A stretch of 64,000 bases of DNA, taken from assembly GCF_002727185.1 (NCBI RefSeq), contig NZ_NIZW01000006.1, positions 124,001 to 188,000 of the forward strand, written 5' to 3'. Under the pieces are notes generated by a model. It did no database searches, was not told the origin of the DNA, and was given only the letters and a program-made list of their open reading frames with translations. The DNA comes from Rhodopirellula bahusiensis. GTDB taxonomy: Bacteria; Planctomycetota; Planctomycetia; Pirellulales; Pirellulaceae. Below are positions 1 through 64,000 of this stretch, piece after piece (position 1 is the stretch's first letter; each line of letters starts with the position of its first letter). The position numbers and the translations under genes were made by a program.

Positions 1-1212
1 TTGACGTTCGGCCCGAGCACTGGCCATGCCGGCCAAGCCCTTCTTCTTTGGCTTTTCGTCTTCGTCGATGATGCGTTTGCGTCCCGCAAGTCCAACGGTG
101 CCTTCCGCTGTCTTCTTGCCACGCTGCTTCTTGTCCGCTTCGTCTTGTTCCAGACGAGCAAGCGGAGCCTTCATGCCCTGCTTGTGTCCTTCGATGACAT
201 CACGAGTCAGCTTGATATCTGGCTTTTGCGCCGCCGGGCCGGAACTGCCGGTCGGAGCAGCTGGCTTGGCAGGTGCGTTTGGCAATTGAGCCAAATTCAC
301 TTTGATCCGTGGTTCACGTTTCTTCGACTTGCCAGCTTCGCCGGGCTTGCCACCCTCTTCAGGGCGATTTCGCGAACGGTCCAGCGACCGCATCTTTCCA
401 CCTGCCGAAGCGGAGTCGCGACGAACGGCTGACAATGGCGTTCCGGGTGTATTGGGAACGACACGGCCGGAGGAGTTGTTCCCCATTCGGCCCGCGATTC
501 GGCTTGCCAATCCACCGCCCTTGTTGGACGAACCATCGTCGTCCGACGAAGCGACTGGTGCCGATTCACGCTTGGGGGACTCAGGAGCCTTGCGTCCACC
601 GGAATCCGATTTTGGACCAGGGACACTGGGCGCGGATGCGGCCGAGTCCGGTTTGGTCGAAGAACCATCCGTTTTCGCACCCATGCCAATCCCACGTCCA
701 CTTGGAGACGCCATGCCCGTTCCAACACCGCCAGTTTTTGGCAGCCGAACTTCGGGTTTGGGCGAACTGTCAGCTGGTGCGGGCTCCGGAGCTTTTGCTT
801 CGGGTGCGGGCGCCAACTTGGGCGTGCGGACGATCGGTGCGGGTTTGCCGACCGGGCGGCCTCCGTCGCGAACGGGCTCCACCGGTGCGGCGGGGCTTTC
901 GGCAGCCTCAGCGGGCTTGGCAGAGCGTCCCACATTGATCGCAGATGGCTTTCGACCGGTCGCTCCGCTCAAGTCTCGAACGGGTGCGACGGGAGCCGTG
1001 GGCGTATCCTTCGTCGGAGGTGCAGCTTTGGGTTTTGGTTCAGACTTCGCAGCGGAACCGGCGAGATGACCTCGCACTTGCTGGGCCTCATCATCTGAGA
1101 GACTGGCCAGCGCGGAACCTTTGCCCGTGATGCCGGCTTTTTTCACCACATCAACGAGTTCTTTGCTGTCGAGATTCAGTTCTTTGGCGAGCGCGTAAAT
1201 GCGTACTGGCAC
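1..1212 (-). CDS. infB: Translation initiation factor IF-2, N-terminal part (partial)
   Basis: IF-2 is the GTPase that brings initiator tRNA to the 30S subunit. Only the first 404 codons are present; the frame is still open at base 1, so the GTPase domain lies outside the window. The start is read as GTG at 1212 because an in-frame stop lies just upstream and an AGGA lies 10 bases before it. The first residues (VPVRIYALAKELNLDSKELV) are the classic IF-2 N-terminal fold. They are followed by a long Pro/Ala/Ser/Lys-rich linker (about residues 50-330) ending in a basic KPKKK stretch, as usual for the variable N-terminal region of bacterial IF-2. It lies 260 bases downstream of nusA on the same strand, the conserved nusA-infB order. 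Several plus-strand open frames here are shadows of the low-complexity linker. Confidence 0.93.
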   Translation of the reverse strand, partial: MPVRIYALAKELNLDSKELVDVVKKAGITGKGSALASLSDDEAQQVRGHLAGSAAKSEPKPKAAPPTKDTPTAPVAPVRDLSGATGRKPSAINVGRSAKPAEAAESPAAPVEPVRDGGRPVGKPAPIVRTPKLAPAPEAKAPEPAPADSSPKPEVRLPKTGGVGTGMASPSGRGIGMGAKTDGSSTKPDSAASAPSVPGPKSDSGGRKAPESPKRESAPVASSDDDGSSNKGGGLASRIAGRMGNNSSGRVVPNTPGTPLSAVRRDSASAGGKMRSLDRSRNRPEEGGKPGEAGKSKKREPRIKVNLAQLPNAPAKPAAPTGSSGPAAQKPDIKLTRDVIEGHKQGMKAPLARLEQDEADKKQRGKKTAEGTVGLAGRKRIIDEDEKPKKKGLAGMASARAERQ

Positions 1213-1472
1213 TGGGTCGAGATCCTGTCAAATTCGATAGGTGAAGTCCGCTCGCAATTCCTTGCGGGTGCGGCTTCGTGGTTTCGTTCGTCAAAATCGC
1301 ATAAAAAGACCTCCATCGTTGCTACCGCCAGTCGGTGAAAAAGCACCAAACTCGCTGAAAACAACGGGGAATTTCATAGCGTTCAAATTGTCCCAAGGAC
1401 GATTGCAAAGACCAACTTTGCTTCTGTCCCACGTTAGGATAGCGTACGAGGACCGTTTTTGAAAACGGCTCA

Positions 1473-2963
1473 TCAGCCTTCCTGCTTGTTACCTTCGGCC
1501 TCGGACGATTCCATCGCCTCGGCAACTGGCTCCGATTCAACGGATTCAGCCTCGCCCTCTTCCGCCACTGGCTCGCTGGCTTCATCAGCGGGTTCGACGG
1601 GGGCCTCTTCGGTGGAGGTAGCCTCCTGTGTTTCGGTCGCAACTTCCGCAGCAGGCTGGTCGCCTTCGGCTGCGTCGGTGCTCTCAGCTTCCACTGTTTC
1701 AGCAGTTGCTTCTTCCGCAGCGGCCTCGGGAGCCGGAGCTTTCGTCTTGGCGGGAGCACTCTGGTCGGTTCGCTCTTGATCTCTTCGAACGCGGCGTTCT
1801 TCCGCGGCAGCCTGTTCGGCCTCTTCCGCGTTGGATTCCGCCGTTTCGACGATCCGATCGACTTCCGCTTCGCTCAATCCGCTCATTTCCATGAACAGAT
1901 CGGGTTCGATGACAGACAAATCGTCGTAGGACAAGTAGCCCTGCTCGACCAATGCCTGAGCAATTTCTTCTGTGATGCCTGGGATCTGGCTGAATCCACC
2001 CACGGCTCGTTCGATTTGTTCTTCGAGCTCAGAGTTGGTCATGATTTCGATGTCCCAACCGCAAAGCTTGCTGGCCAGACGCACGTTTTGTCCACGACGA
2101 CCAATCGCGAGCGAAAGCTGGTCTTCTTGAACCAAGACGATCGCGCGACCAATCATGTCACACAACAAAACTTGGTCGACTTCAGCGGGCTGCAATGCGT
2201 TGGGGATCAAGATCTCGGGATCGCTGTCATAGCGAACCACGTCGATGTGCTCACCGGCCAATTCTTCGCGAACGGCTTTGATGCGACTGCCGCGATAACC
2301 GACGCAGACGCTGATGGGATCGATCTGCTGATCTTCGCTGCTGACGGCAACCTTGCTGCGATAACCCGGTTCGCGGGAAATCGACTTGATCGCGATCACG
2401 CCATCATTCAGCTCTGGAATTTCTTGTTCAAACAATCGCTGGACGAACTGTGGCCGGGTGCGAGACAACACAACGCGAACGCGGTTGCCACCGGATGGAC
2501 GGACTTCAAATACGATTGCACGGACGCGTTCGTTCGCATGCAGGCTCTCGCCAGGAATCTGTTCACTACGCGGCAGGATGGCTTCGACGTTGCCCAAGTT
2601 AACGGTTGCGACGCCGCCGTCGGCGCGCCCGATCATTCCGCTGACGATCTCACCGATCTGGTCGCGGTATTCCAACATCAACGCGTCGCGTTCTGCTTCG
2701 CGGACCTTTTGGATGATGACTTGCTTTGCCGTCTGAGCTCCGATTCGACCGATTTGATCATCGCCGAGAGGTTCGCCAGCCAAGGTTGCAGCGATCGCTC
2801 CGTTGTCGCGACTGATCGACACGATTACGTCTGACTCTTCGCCGTACTGCTTCTTCGCGGCACTCTGCAGGGCCGACTCAATCGCCTGAAACAGAAGTTC
2901 GGGGTCGATGTTTTTATCGCGATGCAGCGAATCGACGTATCGCAAAATGTCTTGCGGATTCAT
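1473..2963 (-). CDS. nusA: Transcription termination/antitermination factor NusA
   Basis: Cytoplasmic RNA-polymerase-binding factor that modulates pausing, termination and antitermination. The 496-residue product shows the NusA order: N-terminal RNAP-binding domain (about 1-125), S1 domain (about 130-200), KH1 and KH2 (about 200-340, with GYRGSRIKAVREEL and the second KH GRRGQNVRLASKL). A helix-hairpin-helix-like segment follows (about 345-390, IPGITEEIAQALVEQGYLSYDD). After that comes an Ala/Glu-rich acidic tail of about 100 residues, which is longer than in E. coli-type proteins and has low complexity. The ATG at 2963 gives the normal N-terminus (MNPQDILRYVDSLHRDKNID). A strong terminator upstream (2993-3024) separates it from the secretion operon, so it should have its own promoter in the short gap 2964-3091, or receive read-through. 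Confidence 0.96.
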   Translation of the reverse strand: MNPQDILRYVDSLHRDKNIDPELLFQAIESALQSAAKKQYGEESDVIVSISRDNGAIAATLAGEPLGDDQIGRIGAQTAKQVIIQKVREAERDALMLEYRDQIGEIVSGMIGRADGGVATVNLGNVEAILPRSEQIPGESLHANERVRAIVFEVRPSGGNRVRVVLSRTRPQFVQRLFEQEIPELNDGVIAIKSISREPGYRSKVAVSSEDQQIDPISVCVGYRGSRIKAVREELAGEHIDVVRYDSDPEILIPNALQPAEVDQVLLCDMIGRAIVLVQEDQLSLAIGRRGQNVRLASKLCGWDIEIMTNSELEEQIERAVGGFSQIPGITEEIAQALVEQGYLSYDDLSVIEPDLFMEMSGLSEAEVDRIVETAESNAEEAEQAAAEERRVRRDQERTDQSAPAKTKAPAPEAAAEEATAETVEAESTDAAEGDQPAAEVATETQEATSTEEAPVEPADEASEPVAEEGEAESVESEPVAEAMESSEAEGNKQEG

Positions 2964-2992
2964 GGCGATGAGAAGTCTTGAGACGAAAAGAT

Positions 2993-3024
2993 AAAAAAAC
3001 AGCCCGGACCGAATCGGCCCGGGC
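2993..3024 (-). terminator. Intrinsic terminator of the T2SS operon
   Basis: Read on the minus strand, a 9-bp GC-rich stem (GCCCGGGCC / GGTCCGGGC, one G-U pair, GATTC loop) is followed by TG and seven T residues. It sits about 70 bases past the stop of the last secretion gene (3092) and 30 bases before the nusA start. A second small stem (ACCGAG / CTCGGT, 7-base loop) lies just upstream at about 3046-3064. It should insulate nusA-infB from the secretion operon. Confidence 0.85.
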
Positions 3025-3091
3025 GAACGATTTCCCTGGTTGATGGACCGAGACTATCGCTCGGTGTTTCGATTGTCAATCCGAACTGGGG

Positions 3092-4495
3092 TCAATCCAA
3101 CCGTGATTGTGGGGTTGGCTCCGTCGATGAGTCTGCTCCTTCCGTTTGTTCGGACGGTGGCTCTGATTGCTCAGCCGACGGCGCAGAATCTTCCGTCGCG
3201 GATGGCTCAGTGGTCGCGGACTCTTCCGCTGCGGAAGCCTCGCCCTCGGATGGCTCGGCGGTTTTCAACGCAACAGCTTCCGACAACTTGCCCGAAGGTC
3301 GCAGCTCGTACTCTTTCCCGTCAATTTCCAACAGCACCAGACGAGCCGAAACCGATTTGACGCTGCCCTTCATCGAACCGATCTCGAACAAGTCTCCGAT
3401 CTGCAGCTTCAACGTTTCACCACGAGTGCGAACGTTCATCCAAGCCGTCCAGTCGTTGCGTCCCTGAACCAACGCGGTCAGGTAAGTTTGCGTCGCGTCG
3501 TCAAACTTCGGCGGCAACGGATCCGGTTCTTTTGGCGGAGGAGCATTCTCGAGTTTGACCAACAACGTCTTCTCGATCTGACGTCGCGGGTACCCCGTGT
3601 CAGTCATTCGAACAACAACCTTCACGGGTTCCGAGTTCACTTCAGCAGAACCATCACCCGCGTCTTCGCCGTTCTCACCTTCACTGTTCTCTGGATCAGC
3701 AGGCGGGTCAAAAGTGAACGTTCCTGAGTCAGCTCTGAAGCTCGCCCACTCTGGCAACTCGCCTTCCAGTTCATAGTTCACGTCCGTGCCTTCCGGGTCG
3801 TCCACCTTCAACCGAACATCGGTCTTCTGACCTTTGACGGCAACCAAGGTTGCATCGCCAGCGTAAACCGGTGGCTGGTTTGGAGGCTGAAAGAAGTTGC
3901 GATTCAAAATCGACTCGCGAGTTTCGTCGAGCGACTGTGCGATGCGCCACGATTCTCGATCTGGAATCTTGGCATCGATCGCCGCGTTGCTGAGCGAGAT
4001 CACATCGATCGTCATCTCAACATTCAAATCGCCCGTTCGCGATGGCCCGAAATTCAATTCGCGAATTCGGTGCAGGTAGTCGCGAGCGTAGAAATCGTGC
4101 AACAAGCCAACCAATCCATTCAACGAAGTCTTGCCGGACACTCGGAAACCGTAGCGGTGATACAGGTCGCCAACCGGTGCGTCACTGACCGGGTCGACAC
4201 CGGCGTCCTTCAATCCGGCTTCGCGGACAGTTCCCAGCAACCAAGATTGGTAGGTGCTCTGGGCTCGTTCAGGATTGCTCGGCAACGAACGCACCATGTA
4301 CTCGCCCATTTGACGATCGGCGTAAGCACCGGCCAACATCTTTTCATTGAGTGTATTCGCTTCGTTCTGCAGACCAGCCAAGCGGTTGTCGCGGAACTTG
4401 ATCGCGTCTCGGTAGCGATTGAATCCCCACTGGAATGCAATGACCACAAACAGGCCGCCAACGGCCATCGCTAAAAAGCGTTCGCGCTGAGTCAT
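3092..4495 (-). CDS. GspM/PilO-like T2SS assembly protein with Ig-like and PilP/GspC-like C-terminal regions
   Basis: A 467-residue bitopic inner-membrane protein. A short cytoplasmic start is followed by one membrane helix (about residues 8-24, FLAMAVGGLFVVIAFQW), a coiled-coil-like stretch and a ferredoxin-fold-like region (about 30-180), the layout of GspM/PilO. Beyond this it carries a cadherin/Ig-like segment (about 200-320: PPVYAGDATLVAVKGQKTD..., PEWASFRADSGTFTF). Next is a small beta-rich module (about 345-405: GETLKLQIGDLFEIGSMKGSV) resembling PilP/GspC homology-region modules. It ends in a Ser/Glu/Ala-rich tail of about 60 residues. GspM is normally near 160 residues, so the extra modules are unusual. 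Its ATG overlaps the stop of the gspL-like gene by 4 bases (ATGA), implying translational coupling. The assignment rests on layout and neighbours more than sequence identity. Confidence 0.72.
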   Translation of the reverse strand: MTQRERFLAMAVGGLFVVIAFQWGFNRYRDAIKFRDNRLAGLQNEANTLNEKMLAGAYADRQMGEYMVRSLPSNPERAQSTYQSWLLGTVREAGLKDAGVDPVSDAPVGDLYHRYGFRVSGKTSLNGLVGLLHDFYARDYLHRIRELNFGPSRTGDLNVEMTIDVISLSNAAIDAKIPDRESWRIAQSLDETRESILNRNFFQPPNQPPVYAGDATLVAVKGQKTDVRLKVDDPEGTDVNYELEGELPEWASFRADSGTFTFDPPADPENSEGENGEDAGDGSAEVNSEPVKVVVRMTDTGYPRRQIEKTLLVKLENAPPPKEPDPLPPKFDDATQTYLTALVQGRNDWTAWMNVRTRGETLKLQIGDLFEIGSMKGSVKSVSARLVLLEIDGKEYELRPSGKLSEAVALKTAEPSEGEASAAEESATTEPSATEDSAPSAEQSEPPSEQTEGADSSTEPTPQSRLD

Positions 4496-6111
4496 GACTG
4501 CACCTCCGGTTGAACGTTCACGTTGAGGCTCGCAGACTGAGAAGCTTCTTGGGTCTCCGTATCAGGCGGCGTCCCATCGGGGTCCGGCTTCGGTTCGCCC
4601 TCCGCTTCGCTCGTGGATTCGGCGGCCGTCTCCTCTTCCGCCAGCTTCGCAATTCGCTCGTAACGATCTGCACGAACGCTTTCGCTTCCGACAGACACCG
4701 TTTCACGAATTTGCCAGCGGTAGGCATCTTCTGTATCGACCTGACTGGCCCCATCGCCCACAACGCGGTGCGATTCGTCTCGCAAGGACGATTCCATTTC
4801 GTCGATCACATCAGGCGATGTTACCAACCCCGAAACGACCATCCGTCCACCACCTTGGCGAGAATCTGACTGAGCGGAAACCTGTTTCAGAATCAACTGA
4901 TCCGACGGCGGCAGAGCTCCTGCCAAACGGTCGATCTCTTCCAACCAGTTCACATCTGCGTCGAGGAATTGATCAATCCGCTCTGTGCGTTGCACACTCG
5001 CGTCGGCCGTCTTCACTTGGTCTCGCATCTGGGCATTGGCTGCTTCCAATCGATCGATCTCAGTGTCACGCGAACTGAGCTGACTCCAGAACAACCACCC
5101 CAACCCCAGCACCAGTGCGGCAGGGATACCAATCATCGCGGCCATCTTGCCACGATTGGTGGAGGGCGGAATGTACTCTCGCGGATTCGCGAAATCGATC
5201 AGGCGATCCGCATGAGCTTCATCCGCGACCAGCAATCCAACCAGTGGTGCCAAACGGCCGACGGTTTCACCAACGGAAGGCTCCACCGATGAATCGCAGT
5301 CGACAATTTGAAGTGGGTTGATCAACCGCTTTTCAGATGGCGTGTCCTGACCTTGATCCAAGCGATCGGCAAGCTGATCCAGCTCATCGCGATGGCGATC
5401 GGGCGTTCCCCAAATTGCGATGTCACATGGGGAACCCGACGCGCCACACGCGATCATGCTGCGACGAAGCTCACCGGCCAACGCATTGACTCGTGCAGGC
5501 GATTGCGATGGCAAACGGACGGACCGAACAAACGAAACATCGCGGCCACGAAACAAAACGATCTCGGCTTCGTCGCCGACCAAGTCAATCAGTGCCAACG
5601 TCGATCGAGTCGAATCATTGGTCTTGTCTCTTAAAATGATCTGATACAGCGCGGCAGCAGCGATCGGACGCAGTGCAATCCGCCCGACGTTCATGCCGGC
5701 TTCGCTGATCGCTTTGCGAATCGGATCAAGCTTGTTCGCACCGGTTGCCGAAACGATCGCCCGGACACCTTTCTCGGTGCGACTGGTCGGCAAGTAATCC
5801 ACCGTCGCGCTATCGCCGGCGGACGCAAAAGTTCGCACCGCCTGAAAGCGGATCATGTCCGGCAATTCTTCGTCCGGCACCGGTGGGAATTCCATCTGAC
5901 GAAGCTCTGCCGAATCGCGTCCAACCGCGACCAAGCACTCCGATTTTTCCAGCCCGTGTTCTTGGATCCATTTGCGCAGCGTGGTTCCCACACCGGCGGT
6001 TTGAATCGGCAAAATCGCGGCATCAACGATTCGCGTTTGTTTGCCGGAGACCTCTCCGACCACAATGCGAATCTGCTGTTCGTCCCAATCGACGGCTACT
6101 TTTTTAGTCAT
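4492..6111 (-). CDS. GspL/PilM-PilN-like T2SS inner-membrane platform protein
   Basis: A 539-residue protein with an actin-like cytoplasmic domain (about 1-300, opening KKVAVDWDEQQIRIVV; later ALIDLVGDEAEIVLFRGRDVSFVR), one membrane helix (about 325-345, MAAMIGIPAALVLGLGWLFW), a coiled coil and a PilN/GspL-type periplasmic domain (about 365-480). The C-terminal 60 residues are Glu/Pro/Ser-rich. GspL links the secretion ATPase GspE to the pseudopilus platform with GspM and GspC. The gene starts 15 bases after the gspK stop and overlaps the next gene by 4 bases, so it belongs to the G-H-I-J-K-L-M operon. A fused PilM+PilN name would fit equally well; the pseudopilin neighbours favour GspL. Confidence 0.82.
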   Translation of the reverse strand: MTKKVAVDWDEQQIRIVVGEVSGKQTRIVDAAILPIQTAGVGTTLRKWIQEHGLEKSECLVAVGRDSAELRQMEFPPVPDEELPDMIRFQAVRTFASAGDSATVDYLPTSRTEKGVRAIVSATGANKLDPIRKAISEAGMNVGRIALRPIAAAALYQIILRDKTNDSTRSTLALIDLVGDEAEIVLFRGRDVSFVRSVRLPSQSPARVNALAGELRRSMIACGASGSPCDIAIWGTPDRHRDELDQLADRLDQGQDTPSEKRLINPLQIVDCDSSVEPSVGETVGRLAPLVGLLVADEAHADRLIDFANPREYIPPSTNRGKMAAMIGIPAALVLGLGWLFWSQLSSRDTEIDRLEAANAQMRDQVKTADASVQRTERIDQFLDADVNWLEEIDRLAGALPPSDQLILKQVSAQSDSRQGGGRMVVSGLVTSPDVIDEMESSLRDESHRVVGDGASQVDTEDAYRWQIRETVSVGSESVRADRYERIAKLAEEETAAESTSEAEGEPKPDPDGTPPDTETQEASQSASLNVNVQPEVQS

Positions 6112-6126
6112 GGTGCAATAGTTTAC

Positions 6127-7932
6127 TCAGTTGTTGTCCGGAACCACGATGTTTCCGCCCAGGACCGACAGATCAAACCCGCGACCTAAATGGGTCAGGT
6201 CTCGGTAATGAACGATGCGTGGATTTGGCGTGGTTGCGTCGATGATGGCTTCGCCACGTGCGGCCAAACCGGAGCCCGAATCGAAGCCGATGACCTGAGC
6301 CCGGAAGACGTCACCGCGAGCGGTCACCAATGGCAACAAGGCTCGCATCTGGTCCACGGTGACTAAACCCTCGGTGAGTGGCCAAGTTTCGTGAGTCCGG
6401 TCGGAAGTCGTTCCGCCGCTGTCTTGTGAACGCGCCTCGAGAATGGCGGTCATCGTATCGCTATCAACCAACGGTACTCCCATCAGCAATTCCGCCGGAC
6501 ACTCGTTCAGGTTGATTCGGCCCGGCAAAACGTCGCCGTCTTGCGTCGTTAGTTGATCCATCAGAAACGGCAGGAACTCAGCCAGCAAGGTTGGCTCTCC
6601 GATCAACGGCGAGGTGTAAGTGACGGTCTCACCGTTTTGCTCTTGAGTGACTTTCGCGTCGATCAAATCAAGCACCTGGTTGAACTCAATGTCGGCTCCC
6701 CCGGTCAAATCGAATGCAGCCAACGCGTCGACGGACCAGGGCAGAACGGTTCCTTCGGATTCGGAGTCAGCGTTCGCCGCGTCTTGAGCTGCGATGCCTT
6801 GAGCTGCCAACGCTTCCGCACTCGCACCACTGGCGACCGAGTCGGCCAGCGATGACTGTCCCCCGATGCGGTAAGCGACAATGAAGGATGCGAAGACTTC
6901 GTCACCGATTGCGGTCATCAGTTCTTCGTAGAGCACTTCCAGATCATCGCCGTTGATGTTGACTCGAAAATCGCCATCCATCGTCTTGTTCGCTTCGGCC
7001 CCGTGCACGGTCAAGTAGCTGGCCCATCCAAGCACGCCCGGTGTTTCGATGCTGGCGGCGTAGCGCTGTTGTTCGTCGGAATCTAAAACGCCATTTCGAT
7101 TGCTGTCCGCCCCGAACAACAACTGAGGCGTGACACCGCGAACCAACAACAGTTCCTCGACCGTTTGAATGGGACCATTGGCTGCGGCGTAGGGTGTGGC
7201 CAGCGAAGTGTAATACTCATCCTCGCAACCGTTCTCACGCGGCTCGGTGTCTTCGTCGATCCAATCCAAGATCGCGTCGGCGATGGTGACGTCCATTCCC
7301 GGCAACGTCATCAACAACGTCACGGCGATGTTTTCCGTTGACACATCTGAATCTTCCGAAGCAGTCGCACCGCCAAGGATACCTTCCGCGTCGACACTGC
7401 CGCCCGACAAACCCGTCAACATGCTGATCGCTTCTGAGTTTTCCTCGAGCACGACCAATGCGTTGACGTTCAAACGAGCCGATTCGTTTTGCAAGCCATA
7501 ACGAATGCCACCGAGCGTTCCCATTTCAGTCAGACCGGGAGCCAACACCGTGAAGTTGCTGGTCGGGTTGCCCAGCGATCCATCAGTGATCGGCACTCCC
7601 TGAAACATGTTTGGGTTATTGAAGACGCCGCCCGCATCTTCACGCAGCGATGACGGCTGAGCCAATGTCAAACGAACCGCTTCGATTCCGGAGTCGACCG
7701 TCGCTCTTGCTTGAACCAAATCGCCAGTCAGATAAGCAGTCTCGTCCGCCGCGATCATCAAATCGGTGAACGAGTAAACCGCCATCGTCGCGACCGCAAT
7801 CACGATCAGAACCAACACCAAAAAGAACCCACGTCGACGATTCTGGCGTCCAATAGGTTTCGCGGCGAAAGCAACGGTTGGATCGCTCAACGACTCTTCG
7901 ACGTTTCGCAAAGGCTTATTCGGCGACGACAT
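6127..7932 (-). CDS. gspK: Type II secretion minor pseudopilin GspK
   Basis: The tip minor pseudopilin of T2SS, 601 residues, larger than the usual ~320. A 35-residue basic leader ends in Gly35. The mature N-terminus begins FFLVLVLIVIAVATMAVYSF, and position +5 is Leu rather than Glu, as expected for GspK. GspK hallmarks follow: DAILDWIDEDTEPRENGCE, the Y-x-x-L-x-x-P-Y pattern and VEELLLVRGVTPQLLFG (helix-hairpin-helix-like), and a second such repeat (INLNECPAELLMGVPLV). The extra length is mostly Ala/Ser/Glu-rich insertions around residues 175-195 and 365-400. The start overlaps the gspJ-like stop by 17 bases. It probably caps the pseudopilus with GspI and GspJ. Confidence 0.88.
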   Translation of the reverse strand: MSSPNKPLRNVEESLSDPTVAFAAKPIGRQNRRRGFFLVLVLIVIAVATMAVYSFTDLMIAADETAYLTGDLVQARATVDSGIEAVRLTLAQPSSLREDAGGVFNNPNMFQGVPITDGSLGNPTSNFTVLAPGLTEMGTLGGIRYGLQNESARLNVNALVVLEENSEAISMLTGLSGGSVDAEGILGGATASEDSDVSTENIAVTLLMTLPGMDVTIADAILDWIDEDTEPRENGCEDEYYTSLATPYAAANGPIQTVEELLLVRGVTPQLLFGADSNRNGVLDSDEQQRYAASIETPGVLGWASYLTVHGAEANKTMDGDFRVNINGDDLEVLYEELMTAIGDEVFASFIVAYRIGGQSSLADSVASGASAEALAAQGIAAQDAANADSESEGTVLPWSVDALAAFDLTGGADIEFNQVLDLIDAKVTQEQNGETVTYTSPLIGEPTLLAEFLPFLMDQLTTQDGDVLPGRINLNECPAELLMGVPLVDSDTMTAILEARSQDSGGTTSDRTHETWPLTEGLVTVDQMRALLPLVTARGDVFRAQVIGFDSGSGLAARGEAIIDATTPNPRIVHYRDLTHLGRGFDLSVLGGNIVVPDNN

Positions 7933-9028
7933 CGGGTGCCTCCGTGGTGCTGGCGGCTTCCTGCTCTTCGAGCAAGGCTTCTCCGTCCTCTGGAAACGAC
8001 ATGGGAAGACGAATCAGGTGCGTGAAGATTCGTCCTTCGGTCAATCCAATCGATGTGGGACTGGTCTGATCCGCGGTTGCCGCCCCACCGGAGGTCGCCA
8101 TCGGTTCAAGTTGCAAACGCACGCGAATCGCGAGGGGCAAATAACCCATCTCATCAGTGCTGTACTGCGGCAACCAATTCACTCCGTCGTAGTATTCGAA
8201 TCCGATCGCGACGACCTCGGGAGCGATGACTTCGCCGGTTTGATCCAAACGCGATGATCCGCCCGTCGACAACGCTTGAACACCAATCGCTCGATCCAAC
8301 TGGCGACGAACCAAGCCGCCTCCCGTGGACGTGGTTCCGGCCGCCGCATTCTCATCCGTCGCGGCCAACTTTTGCATCTCGTCCTGGATCCCAAACGATC
8401 CGGCAACTTGGACAAAGTAGGAAATGGTTTTGATATCGCTGGGTCGATCCAGCAGATCCACGCCAGAACTGATCGCCAAATCGGGATCGATCGCGGTTTG
8501 CTCCAAACTCGGCAAACGGCTGATATCGATCTGCAATTGGGTCTCGTTGCCGATCAACCCAGGCGACTGCAAAACGACTCCCGTTTCCAAACTCGTGTCA
8601 GTCTCCAACGTCGGATCGCCGTTGAGCGAGTCGGGGTCATCCGGTGGCAAAGAGTCGTCAGTTTCACCACCTTCCTCAGCCGTTGCACCAAGACCGAGAC
8701 TCTCCAATGGAGCGGCCGCGGCAGCCAACACTTCCGACAACGCTTCGGTGGAAACGGGGCGAGTGACCAACGTCATTCGCAAGTCGTCTTCGATCAGTTG
8801 CAACAAAGCAGACGCAAGCTGAGCCTCGCGAAACTGTTGCTCCGCGTTGTCCATTTCACGAGCGTAGAAATTGATCGCGCCGCTGATCAGTCCCATCAAC
8901 ACGACGCTGAGCGCGAGCGTCAACAACATCTCGAGCAGGGTGAAACCGGCCCGTGAAGACACACTGGATTGCTCGGAAGAGATCGAGCAACACGAGCGGC
9001 GACTATTCAATGGATGCAGACTCGGCAC
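7916..9028 (-). CDS. gspJ: Type II secretion minor pseudopilin GspJ-like
   Basis: A 370-residue prepilin-type protein. I place the start at GTG 9028 because a perfect AGGAGG (9035-9040) lies six bases upstream. The longer open frame up to 9094 would overlap the previous gene by about 90 bases. The leader ends at Gly28, and the mature start is FTLLEMLLTLALSVVLMGLI with Glu at +5. Downstream, YAREMDNAEQQFREAQLASALLQLIEDDLRMTL is typical of GspJ. Asp/Ser/Gly-rich inserts enlarge the globular domain compared with the family (~200 residues). It overlaps gspI by 26 bases and gspK by 17 bases. Role: minor pseudopilin in the I-J-K tip complex of the periplasmic pseudopilus. Confidence 0.85.
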   Translation of the reverse strand: MPSLHPLNSRRSCCSISSEQSSVSSRAGFTLLEMLLTLALSVVLMGLISGAINFYAREMDNAEQQFREAQLASALLQLIEDDLRMTLVTRPVSTEALSEVLAAAAAPLESLGLGATAEEGGETDDSLPPDDPDSLNGDPTLETDTSLETGVVLQSPGLIGNETQLQIDISRLPSLEQTAIDPDLAISSGVDLLDRPSDIKTISYFVQVAGSFGIQDEMQKLAATDENAAAGTTSTGGGLVRRQLDRAIGVQALSTGGSSRLDQTGEVIAPEVVAIGFEYYDGVNWLPQYSTDEMGYLPLAIRVRLQLEPMATSGGAATADQTSPTSIGLTEGRIFTHLIRLPMSFPEDGEALLEEQEAASTTEAPDVVAE

Positions 9029-9521
9029 TGGCTTCCTCCTCTCGCAAAGCGGCTTCTTCTTCGGCCAATTCTTGCAGGCCCAACAAAGGATCAATCATCC
9101 AACGAGTCAGTGAGTAAGTTGCGAGGGCAGGACCACCGTCGGGGTCCAAGGCTTCCACGCTGACTCGGACGGCCAACATGCCTTCCATCGGAGCCGGAAC
9201 GACATCGACCTGAACTTGGAACATGGTCGTCGCATCGGTGTCCATCGCCTCAACGGGCGTCGCGGGAGATGCCGCGGGCGACATTCCGGTGGAAGCCGAA
9301 ACCAACAGCTCGGACATTTTGCTAGACGCGATCAACCGAGCCTGGCTGAGGTCACGCGCTTCGCGAGCGGCGTCCGTTCCCGTTCCGGCGATCTGAGCAA
9401 GAATGCCCAGCGACACACCTAGAATCGCGAGCGACAACATCATCTCGAGCAATGAGAATCCGCAACGAGATCCACTGCCAGATCGGCTTCGCAAATGGCA
9501 AACGACGACAGGTGAACTCAC
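9003..9521 (-). CDS. gspI: Type II secretion minor pseudopilin GspI-like
   Basis: A 172-residue prepilin-type protein with a GTG start at 9521 that overlaps the TGA of the gene before it (GTGA). The leader ends at Gly21, followed by FSLLEMMLSLAILGVSLGIL with Glu at +5. The following helix (AREARDLSQARLIASSKMSELLVS) matches the GspI pattern of a conserved helix before the beta-sheet. The C-terminus is Glu/Ala-rich (LQELAEEEAALREEEA). It nucleates the pseudopilus tip with GspJ and GspK in known systems. Its place between H-like and J-like genes supports the name. Confidence 0.84.
   Translation of the reverse strand: MSSPVVVCHLRSRSGSGSRCGFSLLEMMLSLAILGVSLGILAQIAGTGTDAAREARDLSQARLIASSKMSELLVSASTGMSPAASPATPVEAMDTDATTMFQVQVDVVPAPMEGMLAVRVSVEALDPDGGPALATYSLTRWMIDPLLGLQELAEEEAALREEEASAESASIE
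9035..9040 (-). promoter_or_regulatory. Shine-Dalgarno sequence that fixes the gspJ start
   Basis: AGGAGG on the minus strand, six bases before GTG 9028, inside the 3' end of gspI. Strong SD sequences are uncommon in this window, so this one decides between several possible starts. Confidence 0.8.
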
Positions 9522-10249
9522 GGTGACACCTCGACGCTGGTGTCACCCGTCAAACCACGCAGCAAAACGGCTGCCGAGCCAACCTCAATGTGACTGAGCG
9601 TGATTCGCGCGTTGCTCGTTTGGCCAGTGGGGTAGAAATAGATGGGTGGGAAATCCGAAGAGGCAGTCAAAACTACTTCGCCATCCGTGTCCGGCACCGT
9701 TGCCGTGGTCGATTCCGTCGCGTTGATCAGCAACGTCGCCGCTTCAGTGCTTCCCTGACCGCCAACCGGCGATGTAAGCACCGTGGTGATGGTCACTCCT
9801 TCAGGCATTTGAATGACTCTCGCGTCGGCTTCGACCGGTGTCACAGTGGAAGCGTCAAGTGTTTGTGAAGCTCCCGACAACAACGACGACTGAGAACCCG
9901 ATTGATCGGCGGCTTGCGTTCCGTCGGCGGCGGAACCCAGCGGAGAAACAATCCAAGCATTCGATTGGCTGGCACCTTCCGCGTCGACAAAGTTTGCCTC
10001 CGCCGGACGAAGAACCATCACTCGGCCATCGCGCATCGCACGCACCCGCAATCGAGTCATCTCAGCAGCAAGCTGGTCTGTCCCTCGAACCAATCGGCGA
10101 TCCGACAACAACGCACCAGCCGTCGGAATGACCACCGCCGCAATGGCAGCAAACACCGCCATCGCAAGCAACAGTTCCAACAAAGTGAAGGCCGTGTGTG
10201 AGACGGCCCCGGTGCGCGAACGGATCTTTGCGCGAGGCGAATGCGTCAT
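9518..10249 (-). CDS. gspH: Type II secretion pseudopilin GspH-like
   Basis: A 243-residue prepilin-type protein. The cleavage motif is TAFTLLELLLAMAVFAAIAAVV: residue -1 is Ala20, not the near-invariant Gly, while Phe +1 and Glu +5 are normal. After the helix, RRLVRGTDQLAAEMTRLRVRAMRDGRVMVL is characteristic of GspH/FimT proteins. The rest is a beta-rich domain with low-complexity Ser/Thr insertions around residues 90-120. It starts 5 bases after the gspG stop. The missing Gly could weaken processing by the prepilin peptidase GspO/PilD. Confidence 0.83.
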   Translation of the reverse strand: MTHSPRAKIRSRTGAVSHTAFTLLELLLAMAVFAAIAAVVIPTAGALLSDRRLVRGTDQLAAEMTRLRVRAMRDGRVMVLRPAEANFVDAEGASQSNAWIVSPLGSAADGTQAADQSGSQSSLLSGASQTLDASTVTPVEADARVIQMPEGVTITTVLTSPVGGQGSTEAATLLINATESTTATVPDTDGEVVLTASSDFPPIYFYPTGQTSNARITLSHIEVGSAAVLLRGLTGDTSVEVSP

Positions 10250-10254
10250 CGCGA

Positions 10255-10746
10255 TCAGCCTGAGATGATGATGTCATCATCCGTGTTGACTTGTCCGTCA
10301 ATTCCGCCACTGCGGATTTCGAACGTGTTTCCGTTCACGCTGTAAGTCAACGCATTGCCCCAGGCATCCGCCGGGATTTCGGTGATGATGGGAGCGACCC
10401 ACTTGGCCTTTTTGGCCGAGTCACTTGGCCCATCGCGAAGCTGCTCCAACGTTTCGGGAAGCGAGTTCATCCGGATTTGATACATCTGGATGTTGCTTTT
10501 GAGCGAGTTGAGCTGGGTCGTCGTCGCGTTGGCGTTCGCCTCGGCTTGGGCACCGGTGATGTTGACCAGCACGATCCCGCCGATCACGACCAGAATCGAA
10601 AGCACCAACAACAGTTCCAACAACGTGAAGCCGGCACGAGCGGCGGTCACACTGGAACGAGTGCGAGGGGAAGTCAAAGTCGCTCGCTGGCGACGGGCTC
10701 GGTGAGCCACACAGTGGTGATCAGTGAGCATCATGGATCGGGACAT
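10255..10746 (-). CDS. gspG: Type II secretion major pseudopilin GspG
   Basis: The major pseudopilin subunit, 163 residues if started at ATG 10746; ATG 10734 and 10731 are alternatives and none has a clear SD. A long basic leader ends at Gly39, then FTLLELLLVLSILVVIGGIV with Glu +5. The body has GspG landmarks: NATTTQLNSLKSNIQMYQIRMNSLPETLEQL, then DAWGNALTYSVNGNTFEIRS and an Asp-rich calcium-loop-like end (DGQVNTDDDIIIS). It is the first gene of the visible G-H-I-J-K-L-M operon. The frame extends upstream to 10956, but that extension shows no family similarity. A leader of 35-39 residues is long for a prepilin. Confidence 0.88.
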   Translation of the reverse strand: MSRSMMLTDHHCVAHRARRQRATLTSPRTRSSVTAARAGFTLLELLLVLSILVVIGGIVLVNITGAQAEANANATTTQLNSLKSNIQMYQIRMNSLPETLEQLRDGPSDSAKKAKWVAPIITEIPADAWGNALTYSVNGNTFEIRSGGIDGQVNTDDDIIISG

Positions 10747-11481
10747 TCTGCAAAGGTGGGATGGATAGGAAGGATTCCCGCCCGGCTGATCGGCTGGCAC
10801 ATTGGCCGCCCGAGGGCGAGGGGATTCTTCCAAGCGTACATTGAAATGAACCCCAAGCCAGCCCTGAAGTTTCGTGGATCCGGCCAGGTTGGACGATTTG
10901 CAACCGCCGCCCCAATTCGCACCATCAGCACACAGCCCGTTGCGAGTTCGTTTCAAGCCGGTTCATTTTGGTCCCAGTGGAGGTCGCACGATGCCGATTG
11001 GCCCCACCTCCGGTTCGACGCGAAGGACGAAAAACGCGGCATCTTCGATACTACAAAGAGTCGCTCCTTTGCAGTCGTTTTCCAGAGTTCAAACCGCGTC
11101 GAATTTCACAAAAAACGAGGCGTCGGCATCCCACCAATCCGGTACCCAGGAGCATCCCCTGATCTGGCCCGTGATGGATTGGCACTCGGCATTGGACTCT
11201 ATTTGGGCGGTTCGGCGAGTCCTTTTGGGGGCTTTCGGCCGTTTGGTTTGCAACGGTTGGGACGACAAATTGATCGAATTTCTGAGCAGTTTCTCGCCGC
11301 CGAGTTGACAATCCAATTATCTTCAGACGTCCGGCAGGCCCCCACTGCGCTCCGATAACGACCATGATCGGGGTACAAGAATCTGCTCAGAACGACATTT
11401 TCATTCTTTTCTATTGATTATTTCGATTCGCTTCGCTGTCACGGTGACCGTGGCTGGATCCCTTCATCCTTTGAGTTTCTC
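10747..11481. other. Divergent intergenic region between the T2SS operon and the giant gene
   Basis: About 735 bases without a supportable gene. It must hold the promoters for gspG (minus) and the giant gene (plus). The 3' third (about 11370-11440) is AT-rich compared with its surroundings (TTTTCATTCTTTTCTATTGA), which would suit a promoter, followed by the palindrome at 11440-11452. Open frames crossing it (for example 11051-11365 minus) have no recognisable motif and look like chance frames. Confidence 0.6.
11440..11452. promoter_or_regulatory. Perfect 13-base palindrome upstream of the giant gene
   Basis: CACGGT-G-ACCGTG, a perfect 6+1+6 inverted repeat ending 29 bases before the ATG at 11482, just past the AT-rich stretch. 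It could be an operator for a dimeric regulator or a short 5'-UTR hairpin. The function is inferred from position and symmetry only. Confidence 0.35.
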
Positions 11482-14400
11482 ATGACGCTTCGACGCTTTC
11501 AGACTTTGTTGGGCAACGCTGTTTCAGACGCCTCCTCGCCATCGGATGGACGAGCGAAGGGCCGCCAGCACTCCAAATCCCGCCGAGCCCGAAACGAGCG
11601 ACGAAGCAAATGGCAGACCGCTGACCGCCGCCTGAACCACGAAACCCTCGAAAAACGAGAACTACTCGCCGCGGAGTTGGGCCTGATCGCTCATCCGGTA
11701 TTCGCTCCTGGCACACCGAGCGAAACCATTGAGCAGTGGCATGAGGAGCACGGCGACAACCATGCCGCGATCACATCTGGCACAAAATTGCCAGGTTTTC
11801 AGTTTGGCCCTCAGCTTCAACCCATCCTTTTCAATCCAACGGACCCATTGCGTTGGCGCACCTCGGCACTGAATCCAAACGGGGCACCCAACTTAGGCGA
11901 CCCCATCACGCTGACCTGGAGCATCGTTCCCGATGGAACGCCGATGCTGGACCCCAACACGGGGAACACAACCGGCAACAGTGAACTGGTCTCGTTCCTT
12001 GACGGCGTCTACGGAAGCGGAGCGACCAACGAAATCACCGAGAAGCCCTGGTTCAATATCTTTGCCAACGTGTATGACGTTTGGTCACAGGGAACCGGGC
12101 TGAATTTTGTTTACGAAGACGACGACGATCAATCACCATGGGCAGGGGCGGCGAGCATCGGCGAAGCTGACGTGCGGGCCGATTTGCGGATTGCTGGCGC
12201 AGCGATCGACGGGAACTACAACGTTCTCGCCGCGAACTACCCACCGTATGGCTTCGGATCCAACGGGCTCGATGGTGACATGATCATCGACACTTCCGAC
12301 AGCTACTACTCGGACACAGCCAACTCTGCTTTCGATCTCAACATCGAATTGACAAACATTCTCGCTCACGAGATCGGCCACGGTCTGGGATTGGCTCACG
12401 TGATGCCAACCAATGGCACCAAACTGATGGAACCATTCATCAGTGCAAACTACTACGGTCCGCAAGAAGATGACATCTTCAACATCAATATGTTGTATGG
12501 CGACGCAATGGAGCCAAACGACTCCATCGCCAGTGCGGTCCATTTGGGGGTGCTTGACCTTGCTGCCCAGACCATCACCGATGTGTCGATTGACAGTCCC
12601 AACTCCGACGTGGATGTATTCGCATTCACACTGAACAACCCTACCGAAATCGATCTGGTTGTCACTCCAGTCGGAACGTCTTACGAGGAAGGCGAACAAG
12701 GTGGTGATCCTCCAGTCAGTGTTGACCGTCAGCGTCAGCAAGACTTGCAGTTCCGCTTGCTGGACGGAAATGGCAATGAAATTTCATTGTCGAACGACAA
12801 CACCTTGGGCAACGCAGAATTCCGCGCCAACGTTCAGTTGGCAGAAGGCTCTTATGCAATCGAAGTTTCGGCGTACTCGGGAACTGATTCGCAAGCCTAT
12901 CGGATGTCGGTGGGCAATTCGGCTCGAGTGTTGGTAGGACCAACCTTGCTCGCCATTCGCCCTGACGATTCGGGACTGCTCCAGAACGGCGACACCCTTG
13001 AGACCGCCCCCAACGAATTCAACCTGTTCTTCAACGGCGGGGCGGACCTAGACGAAGCCACGATCAACGCAGACACAGTCAAATTGGTTCGCGCTGGCGA
13101 AGACGGAATCTTTGGCCCCAACCCAGCCAACCTGGACGTCAACGGAAACCCAATCGACGACGATATCCAAGTCGAATTGGGATACGTTGGACTGCTGGAA
13201 TCGGGAAGCATCGAAGCCAGCAACCTGCAGCAGATCGTCTTGCGTCCAGCCAGCAGTGCAGCTCACAACGCGTTCGATCCGTCGTTTGGTTTCCCGGATG
13301 ACCTCTATAAAATCGTTCTGGTCGGCGAAGGCAACTCGCCTCTGCAAAGCCGCGCCGGAATTCCGTTTGACGGCGGCAACAACTTTGAAACAGCCTTTCG
13401 GCTCAACCGCGGGTCCCAGGTTGTCGCGGTCGTCCCCCAACCGATCGTTCGCTCAAACGCGACCCAAGCCAACCCCAAGGGCGTTCTCACACAACAATCT
13501 GATACCGTCGTCGTTCACTTCGACGGACAGTTGCTGGACGTTGGTGACGCAGAAAACCCCGCGTTTTATCGCCTAGTCGATACCCGCGCTACCGCGGACA
13601 AGTCGGACGACCAGCTTGCACCCTTGCAACCCAATCTGGCAACGTATGACGTGGCGGTCGGAACGGTCACGCTCCTGTTTTCCTCTCCCATCCCAGAGGG
13701 CAACTACCGCCTGGACATCGGGGAAGCAGGAACACCGGTTGGTGGATCACCTATCGTTCCAAGCTCAGCACTCACCAGCGACGATGACAACTCGACTCTC
13801 CTGACAGCCAGCGATCTGACTGGAACACCAGCGAGCCCCGTGACACTGGATGCATCTGGGGTCCGAATTTCCTCACAAATCCAGGTCCAATCTGTTCCGC
13901 TTGCTCAACGAGTTGGCAGCGAAGATGAACCAGGGCACCGTGAGATTCAGCGTGAACCACATGTCGGAAACAACGAAGGAGTCGGCCTGGAGCTTCCTTC
14001 GGCAATCAGCATTGTTCGCTATTACTTCCCCAGCACGCTGGGAACGGATACCAACGGACAAGACTACATCAACCTGATCACCGAAAAAGAAAAAGAGATT
14101 GTCCGCACTCTCTTTGATATTTACGCCAGTCTTTCAGGGTTTGAGTTCGTTGAAACATCTGAGACCACACCCGGTGCAGATCAACTGATGATTGGAAAGG
14201 GAGACTTCCGGGCAGTCTCCCCAGGACTCGGTCCAAACGATGGGGTTGCAGGCCTTGCCAACAACACCTTCGCGATTTTGAACGGCTCCATCTACAACCA
14301 ATCCAACCGATTCTTTGGCGATGGTTTCACAGAAACCATGATGCACGAGATTGGTCACTCCTTGGGCCTGAACCACTCTTATGACATCCCATCCGTTCAA

Positions 14401-17400
14401 GGCGCTGCCGTGCCAAACGACGTGTTGCCGGGTGATCATGATATCGTTCACCTGCAGCGGGTTTCCGCTCCCAATGCAACTGACATCGATCTTTACAAGT
14501 TTGCTGTTGGCGAGACAGGCAAATTCACTGCGGAAACCTTCGCCGAACGATTGTCGACTCCAAGCGGCCTGAGCACGGTCCTGACATTGTTCGCAGTCAA
14601 TGACGATGGAACGCTTGAAATCGTTGCTCGCAATGACCGCTACTTTGGCAACGACTCGTTCCTGAATGTGGAATTGGATGCAGGAACCTACCTGATCGGA
14701 GTCAGCAGCACCGACAACGAAGAATACAACCCGCTGGTCCCTGACTCTGGTTTTGGTGGAACAACGGACGGCTTGTATGAACTGGAATTGAAATTCCACG
14801 GGGAATCGGCATCGGTACTTCGAGATGTGGACGGCACTCCGATCGATGGTGATCGTGATGGAACGCCGGGTGGCGTGTTCTCCTTCTACTTCCAAGCCAG
14901 CGATGCCGACACCACTGTGTTCGTCGATCGGTTGAATGACCCGAACGCGGCAGCACTGGATGGCTCAGGCACTCTTGGAGACGCATTCGACAACATCGGC
15001 CAGGCGCTCCAGCGGGCAGGAGAACGACTTGTGTTCCCGACGGTGGGACTCGATACGCTAGACGCCACCGATACGTTTGAGGTCATTCAAACGATTGGTG
15101 GCACACCCGTGACCGAAAGCTTTGACTTCGGCCCTGGTGGAATCACCCTTGCCCCCGGTGGATCACCAGAGGATGCGGCCACTGCAGCTGCAAACGCGAT
15201 CAACTCCGTCCTTCCTGGCGTTGCGACCGTGGTCGGCCGAACCGTTGAATTGACCGGGATCGATCGTCTGGACCTGTCGGGATCGGACACGCTTCTGAAC
15301 ACTCCCAACCTGGTTCGGATCATCGGAAATGACGCCGACGGCGACCCGTCGACCACCGCGGATATCAAGCCCTATCTGATTGGGACGGCGACCAGCGGCG
15401 CAGCACTACGGGACGGGGCCGACTTCCGTGTCCCACAGGGCGTCACCGCGATGATCGACGCGGGTGCGTTGATCAAAATGCGCAAAGCCAATCTTGATGT
15501 TGGCTCTTCGTCGATTGACATCGATCGATCTGCCTCTGCCTTGCAGGTCCTGGGAACCCCCGACACACCGGTCTGGTTGCGATCCTATTTCGACAGCACA
15601 TTTGGTGGCAATTCAACGGGTTCTTCGGCAGCCAATCCACCGGCAGCAGGTGACTTTGGCGGCATCGTTCTGCGTGATGATTCCGATTTGGAATCCTCGG
15701 GAATGTTCCTGAACTACATCTCGCACTCTGACATTCGTCATGGTGGGGGCAAGGTATTCGTCGATTCTGCGGAGGCTTCCTTCAGCCCGATTCACATCAT
15801 CGACGCTCGGCCGACCATTGCGTTCAACCAAATCACCGACAGCAACAGTGCGGCGGTCTCAGCCAGCCCTGATAGTTTCGATGAATCAAATGGCCGCATC
15901 GGCCCTGAAATCGTCGGCAACTACCTGTCCGGCAATACGATCAATGGTTTGTTCATTCGAATTGAAACACAGGATGGCGAAGTCGTCACGAAGCTGACCA
16001 CACCAGGCCGCTTCAATGACACGGATATCGCACACGTGTTGACCGAAAATCTCGTGATCGCTGGCAACGTGGGTGGGCGTTATCTCGACAAAGTCACCGG
16101 CGAATTGACCGCTCGCGATTCCGGGCGTTTGCTGGTCGATCCAGGCATCGTGATCAAATCCTCGGGATCACGAATCGAAGCCGAGGCGGGAGGCTCAGCC
16201 CTCATCGCCGAAGGCACCCAGAATCGCCCTGTCATTTTCACGTCCATCAATGACGATCGATATGGCGGGAGCGGTGTCTATGACACGACGAACACGCCCA
16301 ATTCAGCAGGACAAGCAGGCGACTGGGGTGGCTTCTACTTTGGATACACCAGTTCTGGCAGCATTGACAACGCCATCATTTCCTACGGCGGTGGCGACTC
16401 GTCCATCGAAGGTGGATCCGCCAATTTCAATGTGATTGAAATTCATCAAGCGGAGGTCCGAATCACAAACTCGCTGATCAGTGACAACGCAGACGGAAAT
16501 GCGACCGGCGTTCGAAACGGCCGTGGCGCCAACGACGCTGCCACGATCTACGTTCGCGGTGCTCAGCCCATCATCATTGGCAACGAGATCGTCGATAACG
16601 CCGGCCCCGCAATCAACATCAATGCCAACTCGCTGCAGTTCTCCAACCAACCTGACTACGGGCGGAGCACCGGAAACCTGGACGTGTTCGCGGAATTTGA
16701 TGACAACGTCGGTCCTTTGGTTCGACTGAACCAGTTCGAAAACAACGGCATCAACGGAATGTTGGTGCGGGGCGAAGTCCTTACAACCGAGTCGATCTGG
16801 GACGACACCGACATCGTTCATGTCCTGCAAAACGAAATCACGGTGGGCAACCATCATTCCAACAGTGGGCTGACGCTGCGAAGCAGCGGCAGCGATTCGT
16901 TGGTTGTCAAGTTGTCAGGCAACAACGCTGGCTTCACGGCCACCGGCACACCTGCCGAAATCATTGACCGAATCGGGGGCACCGTGACCGTTTCCGGTTC
17001 ACCTGGCTTCCCCGTGATCTTGACCAGCCTGCAAGACGATTCGGTGGGTGCTGGCTTCACACCGAATGGTGCGTTCTTGTACGACACCGGAAACGATGGT
17101 CAGACAGGGGGGCAAAAGGGTGATTGGCGTGGTTTTGAGTTCGACGAATTCAGCAACGATCGAAATGTCGCCGTCGTTCGCGAACGCGAGACGCCCCTTA
17201 CGGCAGGCAAGGACGAAAATGCCTTCCCAGGTGTCGCCCAGTTCGTGGGCACGTTGGCCCCGGATCAGAAAAGCGGAGACGAGAATCGACGCCTCGGTTT
17301 TGAAGTCCAAGGGTTCATTAGCCCTGACTCTCCAAATGATCTGGACGTCTACAGTTTCGAGGGAACGGCGGGCACGCCGGTTTGGCTGGATATCGACCGA

Positions 17401-20400
17401 ACCGACACTTCTCTCGACACAGTCATTGAAGTTTTGAATGCGAATGGAACAGTCATCGCGCGTTCCCTTCGTTCCACCGACACCAATCTGCCCGGCACGC
17501 TGAATGCGTTGCCGCTGGAACAGAACCCGCTGCTGGGTGGTGATTTCAACTCGGAGAACTTCCGAGACGCCGGAATGCACTTTGTATTGCCAGGAACCCC
17601 GGACACCGTGGGGCGATACTTTGTGCGGATTCGTTCTCTCGGATCAACGCCGACATCTCTGGATGGAGTCAGCAGTGGCCAATACCACCTGCAAATCCGA
17701 TTGCAACAAGTCGATGAGTACCCTGGCAGTACGATTCAGTACGCCGACATGCGATACGCCACCACAGCCATCGACGTCAGTGGATTGCCTGCTCGCAGTC
17801 ACATCCTTGGTGAAGCGGGCGAAGTCCAGGCAGCGCCGAACAACACCTTCGCGCAGGCTCAACCGTTGCAAAGTCTGTTGCAAAGCGATATGGCAGCGAT
17901 CTCGATCTCAGGCAACCTGGGGACCGAGCAAGGCGTGACCAATCGCGACCTGGACGTCGACTGGTATCGCTTTGACGCGACTCAAACGGGCATCCAAGTG
18001 ATCAGCGGCGTCAACGACTCTGCCGGCACCGTGGCTGTCGTCTTTGACATGGACTACGCCGACAAGGCGAACCGTGGTGACACGACGCTCGCTGTTTATG
18101 ACGGCAATGGCCAGTTGATCTTCGTCGGTCGAGACTCCAACATCGCTGACGATCAGCCGGACACGATTGACTCGGACCCAGACATTGACGATCTGTCGCG
18201 TGGATCGCTCGGCACCAAGGACGGCTACATCGGCCCCGTCCATTTGACCACCGGTGGCGAGTACTACATCGCGATCATGGGCAACGGCGTCACACCAAGC
18301 GCCTTGATGGGACAATATGACAACCTCGGTCACTTCCTTCAGGACGACGATGGAGACGGAGTCGCGGATAGCGCGGTTCAATCCGAGTCGGGTGAGATTT
18401 TTGTCCCCGAAGGAAATGCGGACAACCGCTACGTTCGTCTGGAACCAATCAATTCCGTTGACCGAGTGGTGGAAGATCGCATTGGATTTTCTGGGTACAA
18501 CACGATCCCACTGGATCCATTTTTCCCAAATGGCATCAACATCCAACCACAAACGTCGATCTTCAACATCGACACGGCAGCGGATGTCGAATCCCACTTG
18601 CCAGCATTCACGCTCGAGAACGTGCCGCTGTACGTTGCCACTGACCGCCCGTTGCCCAATGCGGACGATCAACTCTACATCGCGGACGCCTACAACGGTG
18701 GGACGTACACACGGCCGGTGTCACCGAACAACTGGTCTGCCAACAACAATGACATCCAAGACATCACCATCCGCAGCGATGGCCGGATGTTCGGGTACCA
18801 ACGCCAGACCAACGTCGCTGACTCGGTCGGCCAATTGGTCGAGATCGATCCTGCGACCGGCGCGCTGACGGTCGTCAGCCAGGACAACATTCCGGGCGAG
18901 ACGCCGACGATCAACGCTCGGAATCTCAATGCAAATTTGACCGCCCCGGGCAATCGTTCCACCCTCAACGACCCTCGCCTGGAAGAATTCACCAACTCGG
19001 ATGAAGTCGATGCGTTGACATTTGAACGCACCGGCAACATCACCAGCGATCCAAGCTACGACCTCTACTATGTGGTTCGAGAATCAGACGCATCGTCGAA
19101 GCTTTATCGAGCCACTTCGGACGGGGACGCTTCCCCGGTTGCCGCCGCTGCGTCCGGTCCCAACACAGGCGCAAACGTCAAGTACGGCGTCATGGGCAAC
19201 ATCAATCTGCCAGGAGCGACCTATGCGACCGCGAATTTCCAGGTGTTCACCAACGGAAACAACGTCGCCCGGACCAACATTCGGATTCAATCCAATCAGC
19301 CTGGTGTGGACGGAGATTTCACGGTCAGCATCAGCCGTCCCAACAATGGCAACCAAGCCGGAATCGGCAACGTCAGTGTGGCAGGACGCACGATTACTGT
19401 GATCATCGGCACCGATGCCAACGGAACGGGAGGGCCAAGTGCGGCCGCGATCGTGAATGCAATCAACAACGATGCTGACGCTCGACAGATTGTGACCGCT
19501 TCCATCTATGGTGGAAACGCAAACAACAACGGGGATGGGAACGACGGCACAGCAGCGAATAACGTTGGCGCATTGAACTACACCGCCGGTACCGGGACAG
19601 CATTGGCGGGTCGCGTCACTGGGATTAGCTTCGACGATCCAGTCGAACCCACTCAGATGTACGGCGTCACCAATGCTGGTGAAATCATTGCCATCGACAA
19701 GAACTCGGGGGACGCCACCCTTCTGAACACCGTTATCGGAGCCGACTTCAGCGCTCTCGCACTCGGTCCTCAGTCGGTCGAGAACGGTGCGTATGCTGAC
19801 ATGCTGTTCGCAACCACGACCGGTGGTCGCTTGTACGCGTTTGACTTCAATGGCATCTTGCAAAACATCTTCGCGGGTGGAACAGATTCCGTTGTCTTCA
19901 ACGACATCGCACCTGCCAACGGTGACAACCCGGTCGGACTCGCGTTCAGCCCGTTGGATCTGAACCTTTGGCACCCCACCACTCGGCGCGCCAATGATGT
20001 CGGACACGGGATCAATGAAGCGCCCGACGGATCTCGGACGCCTGGCGACATTGATCAGACGTATGGCGAAGCCGGAGCCGTCGGTGGGGACCGGGAGTTC
20101 TCCCAAGCCAGCGGTGGTGCGAGTTTCTACTTCGGACTCGAAGAGTGGATTGCGCCCAACGATTTCGACAACACGACCCAGGGATACATCACCTACGATG
20201 GCCAGGAAAATGCCCAATTCGGGCTTTCCGAGAAACTGCATCGCGACCTGACCTCCAACCCTGCGGTCGTCAACACCTACGCATTGGCAGGCGGTGCCCA
20301 AGGCCAATTGGTTTCCAATTCGTTTAACCTCGATGGATCGGTGGCGGAAGACCGACCCACGCTTTATGTCAACTACTTCCTCGAAACAGAAAACCACCCG

Positions 20401-23400
20401 GGTGAGACGACTGCGAACGGTCAAGATCCATTCCGTGACGCGGCGCGAGTCTTCGTGCTGCGACCGTCGACGGGAGAATGGGAGTTGGTTGCCACTAACA
20501 ACTCGGCGTTGAGTGTGGCGGATCCGTCACAGAACCCGACAGCAGAACTCCCCGGATTCATCTCGCATCTCTCCGACGCTGGTTTGAACAGCACCACGCC
20601 TCGTGACGAAGACGCACAAGTCGTTCAGGAACTGTTCGACAACACAGGAACCTGGCGACAAGCTCGCATCGACTTGTCTTCGTTCGCGGGAGAAGTTGGT
20701 TTGCAACTACGATTCGACTTCAGCACCTCCGGTCGAATCGCTGGCGATGGCATTCCGCCTGCGTTTGGTGAGATTTCCTCAGACTCGCGTTCCAACGCAA
20801 CCCTGAACAACTTCTTCGAAGGCTTCTACATCGATGACATCATCGTTGGGTACGCCGAGCGGGGTGAAATGGTCACGGTGCCAAACCGAGTCCCAACGGT
20901 CGAGGGCGCACTTCAAGGTGGAACACGAGAAATCAACACGGATGCGGGCACCTCTGCCTTGCTCAACGACGCCCGGTTCAGCAACCGCGATCCGAATCGC
21001 AACCCCGAGATTTTGTCGGGTCCCTATCAAGTCGAAATCCGACGGGTGGATGAGTACGCAACACTTGCAGAAAGCAATATCCTGCCTGATTTCGGCTTCT
21101 CATTCCAACCCTTTGACACCAACGACCGACACATTTTGTCGGAAGATGGTGTCAGCATGTTTGGGGGAACCACCGGCTTGTTGGCGGATCAAAACCGTGA
21201 GCGTCAACAAGGCATGTTCATCATCGACTCGAACTTCATTTCCGACTCAGAAGATGTCGGGATTGACATTCAACCTGGCACGGCGGAAGAAACAGGAGTT
21301 CCACACCAGGGCTCGCTGATCAATTTCCCGCAGCTGAACTCGCCTCGCTTGGTCCCCGGCGTGGTCATTCAAAACAATGTGATCTCCGGTGAATCAGCCA
21401 TCCGATTCGCGGGCGAGACGACCACCGAAGCAGGGCGTTCCGTTCCCTTTGGTCGGATCGTCAACAACACTCTGGTTGGATTTGGCGACGGAACCGGCAT
21501 TGATGTGATTGGGCAAGCTGCTCCGACAATCATCAACAACATTCTGTCTGAATTCGGCACCGCCATTGATGTCGAAGGCTTCAATGCCACCAACACAGTG
21601 GTTCGCAAAAACTACTTCCAAGGCAATGCCAACAACGGCACCACTGGAACCAACCCCGAGTTGGCAGGAACCAATGCTCCGCTGTTCATTGATCGTTCTT
21701 CGCGAAACTACTACCTAGCCGCTGGCTCGGCGGCCATCGACAATTCGCAAGAAACATTGGCCGACCGGCTGGACTTTGTCACGTTCAAAACGGAACTTGG
21801 AATCGCCCGTTCGAACATCGACGCGCCGCAGCGAGATGTCTTTGGGCAGCTTCGAGTTGACTCCGGTCAATCCGGTGGTGGTAGCGGTGCAGATCCGTTC
21901 ATCGACCAAGGTGCGATCGATCGGGCGGACACGGACGCTCCCTACGCTGTCCTCCTCAAACCAATCGACGACGACAATGCTGGTTTGGACCGAGATCCTA
22001 ACCCCACCGTTGTCTCGCTTGACGATCCGATTCTGGACGTCTTCTCAATCTTGATCGGCGATGGTCGCGACGAGAACTCACCGTTCGAAGGTACCGGAAT
22101 CGATCCTGCGACGGTCGATCGGGACGCCATCCTTGTTCGCCGTAACAATATCGAACTGGTGGAAGGTGTTGACTATCAACTGGGCTTCAATGGCTCGACG
22201 GGTGAACTTCGCCTGACTCCTCTGACGACTCTGTGGCAACCCAATGGTGTCTACGAGATTTTCTTGGACAATCAACGCATTGCGGATCGGGCAGGCAACT
22301 TGCTGCGGCCAAATCAACAGGATGGTTCGACCAAGTTCACGATCATCCTGCCAACCGTAAACCTGGATTACGGCGATGCAATCGATGGTTTTGGAACCAT
22401 TCTCGATTCCGATGGTGCACGCCATGCGATCATTGACGGTGGTCAAATTCGCTTGGGACAAATCATCGACTCAGAACTCGATGCGGCGGTTGCCGGTTCA
22501 CCAGGTGCACAAGATGACGATCGACTCCCGGTCATCATCACCCTGGGAACGAGTGCCTTCCAGACGCCCGTCACAACCGGTGGCGTCAGCATCATGGAAG
22601 CGGTGCAAATGCCCGTTCTCGGCGACACCCTGACCATTGACATCGGCAGCCCTCGTGGACCGGTGACATTCGAATTCGTCACCGTTGGACGCTCAGCCGA
22701 ATCGGGGAACTTGCCTGTCATCTTCGATGACACGCTGTTGACCGACCCCGGTGAAGTGCTGGACCAACTCAATGCATTCACTTCGGATGTGCACGATGCG
22801 ATTGCCGAGATGTTTGAGGACTTCGGCCTGGCCTTTGATGTGGAGTTCACATCAGGATCGGCGATCGCTCCCACAACTCAACCGTCGCTATCGCTGACAA
22901 ACTTCGATGACGAAGACGGCGTCGGAATCGGTTCCCCCAACACGGAACGTGAAATCACCATCACGCCTTCCGATCCAGCCTCCTTGGTTGTCGCAACGTC
23001 GCCTGCCAACCCAGTCGTGATCGACGTCCAGGCCATCCCGGCAAGTGGTGATCAAGTGGTGATCGACCTCGGAACCTCCGCCGGTTCAAAGACGTTTGAA
23101 TTCCTGCTTGTGGATCCAGCGGCGACCAGTCAGCAAGCCTCGACTTCTGGAACGATCGCAGTCCGCTTCGAAGCAGCCGACACAGTCAACGATATCGCCG
23201 CTCGCTTGGCCGCTCGCATCGACCAAGCATTGGCCGGCTTTGGCACGAATTTCTCGGCAACGTTCGCCGGAAGCCTTGTGACCCTCGAAAATCAAGCGAC
23301 CACTCAAACGGTGTTTGTGGATTCGTTGACAGATCCCAACAGCGTATCGATCGGAGTTTTGGGATACCTCAACCCCAACAATCCAAATGGCGCATCGATT

Positions 23401-26400
23401 TTGGTCAACGCTCCGAACGGTGGCTTCTTGGACGCCTGGATCGACTGGGATCAGAACCAACTGTTTGATCCACGTGATTCATCCGAGGACGGCGGCGAAC
23501 AAATCTTCCGCAGCATCCCATTGTCGGCCGGCGACAACATTCTGAATATCGTGACGCCCACCACTGCGTCGAGTGGTCTGGCTTGGGCACGCTTCCGAAT
23601 CTCACCCGAAGGTGGTCTGTCCTCGGACGGGTTGGCGGTTGGTGGCGAAGTGGAAGACTATCAAGTCGAAATCATCCCGGCCCCGATCCCGACCCCGCAA
23701 GACGATCGCTACGACATCCTAGAAGACCAATCTTTGCTGACTGCAGAAATGGGATTATCATCGGTCTTGTTTGGTCCCACCGTTGCTGCGGACGACTTGC
23801 TCACTCCGTTTGCTCCCACAACCGTGGTGTTGATGGACGGACCATCGCATGCCGAGAATTTCTCGATTGATCCGTTGACGGGGCACTTCCAATACGTTCC
23901 CAAAGCCGACTTTGCCGGCATCGACACGTTCACCTACCGACTGGCTGATCAGGCAACGTTGGTCGACAATCCAGTCCTGGATATCAACGGCGATCCAATT
24001 GGTGTTGCGACTGTCACGATCAATGTCGACCCCGTCAACGATGTTCCTTCGGTTGAGAACCTGACGTTGTTGGCGCTCGAGGACACCGAGCGAACCTTCA
24101 CCGCTGAACAACTGAAAGCCAGTGCGTTTGGTGACGGCGATCGAGAGTTCACCTTGACGCTCCCCGATGGCTCGACTCAGCCTGCTCCTTGGGATGAGTC
24201 CATCCAATCCTTCGACGTTGTCGCGTTACACACGACGGTTGGCGGTCTCACGACTGACATTACCTCCGCAACGACAGTTCCTGTCGATGGATTCAAGACT
24301 CCTCGCGGTCGGATCATCCCGATCTGGGATGGCACGGTTCTCGACGAAATCCGGTATCTCGCCGACACAGATTTGAACCAAGACAATCCGAACGGTGATT
24401 CGCTGTTGCGTGACGAGTTCCAGTTCACGATCGAAGACGATGGTGTACTCGTGAATCCGGGTGCGGACCTGGTCAATTCTTCTGACGACACATCCTTCAT
24501 CGGCGGCAAGCTGACCGCCCAAGCAACGGCGCAAATCGACGTCAAACCGAAGAACGACGCTCCAGTCGCTGCGGAAGATCTGATCAGCGAAAACAACGCG
24601 GAATGGAACGCATTCTTCATTGGCCCCGATCCGTTGAATCCCGTGGCTCCCGTCCCAGTCCCAACGGAAGACCAAACCCTGGTCATCCCTCAGGCCTACC
24701 TGATCGCGAATGACAAGGAAGCTCGTGACTCGGCAACTGACGAGAACGACAATACCAACGACGCGGGACTGACCGTGACTGCCGTGAGTGCCACCAGTGC
24801 GCTCGGTGGAACGGTTTCGATCGACACCAACGGCGACATCGTTTACACGCCAGCACTGAATACTTATGGGGAAGACTCTTTCACCTACACGGTGACGGAC
24901 AGCGGCATCACGTTTGATTTGGGCCCCGAAGGGATGCCTGGATCGATGCTCGAAGAGCCCGACCCCCTCAGCCATACCGCCACCGTGCGGATTCTGATCA
25001 AACCGGTGAACGACACGCCACAAGCGGACGATCTGGCATTGGATCTGCTGGAGTACCAAGAGGACGAAGATGGCACCGGCGAGGCGAATCCGGTTTCCAA
25101 GAGCGATGGTTCCGGATTCAAGGACTTCTCCAAAGATGACTTGCTTCGACTTGGTGGAGCGGGTTCCGCAGTTGAGGTCACACCACCTGTCGACTTCCCT
25201 GCCGACTTCGATGAAGACGCACAGGATTTGCGAGTCATCAAGATCGGCTTGCCCGACGCAACCGCTGCATCCGTTGACGCACGACTGCTGACTTACGACG
25301 CAGTCACCGGTTTGGCTCCGGTTCAAACGTTGGCCACAGCGCGAGGCACACTGTCGCTGACATTCTCGCTGGTCCCCGATCCGGCCAACCCAGGAAACTT
25401 CCTGGCGGACAGCGGTGAGTTTGTCAGTGGTTCCTACGAACCCAACGTGGACTACAACGAAGAATCACCGTTCGACGCCACGGACCTGTTCACCTACTTC
25501 GTCGAAGACTTCTCTGAGATTCCAGTTCCTGGTGCAGGCAACTTCCCAGGCGAGTCACTCAACAGTGTTGGTCACGGCAGCCTGACCAGCGAAGCTGCGA
25601 CGGTCACGATGACCACACATGCAACGAACGACACGCCCGAGTTCCCAGTCTTCAACACGGTGACCTTCGCTGAAGACATCAATGACGCGGGCGACACGTT
25701 CAATACAGTCTTCTATGACATCTATGGGGAAGCCGTCATCGCATCGGCCGACCCGGCTGTCCATAACCTGCCGCAAGCCATCTTCGTCAGTCGGGCAACG
25801 GCCGAAGACGAGCGTGGCAACAGCAGCGGTGCTCCCGCGACTCAGTCTCTGACTTACAGCTACTCCACGCTGTATGAACCAGTCGGCATGTTCGAATCAG
25901 CTCCCGTCCTGGATGAGTACGGCGTCCTCACGCTGACTCCTCGGGCCAATGCGTACGGATACGCCGTCTTCACAGTCACCATGACGGACGATGGGCAGTC
26001 CTACGATCCAGGCACTGGCATGTTGGTCGACGACGTCCCCCCCCTTAGCGTCACTCGAACCCTGACGGTCCACATCACACCAGTCAATGACGCACCAGTC
26101 ACGTTTGATCGGGAGTTGGAAGTTCAGGAGATCGAAGAGTTTGACGATGTCACAGGGCAGCCGTCCGGTGTTGATCCGGCAAGAATTGAATTGACTCCGG
26201 ATGACTTTTTGGTCGGTGCAGATGGACCGCTGGCTTCGGCGGAGCAAAGCGACTTCACCGATGACGTCGACGCGGTCGATGAATTCGATGAAGAAGAGCA
26301 AAGCCTCCGAGTGGTCGAGTTCACGGTCACGCTGGCCGATGGATCCACCGCAGTCGCTGACGCGGAAAACAACAACGGCGTCGAATTGACGCTGGCGACC

Positions 26401-29400
26401 GGACGCATCACGTTCAACTTCGATGACATCAGTGCAGGCGGTGCCTACACCGGCGGTGTCTACTATCCGAACGTGGACTACAACGAAGAGAGCCCGTTCG
26501 CCGCCAACGAACAGTTCACTTACGTCGTCGAAGACTTCGGAATGACATCGATCCCGGGATCCCAGTTCATCAACGGCGGTGCGGCCGACGAAGTCGACTA
26601 CACCAACGATGGTGCGATGCCTCCAGTTGGACTGAACAATCGTTCGGTTCCACAAACGATGACGTTGACGACACGGGCAACGAACGATGTGCCTGAATTC
26701 CCAGTGTTCAACACGGTGACGTTTGCCGAAGACATCAACGACGCTGGCGACGCGTTCAACACGGTCTTCTACGACATCTACGGGGAAGCCGTCATCGCGT
26801 CGGCCGACCCGGCTGTCCACAACCTGCCGCAAGCTATCTTCGTCAGCCGGGCAACCGCCGAAGACGAGCGTGGCAACAGCAGCGGTGCTCCCACGACTCA
26901 GGCGCTGACCTACAGCTACACCACGCTGTATGAACCAGCCGGAATGTTCGAATCTGCTCCCGTCCTGGATGAGTACGGCGTTCTCACGCTGACTCCGCGG
27001 GCCGATGCTTACGGTTACGCCGTCTTCACAGTCACAATGACGGACGATGGGCAGTCCTACGATCCAGACACTGGCATGTTGGTCGACGACGCCCCCCCCG
27101 CCAGTGTCGCTCGAACCCTGACGGTACACATCACACCAGTCAACGATGCACCGGTCACGGTTGACCGCGCGTTGGAAGTTACTGAAGCCAAAGAATTCGC
27201 CAACGGATCCGGCCGCCCGACCGGTGACGTTGCCTCGATCGACCTCACTCCAGATCAATTCCTCGGTGGAACCACTGAGAATTCAGAACTGGCAGAACAA
27301 AGCGACTTCACCGATGACGTTGCCGCCGTCGATGAATTCGATGAAGAGGAACAAAGCCTCCGAGTCGTCGAGTTCACGGTCACGCTGGCCGATGGTTCCA
27401 CTGCAGTTGTCGACGCCGAAAACAACAACGGCGTCGAACTGACGCTGGCGACCGGACGCATCACGTTCAACTTCGATGACACCAGTGCAGGCGGTGCCTA
27501 CACCGGCGGTGTCTACTACCCCAACGTCGACTACAACGAGGAAAGCCCGTTCGCCGCCAACGAACAGTTCACCTACGTCGTCGAAGACTTTGGAACGACA
27601 TCGATCCCAGGATCGCAGTTCATCAACGGCGGTGCGGCCGACGAAGTCGACTACACAAACGATGGTACAATGCCTCCAGTTGGGCTGAACAATCGTTCGG
27701 TTCCACAAACGATGACGTTGACGACACGGGCAACGAACGATGTGCCTGAATTCCCAGTGTTCAACACGGTGACGTTTGCCGAAGACATCAACGACGCTGG
27801 CGACGCGTTCAACACGGTCTTCTACGACATCTACGGGGAAGCCGTCATCGCGTCGGCCGACCCGGCTGTCCACAACCTGCCGCAAGCTATCTTCGTCAGC
27901 CGGGCAACCGCCGAAGACGAGCGTGGCAACAGCAGCGGTGCTCCCACGACTCAGGCGCTGACCTACAGCTACACCACGCTGTATGAACCAGCCGGAATGT
28001 TCGAATCTGCTCCCGTCCTGGATGAGTACGGCGTTCTCACGCTGACTCCGCGGGCCGATGCTTACGGTTACGCCGTCTTCACAGTCACAATGACGGACGA
28101 TGGGCAGTCCTACGATCCAGACACTGGCATGTTGGTCGACGACGCCCCCCCCGCCAGTGTCGCTCGAACCCTGACGGTACACATCACACCAGTCAACGAT
28201 GCACCGGTCACGGTTGACCGCGCGTTGGAAGTTACTGAAGCCAAAGAATTCGCCAACGGATCCGGCCGCCCGACCGGTGACGTTGCCTCGATCGACCTCA
28301 CTCCAGATCAATTCCTCGGTGGAACCACTGAGAATTCAGAACTGGCAGAACAAAGCGACTTCACCGATGACGTTGCCGCCGTCGATGAATTCGATGAAGA
28401 GGAACAAAGCCTCCGAGTCGTCGAGTTCACGGTCACGCTGGCCGATGGTTCCACTGCAGTTGTCGACGCCGAAAACAACAACGGCGTCGAACTGACACTG
28501 GCGACCGGACGCATCACGTTCAACTTCGATGACATCAGTGCAGGCGGTGCTTACACAGGCGGCATCTACTATCCGAACGTGGACTACAACGAAGAAAGCC
28601 CGTTCGCCGCCAACGAACAGTTCACCTACGTCATCGAAGACTATGGAACGACTTCGATCCCAGGATCGCAGTTCATCAACGGCGGTGCGACCGACGAAGT
28701 CGACTACACCAACGATGGTGCGATGCCTCCAGTTGGGCTGAACAATCGTTCGGTTCCACAAACGATGACGTTGACGACACGGGCAACGAACGATGTGCCC
28801 GAGTTCCCAGTGTTCAACACGGTGACGTTCGTCGAAGATGTCAACGACACGGGTGCCTCCTTCAACACGGTCTTCTACGACGTCTACGCCGGTGGCTTGG
28901 TTGCGAACTACGACGCCGCCGACCCAATGCGTCCGCAAGCGATCTTCGTCAGCCGCGACACTGCGTTTGACGAGCGTGGCGACGGACTCGGGTTCGACCC
29001 GACTCAATCGCTGTCCTACACCTTTACGTCACTGGCTAGCTCATCGCCTTCGGGGATGTTTGAAACATTGCCAACGATGGATGACTTCGGTGTCCTCACG
29101 CTGACACCGCGGGCCGACGTATACGGCTGGGCGGTCTTCGAAGTCACCGCGACAGACGACGGTGCAAGCTACGACGCTGGTGCCGCAGGCCTGATCAGTT
29201 CGCCTCGCAGTATCACGCGAACGTTGACCATCAACATCACCCCGGTCAACGACGCTCCCGTGAGCTTCGACCGAGATCTGGAAGTCACTGAAGTGGAGGA
29301 GTTCTCCTCACCGAATGATCTCCCAACAGGCTCGGTCGCTCGCTTGCAAATTTTGCCAGAAGATTTCCTGGGCGGAACAACAGGCAATCCTGAACTCGCC

Positions 29401-32400
29401 AAAGCGAGCGACTTCTCCAATGACGTCGTCAGCTTTGAAGAATACGACGAAGACGAGCAAGACCTTCGTGTGGTCGAGTTCACCGTCACGCTGGACGACA
29501 ACTCTCTGCTAGTCGTCAACGCTGGCAACTACGTCAATGGAACACAAATCGGATTGCTCAGCGGTACGATCACATTCCAATTTGATTCGACGACCGGCGA
29601 ATTCCTCGAAGGCGAATACTTGCCGAGCATCGACGTCAACGACCAGCTGCCTTTCGAGCCAACAGAGGTCTTCCAATACGTTGTCGAGGACTTCGGTCCA
29701 ACTTCGATCCCTGGTAGCGATCGGCCAACACCGGATGCAACTGGATCGATCGATTACACCACCGTGGGCGGCGTCGGATCGAACAATCGTTCTCAGCCTC
29801 GCGACATGACTCTGACAGTACGTTCGGTCAACGATGTGCCTGAGTTCCCCGTCTTCGACACCGTCACGTTCGCCGAAGACATCAACGATGCCGGTGGTGC
29901 ATTCAACACCGTCTTCTATGACATCTACGGTGGAGAAGTCATCGGCAGCAACAACCCGTTGGTGCACGGCTTGCCTGAGGCTATTCATCCAGGGCGGGCT
30001 ACCGCGTTGGACGAACGTTCGGTTCAAGAACTGAGCTACAGCGTCAGCGTCATCTCGTCGCCATCGGGCATGTTCGCCAGTGATCCAATCTTGGATCGAT
30101 TTGGCGTGCTGCAATTGCAACCCAACGCGGACGCCTACGGCTACGCTGTGTTTGCTCTGACGATGACCGACGATGGTCAGTCTTACATCTCGGGTTCCAT
30201 CCAAGATGATCCACGCAGCATCACTCGAACGCTGACGGTCAACATCACTCCGGTCAACGATCAACCGGTCGCTTACGATCGCGAATTGACAGTCAACGAA
30301 GTCGAGGAGTACTTCCCAATCACTGGTCAACCAACCGGCAGGGTTGCCGTTCTCGACCTGACTCCAGAGACGTTCTTGGAAGGCAATCCAAGTGACGCTC
30401 AGACAGCAGACTTTGCCGATGGCGTCGTCACGACGAACGAGTTTGACGAAGACGAACAAGACCTCCGGGTCGTTCAGTTCACCGTCACCAATTCCAGTGG
30501 CACACCGACAGTCGTCAGCCGAGACAACCTGGACGGTATCGAGATTCCTCTCGCAACTGGCACGGTCACGTTCAACTTCGACGCCTCGGGCGCGTTCGTC
30601 AGTGGCCAATACTTGCCAAGTGTTGACTACAACCAAGAAGACCCGTTTTTGGACTTCGAGCGATTCAGCTACATCGTCGAAGATTTTGGAGCAACCTCGG
30701 TGCCGGGTTCCGATTACATCAACGGACAAATGGCTCCCCCGGTCGCTGGATTCCAACAAGCGGATTACACGACTGTTGGTGGTGTTGGATCGAACAACCG
30801 TTCGGAATCACGTCGTGTGACGATCCGAACTATCCAGGTCAACGATGCTCCTCGAGTTGAATTCCGTGAAACGGTTGACATTCGCGAACGCGACGACAAC
30901 CGTGGGACGAGTTTGACTGATTGGGCGACTCGACGAGATCCGGCCGAAACCACAGCGTTGGATGAATTCGATCGCCAAGACGTCTTCTTCACTTTCAAAG
31001 AATACGTCAGCCAGAGCGTCACCGATCTGTTCCGTCCCGGCTTCACTCCGGAAGTTTCTGATGACGGAACACTGACGGTCTACCCATCACCTGATGCGGT
31101 TGGAACGGGCGTGTTCGTCATAACAGCGACAGACCGAGTGTCGGACACCGATCCATTCACTCCGAAGTCGACCGAAATGACGGTCACAGTAAACGTTCGT
31201 CCGGTCAACGACCAACCTCGTTTGTCCGACATCGCACCGACACCAAAGACCGGGTCCATCGACGACGCTTATGAAATCGCTGCGGACGGCACCCTGATCG
31301 TCACGATGAAAGAGGACAACACTGCCAACGACGGAACCACTGGAACGACCTACTCGATTCCATTGGAAGCCGATGGTGCACGCCCAGGCTTGCTAGACAT
31401 CTACACCGCCGGGCCAGACAACGAATCGGATGGCACTCTCGGTGGCGGACAAACGGTTGCCTTGGTTCCGTTCACGACCCTGCCAACCACGCTGGGCGGA
31501 TCGGTGACCTACATTCCAGAGAACGGTACGACGCCGGCTTCGCTGGAATACACGCCACCGACCAACGTCAACTCGTTGAACAACCTGCCCGACTCGTTCA
31601 CCTACCAGGTGATTGATGACGGCACGAACTTCAACATTCGCGACCAAGTCCTGGACACGTCACCGCTGACACGCACAGGCCGCATTCAGTTTGTTCTGAA
31701 TCCGGTCAACGACCGTCCCGTATTTGACATTGCACAAACCGTGATCAATGTCAGCGAGGACGCGAATATGTTTGTCCGCAATGACTTTGCGTTCAACGTG
31801 TTCGGCGGACCAACACCGACCGCGAACGACGAGTTCAGCTTGACTGCGGCTCAGACCGTATCGTTCAATCGGATCGAACCCGTCAACGTGACTGGCACCC
31901 AGGCGACGCAAGCGTTCACGACGCTTCCGACCATCGTGCCTGCTGGCCACCTGACTTTCCAAGCCGCCCCGGGCGTGTTCGGCGAATTCGTGTTTGACAT
32001 TTATGGCCAAGACAACGGACAAGGCCCGAACTTCGGCCGTGGCGATTTGAATGAGTCCTTGGCTCGCCGAATCACCATCAACGTGCTCGCGGTCAACGAT
32101 GCACCTATCCCAGCCAATGGAACGGGTGACACGACCACGATCGTGAGCCGCGAAGACATCACGCTGAACATTCCAGTTGATGGTGTGATCAATGGTTCGT
32201 TGCTCGGCAACTTTATCGCTGGCCCTGAATCGCCAGTGGATGGGTTGCCGGACGAGAACGATTCGCAAACTTTGTCCGCGGTCAACGTGCCATTGCAAAC
32301 TGCGATGGGCGGTTCGTTGACACCATCGCCAAACGGTGCAGGTGCCACGTCTTACGTTTACACGCCACCATTGAACTTCGTTGGCACCGATCAGTTCGTC

Positions 32401-34623
32401 TATGAAGTCAGCGATGGCGACGCTTCGCGAACCACCATGGCAACGATTTCGTTGGTGGTGACTCCGGTCAACGACGCGCCGATCATTTCGCCACTGGCAC
32501 CAATCGTTGTCGAAGAAAGTGCTGGAACGGTCACCCTTCCCGATTGGCTCGGCACCGTCTTGGTCGGACCTCCCGGAACCGGCTCTGGTGGCCGTGCGGT
32601 GGACGAGTTCGACGGAACGGGAACCTCAGCCCCTCAGACAATCACTGAATATCGATTCTCCTATGTCAGTGGCGACGCCGATCTGCTCACCACCTCGGTT
32701 GGCAATCCAACTGGGTTGCAGATCCTGTCGGATGGATCGTTGCAGTTCATGACTTCGGACGAAAACAGTGGTTCGGCAACTTACGAATTGGTCGCCGTCG
32801 ACAGTGGCCCGAACAATCTTGCCAACGGAGACGTTTGGGAAAGCGATCCGGTTCAGTTCACTCTGACCGTCGCCGACGTGAACGACTTGCCAACCTTCAC
32901 CGCCGGTCCGGCCGTGACCGTGCTGGAAGATAGTGGCGCCTACTCACAGCCATGGGCGACGGATGTCTCCGCCGGCCCAGGCAACGAAGGCAATCAAACG
33001 GTTGCGTTCTTGGTCCAAGTACCGGCCGAAGATCAAGATTTGTTCACAGTGCTGCCATCGATCGACCCGAGCGGTGTGCTGACTTTCAGCGTAGCTCCCG
33101 ATGCGGCGGGCAGCACTGACGTCACCGTGACGTTGCAAGACTTCGACAATGGTGTCTTCGCTGGCAGTTCCCAGCCGGTCACTTTGTCGATCACGATCAC
33201 GGACCAGCCCGACCTTCCGGTCGCTGTGGATGACTCGTTCACCACCACCGAAGACGCAGTGCTGTTCTTCACGATCGAAGATTTGCTCGCCAACGACAGC
33301 GATCCTGACTTGAGCGACATCCTCAGCTTCGTGGAATTGCAAACCACGACAGCTTTGGGTGCGATCGTGAATGTCAATCAGACGACCGGCGAAATCTCTT
33401 ACACGCCGATGGGATCGGACACGATTCAGTCACTCCGTCCAGGTGAAACTGCAACGGACACGTTCGAGTACGGTCTGCAAGACGACAGTGGTGTGACCAG
33501 CGTCGTGACCGCGAATGTCACGCTGACCATTCAAGGTCGCAACGATGCACCGGTTGCTGTCGACGACCGCGTATTCATCGAGTCGGTTGGCACGACCGTG
33601 TTGGATCAAATGCGAGACCCGTTGTTCAATGATTCGGACATCGACGGAACGCTGGATCGCTCATCGCTGACGATTGTGGTCGAACCTCAGTTCGGAACGC
33701 TGTCCGACGATAACGGCGTGCTGACGTATTTGCCCGGACCTGACTTCGCTGGTGTGGACACGTTCACCTACACAATCGCGGATGACTTGGGCCAAGCCAG
33801 TGCTCAAGCCTCGGTTGAACTTCAGGGACGCCCAACGGCTTCGGACATCACCGCGGGAACATCCGTGGGACGCACCGGTGCGATCGACATCTCCGATAGT
33901 TTCAACACTGCGTTTGACCTGGACTTGTCGTCCATTCTGATCACGACCCAGCCAACCAACGGCAGTGCGGAAGTGGTCGATGGCATGATCATGTACACGC
34001 CAGACGACGGTTACGTCGGAGCGGATTTCTTGATCTTCACTGTCGCGGACGTCAACGGAAACCGCAGTGCACCGACTCGCATGAACCTCAACACGGTTCA
34101 AAGTCGTTTGCAGAACCCGGTCAGCTTCTCCGACGTCAACCGCAATGGCGAAGTCACCGCATTGGACGCATTGTTGGTCATCAACCGCTTGAATGAAGTC
34201 AGCGGCAACTCCGGTGGCGAGAACATTCCGGTCACTGACGATGACTTCGGAATCGGAACCAACGATGGCGTGAATGAGCAGTTCTACTACGACCAAAGTG
34301 GTGACGGCTTCATCTCGTCGTTGGATGCTCTGCGAGTGATCAACGAGATCAACGCACAAAGCCAATCTGGATTCGGCGAACCTGCCGGTGAAGCCACTGA
34401 CCTTCTGGTTGGCGACTTCAGTGCATCCGCTGGATTGGGTGCTTCAACCTCGATCGCTGCTGAATCGGTTGATTCAGCAACAACCAAGGTCGTCGGATCA
34501 GCTGCAGCCGGATCGGAAGTTGACTTGATTGATTTGATCGCCAACGAGCAGTCCAATCGTGAAAGCGATGATTCAGATTCTTTGGAATCGAATTTGGATG
34601 CCGCTGTGCGAGAATTGTTCTAG
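11482..34623 (+). CDS. Giant secreted multidomain protein (7,713 aa): two matrixin-like domains, PPC, beta-helix, GEVED, cadherin/Ig-like array, dockerin-like end
   Basis: One uninterrupted frame of 7,713 codons, roughly 0.8 MDa. The N-terminus is basic and holds the planctomycetal extracellular motif LEKRELLAAE (56-65) instead of a plain signal peptide. Approximate domains: metalloprotease 1 (140-325; HEIGHGLGLAH at 296-306, Met-turn KLMEP); PPC-like (343-478); Ig/Big-like (485-800); metalloprotease 2 (830-1000; HEIGHSLGLNH at 955-965, no Met-turn seen); PPC-like (1000-1110); right-handed beta-helix (1390-1880); two PPC-like (1900-2270); propeller-like (2280-2860); jelly-roll-like (2880-3110); second beta-helix (3240-3480); Big_5-like (3480-3660); GEVED-like (ends with VGGEVEDY at 4054-4061); cadherin/VCBS/Ig-like array (4070-7500, many PVNDAPV-type junctions); dockerin-like pair (DVNRNGEVTALDALLVINRL from 7551, DQSGDGFISSLDALRVINEI from 7604). 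No transmembrane helix was seen. Probably a cell-surface or matrix protein; function unknown. Confidence 0.9.
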   Translation: MTLRRFQTLLGNAVSDASSPSDGRAKGRQHSKSRRARNERRSKWQTADRRLNHETLEKRELLAAELGLIAHPVFAPGTPSETIEQWHEEHGDNHAAITSGTKLPGFQFGPQLQPILFNPTDPLRWRTSALNPNGAPNLGDPITLTWSIVPDGTPMLDPNTGNTTGNSELVSFLDGVYGSGATNEITEKPWFNIFANVYDVWSQGTGLNFVYEDDDDQSPWAGAASIGEADVRADLRIAGAAIDGNYNVLAANYPPYGFGSNGLDGDMIIDTSDSYYSDTANSAFDLNIELTNILAHEIGHGLGLAHVMPTNGTKLMEPFISANYYGPQEDDIFNINMLYGDAMEPNDSIASAVHLGVLDLAAQTITDVSIDSPNSDVDVFAFTLNNPTEIDLVVTPVGTSYEEGEQGGDPPVSVDRQRQQDLQFRLLDGNGNEISLSNDNTLGNAEFRANVQLAEGSYAIEVSAYSGTDSQAYRMSVGNSARVLVGPTLLAIRPDDSGLLQNGDTLETAPNEFNLFFNGGADLDEATINADTVKLVRAGEDGIFGPNPANLDVNGNPIDDDIQVELGYVGLLESGSIEASNLQQIVLRPASSAAHNAFDPSFGFPDDLYKIVLVGEGNSPLQSRAGIPFDGGNNFETAFRLNRGSQVVAVVPQPIVRSNATQANPKGVLTQQSDTVVVHFDGQLLDVGDAENPAFYRLVDTRATADKSDDQLAPLQPNLATYDVAVGTVTLLFSSPIPEGNYRLDIGEAGTPVGGSPIVPSSALTSDDDNSTLLTASDLTGTPASPVTLDASGVRISSQIQVQSVPLAQRVGSEDEPGHREIQREPHVGNNEGVGLELPSAISIVRYYFPSTLGTDTNGQDYINLITEKEKEIVRTLFDIYASLSGFEFVETSETTPGADQLMIGKGDFRAVSPGLGPNDGVAGLANNTFAILNGSIYNQSNRFFGDGFTETMMHEIGHSLGLNHSYDIPSVQGAAVPNDVLPGDHDIVHLQRVSAPNATDIDLYKFAVGETGKFTAETFAERLSTPSGLSTVLTLFAVNDDGTLEIVARNDRYFGNDSFLNVELDAGTYLIGVSSTDNEEYNPLVPDSGFGGTTDGLYELELKFHGESASVLRDVDGTPIDGDRDGTPGGVFSFYFQASDADTTVFVDRLNDPNAAALDGSGTLGDAFDNIGQALQRAGERLVFPTVGLDTLDATDTFEVIQTIGGTPVTESFDFGPGGITLAPGGSPEDAATAAANAINSVLPGVATVVGRTVELTGIDRLDLSGSDTLLNTPNLVRIIGNDADGDPSTTADIKPYLIGTATSGAALRDGADFRVPQGVTAMIDAGALIKMRKANLDVGSSSIDIDRSASALQVLGTPDTPVWLRSYFDSTFGGNSTGSSAANPPAAGDFGGIVLRDDSDLESSGMFLNYISHSDIRHGGGKVFVDSAEASFSPIHIIDARPTIAFNQITDSNSAAVSASPDSFDESNGRIGPEIVGNYLSGNTINGLFIRIETQDGEVVTKLTTPGRFNDTDIAHVLTENLVIAGNVGGRYLDKVTGELTARDSGRLLVDPGIVIKSSGSRIEAEAGGSALIAEGTQNRPVIFTSINDDRYGGSGVYDTTNTPNSAGQAGDWGGFYFGYTSSGSIDNAIISYGGGDSSIEGGSANFNVIEIHQAEVRITNSLISDNADGNATGVRNGRGANDAATIYVRGAQPIIIGNEIVDNAGPAININANSLQFSNQPDYGRSTGNLDVFAEFDDNVGPLVRLNQFENNGINGMLVRGEVLTTESIWDDTDIVHVLQNEITVGNHHSNSGLTLRSSGSDSLVVKLSGNNAGFTATGTPAEIIDRIGGTVTVSGSPGFPVILTSLQDDSVGAGFTPNGAFLYDTGNDGQTGGQKGDWRGFEFDEFSNDRNVAVVRERETPLTAGKDENAFPGVAQFVGTLAPDQKSGDENRRLGFEVQGFISPDSPNDLDVYSFEGTAGTPVWLDIDRTDTSLDTVIEVLNANGTVIARSLRSTDTNLPGTLNALPLEQNPLLGGDFNSENFRDAGMHFVLPGTPDTVGRYFVRIRSLGSTPTSLDGVSSGQYHLQIRLQQVDEYPGSTIQYADMRYATTAIDVSGLPARSHILGEAGEVQAAPNNTFAQAQPLQSLLQSDMAAISISGNLGTEQGVTNRDLDVDWYRFDATQTGIQVISGVNDSAGTVAVVFDMDYADKANRGDTTLAVYDGNGQLIFVGRDSNIADDQPDTIDSDPDIDDLSRGSLGTKDGYIGPVHLTTGGEYYIAIMGNGVTPSALMGQYDNLGHFLQDDDGDGVADSAVQSESGEIFVPEGNADNRYVRLEPINSVDRVVEDRIGFSGYNTIPLDPFFPNGINIQPQTSIFNIDTAADVESHLPAFTLENVPLYVATDRPLPNADDQLYIADAYNGGTYTRPVSPNNWSANNNDIQDITIRSDGRMFGYQRQTNVADSVGQLVEIDPATGALTVVSQDNIPGETPTINARNLNANLTAPGNRSTLNDPRLEEFTNSDEVDALTFERTGNITSDPSYDLYYVVRESDASSKLYRATSDGDASPVAAAASGPNTGANVKYGVMGNINLPGATYATANFQVFTNGNNVARTNIRIQSNQPGVDGDFTVSISRPNNGNQAGIGNVSVAGRTITVIIGTDANGTGGPSAAAIVNAINNDADARQIVTASIYGGNANNNGDGNDGTAANNVGALNYTAGTGTALAGRVTGISFDDPVEPTQMYGVTNAGEIIAIDKNSGDATLLNTVIGADFSALALGPQSVENGAYADMLFATTTGGRLYAFDFNGILQNIFAGGTDSVVFNDIAPANGDNPVGLAFSPLDLNLWHPTTRRANDVGHGINEAPDGSRTPGDIDQTYGEAGAVGGDREFSQASGGASFYFGLEEWIAPNDFDNTTQGYITYDGQENAQFGLSEKLHRDLTSNPAVVNTYALAGGAQGQLVSNSFNLDGSVAEDRPTLYVNYFLETENHPGETTANGQDPFRDAARVFVLRPSTGEWELVATNNSALSVADPSQNPTAELPGFISHLSDAGLNSTTPRDEDAQVVQELFDNTGTWRQARIDLSSFAGEVGLQLRFDFSTSGRIAGDGIPPAFGEISSDSRSNATLNNFFEGFYIDDIIVGYAERGEMVTVPNRVPTVEGALQGGTREINTDAGTSALLNDARFSNRDPNRNPEILSGPYQVEIRRVDEYATLAESNILPDFGFSFQPFDTNDRHILSEDGVSMFGGTTGLLADQNRERQQGMFIIDSNFISDSEDVGIDIQPGTAEETGVPHQGSLINFPQLNSPRLVPGVVIQNNVISGESAIRFAGETTTEAGRSVPFGRIVNNTLVGFGDGTGIDVIGQAAPTIINNILSEFGTAIDVEGFNATNTVVRKNYFQGNANNGTTGTNPELAGTNAPLFIDRSSRNYYLAAGSAAIDNSQETLADRLDFVTFKTELGIARSNIDAPQRDVFGQLRVDSGQSGGGSGADPFIDQGAIDRADTDAPYAVLLKPIDDDNAGLDRDPNPTVVSLDDPILDVFSILIGDGRDENSPFEGTGIDPATVDRDAILVRRNNIELVEGVDYQLGFNGSTGELRLTPLTTLWQPNGVYEIFLDNQRIADRAGNLLRPNQQDGSTKFTIILPTVNLDYGDAIDGFGTILDSDGARHAIIDGGQIRLGQIIDSELDAAVAGSPGAQDDDRLPVIITLGTSAFQTPVTTGGVSIMEAVQMPVLGDTLTIDIGSPRGPVTFEFVTVGRSAESGNLPVIFDDTLLTDPGEVLDQLNAFTSDVHDAIAEMFEDFGLAFDVEFTSGSAIAPTTQPSLSLTNFDDEDGVGIGSPNTEREITITPSDPASLVVATSPANPVVIDVQAIPASGDQVVIDLGTSAGSKTFEFLLVDPAATSQQASTSGTIAVRFEAADTVNDIAARLAARIDQALAGFGTNFSATFAGSLVTLENQATTQTVFVDSLTDPNSVSIGVLGYLNPNNPNGASILVNAPNGGFLDAWIDWDQNQLFDPRDSSEDGGEQIFRSIPLSAGDNILNIVTPTTASSGLAWARFRISPEGGLSSDGLAVGGEVEDYQVEIIPAPIPTPQDDRYDILEDQSLLTAEMGLSSVLFGPTVAADDLLTPFAPTTVVLMDGPSHAENFSIDPLTGHFQYVPKADFAGIDTFTYRLADQATLVDNPVLDINGDPIGVATVTINVDPVNDVPSVENLTLLALEDTERTFTAEQLKASAFGDGDREFTLTLPDGSTQPAPWDESIQSFDVVALHTTVGGLTTDITSATTVPVDGFKTPRGRIIPIWDGTVLDEIRYLADTDLNQDNPNGDSLLRDEFQFTIEDDGVLVNPGADLVNSSDDTSFIGGKLTAQATAQIDVKPKNDAPVAAEDLISENNAEWNAFFIGPDPLNPVAPVPVPTEDQTLVIPQAYLIANDKEARDSATDENDNTNDAGLTVTAVSATSALGGTVSIDTNGDIVYTPALNTYGEDSFTYTVTDSGITFDLGPEGMPGSMLEEPDPLSHTATVRILIKPVNDTPQADDLALDLLEYQEDEDGTGEANPVSKSDGSGFKDFSKDDLLRLGGAGSAVEVTPPVDFPADFDEDAQDLRVIKIGLPDATAASVDARLLTYDAVTGLAPVQTLATARGTLSLTFSLVPDPANPGNFLADSGEFVSGSYEPNVDYNEESPFDATDLFTYFVEDFSEIPVPGAGNFPGESLNSVGHGSLTSEAATVTMTTHATNDTPEFPVFNTVTFAEDINDAGDTFNTVFYDIYGEAVIASADPAVHNLPQAIFVSRATAEDERGNSSGAPATQSLTYSYSTLYEPVGMFESAPVLDEYGVLTLTPRANAYGYAVFTVTMTDDGQSYDPGTGMLVDDVPPLSVTRTLTVHITPVNDAPVTFDRELEVQEIEEFDDVTGQPSGVDPARIELTPDDFLVGADGPLASAEQSDFTDDVDAVDEFDEEEQSLRVVEFTVTLADGSTAVADAENNNGVELTLATGRITFNFDDISAGGAYTGGVYYPNVDYNEESPFAANEQFTYVVEDFGMTSIPGSQFINGGAADEVDYTNDGAMPPVGLNNRSVPQTMTLTTRATNDVPEFPVFNTVTFAEDINDAGDAFNTVFYDIYGEAVIASADPAVHNLPQAIFVSRATAEDERGNSSGAPTTQALTYSYTTLYEPAGMFESAPVLDEYGVLTLTPRADAYGYAVFTVTMTDDGQSYDPDTGMLVDDAPPASVARTLTVHITPVNDAPVTVDRALEVTEAKEFANGSGRPTGDVASIDLTPDQFLGGTTENSELAEQSDFTDDVAAVDEFDEEEQSLRVVEFTVTLADGSTAVVDAENNNGVELTLATGRITFNFDDTSAGGAYTGGVYYPNVDYNEESPFAANEQFTYVVEDFGTTSIPGSQFINGGAADEVDYTNDGTMPPVGLNNRSVPQTMTLTTRATNDVPEFPVFNTVTFAEDINDAGDAFNTVFYDIYGEAVIASADPAVHNLPQAIFVSRATAEDERGNSSGAPTTQALTYSYTTLYEPAGMFESAPVLDEYGVLTLTPRADAYGYAVFTVTMTDDGQSYDPDTGMLVDDAPPASVARTLTVHITPVNDAPVTVDRALEVTEAKEFANGSGRPTGDVASIDLTPDQFLGGTTENSELAEQSDFTDDVAAVDEFDEEEQSLRVVEFTVTLADGSTAVVDAENNNGVELTLATGRITFNFDDISAGGAYTGGIYYPNVDYNEESPFAANEQFTYVIEDYGTTSIPGSQFINGGATDEVDYTNDGAMPPVGLNNRSVPQTMTLTTRATNDVPEFPVFNTVTFVEDVNDTGASFNTVFYDVYAGGLVANYDAADPMRPQAIFVSRDTAFDERGDGLGFDPTQSLSYTFTSLASSSPSGMFETLPTMDDFGVLTLTPRADVYGWAVFEVTATDDGASYDAGAAGLISSPRSITRTLTINITPVNDAPVSFDRDLEVTEVEEFSSPNDLPTGSVARLQILPEDFLGGTTGNPELAKASDFSNDVVSFEEYDEDEQDLRVVEFTVTLDDNSLLVVNAGNYVNGTQIGLLSGTITFQFDSTTGEFLEGEYLPSIDVNDQLPFEPTEVFQYVVEDFGPTSIPGSDRPTPDATGSIDYTTVGGVGSNNRSQPRDMTLTVRSVNDVPEFPVFDTVTFAEDINDAGGAFNTVFYDIYGGEVIGSNNPLVHGLPEAIHPGRATALDERSVQELSYSVSVISSPSGMFASDPILDRFGVLQLQPNADAYGYAVFALTMTDDGQSYISGSIQDDPRSITRTLTVNITPVNDQPVAYDRELTVNEVEEYFPITGQPTGRVAVLDLTPETFLEGNPSDAQTADFADGVVTTNEFDEDEQDLRVVQFTVTNSSGTPTVVSRDNLDGIEIPLATGTVTFNFDASGAFVSGQYLPSVDYNQEDPFLDFERFSYIVEDFGATSVPGSDYINGQMAPPVAGFQQADYTTVGGVGSNNRSESRRVTIRTIQVNDAPRVEFRETVDIRERDDNRGTSLTDWATRRDPAETTALDEFDRQDVFFTFKEYVSQSVTDLFRPGFTPEVSDDGTLTVYPSPDAVGTGVFVITATDRVSDTDPFTPKSTEMTVTVNVRPVNDQPRLSDIAPTPKTGSIDDAYEIAADGTLIVTMKEDNTANDGTTGTTYSIPLEADGARPGLLDIYTAGPDNESDGTLGGGQTVALVPFTTLPTTLGGSVTYIPENGTTPASLEYTPPTNVNSLNNLPDSFTYQVIDDGTNFNIRDQVLDTSPLTRTGRIQFVLNPVNDRPVFDIAQTVINVSEDANMFVRNDFAFNVFGGPTPTANDEFSLTAAQTVSFNRIEPVNVTGTQATQAFTTLPTIVPAGHLTFQAAPGVFGEFVFDIYGQDNGQGPNFGRGDLNESLARRITINVLAVNDAPIPANGTGDTTTIVSREDITLNIPVDGVINGSLLGNFIAGPESPVDGLPDENDSQTLSAVNVPLQTAMGGSLTPSPNGAGATSYVYTPPLNFVGTDQFVYEVSDGDASRTTMATISLVVTPVNDAPIISPLAPIVVEESAGTVTLPDWLGTVLVGPPGTGSGGRAVDEFDGTGTSAPQTITEYRFSYVSGDADLLTTSVGNPTGLQILSDGSLQFMTSDENSGSATYELVAVDSGPNNLANGDVWESDPVQFTLTVADVNDLPTFTAGPAVTVLEDSGAYSQPWATDVSAGPGNEGNQTVAFLVQVPAEDQDLFTVLPSIDPSGVLTFSVAPDAAGSTDVTVTLQDFDNGVFAGSSQPVTLSITITDQPDLPVAVDDSFTTTEDAVLFFTIEDLLANDSDPDLSDILSFVELQTTTALGAIVNVNQTTGEISYTPMGSDTIQSLRPGETATDTFEYGLQDDSGVTSVVTANVTLTIQGRNDAPVAVDDRVFIESVGTTVLDQMRDPLFNDSDIDGTLDRSSLTIVVEPQFGTLSDDNGVLTYLPGPDFAGVDTFTYTIADDLGQASAQASVELQGRPTASDITAGTSVGRTGAIDISDSFNTAFDLDLSSILITTQPTNGSAEVVDGMIMYTPDDGYVGADFLIFTVADVNGNRSAPTRMNLNTVQSRLQNPVSFSDVNRNGEVTALDALLVINRLNEVSGNSGGENIPVTDDDFGIGTNDGVNEQFYYDQSGDGFISSLDALRVINEINAQSQSGFGEPAGEATDLLVGDFSASAGLGASTSIAAESVDSATTKVVGSAAAGSEVDLIDLIANEQSNRESDDSDSLESNLDAAVRELF
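25621..30835 (+). repeat. Tandem array of about five ~1,050-base cadherin/Ig-like units in the giant gene
   Basis: Units begin at about 25621, 26677, 27730, 28783 and 29827, each opening with NDxPEFPVFxTVTFxED(I/V)ND and ending with a shared ...NNRSxPxxMTLTxRxxND junction. Spacing is about 1056, 1053, 1053, 1044 and 1008 bases. Each unit (~350 residues) contains FNTVFYD(I/V)Y, GMFES-type, YGYAVFxxTMTDDG, TRTLTVxITPVNDxPV and DEDEQDLRVVEFTVT-type blocks, so it is probably two to three Ig-like domains repeated as a block. Units 2 and 3 are nearly identical; units 1, 4 and 5 have diverged. Confidence 0.92.
26632..28496 (+). repeat. Recent in-frame duplication: about 812 identical bases at 1,053-base offset
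   Basis: 26632-27443 and 27685-28496 match without a difference in my base-by-base reading, synonymous sites included. Mismatches appear on both sides (for example the C before AAC in CACCAAC/CACAAAC upstream, and G to A at 27444/28497). The offset of 1,053 is exactly 351 codons, so the frame is kept. Identity at silent sites points to very recent unequal crossover or gene conversion. Confidence 0.9.
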
Positions 34624-34640
34624 TCCAGCACATATGAAGC

Positions 34641-34672
34641 GGGCGTCGTTGGGACCTGTCTCGACGATGCCC
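34641..34672 (+). terminator. Possible 3' hairpin of the giant gene
   Basis: A 9-bp stem (GGGCGTCGT / ACGATGCCC, one G-U pair) with a 14-base loop starts 18 bases after the stop at 34623. There is no T tract, so it may be a weak or Rho-assisted end, or an mRNA-stabilising hairpin. Confidence 0.4.
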
Positions 34673-34692
34673 GTGGCTCTAAGCTGGTTGGC

Positions 34693-35460
34693 ATGAACGA
34701 AGCCATTCCCGAACCGAGCGATCTTCTCGTGCCAGAAGACCCGGCGCAGTCACTCGATGTGATTGCGGTGGGTGCTCATCCGGACGATGTCGAATCAGCT
34801 TGTGGTGGAACGCTGGCAAAGATGGTCCGCCAGGGCTACCACGTCGGCATCATTGATTTGACCGATGGAGAACCGACGCCGAATTGCCCCGACGTCGAAA
34901 CTCGGATGGCAGAATCAGTTCGAGCGGCAGAGTGCCTTGGCGTTCACGCGCGAGTTCAACTGAACCTCCCCAATCGAATTCTGATGGACGGGTTCGTCCC
35001 TCGCATCGCTTTGGCTCGGCAGTTCCGTCGTTTCCGGCCGCGAATTGTGATTGGCTTTGGTCAAAAGACTCCGATGGCTTCCCCGGACCATTGGCAAGCG
35101 ATGCAGATCACCGACGCGGCCGTGTTCTACAGCCGACTTTGTCGTTGGGACGAACACTTTGACGGGGTCCCCGTCCACGCCGTTGCTCGTCAGTTGTATT
35201 TCCGATTGGCATTCGAGCCCGACGTGATGCCGGGTGAATCTCATCATTTGATCGTTGACATTGGAGATTGCCTGGAGCAGAAACTCGCGTCGATCACGGC
35301 TTACGAGAGCCAATTTGCTCACAAACCGAAAATTGCCGAACGGGTGCGAGCCGCAGCTTTGGTCACCGGATCGCAAGCCGGATGTTGGGCTGGAGAAGCT
35401 TTTGCCTCGGCTCACCCGTATTCGGTCAGTGATTTGGTCAAGACGGTCATGAACCTCTGA
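34693..35460 (+). CDS. PIG-L/LmbE-family N-acetylglucosaminyl deacetylase-like protein
   Basis: A 255-residue cytoplasmic zinc hydrolase of the PIG-L family, which removes acetyl groups from N-acetylglucosamine-type substrates (BshB, MshB, GlcNAc-PI deacetylase). The signature AHPDDVE lies at residues 28-34 and supplies the metal-binding His and Asp; a later zinc-ligand region is around SPDHWQAMQITDAAVFYS. The length and the VRxAE pattern (ESVRAAECLGV) are close to BshB proteins of bacillithiol synthesis, but the partner genes bshA and bshC are not seen here. It starts 70 bases after the giant gene and could share its transcript if the hairpin at 34641-34672 is weak. Confidence 0.85.
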   Translation: MNEAIPEPSDLLVPEDPAQSLDVIAVGAHPDDVESACGGTLAKMVRQGYHVGIIDLTDGEPTPNCPDVETRMAESVRAAECLGVHARVQLNLPNRILMDGFVPRIALARQFRRFRPRIVIGFGQKTPMASPDHWQAMQITDAAVFYSRLCRWDEHFDGVPVHAVARQLYFRLAFEPDVMPGESHHLIVDIGDCLEQKLASITAYESQFAHKPKIAERVRAAALVTGSQAGCWAGEAFASAHPYSVSDLVKTVMNL

Positions 35461-35467
35461 TCGAAAC

Positions 35468-35522
35468 GTGACAAACGCGTCTTCGGTGGCTGGTGCTGTT
35501 CGATCCAGCGGTCGTTTGTCAC
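35468..35522. repeat. 10-bp perfect inverted repeat between the deacetylase gene and metG
   Basis: GTGACAAACG (35468-35477) and CGTTTGTCAC (35513-35522) with a 35-base loop, starting 8 bases past the deacetylase stop. It could be a long-loop 3' hairpin of that gene or a split operator for metG. No T tract follows. Confidence 0.45.
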
Positions 35523-35612
35523 AATCGCGACCTCGGATGGTGAACCCCACGTCGCGAAAATGAGTCGTGGGTATCGCTGAAGCCCTCGATCCACTCACCG
35601 ACAACTGCTTTC

Positions 35613-37652
35613 ATGACGCGTCGTCTGCTCGTTACCGCTGCCTTGCCCTACGCCAACGGCCCGATCCACATCGGTCACTTGGTGGAATACCTGCAGACCG
35701 ACATCTGGGTCCGGTTTCAAAAACTGCGCGGCAATCGTTGTTTGTACATTTGTGCCGACGACACCCACGGCACCGCGATCATGATTCGTGCTCGCAGCGA
35801 AGGTCGTTCCGAGATTGAATTGATCGAAGAAACCAGCGAAGCCCACCAACGAGATTTCGCGGGCTTTGGAATCGAATTCGATCATTACGGCAGCACCAAC
35901 AGCGAAGAAAACCGCACGCTCTGTCATCAAATTTGGCAATCCCTTCGCGATGCGGATCTGGTCGTCCAGCGAAGTGTGGAGCAACTCTACGACCCGGAAG
36001 CCGAAACGTTTTTGGCCGATCGTTTCGTTCGCGGCACATGTCCCAAGTGTGGCACGCCCGACCAAGCCGGTGACAATTGCAATTGCGGACACACTTACAG
36101 CCCCATCGAACTGATCGATCCCGTCAGCACGCTCAGCGGTGCCACGCCAGTCATCAAAGAAGCCGAACACCTGTTTGTGCAACTGGAAAAGCTGCACGGT
36201 TTCCTTTCCGAATGGGTATCCGGTTCGGGGGCTCTGCAACCTGAGACCGCCAACTATTTGAAGGGGCACTTCTTAGCCGAAGAACTTCGCGATTGGGACA
36301 TCAGTCGTCCCGCACCGTACTTCGGTTTCGAAATCCCCGATGCACCGGGCAATTACTGGTACGTCTGGTTCGACGCGCCAATTGGCTACATCGCCAGCAC
36401 TCAACAATGGTGCGATGCCAACGGAGAAAACTTGGCCGATTGGTGGAAGAGCGATGACTGCGAAGTCCACCACTTCATCGGCAAAGACATCACTTACTTC
36501 CACACGCTGTTTTGGCCTGGGATGTTGAAAACGGCTGGGTTCTCACTGCCCACCAAAGTTCACATTCACGGGTTCCTGAACGTCAACGGCAAGAAGATGT
36601 CGAAGAGCGATGGCACCTTCGTCAAAGCCGAAACATTTTTGAAGCACATCGATCCGTCGGCACTGCGTTACTTCTACGCCACCAAGTTGTCATCGCGAGT
36701 CGAAGACTTGGACCTGGGAGTCGACGAGTTTGTCGAGAAGGTCAATTCCGACCTCGTTGGCAAAGTCGTCAACTTGGCCAGCCGCGTTGGGAAATTCGCC
36801 GGCCGCACGGGATTGTCACCGTCGTATCCCGAAGATGGTGGGCTGTTTCAATCCGGTGCTGACAAAGGCAACGAAATCGCATCCGCCTATGAAGACGGCG
36901 AATATTCCAAAGCGATGCGTTTGATCATGGAATTGGCCGACGCGGCAAACCCGTTTGTCGAACACGCCAAGCCATGGGAGATGAACAAAGACGCTGATCG
37001 ACAAGATGAACTGCGAGACGTTTGCACGGTCGCATTGAACTTGTTTCGGCAACTGGCCGTTTACCTGGCCCCAGTCCTTCCCGAACTGGCAAAAAAATGT
37101 GGCGACTTGCTCGGGGAACCGATCACGTCGTGGGAACAAAGCCAAACGCCACTGACCGATCGTGGCGTCAATAAATTTCAACGTATGATGGACCGTGTCA
37201 AAACCGAGGATCTCGAAGCGATGATGGAAGAAAGCAAAGACGAAGCAGCTCAAGACACCGAGGCTGTTACCACCAACCCGTTCAACGACAATGATCAACC
37301 GCTCAAGGATGAACCGCTCGCTGATGAAATCACGATCGATGAGTTCATGAAGGTCGACCTGCGTGTCGCTCGCGTCCTCAACGCCGAGCACGTGCCGGAA
37401 GCCAACAAGCTTCTGAAGTTGACGTTGGGTTTGGGCGGCGACGAAACCCGCCAAGTCTTCGCCGGAATCAAAGCGGCCTACGACCCTGAAAAGCTCGTTG
37501 GTCGGTTGGTCGTGATGGTCGCCAACCTCAAACCTCGCAAAATGCGTTTTGGCTTGAGCGAAGGCATGGTCACCGCTGCCGGTCCTGGCGGCGAAGAAGT
37601 CTTTGTGCTCGGGATCGACGACGGCGCACTGCCGGGTCAACGAGTGCACTGA
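35613..37652 (+). CDS. metG: Methionyl-tRNA synthetase
   Basis: Class I aminoacyl-tRNA synthetase that charges tRNA-Met, 679 residues. The HIGH motif is at 19-22 ([12 protein letters not shown]) and KMSKS at 328-332. A zinc-binding insertion with CPKCG and CNCGH follows in the connective-peptide region (about 145-160). The anticodon-binding helical domain spans about 385-535. The C-terminus (about 575-679, [18 protein letters not shown]...) is a Trbp111-like OB-fold tRNA-binding domain, joined by an acidic linker. This full-length layout matches the E. coli-type dimeric enzyme. ATG 35613 puts the HIGH motif at the expected distance from the start. Confidence 0.97.
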
Positions 37653-37658
37653 CCCCGG

Positions 37659-37938
37659 TGTGGCATAGGCTTCCAGCCTGTGAAGAAGATCGCACCAAGC
37701 GAGCGGCTTCTCCCCTCAACCATCACCCTCCCCTTGGGAGGGTGATGGTTGAGGGGAGGGCCCAGCATTGAATGCATCGCGTAACCCTCCCCGGCCCGAA
37801 GCGGTCCGACCCTCCCAAAGGGAGGGTGAAGTTAAACTGCACGACCTCCGAGAGGGTGAGCGAAGCGAGTCGAAGAGCCCAGCAACGCTGCGCGACCTCC
37901 GTCACTGATACGCCTTGCCCTTTTGAGCCAGACAGCCG
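37659..37938. repeat. Palindrome-rich intergenic repeat region after metG
   Basis: The gap between metG and the glycosyltransferase gene holds no convincing gene but several nested symmetries. An 8-bp stem lies around AGGCT-TCC-AGCCT (37666-37682 region, one wobble). A 23-bp stem with a 3-base loop lies at 37710-37758. ACCCTCCC-AAA-GGGAGGGT lies at 37809-37827. Two imperfect direct copies starting GCCCAGCA lie at 37760 and 37877, each followed by a GCG-rich stretch and ACC(C)TCC. The shared ACCCTCCC core suggests one dispersed REP/MITE-like family; no transposase is present. Confidence 0.65.
37710..37758. repeat. 23-bp perfect hairpin with a 3-base loop
   Basis: The arms begin CTCCCCTCAACCATCACC and are perfectly complementary over 23 bases (37710-37732 with 37736-37758) around CTT. 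It lies 57 bases after the metG stop. There is no T tract, so it is not a textbook terminator; it might act as a 3'-end stabiliser or be part of a dispersed repeat. Confidence 0.85.
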
Positions 37939-39513
37939 ATGAAAGTTCCCGCGATGAACATTCTCATTGTGCATTGTCATTTCGAACGGGGCGGCGTGAC
38001 CCAGGTGGTCGACAATCATGCTCACTGTCTGCAAGAATCCAGTGAAATTGATGAGGTGGCTCTTGTTAGCGGACCTCGCCAATCTGGTTTGCAAGACGCG
38101 ACTCGTTCGTCGGCTTTGCTCTGGACCATTCCGTCCTTGGAATACGATTCGCTTCGTGACGCATCGCTGAGTGTTCAAGCTCAAGCTGACCAGATGGCAC
38201 GGGAATTGGACGAGTGCTGCCAACATGTAGGATGGTCTCGTCAGCAGACCGTCGTTCACTGGCACAATCACAGTCTTGGTAAAAACGCTGCTTCGCCTTT
38301 AGTCATCAAAGAGCTGGCTTCATTGGGCTACTCCTGCTTGATGCAGATCCATGACTTTGCCGAGGATCAACGCCCGCAGAATTGGGCGTATTTGAAAGAG
38401 GCCCACGGTTGCGATCGTCCACAAGATCTCGACGCGATTCTGTACCCCAACGGAGATCGATTGTCGTACGCGACGTTGACGACCGGTGATGCGGAAACAC
38501 TCGAGCGATTTGGAATTCATCGATCTCGGATTGATGTGTTGCCGAACAGCGTGCGTCTTCCCAGCGACGACTTACCCGATTTCGACGTTGCGACTCAAAA
38601 GCTGCAGCGAGCTTTCGACCTGCCTTCTGACTTTCGTTGGATGCTGTATCCGGTTCGCGGAATCCGCCGAAAAAACTTGGGCGAGTTCCTGTTGATGTGC
38701 CAACTGGCCGGAGGACCGACCGTCGGTGCGATGACGTTGATGCCAGACACACCCATGGAAAAGAAATCCTACGAACGGTGGAAATCCGTTGCGGAGCAAT
38801 GCGTCGACAACATTGTTTTCGATGCCGCTCATCACGAAGAAATTCAATTCGTTGACAATCTATCAGCCGCGAGCGTCGTCGTTTCTTCCAGCGTAGCGGA
38901 AGGTTTCGGGATGGTCTTCCTCGAACCTTGGCTGGCATCCCGCAGCGTCGTCGCCCGAAATCTGCCGGGAGTGACCAGGGATTTTGTCGACCGTGGAATG
39001 CGACTGGATCACCTCTACGAAGCGATCCAAATTCCAGGAACGAAGTCATGGATCGCCGACTCCGAACAGCAGTTCCGAGAAGCGAAAATCAACGCATGGA
39101 AGGGCGTCCGCTCCCAAGCCGAAGTTGAGAACTCGGGCACCGCTTGCGAACGAGAAACCGGAGTCGCGGCCGACTGGATCGATTTCGCTCGATTGACTCC
39201 TTCGTTGCAAACTGACGTGCTCAAGCGTTTCGCGACCGACGCTGGATTCGCAAAAGAAATTTGCGAACGCAATGCAGCTTTGCATGATGCATTGGTGATG
39301 ATGGGCAGCTCAGCCACGATCGATCACAACCGAAACATTGTCGCAACGAAGTATGGTTCAGAAAACCAAAGGCAACAATTGCTGAACGCTTATCGAAAAG
39401 CGATCAGCAATGAGAGCGTTCCGGTGTCTGGCTCGATGAACGACCAGACCATGTTGGACTTGGTCGAACATTCGCGGCCGTTCTATCCGTGCCGCGTTGA
39501 ACAACTCCACTGA
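37939..39513 (+). CDS. GT4-type glycosyltransferase (GT-B fold)
   Basis: A 524-residue cytoplasmic protein with a GT-B two-domain layout. The N-terminal domain starts NILIVHCHFERGGVTQVV (Gly-rich acceptor-side loop). The C-terminal donor-binding domain has LPNSVRLP, the RGIRRKNL basic motif, and an E-x7-E motif in AEGFGMVFLEPW, all typical of retaining GT4 enzymes. The last 150 residues (after about 375) match no motif I recognise. The start may be ATG 37939 or ATG 37954; the latter has GAAAG eight bases upstream. It converges on the next gene with only 5 bases between stops. Sugar donor and acceptor cannot be inferred. Confidence 0.78.
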   Translation: MKVPAMNILIVHCHFERGGVTQVVDNHAHCLQESSEIDEVALVSGPRQSGLQDATRSSALLWTIPSLEYDSLRDASLSVQAQADQMARELDECCQHVGWSRQQTVVHWHNHSLGKNAASPLVIKELASLGYSCLMQIHDFAEDQRPQNWAYLKEAHGCDRPQDLDAILYPNGDRLSYATLTTGDAETLERFGIHRSRIDVLPNSVRLPSDDLPDFDVATQKLQRAFDLPSDFRWMLYPVRGIRRKNLGEFLLMCQLAGGPTVGAMTLMPDTPMEKKSYERWKSVAEQCVDNIVFDAAHHEEIQFVDNLSAASVVVSSSVAEGFGMVFLEPWLASRSVVARNLPGVTRDFVDRGMRLDHLYEAIQIPGTKSWIADSEQQFREAKINAWKGVRSQAEVENSGTACERETGVAADWIDFARLTPSLQTDVLKRFATDAGFAKEICERNAALHDALVMMGSSATIDHNRNIVATKYGSENQRQQLLNAYRKAISNESVPVSGSMNDQTMLDLVEHSRPFYPCRVEQLH

Positions 39514-39518
39514 GCTTC

Positions 39519-40601
39519 TCAGCGTCGACTGCTGCTGGAGCGTCGTGCCATCTGCTTGCCCTTGGGGCGAACTAAGAACACCTTTGGATCGTCGACGACG
39601 AAGGAAGTGCTCCATCGACGCCCGTCATCCGCACTGCACACGTTGTAGAAAAACGTCCGCATGCGTTCGGCTTCGTAACCGTACGGAAACTGACTGGTGA
39701 TGTAGTCTTCTTCCGTTAGATCCTCGACACCCGGCGAAGCGTAGTAGTGCACCATTCCGTCTGGAGTGACGCTCATTCCCAACGTCCACCAACCGGTCGT
39801 GGTGATCTGCGGGCCGCGGAAATCAGATCCCCGTTGGTTGCTACGAACACGCAGGTAAGCGTAGTCGTCGCTGCGGCTTCGACTGTCAGCTTTGCTTTCG
39901 AACTCGATGAACAAACCGGGCCAGTAGATCTCGTTGCCCATCTCTTTTCGTTTGAGCTTGAAGAACCCTGTTTCCTGTTCGATCATCGCGGTTGTTTCGA
40001 GAGCCAATCGGAAACCGAAGTGTGGACCGCTACGTTTTTCCCACTCGGCCACTGGCGGCAGGAAAACTCGCGTCGTGACACTTGGAACTTCCGACACGTC
40101 GATGCGTCGTTTCAATCGATATTGAACATTGGCGATGAAGTCATCTTGGTGCATTGTTCCGCTGGCATTGCCAGGGATGCCCGTGAACTTGCTCCGCATC
40201 AGCAGAGCGCCTTTGCTGCCGGGCAATCCACCGGCGGGCGTGCTGACGCGTTCGACCACATCTGGATGGCCGCGTTTGATGCCTTCGTACCAACGACCGT
40301 TGGTGCTCTTTCCCATCGGCGAACGTTGATTCTCATCAATGTCCTCGGTGCTTTTGGGATTGTTTGGCACATAACGCCACGATTCGTCTTCGAAGTCATC
40401 GGCGACGCCGACCAGTTCCGTTCCCGTTCCGGGAACAACCGGACGTTGTGCGTTGGCGTCTCCGCCACACACGCTTGCCAAAGCTGCGACGCCTGCGACG
40501 AAGGCGGTTCGCCAGCGTCTTGCCACCGGCTCCTGATTTTCCACCGGCCCCACAGTTCGCAGTGCGAAATGGCCGACCCAACGGTTGGTGTTGCTCTGCA
40601 T
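39519..40601 (-). CDS. Secreted protein of unknown function
   Basis: I do not recognise a named family. The start is placed at ATG 40601, with GGAAG six bases upstream, giving 360 residues. The frame could extend to 40691. A signal peptide fits residues about 20-52 (WRTAFVAGVAALASVCGGDANA followed by Q). The mature part reads as a beta-rich domain (DDFEDESWRYVPNNPKS..., GPHFGFRLALET, ISTT/TTGWWTLGMSVTPDGMVHYY), similar in feel to concanavalin-like lectin/glucanase folds that bind or cut glycans. That is a guess from pattern, not identified catalytic residues. The C-terminus is basic and Ser/Arg-rich. It is transcribed toward the glycosyltransferase gene. Confidence 0.72.
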   Translation of the reverse strand: MQSNTNRWVGHFALRTVGPVENQEPVARRWRTAFVAGVAALASVCGGDANAQRPVVPGTGTELVGVADDFEDESWRYVPNNPKSTEDIDENQRSPMGKSTNGRWYEGIKRGHPDVVERVSTPAGGLPGSKGALLMRSKFTGIPGNASGTMHQDDFIANVQYRLKRRIDVSEVPSVTTRVFLPPVAEWEKRSGPHFGFRLALETTAMIEQETGFFKLKRKEMGNEIYWPGLFIEFESKADSRSRSDDYAYLRVRSNQRGSDFRGPQITTTGWWTLGMSVTPDGMVHYYASPGVEDLTEEDYITSQFPYGYEAERMRTFFYNVCSADDGRRWSTSFVVDDPKVFLVRPKGKQMARRSSSSRR

Positions 40602-41049
40602 TGCTACTTCCGTCACTTCCGTTCCCAAAGGATTGAAATGGACATGGATCGCGGCCTGAACGACGGTGTCGCGGGCGAAACGATGATCCATGACGGAGGC
40701 CCCCCTCCAACCGGAACAATCGGCACATTTTCACCGGCACTCCAATCGATCCGGTTTGCCCTGGCAAACTTTTGCGGCGGGACACTCCGATCAAACAAGC
40801 TGAGCGGCGGCTTCAATCGTCAAAATCGATTCCATCGTTACAAACCAGCACTGTCACGGATGGAGTGCTTCAGAACGCCAGAATCCGTGGCCCGTTTGCT
40901 CGAAATTCGCAGGAACGGAACTATGGTTATCTGTGTCGGAGGGACGCACTCTGCACCATGATTTACCCAAATATTAAGCGTCCCCCCGTGCGAGGCGGGG
41001 TCGGTTCTTCGGAGCCGGCCTCGCCTTTTTTTGTTGCCTTCGAACCGAA
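40602..41049. other. Divergent intergenic region containing a leader terminator
   Basis: About 450 bases between two divergent genes. No coding frame is supportable. The notable element is the terminator-like hairpin at 40990-41033 on the plus strand, lying just before the Met-rich protein gene. The remainder should carry the promoters of both flanking genes; I cannot place -35/-10 boxes with confidence. Confidence 0.5.
40990..41033 (+). terminator. Terminator-like hairpin in the leader of the Met-rich protein gene
   Basis: GCGAGGC pairs with GCCTCGC, and inside it CGGTTC-TTCG-GAGCCG forms a UUCG-capped stem (a 5-base bulge GGGGT separates the two). Seven T residues follow directly. It looks like an intrinsic terminator, yet no plus-strand gene ends nearby. 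Just upstream, CCCCG (TGCGAGG) CGGGG can form a rival hairpin that would trap the 5' arm, a layout seen in attenuators. Confidence 0.6.
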
Positions 41050-43020
41050 GTGTCCGACAGACGGCGACGAGCCATGCGAAATGCCCAAATGCGCTCACAT
41101 TCGGGATTTTCGTTGACGGGAGACGGTGACTCGGTGAATAATAAGAATCCGCGAAACGTTCGTGTTTCGATCCTATTCGGCCGTGCTCTTCTCACCGAAG
41201 GTGTTCCTTTGCGACACGCCACATCGACCTCGTCTCCTTCCGATTCATCTGGACCGATTGCTGCCGTTGCGCAATTGGGTTCGGCGCACTCGAATTCAGC
41301 CGCCTCAGGCCAGGAATCGAACCACCAACGCGCCAAACGAATTTGGATCCTGTGCGTGGTCATGGTGCTGTGCTGGCTCTTCAGCGGGATTGCGTCGGCT
41401 CAGAAGTACGAGGTGATTGAAGACGCAGCGGTCGCAGGAGCAAAGCCAGAACAAATTTCCAATTTTGAACGGGCTGCGAAAACTCTTGCGACGACGCGAA
41501 AACCAGAGCAACTCACTGCCAGCTTGAAGAACAACGCACGGATTTACGTTGAACGAATTGTTCCCTACCGGATGGTACGCAAGGAGAACCTGAACGAGAT
41601 GGGACCGATGTTGGCTTCGCTGGAGAAGTCACTCACCAACGCTCAGCGAATTAACAATCCCGGCAGCAAATCCCTGCTTGGGTATGTATACGGTGGGATG
41701 TCGAAGGTTGCGTCGGGCAATCACATCCCTGCCGCTCGCATCAATGCCGTCCTAGTCCTGGGCCGTTTGGACAGCAGGCCCTACGATGGTGCAACTGGAC
41801 GGCCACCAACTCCTTTGGCGGCGGTCTACCCAAACCTCTTCAACACCTTGGTTGGACTTTACGAAAACGAAGAAGAAGTGGACGGCGTTCGCGCGGCAGC
41901 CTTGCAATCCTTGCACCGAGTTGCCATGTACGGGTTCACCTCGTTGGCGGCCGAACCAAAAGCCAAGTTGACTCAGTTGATGACAGACCTGTTGGATGCA
42001 CCAGCTCCCGAAGGACGGGATCCGAAGGCACACGCTTACTTGCAGCGGTCCGCTGTCGACATCCTGCACTACGTCAGCACGCCCGATGACACATCCCTCG
42101 GCAAGCAACTGATTTCGATCAGCACCGACGAAGAAAAGCCTGACTTGATTGCGTTGTATTCGGCGGCGCAACTGGGTGACATGACCGAACAACTCAACGG
42201 TCAAGTCGCTGACACGGAAGGCGTTTTGAAGAGCTGGTCACGGCGTGCCTTTGACACCGTCGAATCAGAATTGAAACGCTTGAAGGCCCTCGACCGGACG
42301 GCCAAGATGGCCGTCAAGCAACCCCCAAGTCCGGATACATTCTTGGGCGTGAAAGAAGAGAAAAAGAAGAAGAAAGACAAGAGCCGCACCGGCGGCGGCA
42401 TGATGGGCGGCGACATGGGCATGGACTCGATGATGGGTGGTATGGACATGGACATGGGCATGGAATCGATGATGAGTGGCATGGACATGGACATGGACAG
42501 GGGAATGGAATCAATGATGATGGGAGGCATGGGAATGATGGGCGGCATGGCAGCGGCGAAACCGCAACCACCTGAAGTAGCGCTTTCCCGCCGGCGGATC
42601 ACTTACGTCCTGCAACAATTGATGCAAGGAGCGGTTGGATCGCGTGAGGCAGAGATTCCGAGCGACCCGAAAGGACTGATCTCCGCGGCATCCGATGAGG
42701 ACAAGAGCGTCTTGACGTCTTGGATGGACGATGTTCGTCCCATTGCAGAAGCCATCAACGACGACATGTTGGACGACAAAAAGAAGTGGATGGAATCTCT
42801 TGAAGAACAACGTGTCGCATTGGCCAAACTTGCCGGAGTGGAACTGTCGGGCGACCAAGACGATGAAGGCGGATTTGATCGTGGCTCCATCGGTCTGCCA
42901 GGTTTCGGCGATGGTTTGCCTTCCAATGATCTACCAGCTGCGGGTATTCCGTCTGGATTGCCTGGCGGCCAAGGCCCTGATGCTGGTTTGCCCGGTGAAG
43001 GCCTACCAGGGGTCAACTGA
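41050..43020 (+). CDS. Exported/anchored protein with HEAT-like repeats and a Met/Gly/Asp-rich segment
   Basis: Up to 656 residues from GTG 41050; GTG 41134 (GGGAG about 12 bases upstream) is an alternative. A hydrophobic segment ending in Ala-Ser-Ala (about 96-117, IWILCVVMVLCWLFSGIASA) looks like a late signal peptide or anchor, so the true start may be further in. The helical middle (about 120-430) has HEAT-like alpha repeats (ARINAVLVLGRL, VRAAALQSLHRVAMYG). A Lys-rich stretch leads into residues 451-500, nearly all Met, Gly, Asp and Ser in MDMDMGMESMM-type runs. A second helical part and a Gly/Leu/Pro-rich end (GLPG repeats) close the protein. I do not recognise the family; Met-rich runs sometimes bind copper, but nothing else supports that. 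Confidence 0.75.
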   Translation: MSDRRRRAMRNAQMRSHSGFSLTGDGDSVNNKNPRNVRVSILFGRALLTEGVPLRHATSTSSPSDSSGPIAAVAQLGSAHSNSAASGQESNHQRAKRIWILCVVMVLCWLFSGIASAQKYEVIEDAAVAGAKPEQISNFERAAKTLATTRKPEQLTASLKNNARIYVERIVPYRMVRKENLNEMGPMLASLEKSLTNAQRINNPGSKSLLGYVYGGMSKVASGNHIPAARINAVLVLGRLDSRPYDGATGRPPTPLAAVYPNLFNTLVGLYENEEEVDGVRAAALQSLHRVAMYGFTSLAAEPKAKLTQLMTDLLDAPAPEGRDPKAHAYLQRSAVDILHYVSTPDDTSLGKQLISISTDEEKPDLIALYSAAQLGDMTEQLNGQVADTEGVLKSWSRRAFDTVESELKRLKALDRTAKMAVKQPPSPDTFLGVKEEKKKKKDKSRTGGGMMGGDMGMDSMMGGMDMDMGMESMMSGMDMDMDRGMESMMMGGMGMMGGMAAAKPQPPEVALSRRRITYVLQQLMQGAVGSREAEIPSDPKGLISAASDEDKSVLTSWMDDVRPIAEAINDDMLDDKKKWMESLEEQRVALAKLAGVELSGDQDDEGGFDRGSIGLPGFGDGLPSNDLPAAGIPSGLPGGQGPDAGLPGEGLPGVN

Positions 43021-43348
43021 GTTCTCTTCGTAACGAACGAATCGTCCATCGCGAGGTTGGTAGCAGCAGCTCACCAACCTCGGTTCGTTTTGACGTTGCA
43101 GTTTGCCGGATCACGCAACAAACGCCGGCGATGCGGTCGTTCTCGAAAAGTCCGCCGACTCACACATGCGTTCGACACAGAACTTCAGTCTGGCTCCGTC
43201 TTGTTTAGCTCCAAATGATCTTGAGCGAATTTTCGTTGGTGCTCCAATGGCAGCGTGCATCCGCCTTCGACACCGCACGCGAGCCTTTGGCGTGCACCTT
43301 CTCTTCACAAGCTCTTTTTCGACCTCTTCTTCGACATTGGATTCGAAT
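43021..43348 (+). other. Intergenic region before the PQQ-propeller gene
   Basis: About 330 bases. It starts with the terminator at 43052-43090. The frame of the next gene stays open through the rest, but the translated part has no family similarity and precedes a proper signal peptide, so I treat it as untranslated leader/promoter. Confidence 0.55.
43052..43090 (+). terminator. Intrinsic terminator after the Met-rich protein gene
   Basis: Perfect 10-bp stem CGAGGTTGGT / ACCAACCTCG with an 11-base loop, followed by GTTCGTTTTG. It begins 31 bases after the stop at 43020. Confidence 0.65.
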
Positions 43349-44650
43349 ATGAACCGCATCGCTCAAGGTCCGCGCTCGACTCGCACTTGGAACGTCATCA
43401 CGTTGCTGCTGTTCGCGACATCCAATCTGAATTCTGCTTCGCACAGCAACGCGCAGGACTGGATGCAGTGGCGAGGCCCAGATGGGAACAACCATGCCGC
43501 CGCCGATGCCGACGCTCCCGTACGTTGGGACTTGGAACGTGGCGAAAACGTCGTTTGGAAAACTGCGATTCCGGGTAGAGGGCACTCAACACCAATCGTG
43601 GTCGGCGATCATCTCTTCCTGACCACGGCCGTGGCCGACGACGAGACCCAACGGCTGGTCAAATGCAATCGAGCCGATGGTCGGATGGTCAACAACTGGG
43701 TGATCCATCGTGGAACGTTGCCCGATCGGATCCATTCGAATAATTCTTACGCCTCGCCGAGCGCCGCATCGGACGGACAAAATGTTTATGTCTCGTTCCA
43801 CACGGACGATGCGATCGTCGTCACTTCGCTGAACCTGGACGGCAAGCAGAATTGGCAAAAGAAGGTTGCCAACTTCCGTCCTTCTCGTTTTCAGTTTGGA
43901 TACGGATCCAGTCCCATCTTGGTGGATGACTTGTTGATCGTCGCTGCCGAGTATGACGGTGCCGACAGTTGCTTGGCTGCACTCGACACTCAAACCGGTG
44001 GCATCGTGTGGCGAGTCGATCGGCCATCCAATCTGAACTTCGCAACACCGATCGCGACAACCATCGGTGGTCAACCAATGGTCTTGATTTCGGGTGCCGG
44101 CATGATCAACGCCTACGACCCCGCTACGGGAAAGGAACTCTGGCGAGTTGACACGACCACCGCCGCGATTTGTGGAACCGTTGTTTGGGACGACCGCCGC
44201 GTGATGACCAGTGGCGGCAATCCCGGATCGGGAACGTGGTGCATCCTGGGTGATGGAAGCTCAAACAACGTGCAGTGGGAAAACAACGTCAAATGCTACG
44301 AGCAGTCGTTGCTGACGATTCCCAACTACGTCTTTGCGGTGGCGGACACGGGAGTGGCCTACTGCTGGAGAACCATGGATGGGAAACAAATGTGGCGATC
44401 ACGAATGTTCGGCGGTGGAATCAGCGCGTCTCCCATGTTGGTCAACGATCGCGTTTACGTTGGGTCAGAGGACGGAACCATTTTCGTCTTCAAAGCCAGC
44501 CCGGATAGATTCGAGCTGATGTCCGAAAACAAAACGGGTGATTCCATTTTCGCGACGCCGGTCCCAGTCGATGACCGACTTGTGATTCGAACGGGTGTCG
44601 GAAAAGGTGCTGAGCGTCAGGAATATTTGATTGCCGTCGGCATTCGCTGA
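43349..44650 (+). CDS. Secreted PQQ-type beta-propeller protein
   Basis: 433 residues from ATG 43349. This start gives a signal peptide (NVITLLLFATSNLNSASHSNAQ) directly before the mature WMQWRGPDGNN opening that is typical of planctomycetal PQQ-repeat proteins. Propeller blades recur as ...GxxxWxxxxxxxxxxxTPIVVGDHLFL-type units: HSTPIVVGDHLFLTTAV, SSPILVDDLLIVAAEYDG, NAYDPATGKELWRV, SASPMLVNDRVYVGSEDG. The family is like BamB or PQQ-dependent dehydrogenase propellers, but no dehydrogenase cofactor motif (such as a vicinal Cys pair) is visible, so an enzymatic role is not supported. Likely a periplasmic scaffold or binding protein. Confidence 0.85.
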   Translation: MNRIAQGPRSTRTWNVITLLLFATSNLNSASHSNAQDWMQWRGPDGNNHAAADADAPVRWDLERGENVVWKTAIPGRGHSTPIVVGDHLFLTTAVADDETQRLVKCNRADGRMVNNWVIHRGTLPDRIHSNNSYASPSAASDGQNVYVSFHTDDAIVVTSLNLDGKQNWQKKVANFRPSRFQFGYGSSPILVDDLLIVAAEYDGADSCLAALDTQTGGIVWRVDRPSNLNFATPIATTIGGQPMVLISGAGMINAYDPATGKELWRVDTTTAAICGTVVWDDRRVMTSGGNPGSGTWCILGDGSSNNVQWENNVKCYEQSLLTIPNYVFAVADTGVAYCWRTMDGKQMWRSRMFGGGISASPMLVNDRVYVGSEDGTIFVFKASPDRFELMSENKTGDSIFATPVPVDDRLVIRTGVGKGAERQEYLIAVGIR

Positions 44651-44672
44651 GCCCACTCGCTCGCGTGAGAGC

Positions 44673-44705
44673 CCCAGTCCGACTTTTCTGATTGGGTAAT
44701 TTTTT
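44673..44705 (+). terminator. Intrinsic terminator after the PQQ-propeller gene
   Basis: CCCAGTC pairs with GATTGGG (one G-U), 10-base loop, followed by TAA and six T residues. It starts 23 bases after the stop at 44650. Confidence 0.65.
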
Positions 44706-44741
44706 CTAAAGAAGTTGGATGGATCGGTCGATCAACTGGCT

Positions 44742-45221
44742 ATGCCACATTCCAATCGCCAGGATTGCCCCGCTCGGACCAGCCGCGTCCGGATCGCTCG
44801 CTCGCTAACGCGATGCTTGGTGGTCTGCGTACTGGCTAGCATGAGCGGATGTGTGGCGTTGGGAGTCCCCAGCCAGCGAATGCACGATCCAGACGACCAC
44901 GGCGGATTGCTCGGCGATTGGCGTCGTGGGCGACCTCACACGGCGGCTCAGCACACTCAAAGTCTGATCGAAGATGGTGCCGTGATTGTCCCCACAGATG
45001 GACATGGCGTGATGTGCGACACGACCGGCACTGTGCACGATGGGAATATTGGCTCCGGTGTGATCGACGGCACCATGCCGTTGGATCTGGACCCGATCAC
45101 GGGCGGCGTTCAGTCGGAACCAGAAAAGCCACCCGAAGTGCCTTGGCCACGGTTTCATCCGGTCCCGACCCGGCCGGTCTTCGGAGGCGGCTTGGTTGCC
45201 GATCCGCACGCGGGAATCTAG
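44742..45221 (+). CDS. Small lipoprotein of unknown function
   Basis: 159 residues from ATG 44742; TTG 44715 would add nine residues. A basic N-terminus, hydrophobic core and lipobox (LVVCVLASMSGC) mark it as a lipoprotein. The mature part is His/Asp/Gly-rich (HDPDDHGGLLGDW, DGHGVMCDTTGTVHDGN) and ends Pro-rich (PPEVPWPRFHPVPTRPVF). No domain is recognised. It lies 63 bases before trpA on the same strand, but a shared function is not apparent. Confidence 0.7.
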   Translation: MPHSNRQDCPARTSRVRIARSLTRCLVVCVLASMSGCVALGVPSQRMHDPDDHGGLLGDWRRGRPHTAAQHTQSLIEDGAVIVPTDGHGVMCDTTGTVHDGNIGSGVIDGTMPLDLDPITGGVQSEPEKPPEVPWPRFHPVPTRPVFGGGLVADPHAGI

Positions 45222-45284
45222 GCTTGGCGGCAGAATTCGCCGTGACCAGTTTCGCCCGCACATCCTGACGCCGATCCGCCATCC

Positions 45285-46121
45285 ATGACGCCTCTGCAAA
45301 GCCTTTTTGAATCTCTGCGTGGACAAAACCGCAAAGCCTTGATGCCGTTCCTGACAACGGGCGACCCTAATATCGAGACAACAGAAGCGGTCATCGCGGC
45401 AGCAAGCCGGGCCGGCGCAGACCTTTGCGAAATCGGTGTCCCGTACAGCGATCCGATCGCCGATGGCCCCGTCATCCAAGCCTCCTATCAGCGGGCGCTC
45501 GATTCCGGATTCAAATTGCAACACGTTTGGGATTTGGGCCAACGGCTGATAGCAAACTCCGACGTCGATGCGATGCCTCGTGTGACGATGGTCAGCTATT
45601 CCATCATCTACCGGATCGGGATGGCCAAGTACGTCGATCAAGCGATGCAAGCGGGATACTGCGGTGCAATCGTGCCGGACCTGTTGGTCGAAGAAGCTGA
45701 CGAATTGAGCAAGATCTGTCGTGAGAAAGGATTCGACCTGATCCAGTTGGTCACGCCGACCACGACGCGAGACCGCCAATGCAGAATCGCGGAATTGTCC
45801 AGCGGATTCCTGTACTACGTTTCCGTGACCGGGATCACCGGAGAACGAACCGCGTTGCCGACCAATTTGGTTGACAATGTCGGCTGGCTCCGAGAGCAAA
45901 CCGAACTGCCGATCTGCATCGGTTTCGGGATCAGCGGACCAGAAACAGCAGCCCAGTTGGCTCCCGTCTCGGACGGTTTGATTGTTGGCTCCGCGATTGT
46001 CCGGCGAGTTGCCGATGCGGTCGCCAACGCGAAAGAGTCAGGCAACGATCCTGTCAAAGCGGGCGCCGAAGAAGCTGGCGAGTTCTGTCGCTCGTTGCGA
46101 AGTGCGATCGACGCCGCGTAG
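45285..46121 (+). CDS. trpA: Tryptophan synthase alpha chain
   Basis: Converts indole-3-glycerol phosphate to indole and glyceraldehyde-3-phosphate in the last step of tryptophan synthesis, as a complex with TrpB. The 278-residue TIM barrel matches the family length. Catalytic Glu49 and Asp60 are both present in CEIGVPYSDPIADGPVIQ. Phosphate-binding loops are recognisable (GYCGAIVPDLLVEEA, YYVSVTGITGERT, GFGISGPETAAQL, DGLIVGSAIV). trpB is not next to it, so the pathway genes are dispersed, as common in planctomycetes. Start ATG 45285 gives the canonical N-terminus. Confidence 0.97.
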   Translation: MTPLQSLFESLRGQNRKALMPFLTTGDPNIETTEAVIAAASRAGADLCEIGVPYSDPIADGPVIQASYQRALDSGFKLQHVWDLGQRLIANSDVDAMPRVTMVSYSIIYRIGMAKYVDQAMQAGYCGAIVPDLLVEEADELSKICREKGFDLIQLVTPTTTRDRQCRIAELSSGFLYYVSVTGITGERTALPTNLVDNVGWLREQTELPICIGFGISGPETAAQLAPVSDGLIVGSAIVRRVADAVANAKESGNDPVKAGAEEAGEFCRSLRSAIDAA

Positions 46122-46202
46122 GCTTTCTCGCTCTTCGCGATGCTTCAATTTGTTTTCACCGAAGGTGTTCGCGGGAACGGCACCTGCATGTGCGATCCAA
46201 CT

Positions 46203-47084
46203 TCAGCGGTTCGGTGTGCGCCACTGAACAGGGCGATCAGCTGTCGAAAAGCTTGGCTGATTGGCGGCGGCTTGTCCCGACACTGCCGTGTTCATGTTCC
46301 CGTTGCTCTGAACCGCGACGTTCCCTTGAAACGAATCCTGAGGCGACTGCACGGGTGCTGACGCGGTGTTCCATTGCAACGCTTGCACAGCAGGAGGAGC
46401 GGATGGCACCAATTGGCTGACTGGCAATTGCCCGGGTAACGACGTCGAACCCACGTTCATTTGCGACGCGATGTTATTTGCTCCCATCACATTCGCGGCC
46501 GGGTACGAGCCTGTGTTGGGATACGAGTTCGCAACTTGCGGGACATAACCCGGTGGCGGTGGAGCGCCCGTCAAATCGATCACCGGCATGCCGCCGCTGC
46601 GAACTCCAGTGGAGGCATCGGTTGCAGCGGGCATCATTGGGTTTGACTGAACGGCGTTCGTTTCGACCCACTGTTGGTTTGGATTCTGTGCCGCCGATGT
46701 CATCGAGCCGGGCACGACCCCGCCCGCCTGTGCGATCCCTGATCCGACGGTATCACCAGAGTTGTGACTTATCGGAATCACGCTGCCGGAACTGGAGTTG
46801 TAATTTCCGGTCGGGGCGTAGTTGGCCGCAGCCGCAGGGGTCCCGCTCACTTGGCCGTACGAACCGGTTGCGGGAGGTGGCACACGTGCCGAGGCGCCAA
46901 ACGCACCGAGGGTCGGCAACGTTGGACTCTGAACGGGAGTCTGGCCAGGCTGAAGCATACTGATCGGAGCGCCGGTGGTTCCGTTGGTTTGCTGGCAACC
47001 AGTCAACAGACCGAGCACGGTGACCGCCGAGAGGCCGGCACACGTCCGCCCGATAGTATTCTTCGCCATCCAATTGAATCGCAT
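46203..47084 (-). CDS. Low-complexity lipoprotein of unknown function
   Basis: 293 residues. Basic start, hydrophobic core and lipobox (LSAVTVLGLLTGC, Cys at about residue 30) point to a lipoprotein. The mature protein is dominated by Ser, Gly, Pro, Ala, Asn and Gln with no fold-like pattern, so it is probably disordered. An internal ATG at 47069 is an alternative start. It is convergent with trpA (81 bases between stops) and separated from ftsH by a terminator, so it is likely transcribed alone. No function can be assigned. Confidence 0.7.
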   Translation of the reverse strand: MRFNWMAKNTIGRTCAGLSAVTVLGLLTGCQQTNGTTGAPISMLQPGQTPVQSPTLPTLGAFGASARVPPPATGSYGQVSGTPAAAANYAPTGNYNSSSGSVIPISHNSGDTVGSGIAQAGGVVPGSMTSAAQNPNQQWVETNAVQSNPMMPAATDASTGVRSGGMPVIDLTGAPPPPGYVPQVANSYPNTGSYPAANVMGANNIASQMNVGSTSLPGQLPVSQLVPSAPPAVQALQWNTASAPVQSPQDSFQGNVAVQSNGNMNTAVSGQAAANQPSFSTADRPVQWRTPNR

Positions 47085-47118
47085 CTTGGAACGCCCGATT
47101 GCGTGTCATCTGCTTATG

Positions 47119-47155
47119 AAAAAACGGCAAGGCGGACGCATGTCGTCGCTTGCCG
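47119..47155 (-). terminator. Intrinsic terminator after ftsH
   Basis: On the minus strand, CGGCAAG / CTTGCCG (7-bp stem, structured 17-base loop) is followed by six T residues. It lies about 110 bases past the ftsH stop and before the lipoprotein gene start at 47084. Confidence 0.75.
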
Positions 47156-47265
47156 CATCGGGCTTTAACAAATTCGCGATCTTTTTCGAAAGACCGGATT
47201 CACAATCACGCACTCTCGTTCAGCAGTGCCGCGTGGGCTTCAAAGCTGCAAAAATCACCCGCAAA

Positions 47266-49548
<2,283 letters not shown>

Positions 49549-49625
49549 TCAGCACCGTGTGAAAATCTGCCTTCGCAACGGGTCTGGATGACTTATTCGG
49601 ATTGTTCTGGCAGGTCCGTTCCCCC

Positions 49626-51071
49626 ATGATACGGCCCCTGACACCCTGGACAATCATTCCTGTGACATCGCCCCAGCCCAACCCCTCTCCAACGGAACCG
49701 ACAGTGCCGGCCGAAACGCCGAACGAGGACTCGGTCCCTGATTTTCGGTCAACCAACCGTCCCATCAGCCGCGTGGCTGTCTTGGGCGGCACGGGAAGCA
49801 TCGGCGTGGCCACGCTGGACGTGATCGAAAGCTTGAATCGGTGCGATCCTGAATTCGCCTGGGAAGTCTCGAGCGTATCCGGTCACTCTCAAATTGATTC
49901 TCTGATCGAATTGGCGGCTGGTTGCCACACGCCTCCGCAATGCTTGGTGGTTTCAGATGCCAAGAACGAGGCACAAGCCGCCAAAGCCCTGAATTCGGCA
50001 TCCGCCCAACCAAATTCGCGACTGACGAACCGTTGTCGGTTGGACGTAGGCCCCGAGGCTTTGGTTCGAGCCGCGACGGAAGAAGACGTCGATGTGGTGG
50101 TTGCCGCCATCGTCGGCAGAGCCGGTTTGGAATCCACGCTGGCGGCCGTTCACGCGGGAAAACGGGTCGCCCTGGCTAACAAAGAAACCTTGGTCGTTGC
50201 CGGGCCAGTCGTTACGCGAGCTGCGGCGGAAAACGGATCGGAATTGTTACCCGTCGACAGCGAACATTCCGCGATTTTCCAGTGTTTGGCGGAATCACGG
50301 GCTCGTCAAAGCCAACCTGCCACTCTGGAACAGTCAACGAGAGCGGACTCCGCGACGACGGCTACCGACCCAACCTCGGCCACCGGATCATCAGCAAAAA
50401 CGCATTGGCCGGGCGTCCGCCGACTGATTCTGACCGCCAGCGGTGGGCCTTTTCGAGATTGGACCACCGCTCAAATGCGGGACGCAACGATCGAACAAGC
50501 CCTCGCCCATCCAACTTGGAAGATGGGGGCGAAAATCACGATCGATTCCGCCTCGATGATGAACAAGGCCCTCGAGGTGATTGAGGCCAAATGGTTGTTT
50601 GATGTTCCAGCGGACAAAATCGAAGTCGTCGTTCACCCGCAATCATTGATTCATTCGTTGGTCGAATTCGAAGACGGCAGCTTGATCGCTCAAGTCAGCC
50701 CGCCTGACATGCGGATGCCCATTCAATACGCCCTGACCTATCCGCGGCGACTGCCTTGTCCCGCCCCTGAACTGGACCGTTCGCAGGGTTGGGACATGAC
50801 GCTTTGCCCCGCGGATCCGGATCGATTCCCGGCTCTCGCCCTCGGATTCGAAGTCGCTCGCGTGGGCGGGACGGCGGGCGCCGTGGTCAACGCAGCCAAC
50901 GAAACCGCAGTCGACCTGTTCCTGAACGGGCAAATTCGCTTTACTGACATCCCCGAAATTTGCCGCCGAACTCTGCTAGATCACGACCACGAATCTTCGC
51001 CCACGCTCGAACGACTGTTAAAATTGGACGTTTGGGCACGCGATCGAGCCCGAGAATTGGCTCAAATCTAA
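49626..51071 (+). CDS. dxr: 1-deoxy-D-xylulose 5-phosphate reductoisomerase
   Basis: Second enzyme of the MEP isoprenoid pathway; NADPH-dependent conversion of DXP to MEP. 481 residues from ATG 49626 (the frame extends to a TTG at 49602). A Pro/Thr-rich N-terminal extension of about 45 residues precedes the NADPH-binding VAVLGGTGSIG. Active-site landmarks are all present: ALANKETLV, PVDSEHSAIFQ, LTASGGPFR, HPTWKMGAKITIDSASMMNKALE, VVHPQSLIHSLVEF and NAANETAVDLFL. It is longer than typical DXR (~390-400) because of the N-terminal extension and a low-complexity Ser/Thr/Ala insertion of about 35 residues after FQCLAE. It sits directly upstream of rseP, a common bacterial pairing. Confidence 0.95.
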   Translation: MIRPLTPWTIIPVTSPQPNPSPTEPTVPAETPNEDSVPDFRSTNRPISRVAVLGGTGSIGVATLDVIESLNRCDPEFAWEVSSVSGHSQIDSLIELAAGCHTPPQCLVVSDAKNEAQAAKALNSASAQPNSRLTNRCRLDVGPEALVRAATEEDVDVVVAAIVGRAGLESTLAAVHAGKRVALANKETLVVAGPVVTRAAAENGSELLPVDSEHSAIFQCLAESRARQSQPATLEQSTRADSATTATDPTSATGSSAKTHWPGVRRLILTASGGPFRDWTTAQMRDATIEQALAHPTWKMGAKITIDSASMMNKALEVIEAKWLFDVPADKIEVVVHPQSLIHSLVEFEDGSLIAQVSPPDMRMPIQYALTYPRRLPCPAPELDRSQGWDMTLCPADPDRFPALALGFEVARVGGTAGAVVNAANETAVDLFLNGQIRFTDIPEICRRTLLDHDHESSPTLERLLKLDVWARDRARELAQI

Positions 51072-51190
51072 AGTTTCACCCTTCGGGAAAGCTGGTTCGC
51101 TGAACTTGTTTGCCCAACCAACCATATCTTCAACGAGGATTTGCCGGGCTGGCATTCCCCGTTCAACTCTCCTTCACCCCCGTCGAATTC

Positions 51191-53341
51191 ATGTCGTTGC
51201 CTGTTGATTGGTCCCTCTTGCCCTCCTTGTTGGCGGCCACCGAAGACACCGGCGGCATTTTCGCTTGGTTGCAATCCACATGGCTGTGGATCCAAGTCGC
51301 CCTCGGAATCGGCTTGGTGATCTTTGTTCACGAGCTCGGACACTTCCTCGCGGCAAAGACATTTGGCGTGAAGTGCGAGAAGTTCTATGTGGGCTTTGAT
51401 GTCCCGATCTCGATCGGTCCGATCAAATTCCCTCGCACACTTGGCAAATTCACCTACGGCGAAACCGAATACGGAATCGGAATTTTGCCCCTCGGCGGAT
51501 ACGTCAAGATGCTGGGCCAAGACGACGATCCACGCAAAGCGGAAGAAGAAGCCCAACGCATTCGACAAAGTGGAGAAGCCTCCGACGCCGAAGAGAAACT
51601 CGACCCACGAAGCTACCCCGCCAAACCAGTTTGGCAGCGGATGATCATCATCAGTGCGGGCGTGGTCATGAATGTGATCACCGGCGTCCTGTTCGCAGCG
51701 TTCGCTTTCTTCAACGGTGTCGGTTACACACCCGCCGTCGTCGGTGGAGTGACTCCCGGTGGCCCCGCCTGGCAGGCCGGCATTCGGCCCGGTGGACGAG
51801 TCGTCTCAGTCAGCTCGCTCGAAGATGATTCGCAATTGCCATTCAGCGAAATGCAATTGAAGATCATGGAAGCGGGAATTGAATCTTCCGAAACGGCTGT
51901 TCCAGTTCGCCTGCAATACGGCGATGACACCCGCGAATATCAACTGGTGACTCAGGCCAGCCCGATCGAACCGGATCGCCGAATGATCGGCATCCAAAGC
52001 CCGACCGGTGACACGTTGTTCTCCGAGCTTCCTGCAATGCCAAACTCGGCTGCTGCCGATGTGGTGACCGATGCGGATGCGGGAGCCAAGGTGGTGGGCT
52101 TCGATGAACAGACGCTGGATTCATCGGCGATCATGCCGATCACCCCGTTGCTGACTCGCATCCACACCGCACCGTCCCAACCAATCGAAGTTCGGCTGAC
52201 TCGCGCGGATGAATCCGAACACTCCCTGACGCTGCCGCCGCAACAAGCAAAAGACTTTGGCATCCAATTCAAAATTGGGCCAATCAAAGCGTTGATGCAA
52301 AACGGACCGGCTGACTTGGCTGGCATGGAAGTCGGCGATCAAATCATCTCCGTTGGCGACGACACCGACGTCGACGCGTATCAAATGCTGCTGGCCGACG
52401 TTCAATACGATGAACCGGTGAAAATCACCGTTCAAAGAGGTGAAGGTGACGCCAGCAAAGAAGTCGAATTGACGCTGACCCCAAAACGGGTTGAACAAAC
52501 GATGACGCCCGTGTCAGCGTTTGGCGAAATGATGTCGGTGGATTCGCTCGGATTCGCTTACGAACCAACCGCTGTCGCTTCGGAAGTGCTCGGTGGTGGC
52601 GAAGAGTCCGCCGCGACCTCGGGCGAGACAATTCAAGTGGGTGACGAACTCCGCCAAATTCGCGTTCAATTCGCGAAAGCTGAGGATCGTGAATCGATCG
52701 AAGACGAGTTGTCCGAAACTGCGATGGAAGCCCTGACGGAAGGCTGGGAGATCGGCCCCACTCAGCCGCTCGGCAATCTGATGGAAACCGTTCAAATCCT
52801 TCCCGTCGGCACCAAGATCATCGTCACTGCGATCCGTCCACCCAGCGGCACCGTGGTTGAGCAGACCCTCACCGTTCGCCAGTCGGATCGATTCTGGTAC
52901 GACCGCGGGTTGAACTTCGCACCGGTCGAGTCCATTCGACAAGCGGATTCGATTGGAATGGCACTCGCGCTCGGTGTGAGCGAAGCCAAACGACGCATGG
53001 CCGATGTCGGCCGCTTCTTGAGCATGTTGGTTCGCGGCAAAGTGAAAGCCAAATTTGTGGGCGGTCCGATCCGGATCGCTCAAATGGCCAGCCACCAAGC
53101 CGAGAAAGGTTTGTCCGCGCAGCTGATGTTCCTGACGATGCTGAGCATGAACTTGGCGATCCTGAACTTCCTGCCCATTCCAGCTCTCGACGGTGGCCAT
53201 ATGGTCTTCTTGACCGCCGAACTGATTCGGGGCAAGAAAGTCGACGAAGCCATGGAAATGCGTCTGACGTTTGTCGGCGTGTTGGCGTTGTTGGCATTGA
53301 TGATCTTTGTCTTCACCAACGACATCCTGAACCTCCTGTAG
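51191..53341 (+). CDS. rseP: Site-2 membrane zinc metalloprotease RseP (M50), enlarged
   Basis: Intramembrane protease that cuts anti-sigma factors and other membrane proteins. 716 residues from ATG 51191; the TTG at 51110 would add 27 residues without similarity. The zinc motif HELGH is at 47-51 within the first membrane helix, and the third ligand is in PALDGGH at 664-670 (L666-D667-G). Membrane helices also follow WQRMIIISAGVVMNVITGVLF and end with FVGVLALLALMIFVF. At least two PDZ-like domains lie between (about 185-275 and 355-420, IKALMQNGPADLAGMEVGDQIISV). RseP is usually ~450 residues, so an additional ~250-residue periplasmic region with a further PDZ-like part is present. It follows dxr in the same direction. 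Confidence 0.93.
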   Translation: MSLPVDWSLLPSLLAATEDTGGIFAWLQSTWLWIQVALGIGLVIFVHELGHFLAAKTFGVKCEKFYVGFDVPISIGPIKFPRTLGKFTYGETEYGIGILPLGGYVKMLGQDDDPRKAEEEAQRIRQSGEASDAEEKLDPRSYPAKPVWQRMIIISAGVVMNVITGVLFAAFAFFNGVGYTPAVVGGVTPGGPAWQAGIRPGGRVVSVSSLEDDSQLPFSEMQLKIMEAGIESSETAVPVRLQYGDDTREYQLVTQASPIEPDRRMIGIQSPTGDTLFSELPAMPNSAAADVVTDADAGAKVVGFDEQTLDSSAIMPITPLLTRIHTAPSQPIEVRLTRADESEHSLTLPPQQAKDFGIQFKIGPIKALMQNGPADLAGMEVGDQIISVGDDTDVDAYQMLLADVQYDEPVKITVQRGEGDASKEVELTLTPKRVEQTMTPVSAFGEMMSVDSLGFAYEPTAVASEVLGGGEESAATSGETIQVGDELRQIRVQFAKAEDRESIEDELSETAMEALTEGWEIGPTQPLGNLMETVQILPVGTKIIVTAIRPPSGTVVEQTLTVRQSDRFWYDRGLNFAPVESIRQADSIGMALALGVSEAKRRMADVGRFLSMLVRGKVKAKFVGGPIRIAQMASHQAEKGLSAQLMFLTMLSMNLAILNFLPIPALDGGHMVFLTAELIRGKKVDEAMEMRLTFVGVLALLALMIFVFTNDILNLL

Positions 53342-53405
53342 GTCAGAAGCATCTTCGATGAAATCTGCTTGACTTGATTTCCATCGTTGATGTGAAAGGG
53401 ATGCG

Positions 53406-54305
53406 TTGAACGAAGATTTGGGTGAACCACGCGACTACCTGAAGTTGCACTTTCTGGTGTTCGTGTGGGGCTTCACCGGCGCCCTTGGCGAATTGATCCA
53501 GTTGCCCGCCGTGGAGATCGTGCTGTTCCGCAGTGCGATCGCATCAGTCGTGCTTGGCTGGATCGTCCGCAAGACATGGCGTGTTCCGGCTAAGCGAGCC
53601 TTGGCCATGTTGGCGACCGGCTGCTTGATCGGAGCTCACTGGGTGCTGTTCTTCTTGGCGGTGAAAGTCGCCAACGTGTCAGTGTGCATGGTTGGCATCG
53701 CGACGGTTTCGTTGTGGACCGCGTTGCTCGAACCGCTGATGATTCGCCACCGCAAACTCCGCCGAATGGATTTGATTTTTGGCGTTTGCGTGATCGCAGC
53801 GGTCGCCGTCATCTTCCAAAGCGAACTGCAATACGCCGGTGGATTCCTCATCGCCATCACCGCCGCCTTTGCTGCCGCAGTGTTCTCGATTTTGAATGGA
53901 CGCTTCGCCGCCACGACTCCCCACCGAGTCATCTCGCTCTACGAAATGGTTGGGGCATGTGGGTTCTGCGCCGCGTGCCTGCCGTTGTCCGCGTTCTATT
54001 TAAGTGAAGGACGTGGATTGGATTTGGTCCCCTCAGCCAGTGATTTTGGCTGGCTGCTTGTGTTGGCGGTTGTGTGCACGGTTTACGCCTACAGCGAATA
54101 CGTTTCGCTTCTCAAACGCCTCTCCGTGTTCACCATCAACTTCGCCAACAACCTCGAGCCGGTTTACGGCATGATTCTCGGTGCGATTCTGTTCGGCGAT
54201 TATCAGACGTTGGGTGTCGGTTTTTATGTTGGTGCGACCGCGATCGCGATTCTGGTGCTGGCACACACTGGTTGGTCCCGTCGTAAACGATTGCCAATTG
54301 GATAA
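53406..54305 (+). CDS. EamA/DMT-family permease
   Basis: 299 residues with about ten hydrophobic helices and two EamA halves, the layout of drug/metabolite transporters. The first half holds FLVFVWGFTGALGELIQLPAVEIVLFRS and the second starts near FLIAITAAFAAAVFSILNGRF. The latter half ends with NNLEPVYGMILGAILFGD, a typical EamA motif. The start is TTG 53406, supported by AAGGG six bases before it; the ATG at 53401 is out of frame and stops at once. Substrate unknown. It lies 64 bases after rseP without a visible terminator, so co-transcription is possible. Confidence 0.88.
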   Translation: MNEDLGEPRDYLKLHFLVFVWGFTGALGELIQLPAVEIVLFRSAIASVVLGWIVRKTWRVPAKRALAMLATGCLIGAHWVLFFLAVKVANVSVCMVGIATVSLWTALLEPLMIRHRKLRRMDLIFGVCVIAAVAVIFQSELQYAGGFLIAITAAFAAAVFSILNGRFAATTPHRVISLYEMVGACGFCAACLPLSAFYLSEGRGLDLVPSASDFGWLLVLAVVCTVYAYSEYVSLLKRLSVFTINFANNLEPVYGMILGAILFGDYQTLGVGFYVGATAIAILVLAHTGWSRRKRLPIG

Positions 54306-54383
54306 GTGCAGGCAGCGCGGGCTTGGGTTAAAATGAAAGTCTCTTCTCATCCTCGTTGACTCCCACCCAAGTCCCGCATCCCC

Positions 54384-55319
54384 ATGTTTGTAAACTCTTT
54401 TCAGTCACTCGCATCGCCATCGACTCGCAAGTTTCTGATCGGATGCTCCGTCGTTTTGATTTCGGCGTTGCTAGCCGTTCCCGCTTCTGCGCAGCGAAAC
54501 AAACGCGGCGAAGACCCGGCCCTCAAACCGCGTCCCGTCAAACTCAAAACCAAAGACAACATCGAGCTGACCGCGTTTTACTTCCCTTCCGCGGAAGGCA
54601 AGAATGCGGTTCCAGTGCTGTTGATTCACGAGTGGAAAGGCCAGGGATCGCCCTACCAAAAGCTCTGCATGAGCATGCGTTCTGCTGGATTGGCGGTTTT
54701 GTTGGTCGAATACCGCGGCCATGGAAACAGCCGCCAATACACGACCCCAAGTGGTGAGACGAAAGACTTCAACATTTCCCGAATGGGCAAACGCGACATC
54801 CAGGCAATCATTCAGTATGACCTGGAAGAAGCCAAGCAATTCTTGAAGGACGAAAACAACGAAGGTCGCTTGAACCTGAATGCCTTGACGGTTCTCGGCA
54901 TTCAAGAAGGAGCGATCATGGCGGCACACTGGGCCGTTCGTGACTGGGGATTCCCCAGTGTCGGCCGAATGAAACAGGGACAAGACGTCAAAGCTCTCGT
55001 CTACGTTTCCCCGGTCAAGAACTTCAACGGGCTGACAATCGATTCTACTTTGCGTGATCGCAACGTCGGGTCTCTTCCCACGATGATCGTCGCTGGGAAA
55101 AACAGCCCCGAAGCTGATGAGGCGGAACGACTGGGCGGACGAATCACCGCTCTTCGCAAACGATCGAAGATTGGTGGATTGGAAGTCAAAACCGAAAGCA
55201 CCAGCCTGAGTGGAGCAGCGTTGATCAACGAAGTCCCCTCGACCGCTTCTGACATCGTCAAGTTCATCAAAGCGAATGTCCCAGTCAGCGAAAGCGAAAA
55301 CGAATGGATCAAGCGTTGA
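54384..55319 (+). CDS. Secreted alpha/beta-hydrolase-like protein lacking the serine nucleophile
   Basis: 311 residues. A signal peptide is clear (FLIGCSVVLISALLAVPASAQ). The mature part shows an alpha/beta-hydrolase order: VPVLLIHEWKGQG (oxyanion strand-loop), AVLLVEYRGHGNS, then the nucleophile elbow LTVLGIQEGAIMAAHWAV. In that elbow the expected G-x-S-x-G is GIQEG (172-176), with Gln174 where Ser, Cys or Asp would be. The C-terminal segment holds LPTMIVAGKNSPEADEAE, which could give the acid, but no clear catalytic His follows. It is probably a non-catalytic member or one with altered chemistry. It ends at a strong terminator. Confidence 0.82.
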   Translation: MFVNSFQSLASPSTRKFLIGCSVVLISALLAVPASAQRNKRGEDPALKPRPVKLKTKDNIELTAFYFPSAEGKNAVPVLLIHEWKGQGSPYQKLCMSMRSAGLAVLLVEYRGHGNSRQYTTPSGETKDFNISRMGKRDIQAIIQYDLEEAKQFLKDENNEGRLNLNALTVLGIQEGAIMAAHWAVRDWGFPSVGRMKQGQDVKALVYVSPVKNFNGLTIDSTLRDRNVGSLPTMIVAGKNSPEADEAERLGGRITALRKRSKIGGLEVKTESTSLSGAALINEVPSTASDIVKFIKANVPVSESENEWIKR

Positions 55320-55356
55320 CCGCTTGCGAACCATAGCCACGCGGCCTCAACATCAG

Positions 55357-55395
55357 GCCCAACGTTTCGCTCACGCGACGCGTTGGGCTTTTTTC
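55357..55395 (+). terminator. Intrinsic terminator after the hydrolase-like gene
   Basis: GCCCAACG / CGTTGGGC perfect 8-bp stem enclosing a second stem (TCGC-TCAC-GCGA), followed by six T residues. It begins 38 bases after the stop at 55319. Confidence 0.9.
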
Positions 55396-55660
55396 GTTTC
55401 GGATCAAACAAAGCGCACTTGAATCATCGCTTGCTGAGACGCAGTGACTCTTTCAAAGCGTCTCTTCTTTATTCAAGCCAAATCACTTGCTGCTGGAGCT
55501 CCCGAATCTCTCGCTCCTGATCGACAATCAAAGAGTCATTTCCAGTCTCAAACGTTCTCGCGGGAGCATTCGAGGTCGGAGGATCGAAGACACCGGTCAC
55601 AGATTTCGCAAATGCCGAAACCAACATTCCTGAAATTTTCAACGGGAATCAATTCCGGCG

Positions 55661-55699
55661 TTCGAGATTGTCATCCGACAAGGACGGCACAATCTCGAA
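55661..55699 (-). repeat. 11-bp perfect inverted repeat downstream of the SUMF1-domain gene
   Basis: TTCGAGATTGT (55661-55671) and ACAATCTCGAA (55689-55699), 17-base spacer. It lies 47 bases past the stop of the minus-strand SUMF1-type gene, so it may be its 3' hairpin; no T tract follows on that strand. Confidence 0.5.
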
Positions 55700-55745
55700 A
55701 TGCAACCCGAAGGCGTCAAGGATAAACCAAACGTATCCCGGCGAC

Positions 55746-56867
55746 TCAAGGTTTCACCAAACCAAAGGTTCCTCGGCCAGACTCCACCCTTGATTCAACA
55801 TCCTCTCGCAATCGATCCGAGTCCGCTTCCCAGTACAGCTCACGCAGCTGATCACTCATCTGTTTCAAAGGACTGATGATTCGAAAACCGGTTGCGCGGG
55901 ATTCGTCTGATGTTGCCCACCAAGGACTCTGTGGAAAATCAGGATCCGAGTCCCACCAATCTTCGGTGCTTCGAAGAATGGAATCGCATTGGCAATCCTT
56001 GGCATCCAAGTTGAAATTCCCGCCGATGGCAACGTGCCCACGAAACAGACCCGTTGTCGCGGTATCCTCGATCACCCATTCCGAAACATTGCCCTGCAGA
56101 TCGTGCAGCCCCAAGGAACTCGCGAGTTTCGTACCCGCACGAATTGTCTCGACCTTTTCTGTGTTCTCAAAGTGAACAGCAACATCATCGACCAGCAGCT
56201 CTGGCTTTTGGCCTGAAACGCATGCGTGCTGCCATTCACTTCGGAGCGGCAAACGGTAGTCCAGTTTGCAGGTCAGACTCAACCATTTCGTGTACTGCCG
56301 CGCAGCGAATTGGCTTGTGGTGGGCACCGGCGAATCAGAGGCACCTGCAAATTCAAAATTGTATGAATAATCGTAGACGTCCGTGGGGCTGGAAACGCCA
56401 TCCACCTCGTCAAACCCGGGCCGCTCATACCCCTTTCGAAACGCCGCTTTTTTGTGAGCGTAGTACAACTGCCGATACGGCATGTACTGCTCCATCGTGA
56501 TTTCGAACTTCCCCATCCAGAACGGTTCGATCTCTACCGTCTGCACCTTGAGATCTGGATCGACTTTTGGCGGGACATACGTCGCTCCCCTTTGCTCCGC
56601 TCGCCATTCATCGTTCCATGATGCTGGTGGCGGAGGCGGAGGCTTCAAATCCATGGTGCCACCCGCAACCGGAACCATCTCGATCTCAACGTTCGTCCCC
56701 GGAATTCGCTGAGTGTAGGCGACCATGAATCCCCGGTCGGTTTTCACGGAACGTTCCCCCGTTGGGCGTTTCGGTTGAATCCTTGCTTCTGGTTCTCGAG
56801 CCCCCACCACTGTGGCGCCAAACCCCAAAATCAGCGAGCAAACAAGCAGTCGGATCGATATCAACAT
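55746..56867 (-). CDS. Exported SUMF1/FGE-fold protein without the usual Cys pair
   Basis: 373 residues from ATG 56867 (ATG 56903 also possible). The frame runs to 57248, but that part overlaps the divergent permease gene and has no similarity. A signal peptide starts LISIRLLVCSLILGFGATVVGA. The SUMF1 fold is shown by VPVAGGTMDL, PFWMGKFEITMEQYMPY, AARQYTKWLS, YRLPLRSEWQHAC, LGLHDLQGNVSEWVIE, VAIGGNFN and ATGFRII. A true formylglycine-generating enzyme has C-x4-C near the C-terminal RGGS/C motif; here the only pair is CQC (C-x-C). It is therefore more likely a non-catalytic or differently acting SUMF1 protein, as are frequent in planctomycetes. Confidence 0.82.
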   Translation of the reverse strand: MLISIRLLVCSLILGFGATVVGAREPEARIQPKRPTGERSVKTDRGFMVAYTQRIPGTNVEIEMVPVAGGTMDLKPPPPPPASWNDEWRAEQRGATYVPPKVDPDLKVQTVEIEPFWMGKFEITMEQYMPYRQLYYAHKKAAFRKGYERPGFDEVDGVSSPTDVYDYSYNFEFAGASDSPVPTTSQFAARQYTKWLSLTCKLDYRLPLRSEWQHACVSGQKPELLVDDVAVHFENTEKVETIRAGTKLASSLGLHDLQGNVSEWVIEDTATTGLFRGHVAIGGNFNLDAKDCQCDSILRSTEDWWDSDPDFPQSPWWATSDESRATGFRIISPLKQMSDQLRELYWEADSDRLREDVESRVESGRGTFGLVKP

Positions 56868-57076
56868 GATGATGGCCGAATGTTGGGGTAGCAAAGCGTC
56901 CATTCTACTGTTCTTTGAGCAGCGCCAGTGCTCTGGCAAAGGTCTCAGCTTCTCCAGGCCATCCGGTTCATGGTGCACGGCGGGGGGGCGGACGAGCTGA
57001 TCTGTCGCTGAGGCCGACGTTTTTGCTACTTCCGAAGGTTCAATGAGCAAGATTCCGCGGCCTTGATTCAGAACCT

Positions 57077-58273
57077 GTGATTCCCACCCGTCTGACACGT
57101 ACGATTCTCTTCGAGATCCTCCGGATTTTCGTCGTTGCGCTGGTCGTGTTGACGCTTTTGATCCTGCTGATCGCGGTCGGACGTGAATTGTTTCGCAAAG
57201 GCTTGGGCGCGATGGCGGTCCTGCAATTGCTCCCCTTTGCGATCCCAATCTCGTTGCAACACGCGGTTCCCGCGACGGCGTTGTTTTCGGTTTGCTGCGT
57301 TTATGGACGAATGGCGGCCGACGGCGAAATTTCGACGGTCAAGGCATCAGGTATTTCGCCGCTGAGATTACTGCAACCGGCAATTGTGTTCGCCGCCTTG
57401 CTCAGTCCAGTCGCAGTGTATTGCAGCGACATGGCGGTTTCTTGGGGAAAACCCGGCGTCAAACGAGTCGTGCTGCTATCGATCGAAGACATCGCGTATC
57501 GCTTGCTGGAACGCGATCACTCCTACACGTCGGATCACGGTTTCTCGATCCACGTTCGCGAAATTGACGGTCGCCGAATGATTTCGCCTCGGGTGACCGT
57601 TCGCGGCAAAGGCGACGATGCTTTCACCGTGACCGCCAGCGAAGGCCAATTGATGATGGACGAGGAGACTCAATCTCTCGTTCTGAAACTGGTCGACAGC
57701 CAAGTGAACCGCGGAAAGGGTCTACAAGGCGATTTCTACGGTGAACATCGCTTCGAGATTCCAATTGGCAATGCGTTGGAAGAAGACGACATTTCCACCC
57801 GCAGTCCGAGTGAGTTGCCTCTTCGTTTGATTCGAAACGAGCGACTACGTCAACGCGAACGCACCCACGCGAAAATTGGGGAACTGGCCGCGTTCACCGG
57901 GTTCTCGTTGTTGACTTCGCGACCTGCTGAAATTGGCGGCGAAAAATCTTCCGCGATTCAGTCGGGGTTGAAGTCCAGTCGCCATCGCTTAACGCGTTTA
58001 CAAACCGAACCTTGGCGTCGCTGGGCGGAAGGCTTCACCTGTTTCTTCTTCGTGCTCGTCGGGGCGCCCCTCGCCATTGTGGCCAAGACCAGTGACTACT
58101 GGACGACGTTCGGAATGTGCTTTCTTCCGACAATCTTGGTTTACTACCCGCTCTATTTGCTGGGTCTCGACCAGGCCAAAGCAGGCGACATGCCGCCCTA
58201 TGGGGTTTGGATCGGCAACTTGGTTCTGTCCGGTGTCGGGATGATGCTGATCGCTCGAGTTCGGCGATACTAA
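57077..58273 (+). CDS. LptF/LptG-family (YjgP/YjgQ) permease
   Basis: 398-residue inner-membrane protein of the LptF/LptG family, which with LptB and LptC extracts lipopolysaccharide for transport to the outer membrane. The N-terminus RLTRTILFEILRIFVVALVVLTLLILLI is the first helix of the family. The next segment has ATALFSVCCVYGRMAADGEISTVKASGISPLRLL (coupling helix that contacts LptB). A large periplasmic beta-jellyroll spans about 110-290. The last part has three helices (CFFFVLVGAPLAIV, CFLPTILVYYPLYLLGL, GNLVLSGVGMMLIARV). Start GTG 57077. LptF versus LptG cannot be told. Its presence supports a diderm envelope with LPS. Confidence 0.88.
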   Translation: MIPTRLTRTILFEILRIFVVALVVLTLLILLIAVGRELFRKGLGAMAVLQLLPFAIPISLQHAVPATALFSVCCVYGRMAADGEISTVKASGISPLRLLQPAIVFAALLSPVAVYCSDMAVSWGKPGVKRVVLLSIEDIAYRLLERDHSYTSDHGFSIHVREIDGRRMISPRVTVRGKGDDAFTVTASEGQLMMDEETQSLVLKLVDSQVNRGKGLQGDFYGEHRFEIPIGNALEEDDISTRSPSELPLRLIRNERLRQRERTHAKIGELAAFTGFSLLTSRPAEIGGEKSSAIQSGLKSSRHRLTRLQTEPWRRWAEGFTCFFFVLVGAPLAIVAKTSDYWTTFGMCFLPTILVYYPLYLLGLDQAKAGDMPPYGVWIGNLVLSGVGMMLIARVRRY

Positions 58274-58386
58274 GCATCGATGCGGTGGAGGCAATTCTGC
58301 ACGCGTTCTTTTCGACGGGGTGGTTTTGCTTTTACAATCGCATGCGTTGTTTGCACCTGTTGCCATAGCCCACTCAAGGAATTTCC

Positions 58387-59253
58387 ATGTTTTGCTGCCG
58401 TCGTGATGTCCGCCGCTCCCGTCTTTTGAACTCGGTGAAGCTGTTCACTTGCATGTTGTTTGCCAGCGCAATGTGGACGGCAACAGTCGCGAAGGCCGAA
58501 GTGCAAACGCAAACGATCGTCTACCAAGATGGCGACGTGATGCTAGAAGGGTTCCTAGCTTTCGATACCAAAGTTCGCCCCGCCGGAACAAAAGCGGAAT
58601 CCGGCAAGCCTGGCGTCTTGGTGGTCCATCAATGGATGGGACTGACCGATTACGAACGCCGCCGTTGTCGCCAGTTGGCCGAACTGGGCTACATCGCCTT
58701 TGCACTTGATATTTACGGTCGCGGCGTTCGACCAGCCGACACGGGAGAGGCGGCTGAGTTCTCCGGGAAGTACAAGAGTGATCGCGAACTGTACCGCCGC
58801 CGTCTGAACCTAGGTTTGGAACAACTTCGAAAAGCGGACAACGTCGCGAAAGATCAGATCGCTGCGATTGGATATTGCTTCGGCGGAACCGGAGTGATTG
58901 AACTGGCTCGCAGTGGAGCGAAAGTCAACGGAATCGTCAGCTTCCACGGCGGACTGGATTCGCCATCACCTGATGACGGAGCCAACATCCAAGCAAAAGT
59001 CCTGGTTTGTCACGGTGCCGACGACCCATTTGTGCCTAAAGCGGACGTCGAATCAATGATCGCTGAGTTCGATGCCCATGACGTCGATTGGCAAATGAAT
59101 GTCTATGCCGATGCGGTCCATTCGTTCACGCAGCCAATGGCCGGCGACGACAACAGCAAAGGTGCCGCCTACAACGAGAAAGCAGACCTGCGATCGTGGG
59201 ACGCCATGCGAGTCTTCTTCCACGAATTGTTCGCTGCTAAACCAGCGGAGTGA
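58387..59253 (+). CDS. Secreted dienelactone-hydrolase-family protein
   Basis: 288 residues: a signal peptide (LFTCMLFASAMWTATVAKAE) followed by a dienelactone hydrolase-type alpha/beta-hydrolase. The family's Cys nucleophile is at 164 in GYCFGGTG, the acid in HGADDPFVP, and the His in DAVHSFTQP. The HQWMGL segment holds an early family motif. Known members hydrolyse cyclic esters or other carbonyl compounds, but substrates of this secreted subfamily are uncertain. It shares hydrolase type with the protein at 54384 but keeps its triad. A possible -10 (TACAAT at 58333) lies upstream, without a clear -35. Confidence 0.88.
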   Translation: MFCCRRDVRRSRLLNSVKLFTCMLFASAMWTATVAKAEVQTQTIVYQDGDVMLEGFLAFDTKVRPAGTKAESGKPGVLVVHQWMGLTDYERRRCRQLAELGYIAFALDIYGRGVRPADTGEAAEFSGKYKSDRELYRRRLNLGLEQLRKADNVAKDQIAAIGYCFGGTGVIELARSGAKVNGIVSFHGGLDSPSPDDGANIQAKVLVCHGADDPFVPKADVESMIAEFDAHDVDWQMNVYADAVHSFTQPMAGDDNSKGAAYNEKADLRSWDAMRVFFHELFAAKPAE

Positions 59254-59262
59254 CCCAGCTGT

Positions 59263-59316
59263 GCAATCCAGTTGAGACCATCTGAAACCGCTAGCCCGCG
59301 GAACGCACTGGATTGC
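59263..59316. repeat. 10-bp perfect inverted repeat in a convergent gap
   Basis: GCAATCCAGT (59263-59272) and ACTGGATTGC (59307-59316), 34-base spacer, in the 109-base gap between the convergent dienelactone hydrolase and rbgA genes. It is placed where a bidirectional terminator would sit. Confidence 0.5.
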
Positions 59317-59362
59317 TTGCCATGTGTTCCGTGGTCGGCGGATTGATCAGTCTTACAATCTC

Positions 59363-60343
59363 TCACTGCCGGCGATCGCGACGCGAAGCATCCATTTCGC
59401 GTGACTTGCGTTGTGCTTTTTGCTTGGTTTTGAATCGCTTCTTGCGTTTCTCGTCCTTCAGGCGAGCGGCTTCTTCCGCTTCGACCATCGCCTTTTGCGT
59501 GAGAATGCGTTCGCGCTGCATCGTCGCGGGAGTCTCGAGCGTCAGCCGTCCCAAGCCACCGGTTCGGTACTCTTGAATCAGGATTCGGGAAGCTCGTTCC
59601 AAGTCAACCTTGTTGTTTCGCCCCAAGCATCCTCGTCGGCGACCAATGTCTTCGATCACCGCCATTTCTGTATCTGCGATGGATTCCAGTTCGAAACGCT
59701 TGGCCAGTCGATCTGGGTACTGCTCCATGAAGTACCGAGCTGCAAAGAAACCCACGTCGGTATAATCCATCGCGGTGTCTTTGATGGATCCGATCAGTGC
59801 CAGCCGATAGCCACTGCTGACGTTGTGCACCTTGGGCCAGAGCATCCCAGGTGTGTCCCATAGAATCACTCCGTCGCCGATGTCGACGCGTTGTTGATGC
59901 TGTGTTACCGCTGGCGTGTTTCCAGTCTTGGCGACTTTTCGTCCAGCCAGAAAGTTGATGATCGTCGATTTCCCAACATTGGGAATGCCCATGACCATGG
60001 CATTGATCAACCGCCCCTTTCGCTGAGGGCACATGCCTATCAAAGCGGATTTCAATCGCCTGATCGTGGGCACGTCGTCGGTCGTGACAGCGCGAGCCCG
60101 GGTGGAGCTGGAACTATTCAGAGCCTCCAGCCACTCTTCGGTCCGATGCGGGTCGGCCAAGTCCGACTTGGTTAGTACCTTCAGGCAAGCCTTGTCACCT
60201 CGAAGGTCGGCCAACATCGGGTTTTCGCTCGAATAGGGAATTCGAGCGTCGATGATTTCCATCACCACGTCGACCTTGGGCAAGGCGGACTGGATTTCCA
60301 GCCGAGCCTTGTGCATGTGGCCGGGGAACCATTGGATCGACAT
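59363..60343 (-). CDS. rbgA: Ribosome biogenesis GTPase RbgA/YlqF
   Basis: 326-residue circularly permuted GTPase needed for late 50S subunit assembly. The motifs occur in the permuted order: G4 TKSD at 58-61, G1 GIPNVGKS at 119-126, G3 DTPG at 163-166. The N-terminal WFPGHMHKA is the RbgA signature. The C-terminal region (about 230-326) is helical and basic, ending in a Lys/Arg-rich tail (KRKKRFKTKQKAQRKSR) that could contact rRNA. Convergent with the dienelactone-hydrolase-type gene. ATG 60343 gives the canonical start. Confidence 0.93.
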   Translation of the reverse strand: MSIQWFPGHMHKARLEIQSALPKVDVVMEIIDARIPYSSENPMLADLRGDKACLKVLTKSDLADPHRTEEWLEALNSSSSTRARAVTTDDVPTIRRLKSALIGMCPQRKGRLINAMVMGIPNVGKSTIINFLAGRKVAKTGNTPAVTQHQQRVDIGDGVILWDTPGMLWPKVHNVSSGYRLALIGSIKDTAMDYTDVGFFAARYFMEQYPDRLAKRFELESIADTEMAVIEDIGRRRGCLGRNNKVDLERASRILIQEYRTGGLGRLTLETPATMQRERILTQKAMVEAEEAARLKDEKRKKRFKTKQKAQRKSREMDASRRDRRQ

Positions 60344-60442
60344 GATCAGCGTGTTTCGTCGTGAGCGGGTTTGCGACCGGCTGCATCAGGAAATCAAATC
60401 AATCGATTCGCCCCGACCGCACGTGTCCGAGTGGAAAGCCCG

Positions 60443-60461
60443 CCCAGTGTCACACACTGGG
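60443..60461. terminator. Hairpin between the fucP-type gene and rbgA
   Basis: CCCAGTGT-CAC-ACACTGGG, perfect 8-bp stem with a 3-base loop, 27 bases past the stop of the transporter gene (minus strand). Only a short CTTT follows on that strand, so it is a plausible but weak 3' end for the fucose operon. Confidence 0.45.
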
Positions 60462-60487
60462 ATGGAAATTTCTATCCGGTTTGCTGA

Positions 60488-61813
60488 TCAGGCGGCTGCC
60501 GTCGCAACTGGAGCTTCAGGTTTTGAGGTGAACAAGCCGTAGATTGCAATCACGACGAAACAGACCGCGGGCAAAACAAATGACAAATTCAGCGACCATG
60601 TGTCGATCAAATAGCCTTGCAGCGGAGGCATGATGGATCCGCCCGCGATCGCCATCACCAACCCCGCGGCACCCAACTTCGCGTCGTCCCCCACTCGATC
60701 CAGGGCGATGCCATAGATCGTTGGGAACATCAAAGACATGCAGCCTGAGACACCGACGAGAGCCCACAGGCCCACGATGCCACCGACGAACATGACGGGA
60801 ACCAACAACCCGATTGCACCAACGGCCAAAACCATCAGCAGGGCTCCGGGGCGAACATATTTCAGCAGGAATGTGCATACGAATCGGGCCACGGCAAACA
60901 AGACCATCGAATACAGCGTGAACGACGATGCGGCAGTGGCGGCGTCTCCGGCGGACATCCCATCGGCCATGAAAACCCCTTTGCCGTACTGGGCAGTGAA
61001 GGTCCAGCACATGATTTGCGCACCGACATAAAACGCTTGAGCGATCACACCGCCGACATATCGCGAATTCGCCATCAGACGCCCGATTGTTCCGCCGATA
61101 TCGAGCGATCCATCCGAGTCCTGGTTGCGTGGCATCTTCTTGACCAAAATCAGCACAAACATGGTCACGATCACCAACCCAATGGCCACGTAAGGACCAC
61201 GCACAATCGCCAGGTCCGAGAACTTCATGGCATCAAATTCTTCGATGGGCAACTCCGCTCGTTTGGGACCATCCAATGAATTGATGTTTGAAAGGATGGC
61301 GTACTTCGCGGTAAGGATGCCGACGATCGAGCCAATTGGGTTGAAGGATTGTGCCAGGTTCAAACGCTGCGTCGCGGTTGATGCCGGCCCCATCGAAAGG
61401 ATGTAGGGGTTGGCGCTTGTTTCCAAAAAACTCAGTCCGCAGGTCATCACGAAGAATGCGATGAGGAACGGCATGAACTCACCGACACTCGCCGCGGGAA
61501 TGAAAGCGAGTCCACCCAACGCATAGAGAGCAAGGCCAACCAGGAGGCCGGTCTTGTAAGAGAATTTTTTGATGAACAGTGCAGCCGGCAACGCCATGAA
61601 ACAGTAGCCACCATAGAAAGCAAACTGCACAAACGAGCTGACAAAATTGCTCTGATTGAAGATTCGTCCAAACGCTTCCACCAACGGATTGGTGATGTCG
61701 TTGGCAAAGCCCCACAAAGCGAAACAGAACGTCGTCAGAACAAACGCGACCAAGTAACTCTTGGGAACCACTTCAGCCTCAGCTTGCGGTTCAGCGACGA
61801 TTGGTTCAGCCAT
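60488..61813 (-). CDS. fucP: FucP-type sugar:H+ symporter (MFS)
   Basis: 441 residues from ATG 61813, with TTG 61843 as alternative. About twelve membrane helices with the FHS (fucose/galactose/glucose) MFS pattern: FVLTTFCFALWGFANDITNPLV, FVQFAFYGGYCFMALPAALFIKKFSYKTGLL, LSFLETSANPYILSMGP, and RLNLAQSFNPIGSIVG (family signature). In E. coli FucP the Asp and Glu in similar positions take part in proton coupling; an N-D pair is visible in the first helix. It lies downstream of an aldo/keto reductase and an alpha-L-fucosidase on the same strand, which supports L-fucose as substrate. Confidence 0.9.
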   Translation of the reverse strand: MAEPIVAEPQAEAEVVPKSYLVAFVLTTFCFALWGFANDITNPLVEAFGRIFNQSNFVSSFVQFAFYGGYCFMALPAALFIKKFSYKTGLLVGLALYALGGLAFIPAASVGEFMPFLIAFFVMTCGLSFLETSANPYILSMGPASTATQRLNLAQSFNPIGSIVGILTAKYAILSNINSLDGPKRAELPIEEFDAMKFSDLAIVRGPYVAIGLVIVTMFVLILVKKMPRNQDSDGSLDIGGTIGRLMANSRYVGGVIAQAFYVGAQIMCWTFTAQYGKGVFMADGMSAGDAATAASSFTLYSMVLFAVARFVCTFLLKYVRPGALLMVLAVGAIGLLVPVMFVGGIVGLWALVGVSGCMSLMFPTIYGIALDRVGDDAKLGAAGLVMAIAGGSIMPPLQGYLIDTWSLNLSFVLPAVCFVVIAIYGLFTSKPEAPVATAAA

Positions 61814-61904
61814 GAGTTTCTTAGGGAAAGGTTGGAGGAGCAATGAAAGAAGTGTTCACGCGAAGACCAAACGGCGTGACTCGAGCTGATGATAACGCCT
61901 TGAT

Positions 61905-62969
61905 TCAGACGTGGGGATAAGACGCGTCGATCAATCCGTCGCGTTTCATCGATTCCCAAAACTCAGCGGGAGGCTCTGATGAAACCAGCTGAACATTCTG
62001 AGCAATCCGGCTGGGCTTGCTGCTGTTCAAAGCCGTTGCCACGACACCGGGCGGTGACATACCAAAGGCGACGCATGCTTCAGCGGGGCGAACGTTGAAT
62101 CGGTCGCACTGAATCTGGAAACGTTCTCGCCACGCGATCAGCTCTTGATCTTCAACACTTTCGCCGGTGACTTTTCGATAATCGTAGTGGTCGCCACCAG
62201 TCAGAAATCCCGCGTGAAAAACCGCGGAGTTGATCACACTGACACCTTGAAGACGCATCGTCTCGACAAAGTCCAACAAGGGTTCGGGGTGTGTCCGGAT
62301 CGTGAGACTGGTCGCGAGCATGACCCAGTCCAATGGAAGAGACTTTGCCAACTCCTCGGAGACTCGCCAGTCCTTTGAACCAACACCGATCGCGAGAACG
62401 TCACCGCGGTCGCGAAGTTCGCTCAGCGCCTGGTAGGCACCCAAGATATCATCCCAACGACGTTTTCGATCGTCTTCGCCGGATGCCGCCGCCAGGTACT
62501 CATCGGGATCATGGACCGATACCAATTGCGGCCGATACGGCGACAGCAACTCGCAGCCTTGTTCCCAACAACGCAGGATACCATCGTAGCTGATGTCTTG
62601 AACGGCATCATGTTTTAAACCAACCCAAGCACCGGGCTCGAAAGTCGGTTCGGGAGAGGTCAGAGGAACTCGCCGCCAACCGAGTTTATTGCTGATCAAA
62701 ATCTGGTCGGGAGCAACCTGCAATGATCGCAGAGCATCCGCCATGCTTTCCAACGCCAACCCGGCTCCATACTTTCCAGCCGAATCAGCAGCGACGACGC
62801 CATCGCACTGAGCAAACCATTCCGACACAATCGACCGTTTGGTGTCACGATCGACCGCTTGGTAGAGGTTGCCCAACGCACTGGTGCCAAAAATGATTGG
62901 CGGGAGCATGTTGCCGATTGTTGGCACAGCAGGTTTCTCAGTTTGTCGAGAAGCGACGGACTCTGGCAT
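61905..62969 (-). CDS. Aldo/keto reductase, probable L-fucose (aldose) dehydrogenase
   Basis: 354 residues from ATG 62969, which overlaps the fucosidase stop by one base (TGATG); GTG 62972 would overlap by four. The AKR TIM-barrel catalytic tetrad is visible: Asp62 and Tyr67 (ADSAGKYG), Lys95 (ISNKLGW), His153 (VSVHDPDEY). Other AKR landmarks are FGTSALGN at the start and GVGSKDW. The sub-pattern is that of the L-fucose/D-threo-aldose 1-dehydrogenase group, oxidising free fucose to a lactone with NAD(P)+. The gene order fucosidase-reductase-transporter makes this substrate reasonable but is not proof. Confidence 0.85.
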   Translation of the reverse strand: MPESVASRQTEKPAVPTIGNMLPPIIFGTSALGNLYQAVDRDTKRSIVSEWFAQCDGVVAADSAGKYGAGLALESMADALRSLQVAPDQILISNKLGWRRVPLTSPEPTFEPGAWVGLKHDAVQDISYDGILRCWEQGCELLSPYRPQLVSVHDPDEYLAAASGEDDRKRRWDDILGAYQALSELRDRGDVLAIGVGSKDWRVSEELAKSLPLDWVMLATSLTIRTHPEPLLDFVETMRLQGVSVINSAVFHAGFLTGGDHYDYRKVTGESVEDQELIAWRERFQIQCDRFNVRPAEACVAFGMSPPGVVATALNSSKPSRIAQNVQLVSSEPPAEFWESMKRDGLIDASYPHV

Positions 62970-64000
62970 CACTGAGTGACCTTCAGGACGTAAGCAAACT
63001 TCGACGCTTTGTCCGCTGGAAGTGAAACGGTCACGCCACTATCGCCGCGTTCCCAATCCAGTTTCTCGTCCGACCCAAGCAATTCGATGGCGCCAATTTC
63101 CTCTGGGTAGAGATCGCTGCCCTGAGCCAATGTCTTGATCGTGATCTGGTTGTCTTTCGGCCACTTCAATCCGTGGACGTACAAGACATTGTCGTTCGTG
63201 GTGAAACGCAAGTCTTCCGACGTGAACGGCTTGTCTTTCGACTCGGAGACGTGCCCGGTGGAGACCGAAGTTGGACCTTCGCCAAAGGTCTTCCAGTACG
63301 TCGTGTCGTAGATGGCTTCTCCGTTGACCTTCAACCAATCACCGATGGCTTTCAAGATCGCTTGGTCTTCTTCTGGGATGGTGCCGTCAGCACGTGGCCC
63401 CACGTTCAACAGCAAACAGCCGTTCTTGCTGACGATGTCGACCAGGTCATTCACCAAACGCTCTGGAGTCTTGTAGCGTTGGTTTTCGGTGTATCCCCAT
63501 GAACTGGAGCTGACTGCCGTGTCGGTTTGCCAGAACGGCTTGCGAATCTCTGCCATCTTCGAACGCTCTTTGTCCAGAACCGCAGCCGATTCGGGAAACG
63601 CGTTGAACTTGTAGTTGATGATGCCGAGGTCGGAATCTTTGGCCGACGTTTTGTTGTAGTAGTAGGCAGCAAATTTTTGCAGGTGCTCGGCGTACGTGTT
63701 GTTGAGATAAGTCGAGTCGCCGTGCTTGGGTGTGATACCAAAGTCAAACCAAAACACATCGGGTTTGTACTTGTCCACCAATTCGCAAGACCGAGCCAAC
63801 CAATCGTCTTTGAACTGGTCATCTTGTGGCGTGAAGTTGTGTTGGTAGTCCCAAGCGTTGTCCTCGAAGAGGAACGGCATTGGCCGACCATAAAGGTCTG
63901 CGTACTGAGGGTCTGCGTTGTCGTACGATTCGTCACGCACGTAGAACATCCAATTGAACGCTCGGTGGCTGCTGACTCCGAATTTCATGCCTTCCGCGCG
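62969..64000 (-). CDS. Alpha-L-fucosidase, GH29 (partial, cut by right edge)
   Basis: The C-terminal ~343 residues; the frame is open at base 64000, so the N-terminus is outside. GH29 hallmarks are present: MKFGVSSHRAFNW, then the catalytic strand KPDVFWFDFGITP with the nucleophile Asp, NYKFNAFPESAAV, the later region RKPFWQTDTAVSSSSWGYTEN, and LVDIVSKNGCLLLNVGPRADGTIPEED, a very typical GH29 segment. A C-terminal beta-domain follows (about the last 100 residues). The enzyme releases L-fucose from fucosylated glycans such as algal polysaccharides. First visible gene of the fucose operon. Confidence 0.95.
   Translation of the reverse strand, partial: RAEGMKFGVSSHRAFNWMFYVRDESYDNADPQYADLYGRPMPFLFEDNAWDYQHNFTPQDDQFKDDWLARSCELVDKYKPDVFWFDFGITPKHGDSTYLNNTYAEHLQKFAAYYYNKTSAKDSDLGIINYKFNAFPESAAVLDKERSKMAEIRKPFWQTDTAVSSSSWGYTENQRYKTPERLVNDLVDIVSKNGCLLLNVGPRADGTIPEEDQAILKAIGDWLKVNGEAIYDTTYWKTFGEGPTSVSTGHVSESKDKPFTSEDLRFTTNDNVLYVHGLKWPKDNQITIKTLAQGSDLYPEEIGAIELLGSDEKLDWERGDSGVTVSLPADKASKFAYVLKVTQ

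Follow-up and report, generated by a model that had tools for sequence, protein, structure and literature searches.

Comparative evidence that the head of a giant Rhodopirellula protein moves between species as one block

Comparisons of dS, junctions and lengths show that a 4,120-residue segment of a giant Rhodopirellula protein, here called the head, has moved between species of the genus as one block. The gene lies on contig 6 of the 7.78-Mb genome of Rhodopirellula bahusiensis (G000), within a window of 64,000 nucleotides (the whole stretch of DNA that was analysed), and it was compared across 12 relatives in the genus (G001-G012). Its product divides into a 64-residue N-terminal part that runs to an LExRxLLA motif, the head, and a stalk of 3,529 residues:

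11482..34623, forward strand: the giant gene, 7,713 codons, with orthologues and under purifying selection
11482..11673, forward strand: N-terminal part, residues 1-64, matching PF07595 and ending in LEKRELLAA; its end is the head's upstream junction
11674..24033, forward strand: exchangeable head, residues 65-4184, delimited by dS, junction and length comparisons
24034..34620, forward strand: stalk, residues 4185-7713, comprising a cadherin-like/Big_9 array, a dockerin and a C-terminal tail

Both the stalk and the N-terminal part, like the genes next door, broadly track the species, whereas the head does not. What is new here is that a head bounded by fixed junctions is exchanged on a stalk whose length hardly varies; the kind of protein itself was already known. 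The reading that we favour, with some confidence, is that of a single secreted, protease-bearing spear: a stalk of fixed length would carry an exchangeable head, swapped by homologous recombination, and the whole would be docked through cohesins.

The gene itself appears sound. An earlier note on this DNA had described one 23-kb open frame without an internal stop, and this was right: the frame at 11482-34623 (forward strand) has a single stop, the terminal one, and 7,713 codons, and given the base composition of the window an open run of this length would arise by chance with a probability of about 10^-125. A frameshift, raised in the same note as a possible objection, is unlikely, since the syntenic gene is open from stop to stop in four relatives, with 7,732 codons in G002, 7,236 in G004, 7,226 in G011 and 6,590 in G007 (G002 and G004 are single-contig genomes, and the contigs that carry the gene measure 2.5 Mb in G011 and 2.7 Mb in G007). 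Compared codon by codon with G002, the gene has an overall dN/dS of 0.093, and the value stays under 0.16 in each of the 26 windows. By these comparisons the 23-kb gene is intact, and purifying selection acts on it from end to end; given the open orthologues, the purifying selection and the chance estimate, a chance frame or a frameshift was rejected. In G003 and G008 the gene is truncated by contig ends, and in G009 the contig stops inside the stalk. The protein contains no cysteine.

Evidence for exchange comes first from divergence along the gene. Pairs for dS were drawn from six genomes in a first comparison and from five in a second (G009, whose contig breaks off within the stalk, was left out of the latter). 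Between the giant and its G002 counterpart, dS is as low as 0.02-0.10 at residues 2101-3600, compared with 0.2-1.5 in the rest of the gene, while against G004 protein identity is about 43-59% in windows of residues 601-4200 and 79-96% beyond them. Three pairs illustrate the pattern best. G004 and G006 are sisters in the tree of the flanking genes gspG-K, and their flanking genes (dS 0.37) and stalks (0.43) are correspondingly close, but their heads are only 51% identical, with dS saturated. For G004 and G011, flank dS is 1.46 and stalk dS 1.21 vs 0.57 in the head, which is 93% identical; for G000 and G002 the corresponding values are 0.98, 0.91 and 0.30, with heads 97% identical.

Trees give the same picture. 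The flank tree (gspG-K) reads (((G004,G006),G000),(G002,G009)),G011, and the head tree separates (G004,G011) from (G006,(G000,G002,G009)); in AU tests a G004+G006 grouping was rejected for the head (p 6.4e-8) and a G004+G011 grouping for the gspG-K flank (p 9.3e-54). G001 forms a long branch in the flank tree, and for the head tree a program warning flags the branches of classes A and B (defined below) as long; the dS comparison is independent of both trees. For G000 there is some tree conflict in the stalk too: the stalk tree (five rows) groups G000 with G002 (100/99), whereas the flank tree groups it with G004+G006 (99/98).

Three main head classes can be distinguished: A (G000, G002, G006, G009), B (G004, G011) and C (G001, G003, G005, G007, G008, G012). 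In G010 the same signal motif is followed by a fourth kind of head, which matches class C at about 31% in the longest match and at 46-48% over a shorter one. Over the beta-helix, a domain of the head, classes A, B and C are mutually 57-63% identical, and the closest heads of other genera in the matrix come up to 66% identity with class A. Distances of this size, as large as those to the heads of other genera, could also be expected if the protein were an ordinary planctomycete giant whose head classes go back to old, hidden paralogues that gene loss has sorted and whose ends gene conversion has homogenised, and the R. bahusiensis genome does hold paralogous giants with related heads. This explanation nevertheless seems improbable: the classes occupy the same locus between orthologous ends, the head dS in G000/G002 and G004/G011 lies so far below flank dS that a recent transfer would be needed anyway, and although G000 has eight beta-helix matches, those listed comprise the giant itself and one at 48% identity, with no near-identical second head seen among them. 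Recent exchange between species is thus retained as the preferred reading.

The borders of the exchanged segment were located by comparing DNA across them. At the upstream end, G004 and G006 are near-identical as far as the LEKRELLAA codons and unrelated thereafter, so that this junction is nucleotide-sharp and falls exactly where the LExRxLLA motif ends. Downstream, an identity of about 72-76% gives way to one of 97-100% at VNDVPSVENL (the VNDVP linker), a less abrupt step than the upstream one. From the positions of both junctions, the exchanged block runs from the end of the signal to the linker, a length of 12.4 kb. Heads measure 4,105-4,120 residues in class A and 3,586-3,603 in class B, and stalks 3,514-3,529 residues in the five genomes with a complete stalk. 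An assembly or binning chimera could in principle produce a mosaic of this kind, as near-identical tandem units like those in the stalk can mislead short-read assembly and the contigs of three relatives end inside the gene. We give this very little credence: the class B head occurs in two independent assemblies (G004 and G011, the former a single contig) and class A in four, and the frames are open across both junctions.

A second giant served as a control. This 7,575-residue protein of contig 4, with orthologues of 7,526-7,576 residues in the genomes compared, has dS in both halves at about 0.7-1.3 of the flank value in nine of ten pairs; for G004/G006 the N-terminal half stands at 0.82 and the C-terminal half at 0.35, vs 0.37 in the flank. 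Its halves are 84-97% identical, with a locally variable stretch (70-83% at residues 2501-3500 in the three pairs given), and no head-class switch was seen among the same five genomes. The comparison of discordance covered the giant described here and this one control, and the locus is not claimed as the sole case.

How might a 12-kb segment be replaced so cleanly? We infer homologous recombination between conserved arms as the route of replacement. A more specific version, which we hold tentatively and rate as somewhat less likely than its rejection, is a head-exchange system in which the DNA of the LExRxLLA motif and of the VNDxP linker supplies the homology arms, so that the 12-kb head would be replaced in one step with signal, stalk and anchor untouched, and in which the old classes would circulate as trans-species alleles, with phages, predators or partners exerting frequency-dependent selection on them. 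Consistent with this version, the 64 codons of the N-terminal part have a lower dS than the flanking genes in 10 of the 10 pairs of species compared, although these pairs are non-independent and the stretch is short. Constraint at the translation start is an alternative explanation for the low dS of this part. A silent head copy in the genome was considered as donor and rejected, the sole non-self G000 match among those listed being 48% identical; weaker copies of the head do exist in G000 (eight matches). Head variety would be kept by diversifying or frequency-dependent selection, exerted by a substrate, partner, phage or predator outside the cell.

What the head might do outside the cell is suggested by its domains, which comprise, in this class, two metzincins, a beta-helix, a probable propeller, a GEVED domain and (by eye) the first cadherin-like module:

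12028..12501, forward strand: metzincin 1, residues 183-340 (PF00413, 70.4 bits), with HEIGHGLGLAH at 296 and the Met in KLMEP
14245..14379, forward strand: metzincin 2 core, residues 922-966 (PF13582, 33.1 bits), with HEIGHSLGLNH at 955
15310..17109, forward strand: right-handed beta-helix, residues 1277-1876 (AlphaFold2, pLDDT 89.8)
18349..20961, forward strand: probable beta-propeller and following domains, residues 2290-3160 (low-confidence model)
23428..23667, forward strand: GEVED, residues 3983-4062 (PF20009, 49.8 bits)

The zinc motif HExxHxxGxxH is present at residues 296 and 955, and the orthologues of G001 and G008 have D in place of G. In this wider form (HExxHxx[G/D]xxH) the motif occurs at least once in 12 of 12 genes (this gene and 11 orthologues), and twice in each of the four class A genes. 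Within the genus, metzincin 1 is present in class A, and none was seen in classes B and C. Residues 795-1190, around metzincin 2, match the collagenase MMP-1 (1fbl, E 6.9e-5); by eye, no Met-turn is visible after its zinc motif in this protein, and metzincin 2 may on that account be weak or inactive. The metzincins would cut proteins at the site of contact.

The beta-helix, which the earlier note had proposed, is supported by structure prediction at the confidence given above. Relatives of this 600-residue domain (mean column identity 64% in 17 sequences) were found as 355 stretches in the genome collection, 80 of which were kept. In a separate sample of 149 genomes from the bacterial family, 118 have the domain, often in frames of 5,000-11,000 residues; several of the relatives that were read carry one or two HExxH motifs too. 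A fold search gave no match at E <= 0.001 (the best, at 5.0e-3, was a PL6 alginate lyase, with low TM-scores), and because the fold matches are weak only the general fold is claimed. The profile had no match among PDB sequences, no model was found in NCBIfam, and Pfam's generic Beta_helix touches 16 of 55 members, which points to a family spread through the bacterial family that has no specific Pfam or NCBIfam model. For residues 2290-3160, the model (pLDDT 65.2) and Foldseek matches to propellers (best E 6.4e-6, low TM-scores) are suggestive of a beta-propeller.

Other parts of the earlier note fared variously. Planctomycete origin was borne out, the genus being Rhodopirellula, and the LExRxLLA N-terminus and the dockerin end were confirmed by PF07595 and Dockerin_1 matches. 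Planc_extracel (PF07595) scores 23.6 bits on the protein piece, vs a cut-off of 25.5, and 30.6 bits, over the cut-off, in the whole-genome search; with more than 5,000 residues, this N-terminus and a C-terminal dockerin, the protein belongs with the planctomycete dockerin-ended giants. The domain search that the note had recommended returned Pfam matches to matrixin/reprolysin (two metzincin-like domains), GEVED, Cadherin_4/5 and Big_9 (the cadherin-like array) and Dockerin_1. A role at the surface, in the matrix or in adhesion, as the note proposed, fits this composition, and judged by its sequence the giant is probably surface-exposed. The claim that its combination of modules is unusual held up poorly, as similar modules are common in the family, the genome has several giants and such giants are in print; it was dropped as the main point. 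The unusual part is the exchange of heads between species, which is invisible to a reader of one sequence. That note did not mention the tandem array of 351-residue units that are almost identical, nor the type II secretion genes in divergent orientation, nor the head exchange.

The stalk differs from the head in being conserved in length, and three of its features were mapped:

25627..28788, forward strand: three near-identical 351-residue tandem units (u1-u3), with two diverged units after them
34132..34353, forward strand: type I dockerin, residues 7551-7624 (PF00404, 43.6 bits)
34519..34620, forward strand: C-terminal tail VDLIDLIANEQ...LDAAVRELF, compared by eye in nine genes

Units u2 and u3 are 98% identical, and each is 87-91% identical to units at comparable positions in G002, G004 and G006, a likely sign of concerted evolution; the units were measured via sequence anchors, whose strict pattern missed units in several relatives. 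We infer that the stalk acts as a calcium-dependent spacer holding the head off the cell. At its end, the dockerin has (by eye) two Ca-loop-like repeats, and the tail behind it (LIA..Q ... LDAA..LF) is alike in nine genes, this one and eight orthologues; the contig-4 giant ends similarly, in VDAAMAKLL. Searching the genome for dockerins gave 25 matches in 22 frames (counted by hand), 18 of which also have Planc_extracel at E <= 0.1 (joined by contig and frame length), and in four of those 18 the dockerin is not terminal but lies directly behind the signal.

The C-terminal dockerin would dock on the genus's own cohesin proteins, to judge from the matches found. The R. bahusiensis genome has three cohesin matches, all at C1:16784-19947, and one of them lies in a 1,997-residue protein with a Planc_extracel signal and 12 cadherin domains, beside a beta-barrel porin (49.5-51.4 bits, its N-terminal part scanned alone). 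Cohesin is present in 12 of 13 genus genomes and in 5 of 27 other relatives; G001 gave no cohesin match despite a dockerin-like end (by eye). These partners raise the question of whether the giant is instead a component of a cohesin/dockerin "planctosome" that degrades polypeptides, bringing proteases to a scaffold. Metzincins and a dockerin within one chain, cohesins in the same genome (one in the cadherin protein) and a model already proposed for other planctomycetes (PMC6461901) would all suit such a role, but the published model has separate peptidases on adaptor and anchor proteins rather than a 7,713-residue chain (PMC6461901), and no metzincin 1 was seen in head classes B and C. On balance this reading is rather doubtful, and the spear with an exchangeable head is preferred.

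Export is the weakest part of the proposed mechanism. For the outer-membrane step, a candidate is the set of type II secretion pseudopilins encoded next to the giant in divergent orientation:

10255..10956, reverse strand: gspG-like major pseudopilin (PF08334, 66.8 bits), divergent and about 0.5 kb off; start codon uncertain
9518..10249, reverse strand: gspH-like pseudopilin (PF12019, 24.2 bits)
9003..9521, reverse strand: gspI-like pseudopilin (N_methyl 26.1 bits; T2SSI 14.2 bits, below cut-off)
7916..9094, reverse strand: pseudopilin in the gspJ position (N_methyl 21.3 bits), named by position
6127..7932, reverse strand: gspK-like gene (PF21687, 70.7 bits)
4492..6111, reverse strand: weak PilM/GspL-like gene (PilM_2 15.3 bits, below cut-off)

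This operon runs toward nusA, and a pigL-like gene and then metG lie downstream of the giant. gspG was found in all 13 genus genomes, and a giant frame starts divergently beside it in 12 of 12 that could be scored (G000 and G001-G011; in G012 the gspG contig is 3.5 kb, which places it outside the count). The adjacent frame spans 6,590-10,012 codons stop to stop in the eight relatives with a complete gene and at least 4,175, 4,535 and 4,919 codons in three whose contig ends inside it. In G001, G003, G005, G007, G008 and G010 the gspG-giant pair is kept, although the stretches examined showed neither nusA nor pigL nor metG. gspK was not found beside the giant in G003, G008 and G010, where gspG-H-I(-J) was all that was found of the operon there; on the side of the giant, contig ends cut the stretches of G003 and G008. 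At the 14 gspG-like loci examined in other genera, no giant adjoins gspG (longest frame 2,434 codons; three of the stretches are 5.5-6.7 kb), and in none of 14 genomes with a gspG-like match does gspG adjoin a head homologue, the two lying on different contigs in eight and on the same contig in six, at the nearest within about 35 kb (G113). Most gspG-like matches outside the genus are below 50% identity and may represent another gspG lineage. Taken together, the linkage is a genus trait that is suggestive of function and no proof of it.

Such linkage could mean that the neighbouring type II secretion system has the giant as its dedicated substrate, with the pseudopilus pushing it out. Divergent adjacency in 12 of 12 genomes, and the persistence of the pair in six that showed no nusA, pigL or metG alongside, speak for it. 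We regard it as unlikely, because no adjacency was seen outside the genus and because the N-terminus, though basic, has no Sec-like hydrophobic core. Across the first 120 residues the best 15-residue mean hydropathy is 1.68, and neither a Sec nor a Tat signal with a hydrophobic core, as expected of a type II substrate, was found, which makes for a poor fit. Moreover, the ATPase and secretin partners of the operon were not located among the secretin loci examined, which gave only a second T2SSE and secretin locus elsewhere. The exchangeable spear is retained, with the pseudopilins as candidates for one step of its export.

Catalogues of giant planctomycete genes go back years, with no function attached to the entries. 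That the head is exchanged in one piece, with stalk, signal and anchor left in place, would make the head the part under outside selection and the rest its delivery. The junctions give clean domain borders for expressing pieces, the genus is culturable, and a beta-helix family has been named that Pfam and NCBIfam do not model specifically. Five other dockerin-ended giants of the same genome were read (6,163 and 7,575 residues in a tandem pair; 6,067, 4,576 and 3,788 in the other three), and a pattern search found the metzincin motif in none of them.

Planctomycete giant genes have been published (PMC5177795, PMC11573180), including huge proteins with Dockerin_1, Big_9 and Cadherin_4/5 (PMC11573180), and the R. 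baltica transcriptome names another giant gene, RB11769 (PMC2754498). The proteins of those reports share size, phylum and Dockerin_1/Big_9/Cadherin_4/5 content with the one described here; the accounts (PMC5177795, PMC11573180) describe occurrence and domains, whereas head exchange, operon linkage and a stalk of constant length are reported here. Among the titles and abstract openings listed from open-licence papers on planctomycete giants, Rhodopirellula recombination and planctomycete type II pseudopilins, none mentions head exchange in these proteins. With the planctosome, the giant shares planctomycete cohesin and dockerin domains and metallopeptidases, but that system comprises several separate proteins in the lineage Nemodlikiaceae, whereas here there is one chain with putative cohesin partners (PMC6461901). 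CshA-like fibrillar adhesins likewise have GEVED followed by stalk domains; they differ in signal and anchor, and the Pfam matches here include no CshA-type ligand-binding domain (PMC10952558). Polymorphic toxins and CDI systems also combine a constant carrier with an exchangeable end, but they vary a C-terminal toxin, whereas here the N-terminal half is swapped and no toxin domain is among the Pfam matches (PMC3482391, PMC6336857). A polymorphic toxin was accordingly rejected: the C-terminal end is conserved, and the downstream gene matches a PIG-L deacetylase, with no exchangeable toxin and immunity gene.

The nearest published analogue is Giant1-5 of Apilactobacillus kunkeei (PMC12863079). 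These are also surface proteins of 3,000-8,000 residues, with a beta-solenoid near the N-terminus in Giant1-4, and for them, too, recombination within genes and uneven dS profiles have been described, their beta-solenoid pointing to sequence exchange across two genera (PMC12863079). They belong to a lactic acid bacterium and are built of alpha-helical or beta-sheet repeats, and the accessible part of that paper does not mention the proteases, dockerin or LExRxLLA signal seen here (PMC12863079). The mode of change differs as well: giant1-3 diversify mostly via short tracts (PMC12863079), whereas in Rhodopirellula one 12.4-kb block appears to be exchanged between fixed junctions.

Codon-by-codon comparison with G002, a relative in the same genus, gave a dS of only 0.02-0.10 over window 17782-22281 (residues 2101-3600), a tract of about 4.5 kb that is nearly identical inside the exchangeable head (residues 65-4184), with much higher values in the remainder. 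On this codon evidence, the tract appears to be a later, second exchange nested within the head block of the giant. The head and the far end of the gene (window 11482-34623, + strand) also include:

window 15310-17109, beta-helix domain of a planctomycete family (relatives L146-L225), for which Pfam and NCBIfam hold no specific model
window 34519-34620, post-dockerin tail: LIA stretch, acidic linker, terminal LDAA..LF

The tail, much like which the contig-4 giant in L077 ends, is possibly a sorting tag. Cysteine is absent from all 7,713 residues, and the giants of 11 relatives contain 0-6 within the frames fetched.

Other loci in the window and genome:

window 3092-4495, 467-codon gene, terminal in the pseudopilin operon
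L106, contig 11, additional secretion locus: T2SSE and secretin, plus a gene weakly resembling gspG
L101 (contig 1), 7488-16054, cluster of cohesin-bearing proteins: a pair of small ones and one of 1,997 residues that also has cadherin domains
L075-L077, contig 4, 224719-265926, tandem giants of 6,163 and 7,575 residues

Of the 12 genus genomes compared, 8 contain the 467-codon gene, which has no Pfam match above cut-off. The cohesin cluster, in which a BBP7 porin adjoins the 1,997-residue protein, may serve to anchor the dockerin proteins of this genome; four of these (contigs 1, 2, 14 and 43) carry an N-terminal dockerin immediately after the Planc_extracel signal. Both contig-4 giants are present, at near-constant length, in all five genomes searched.
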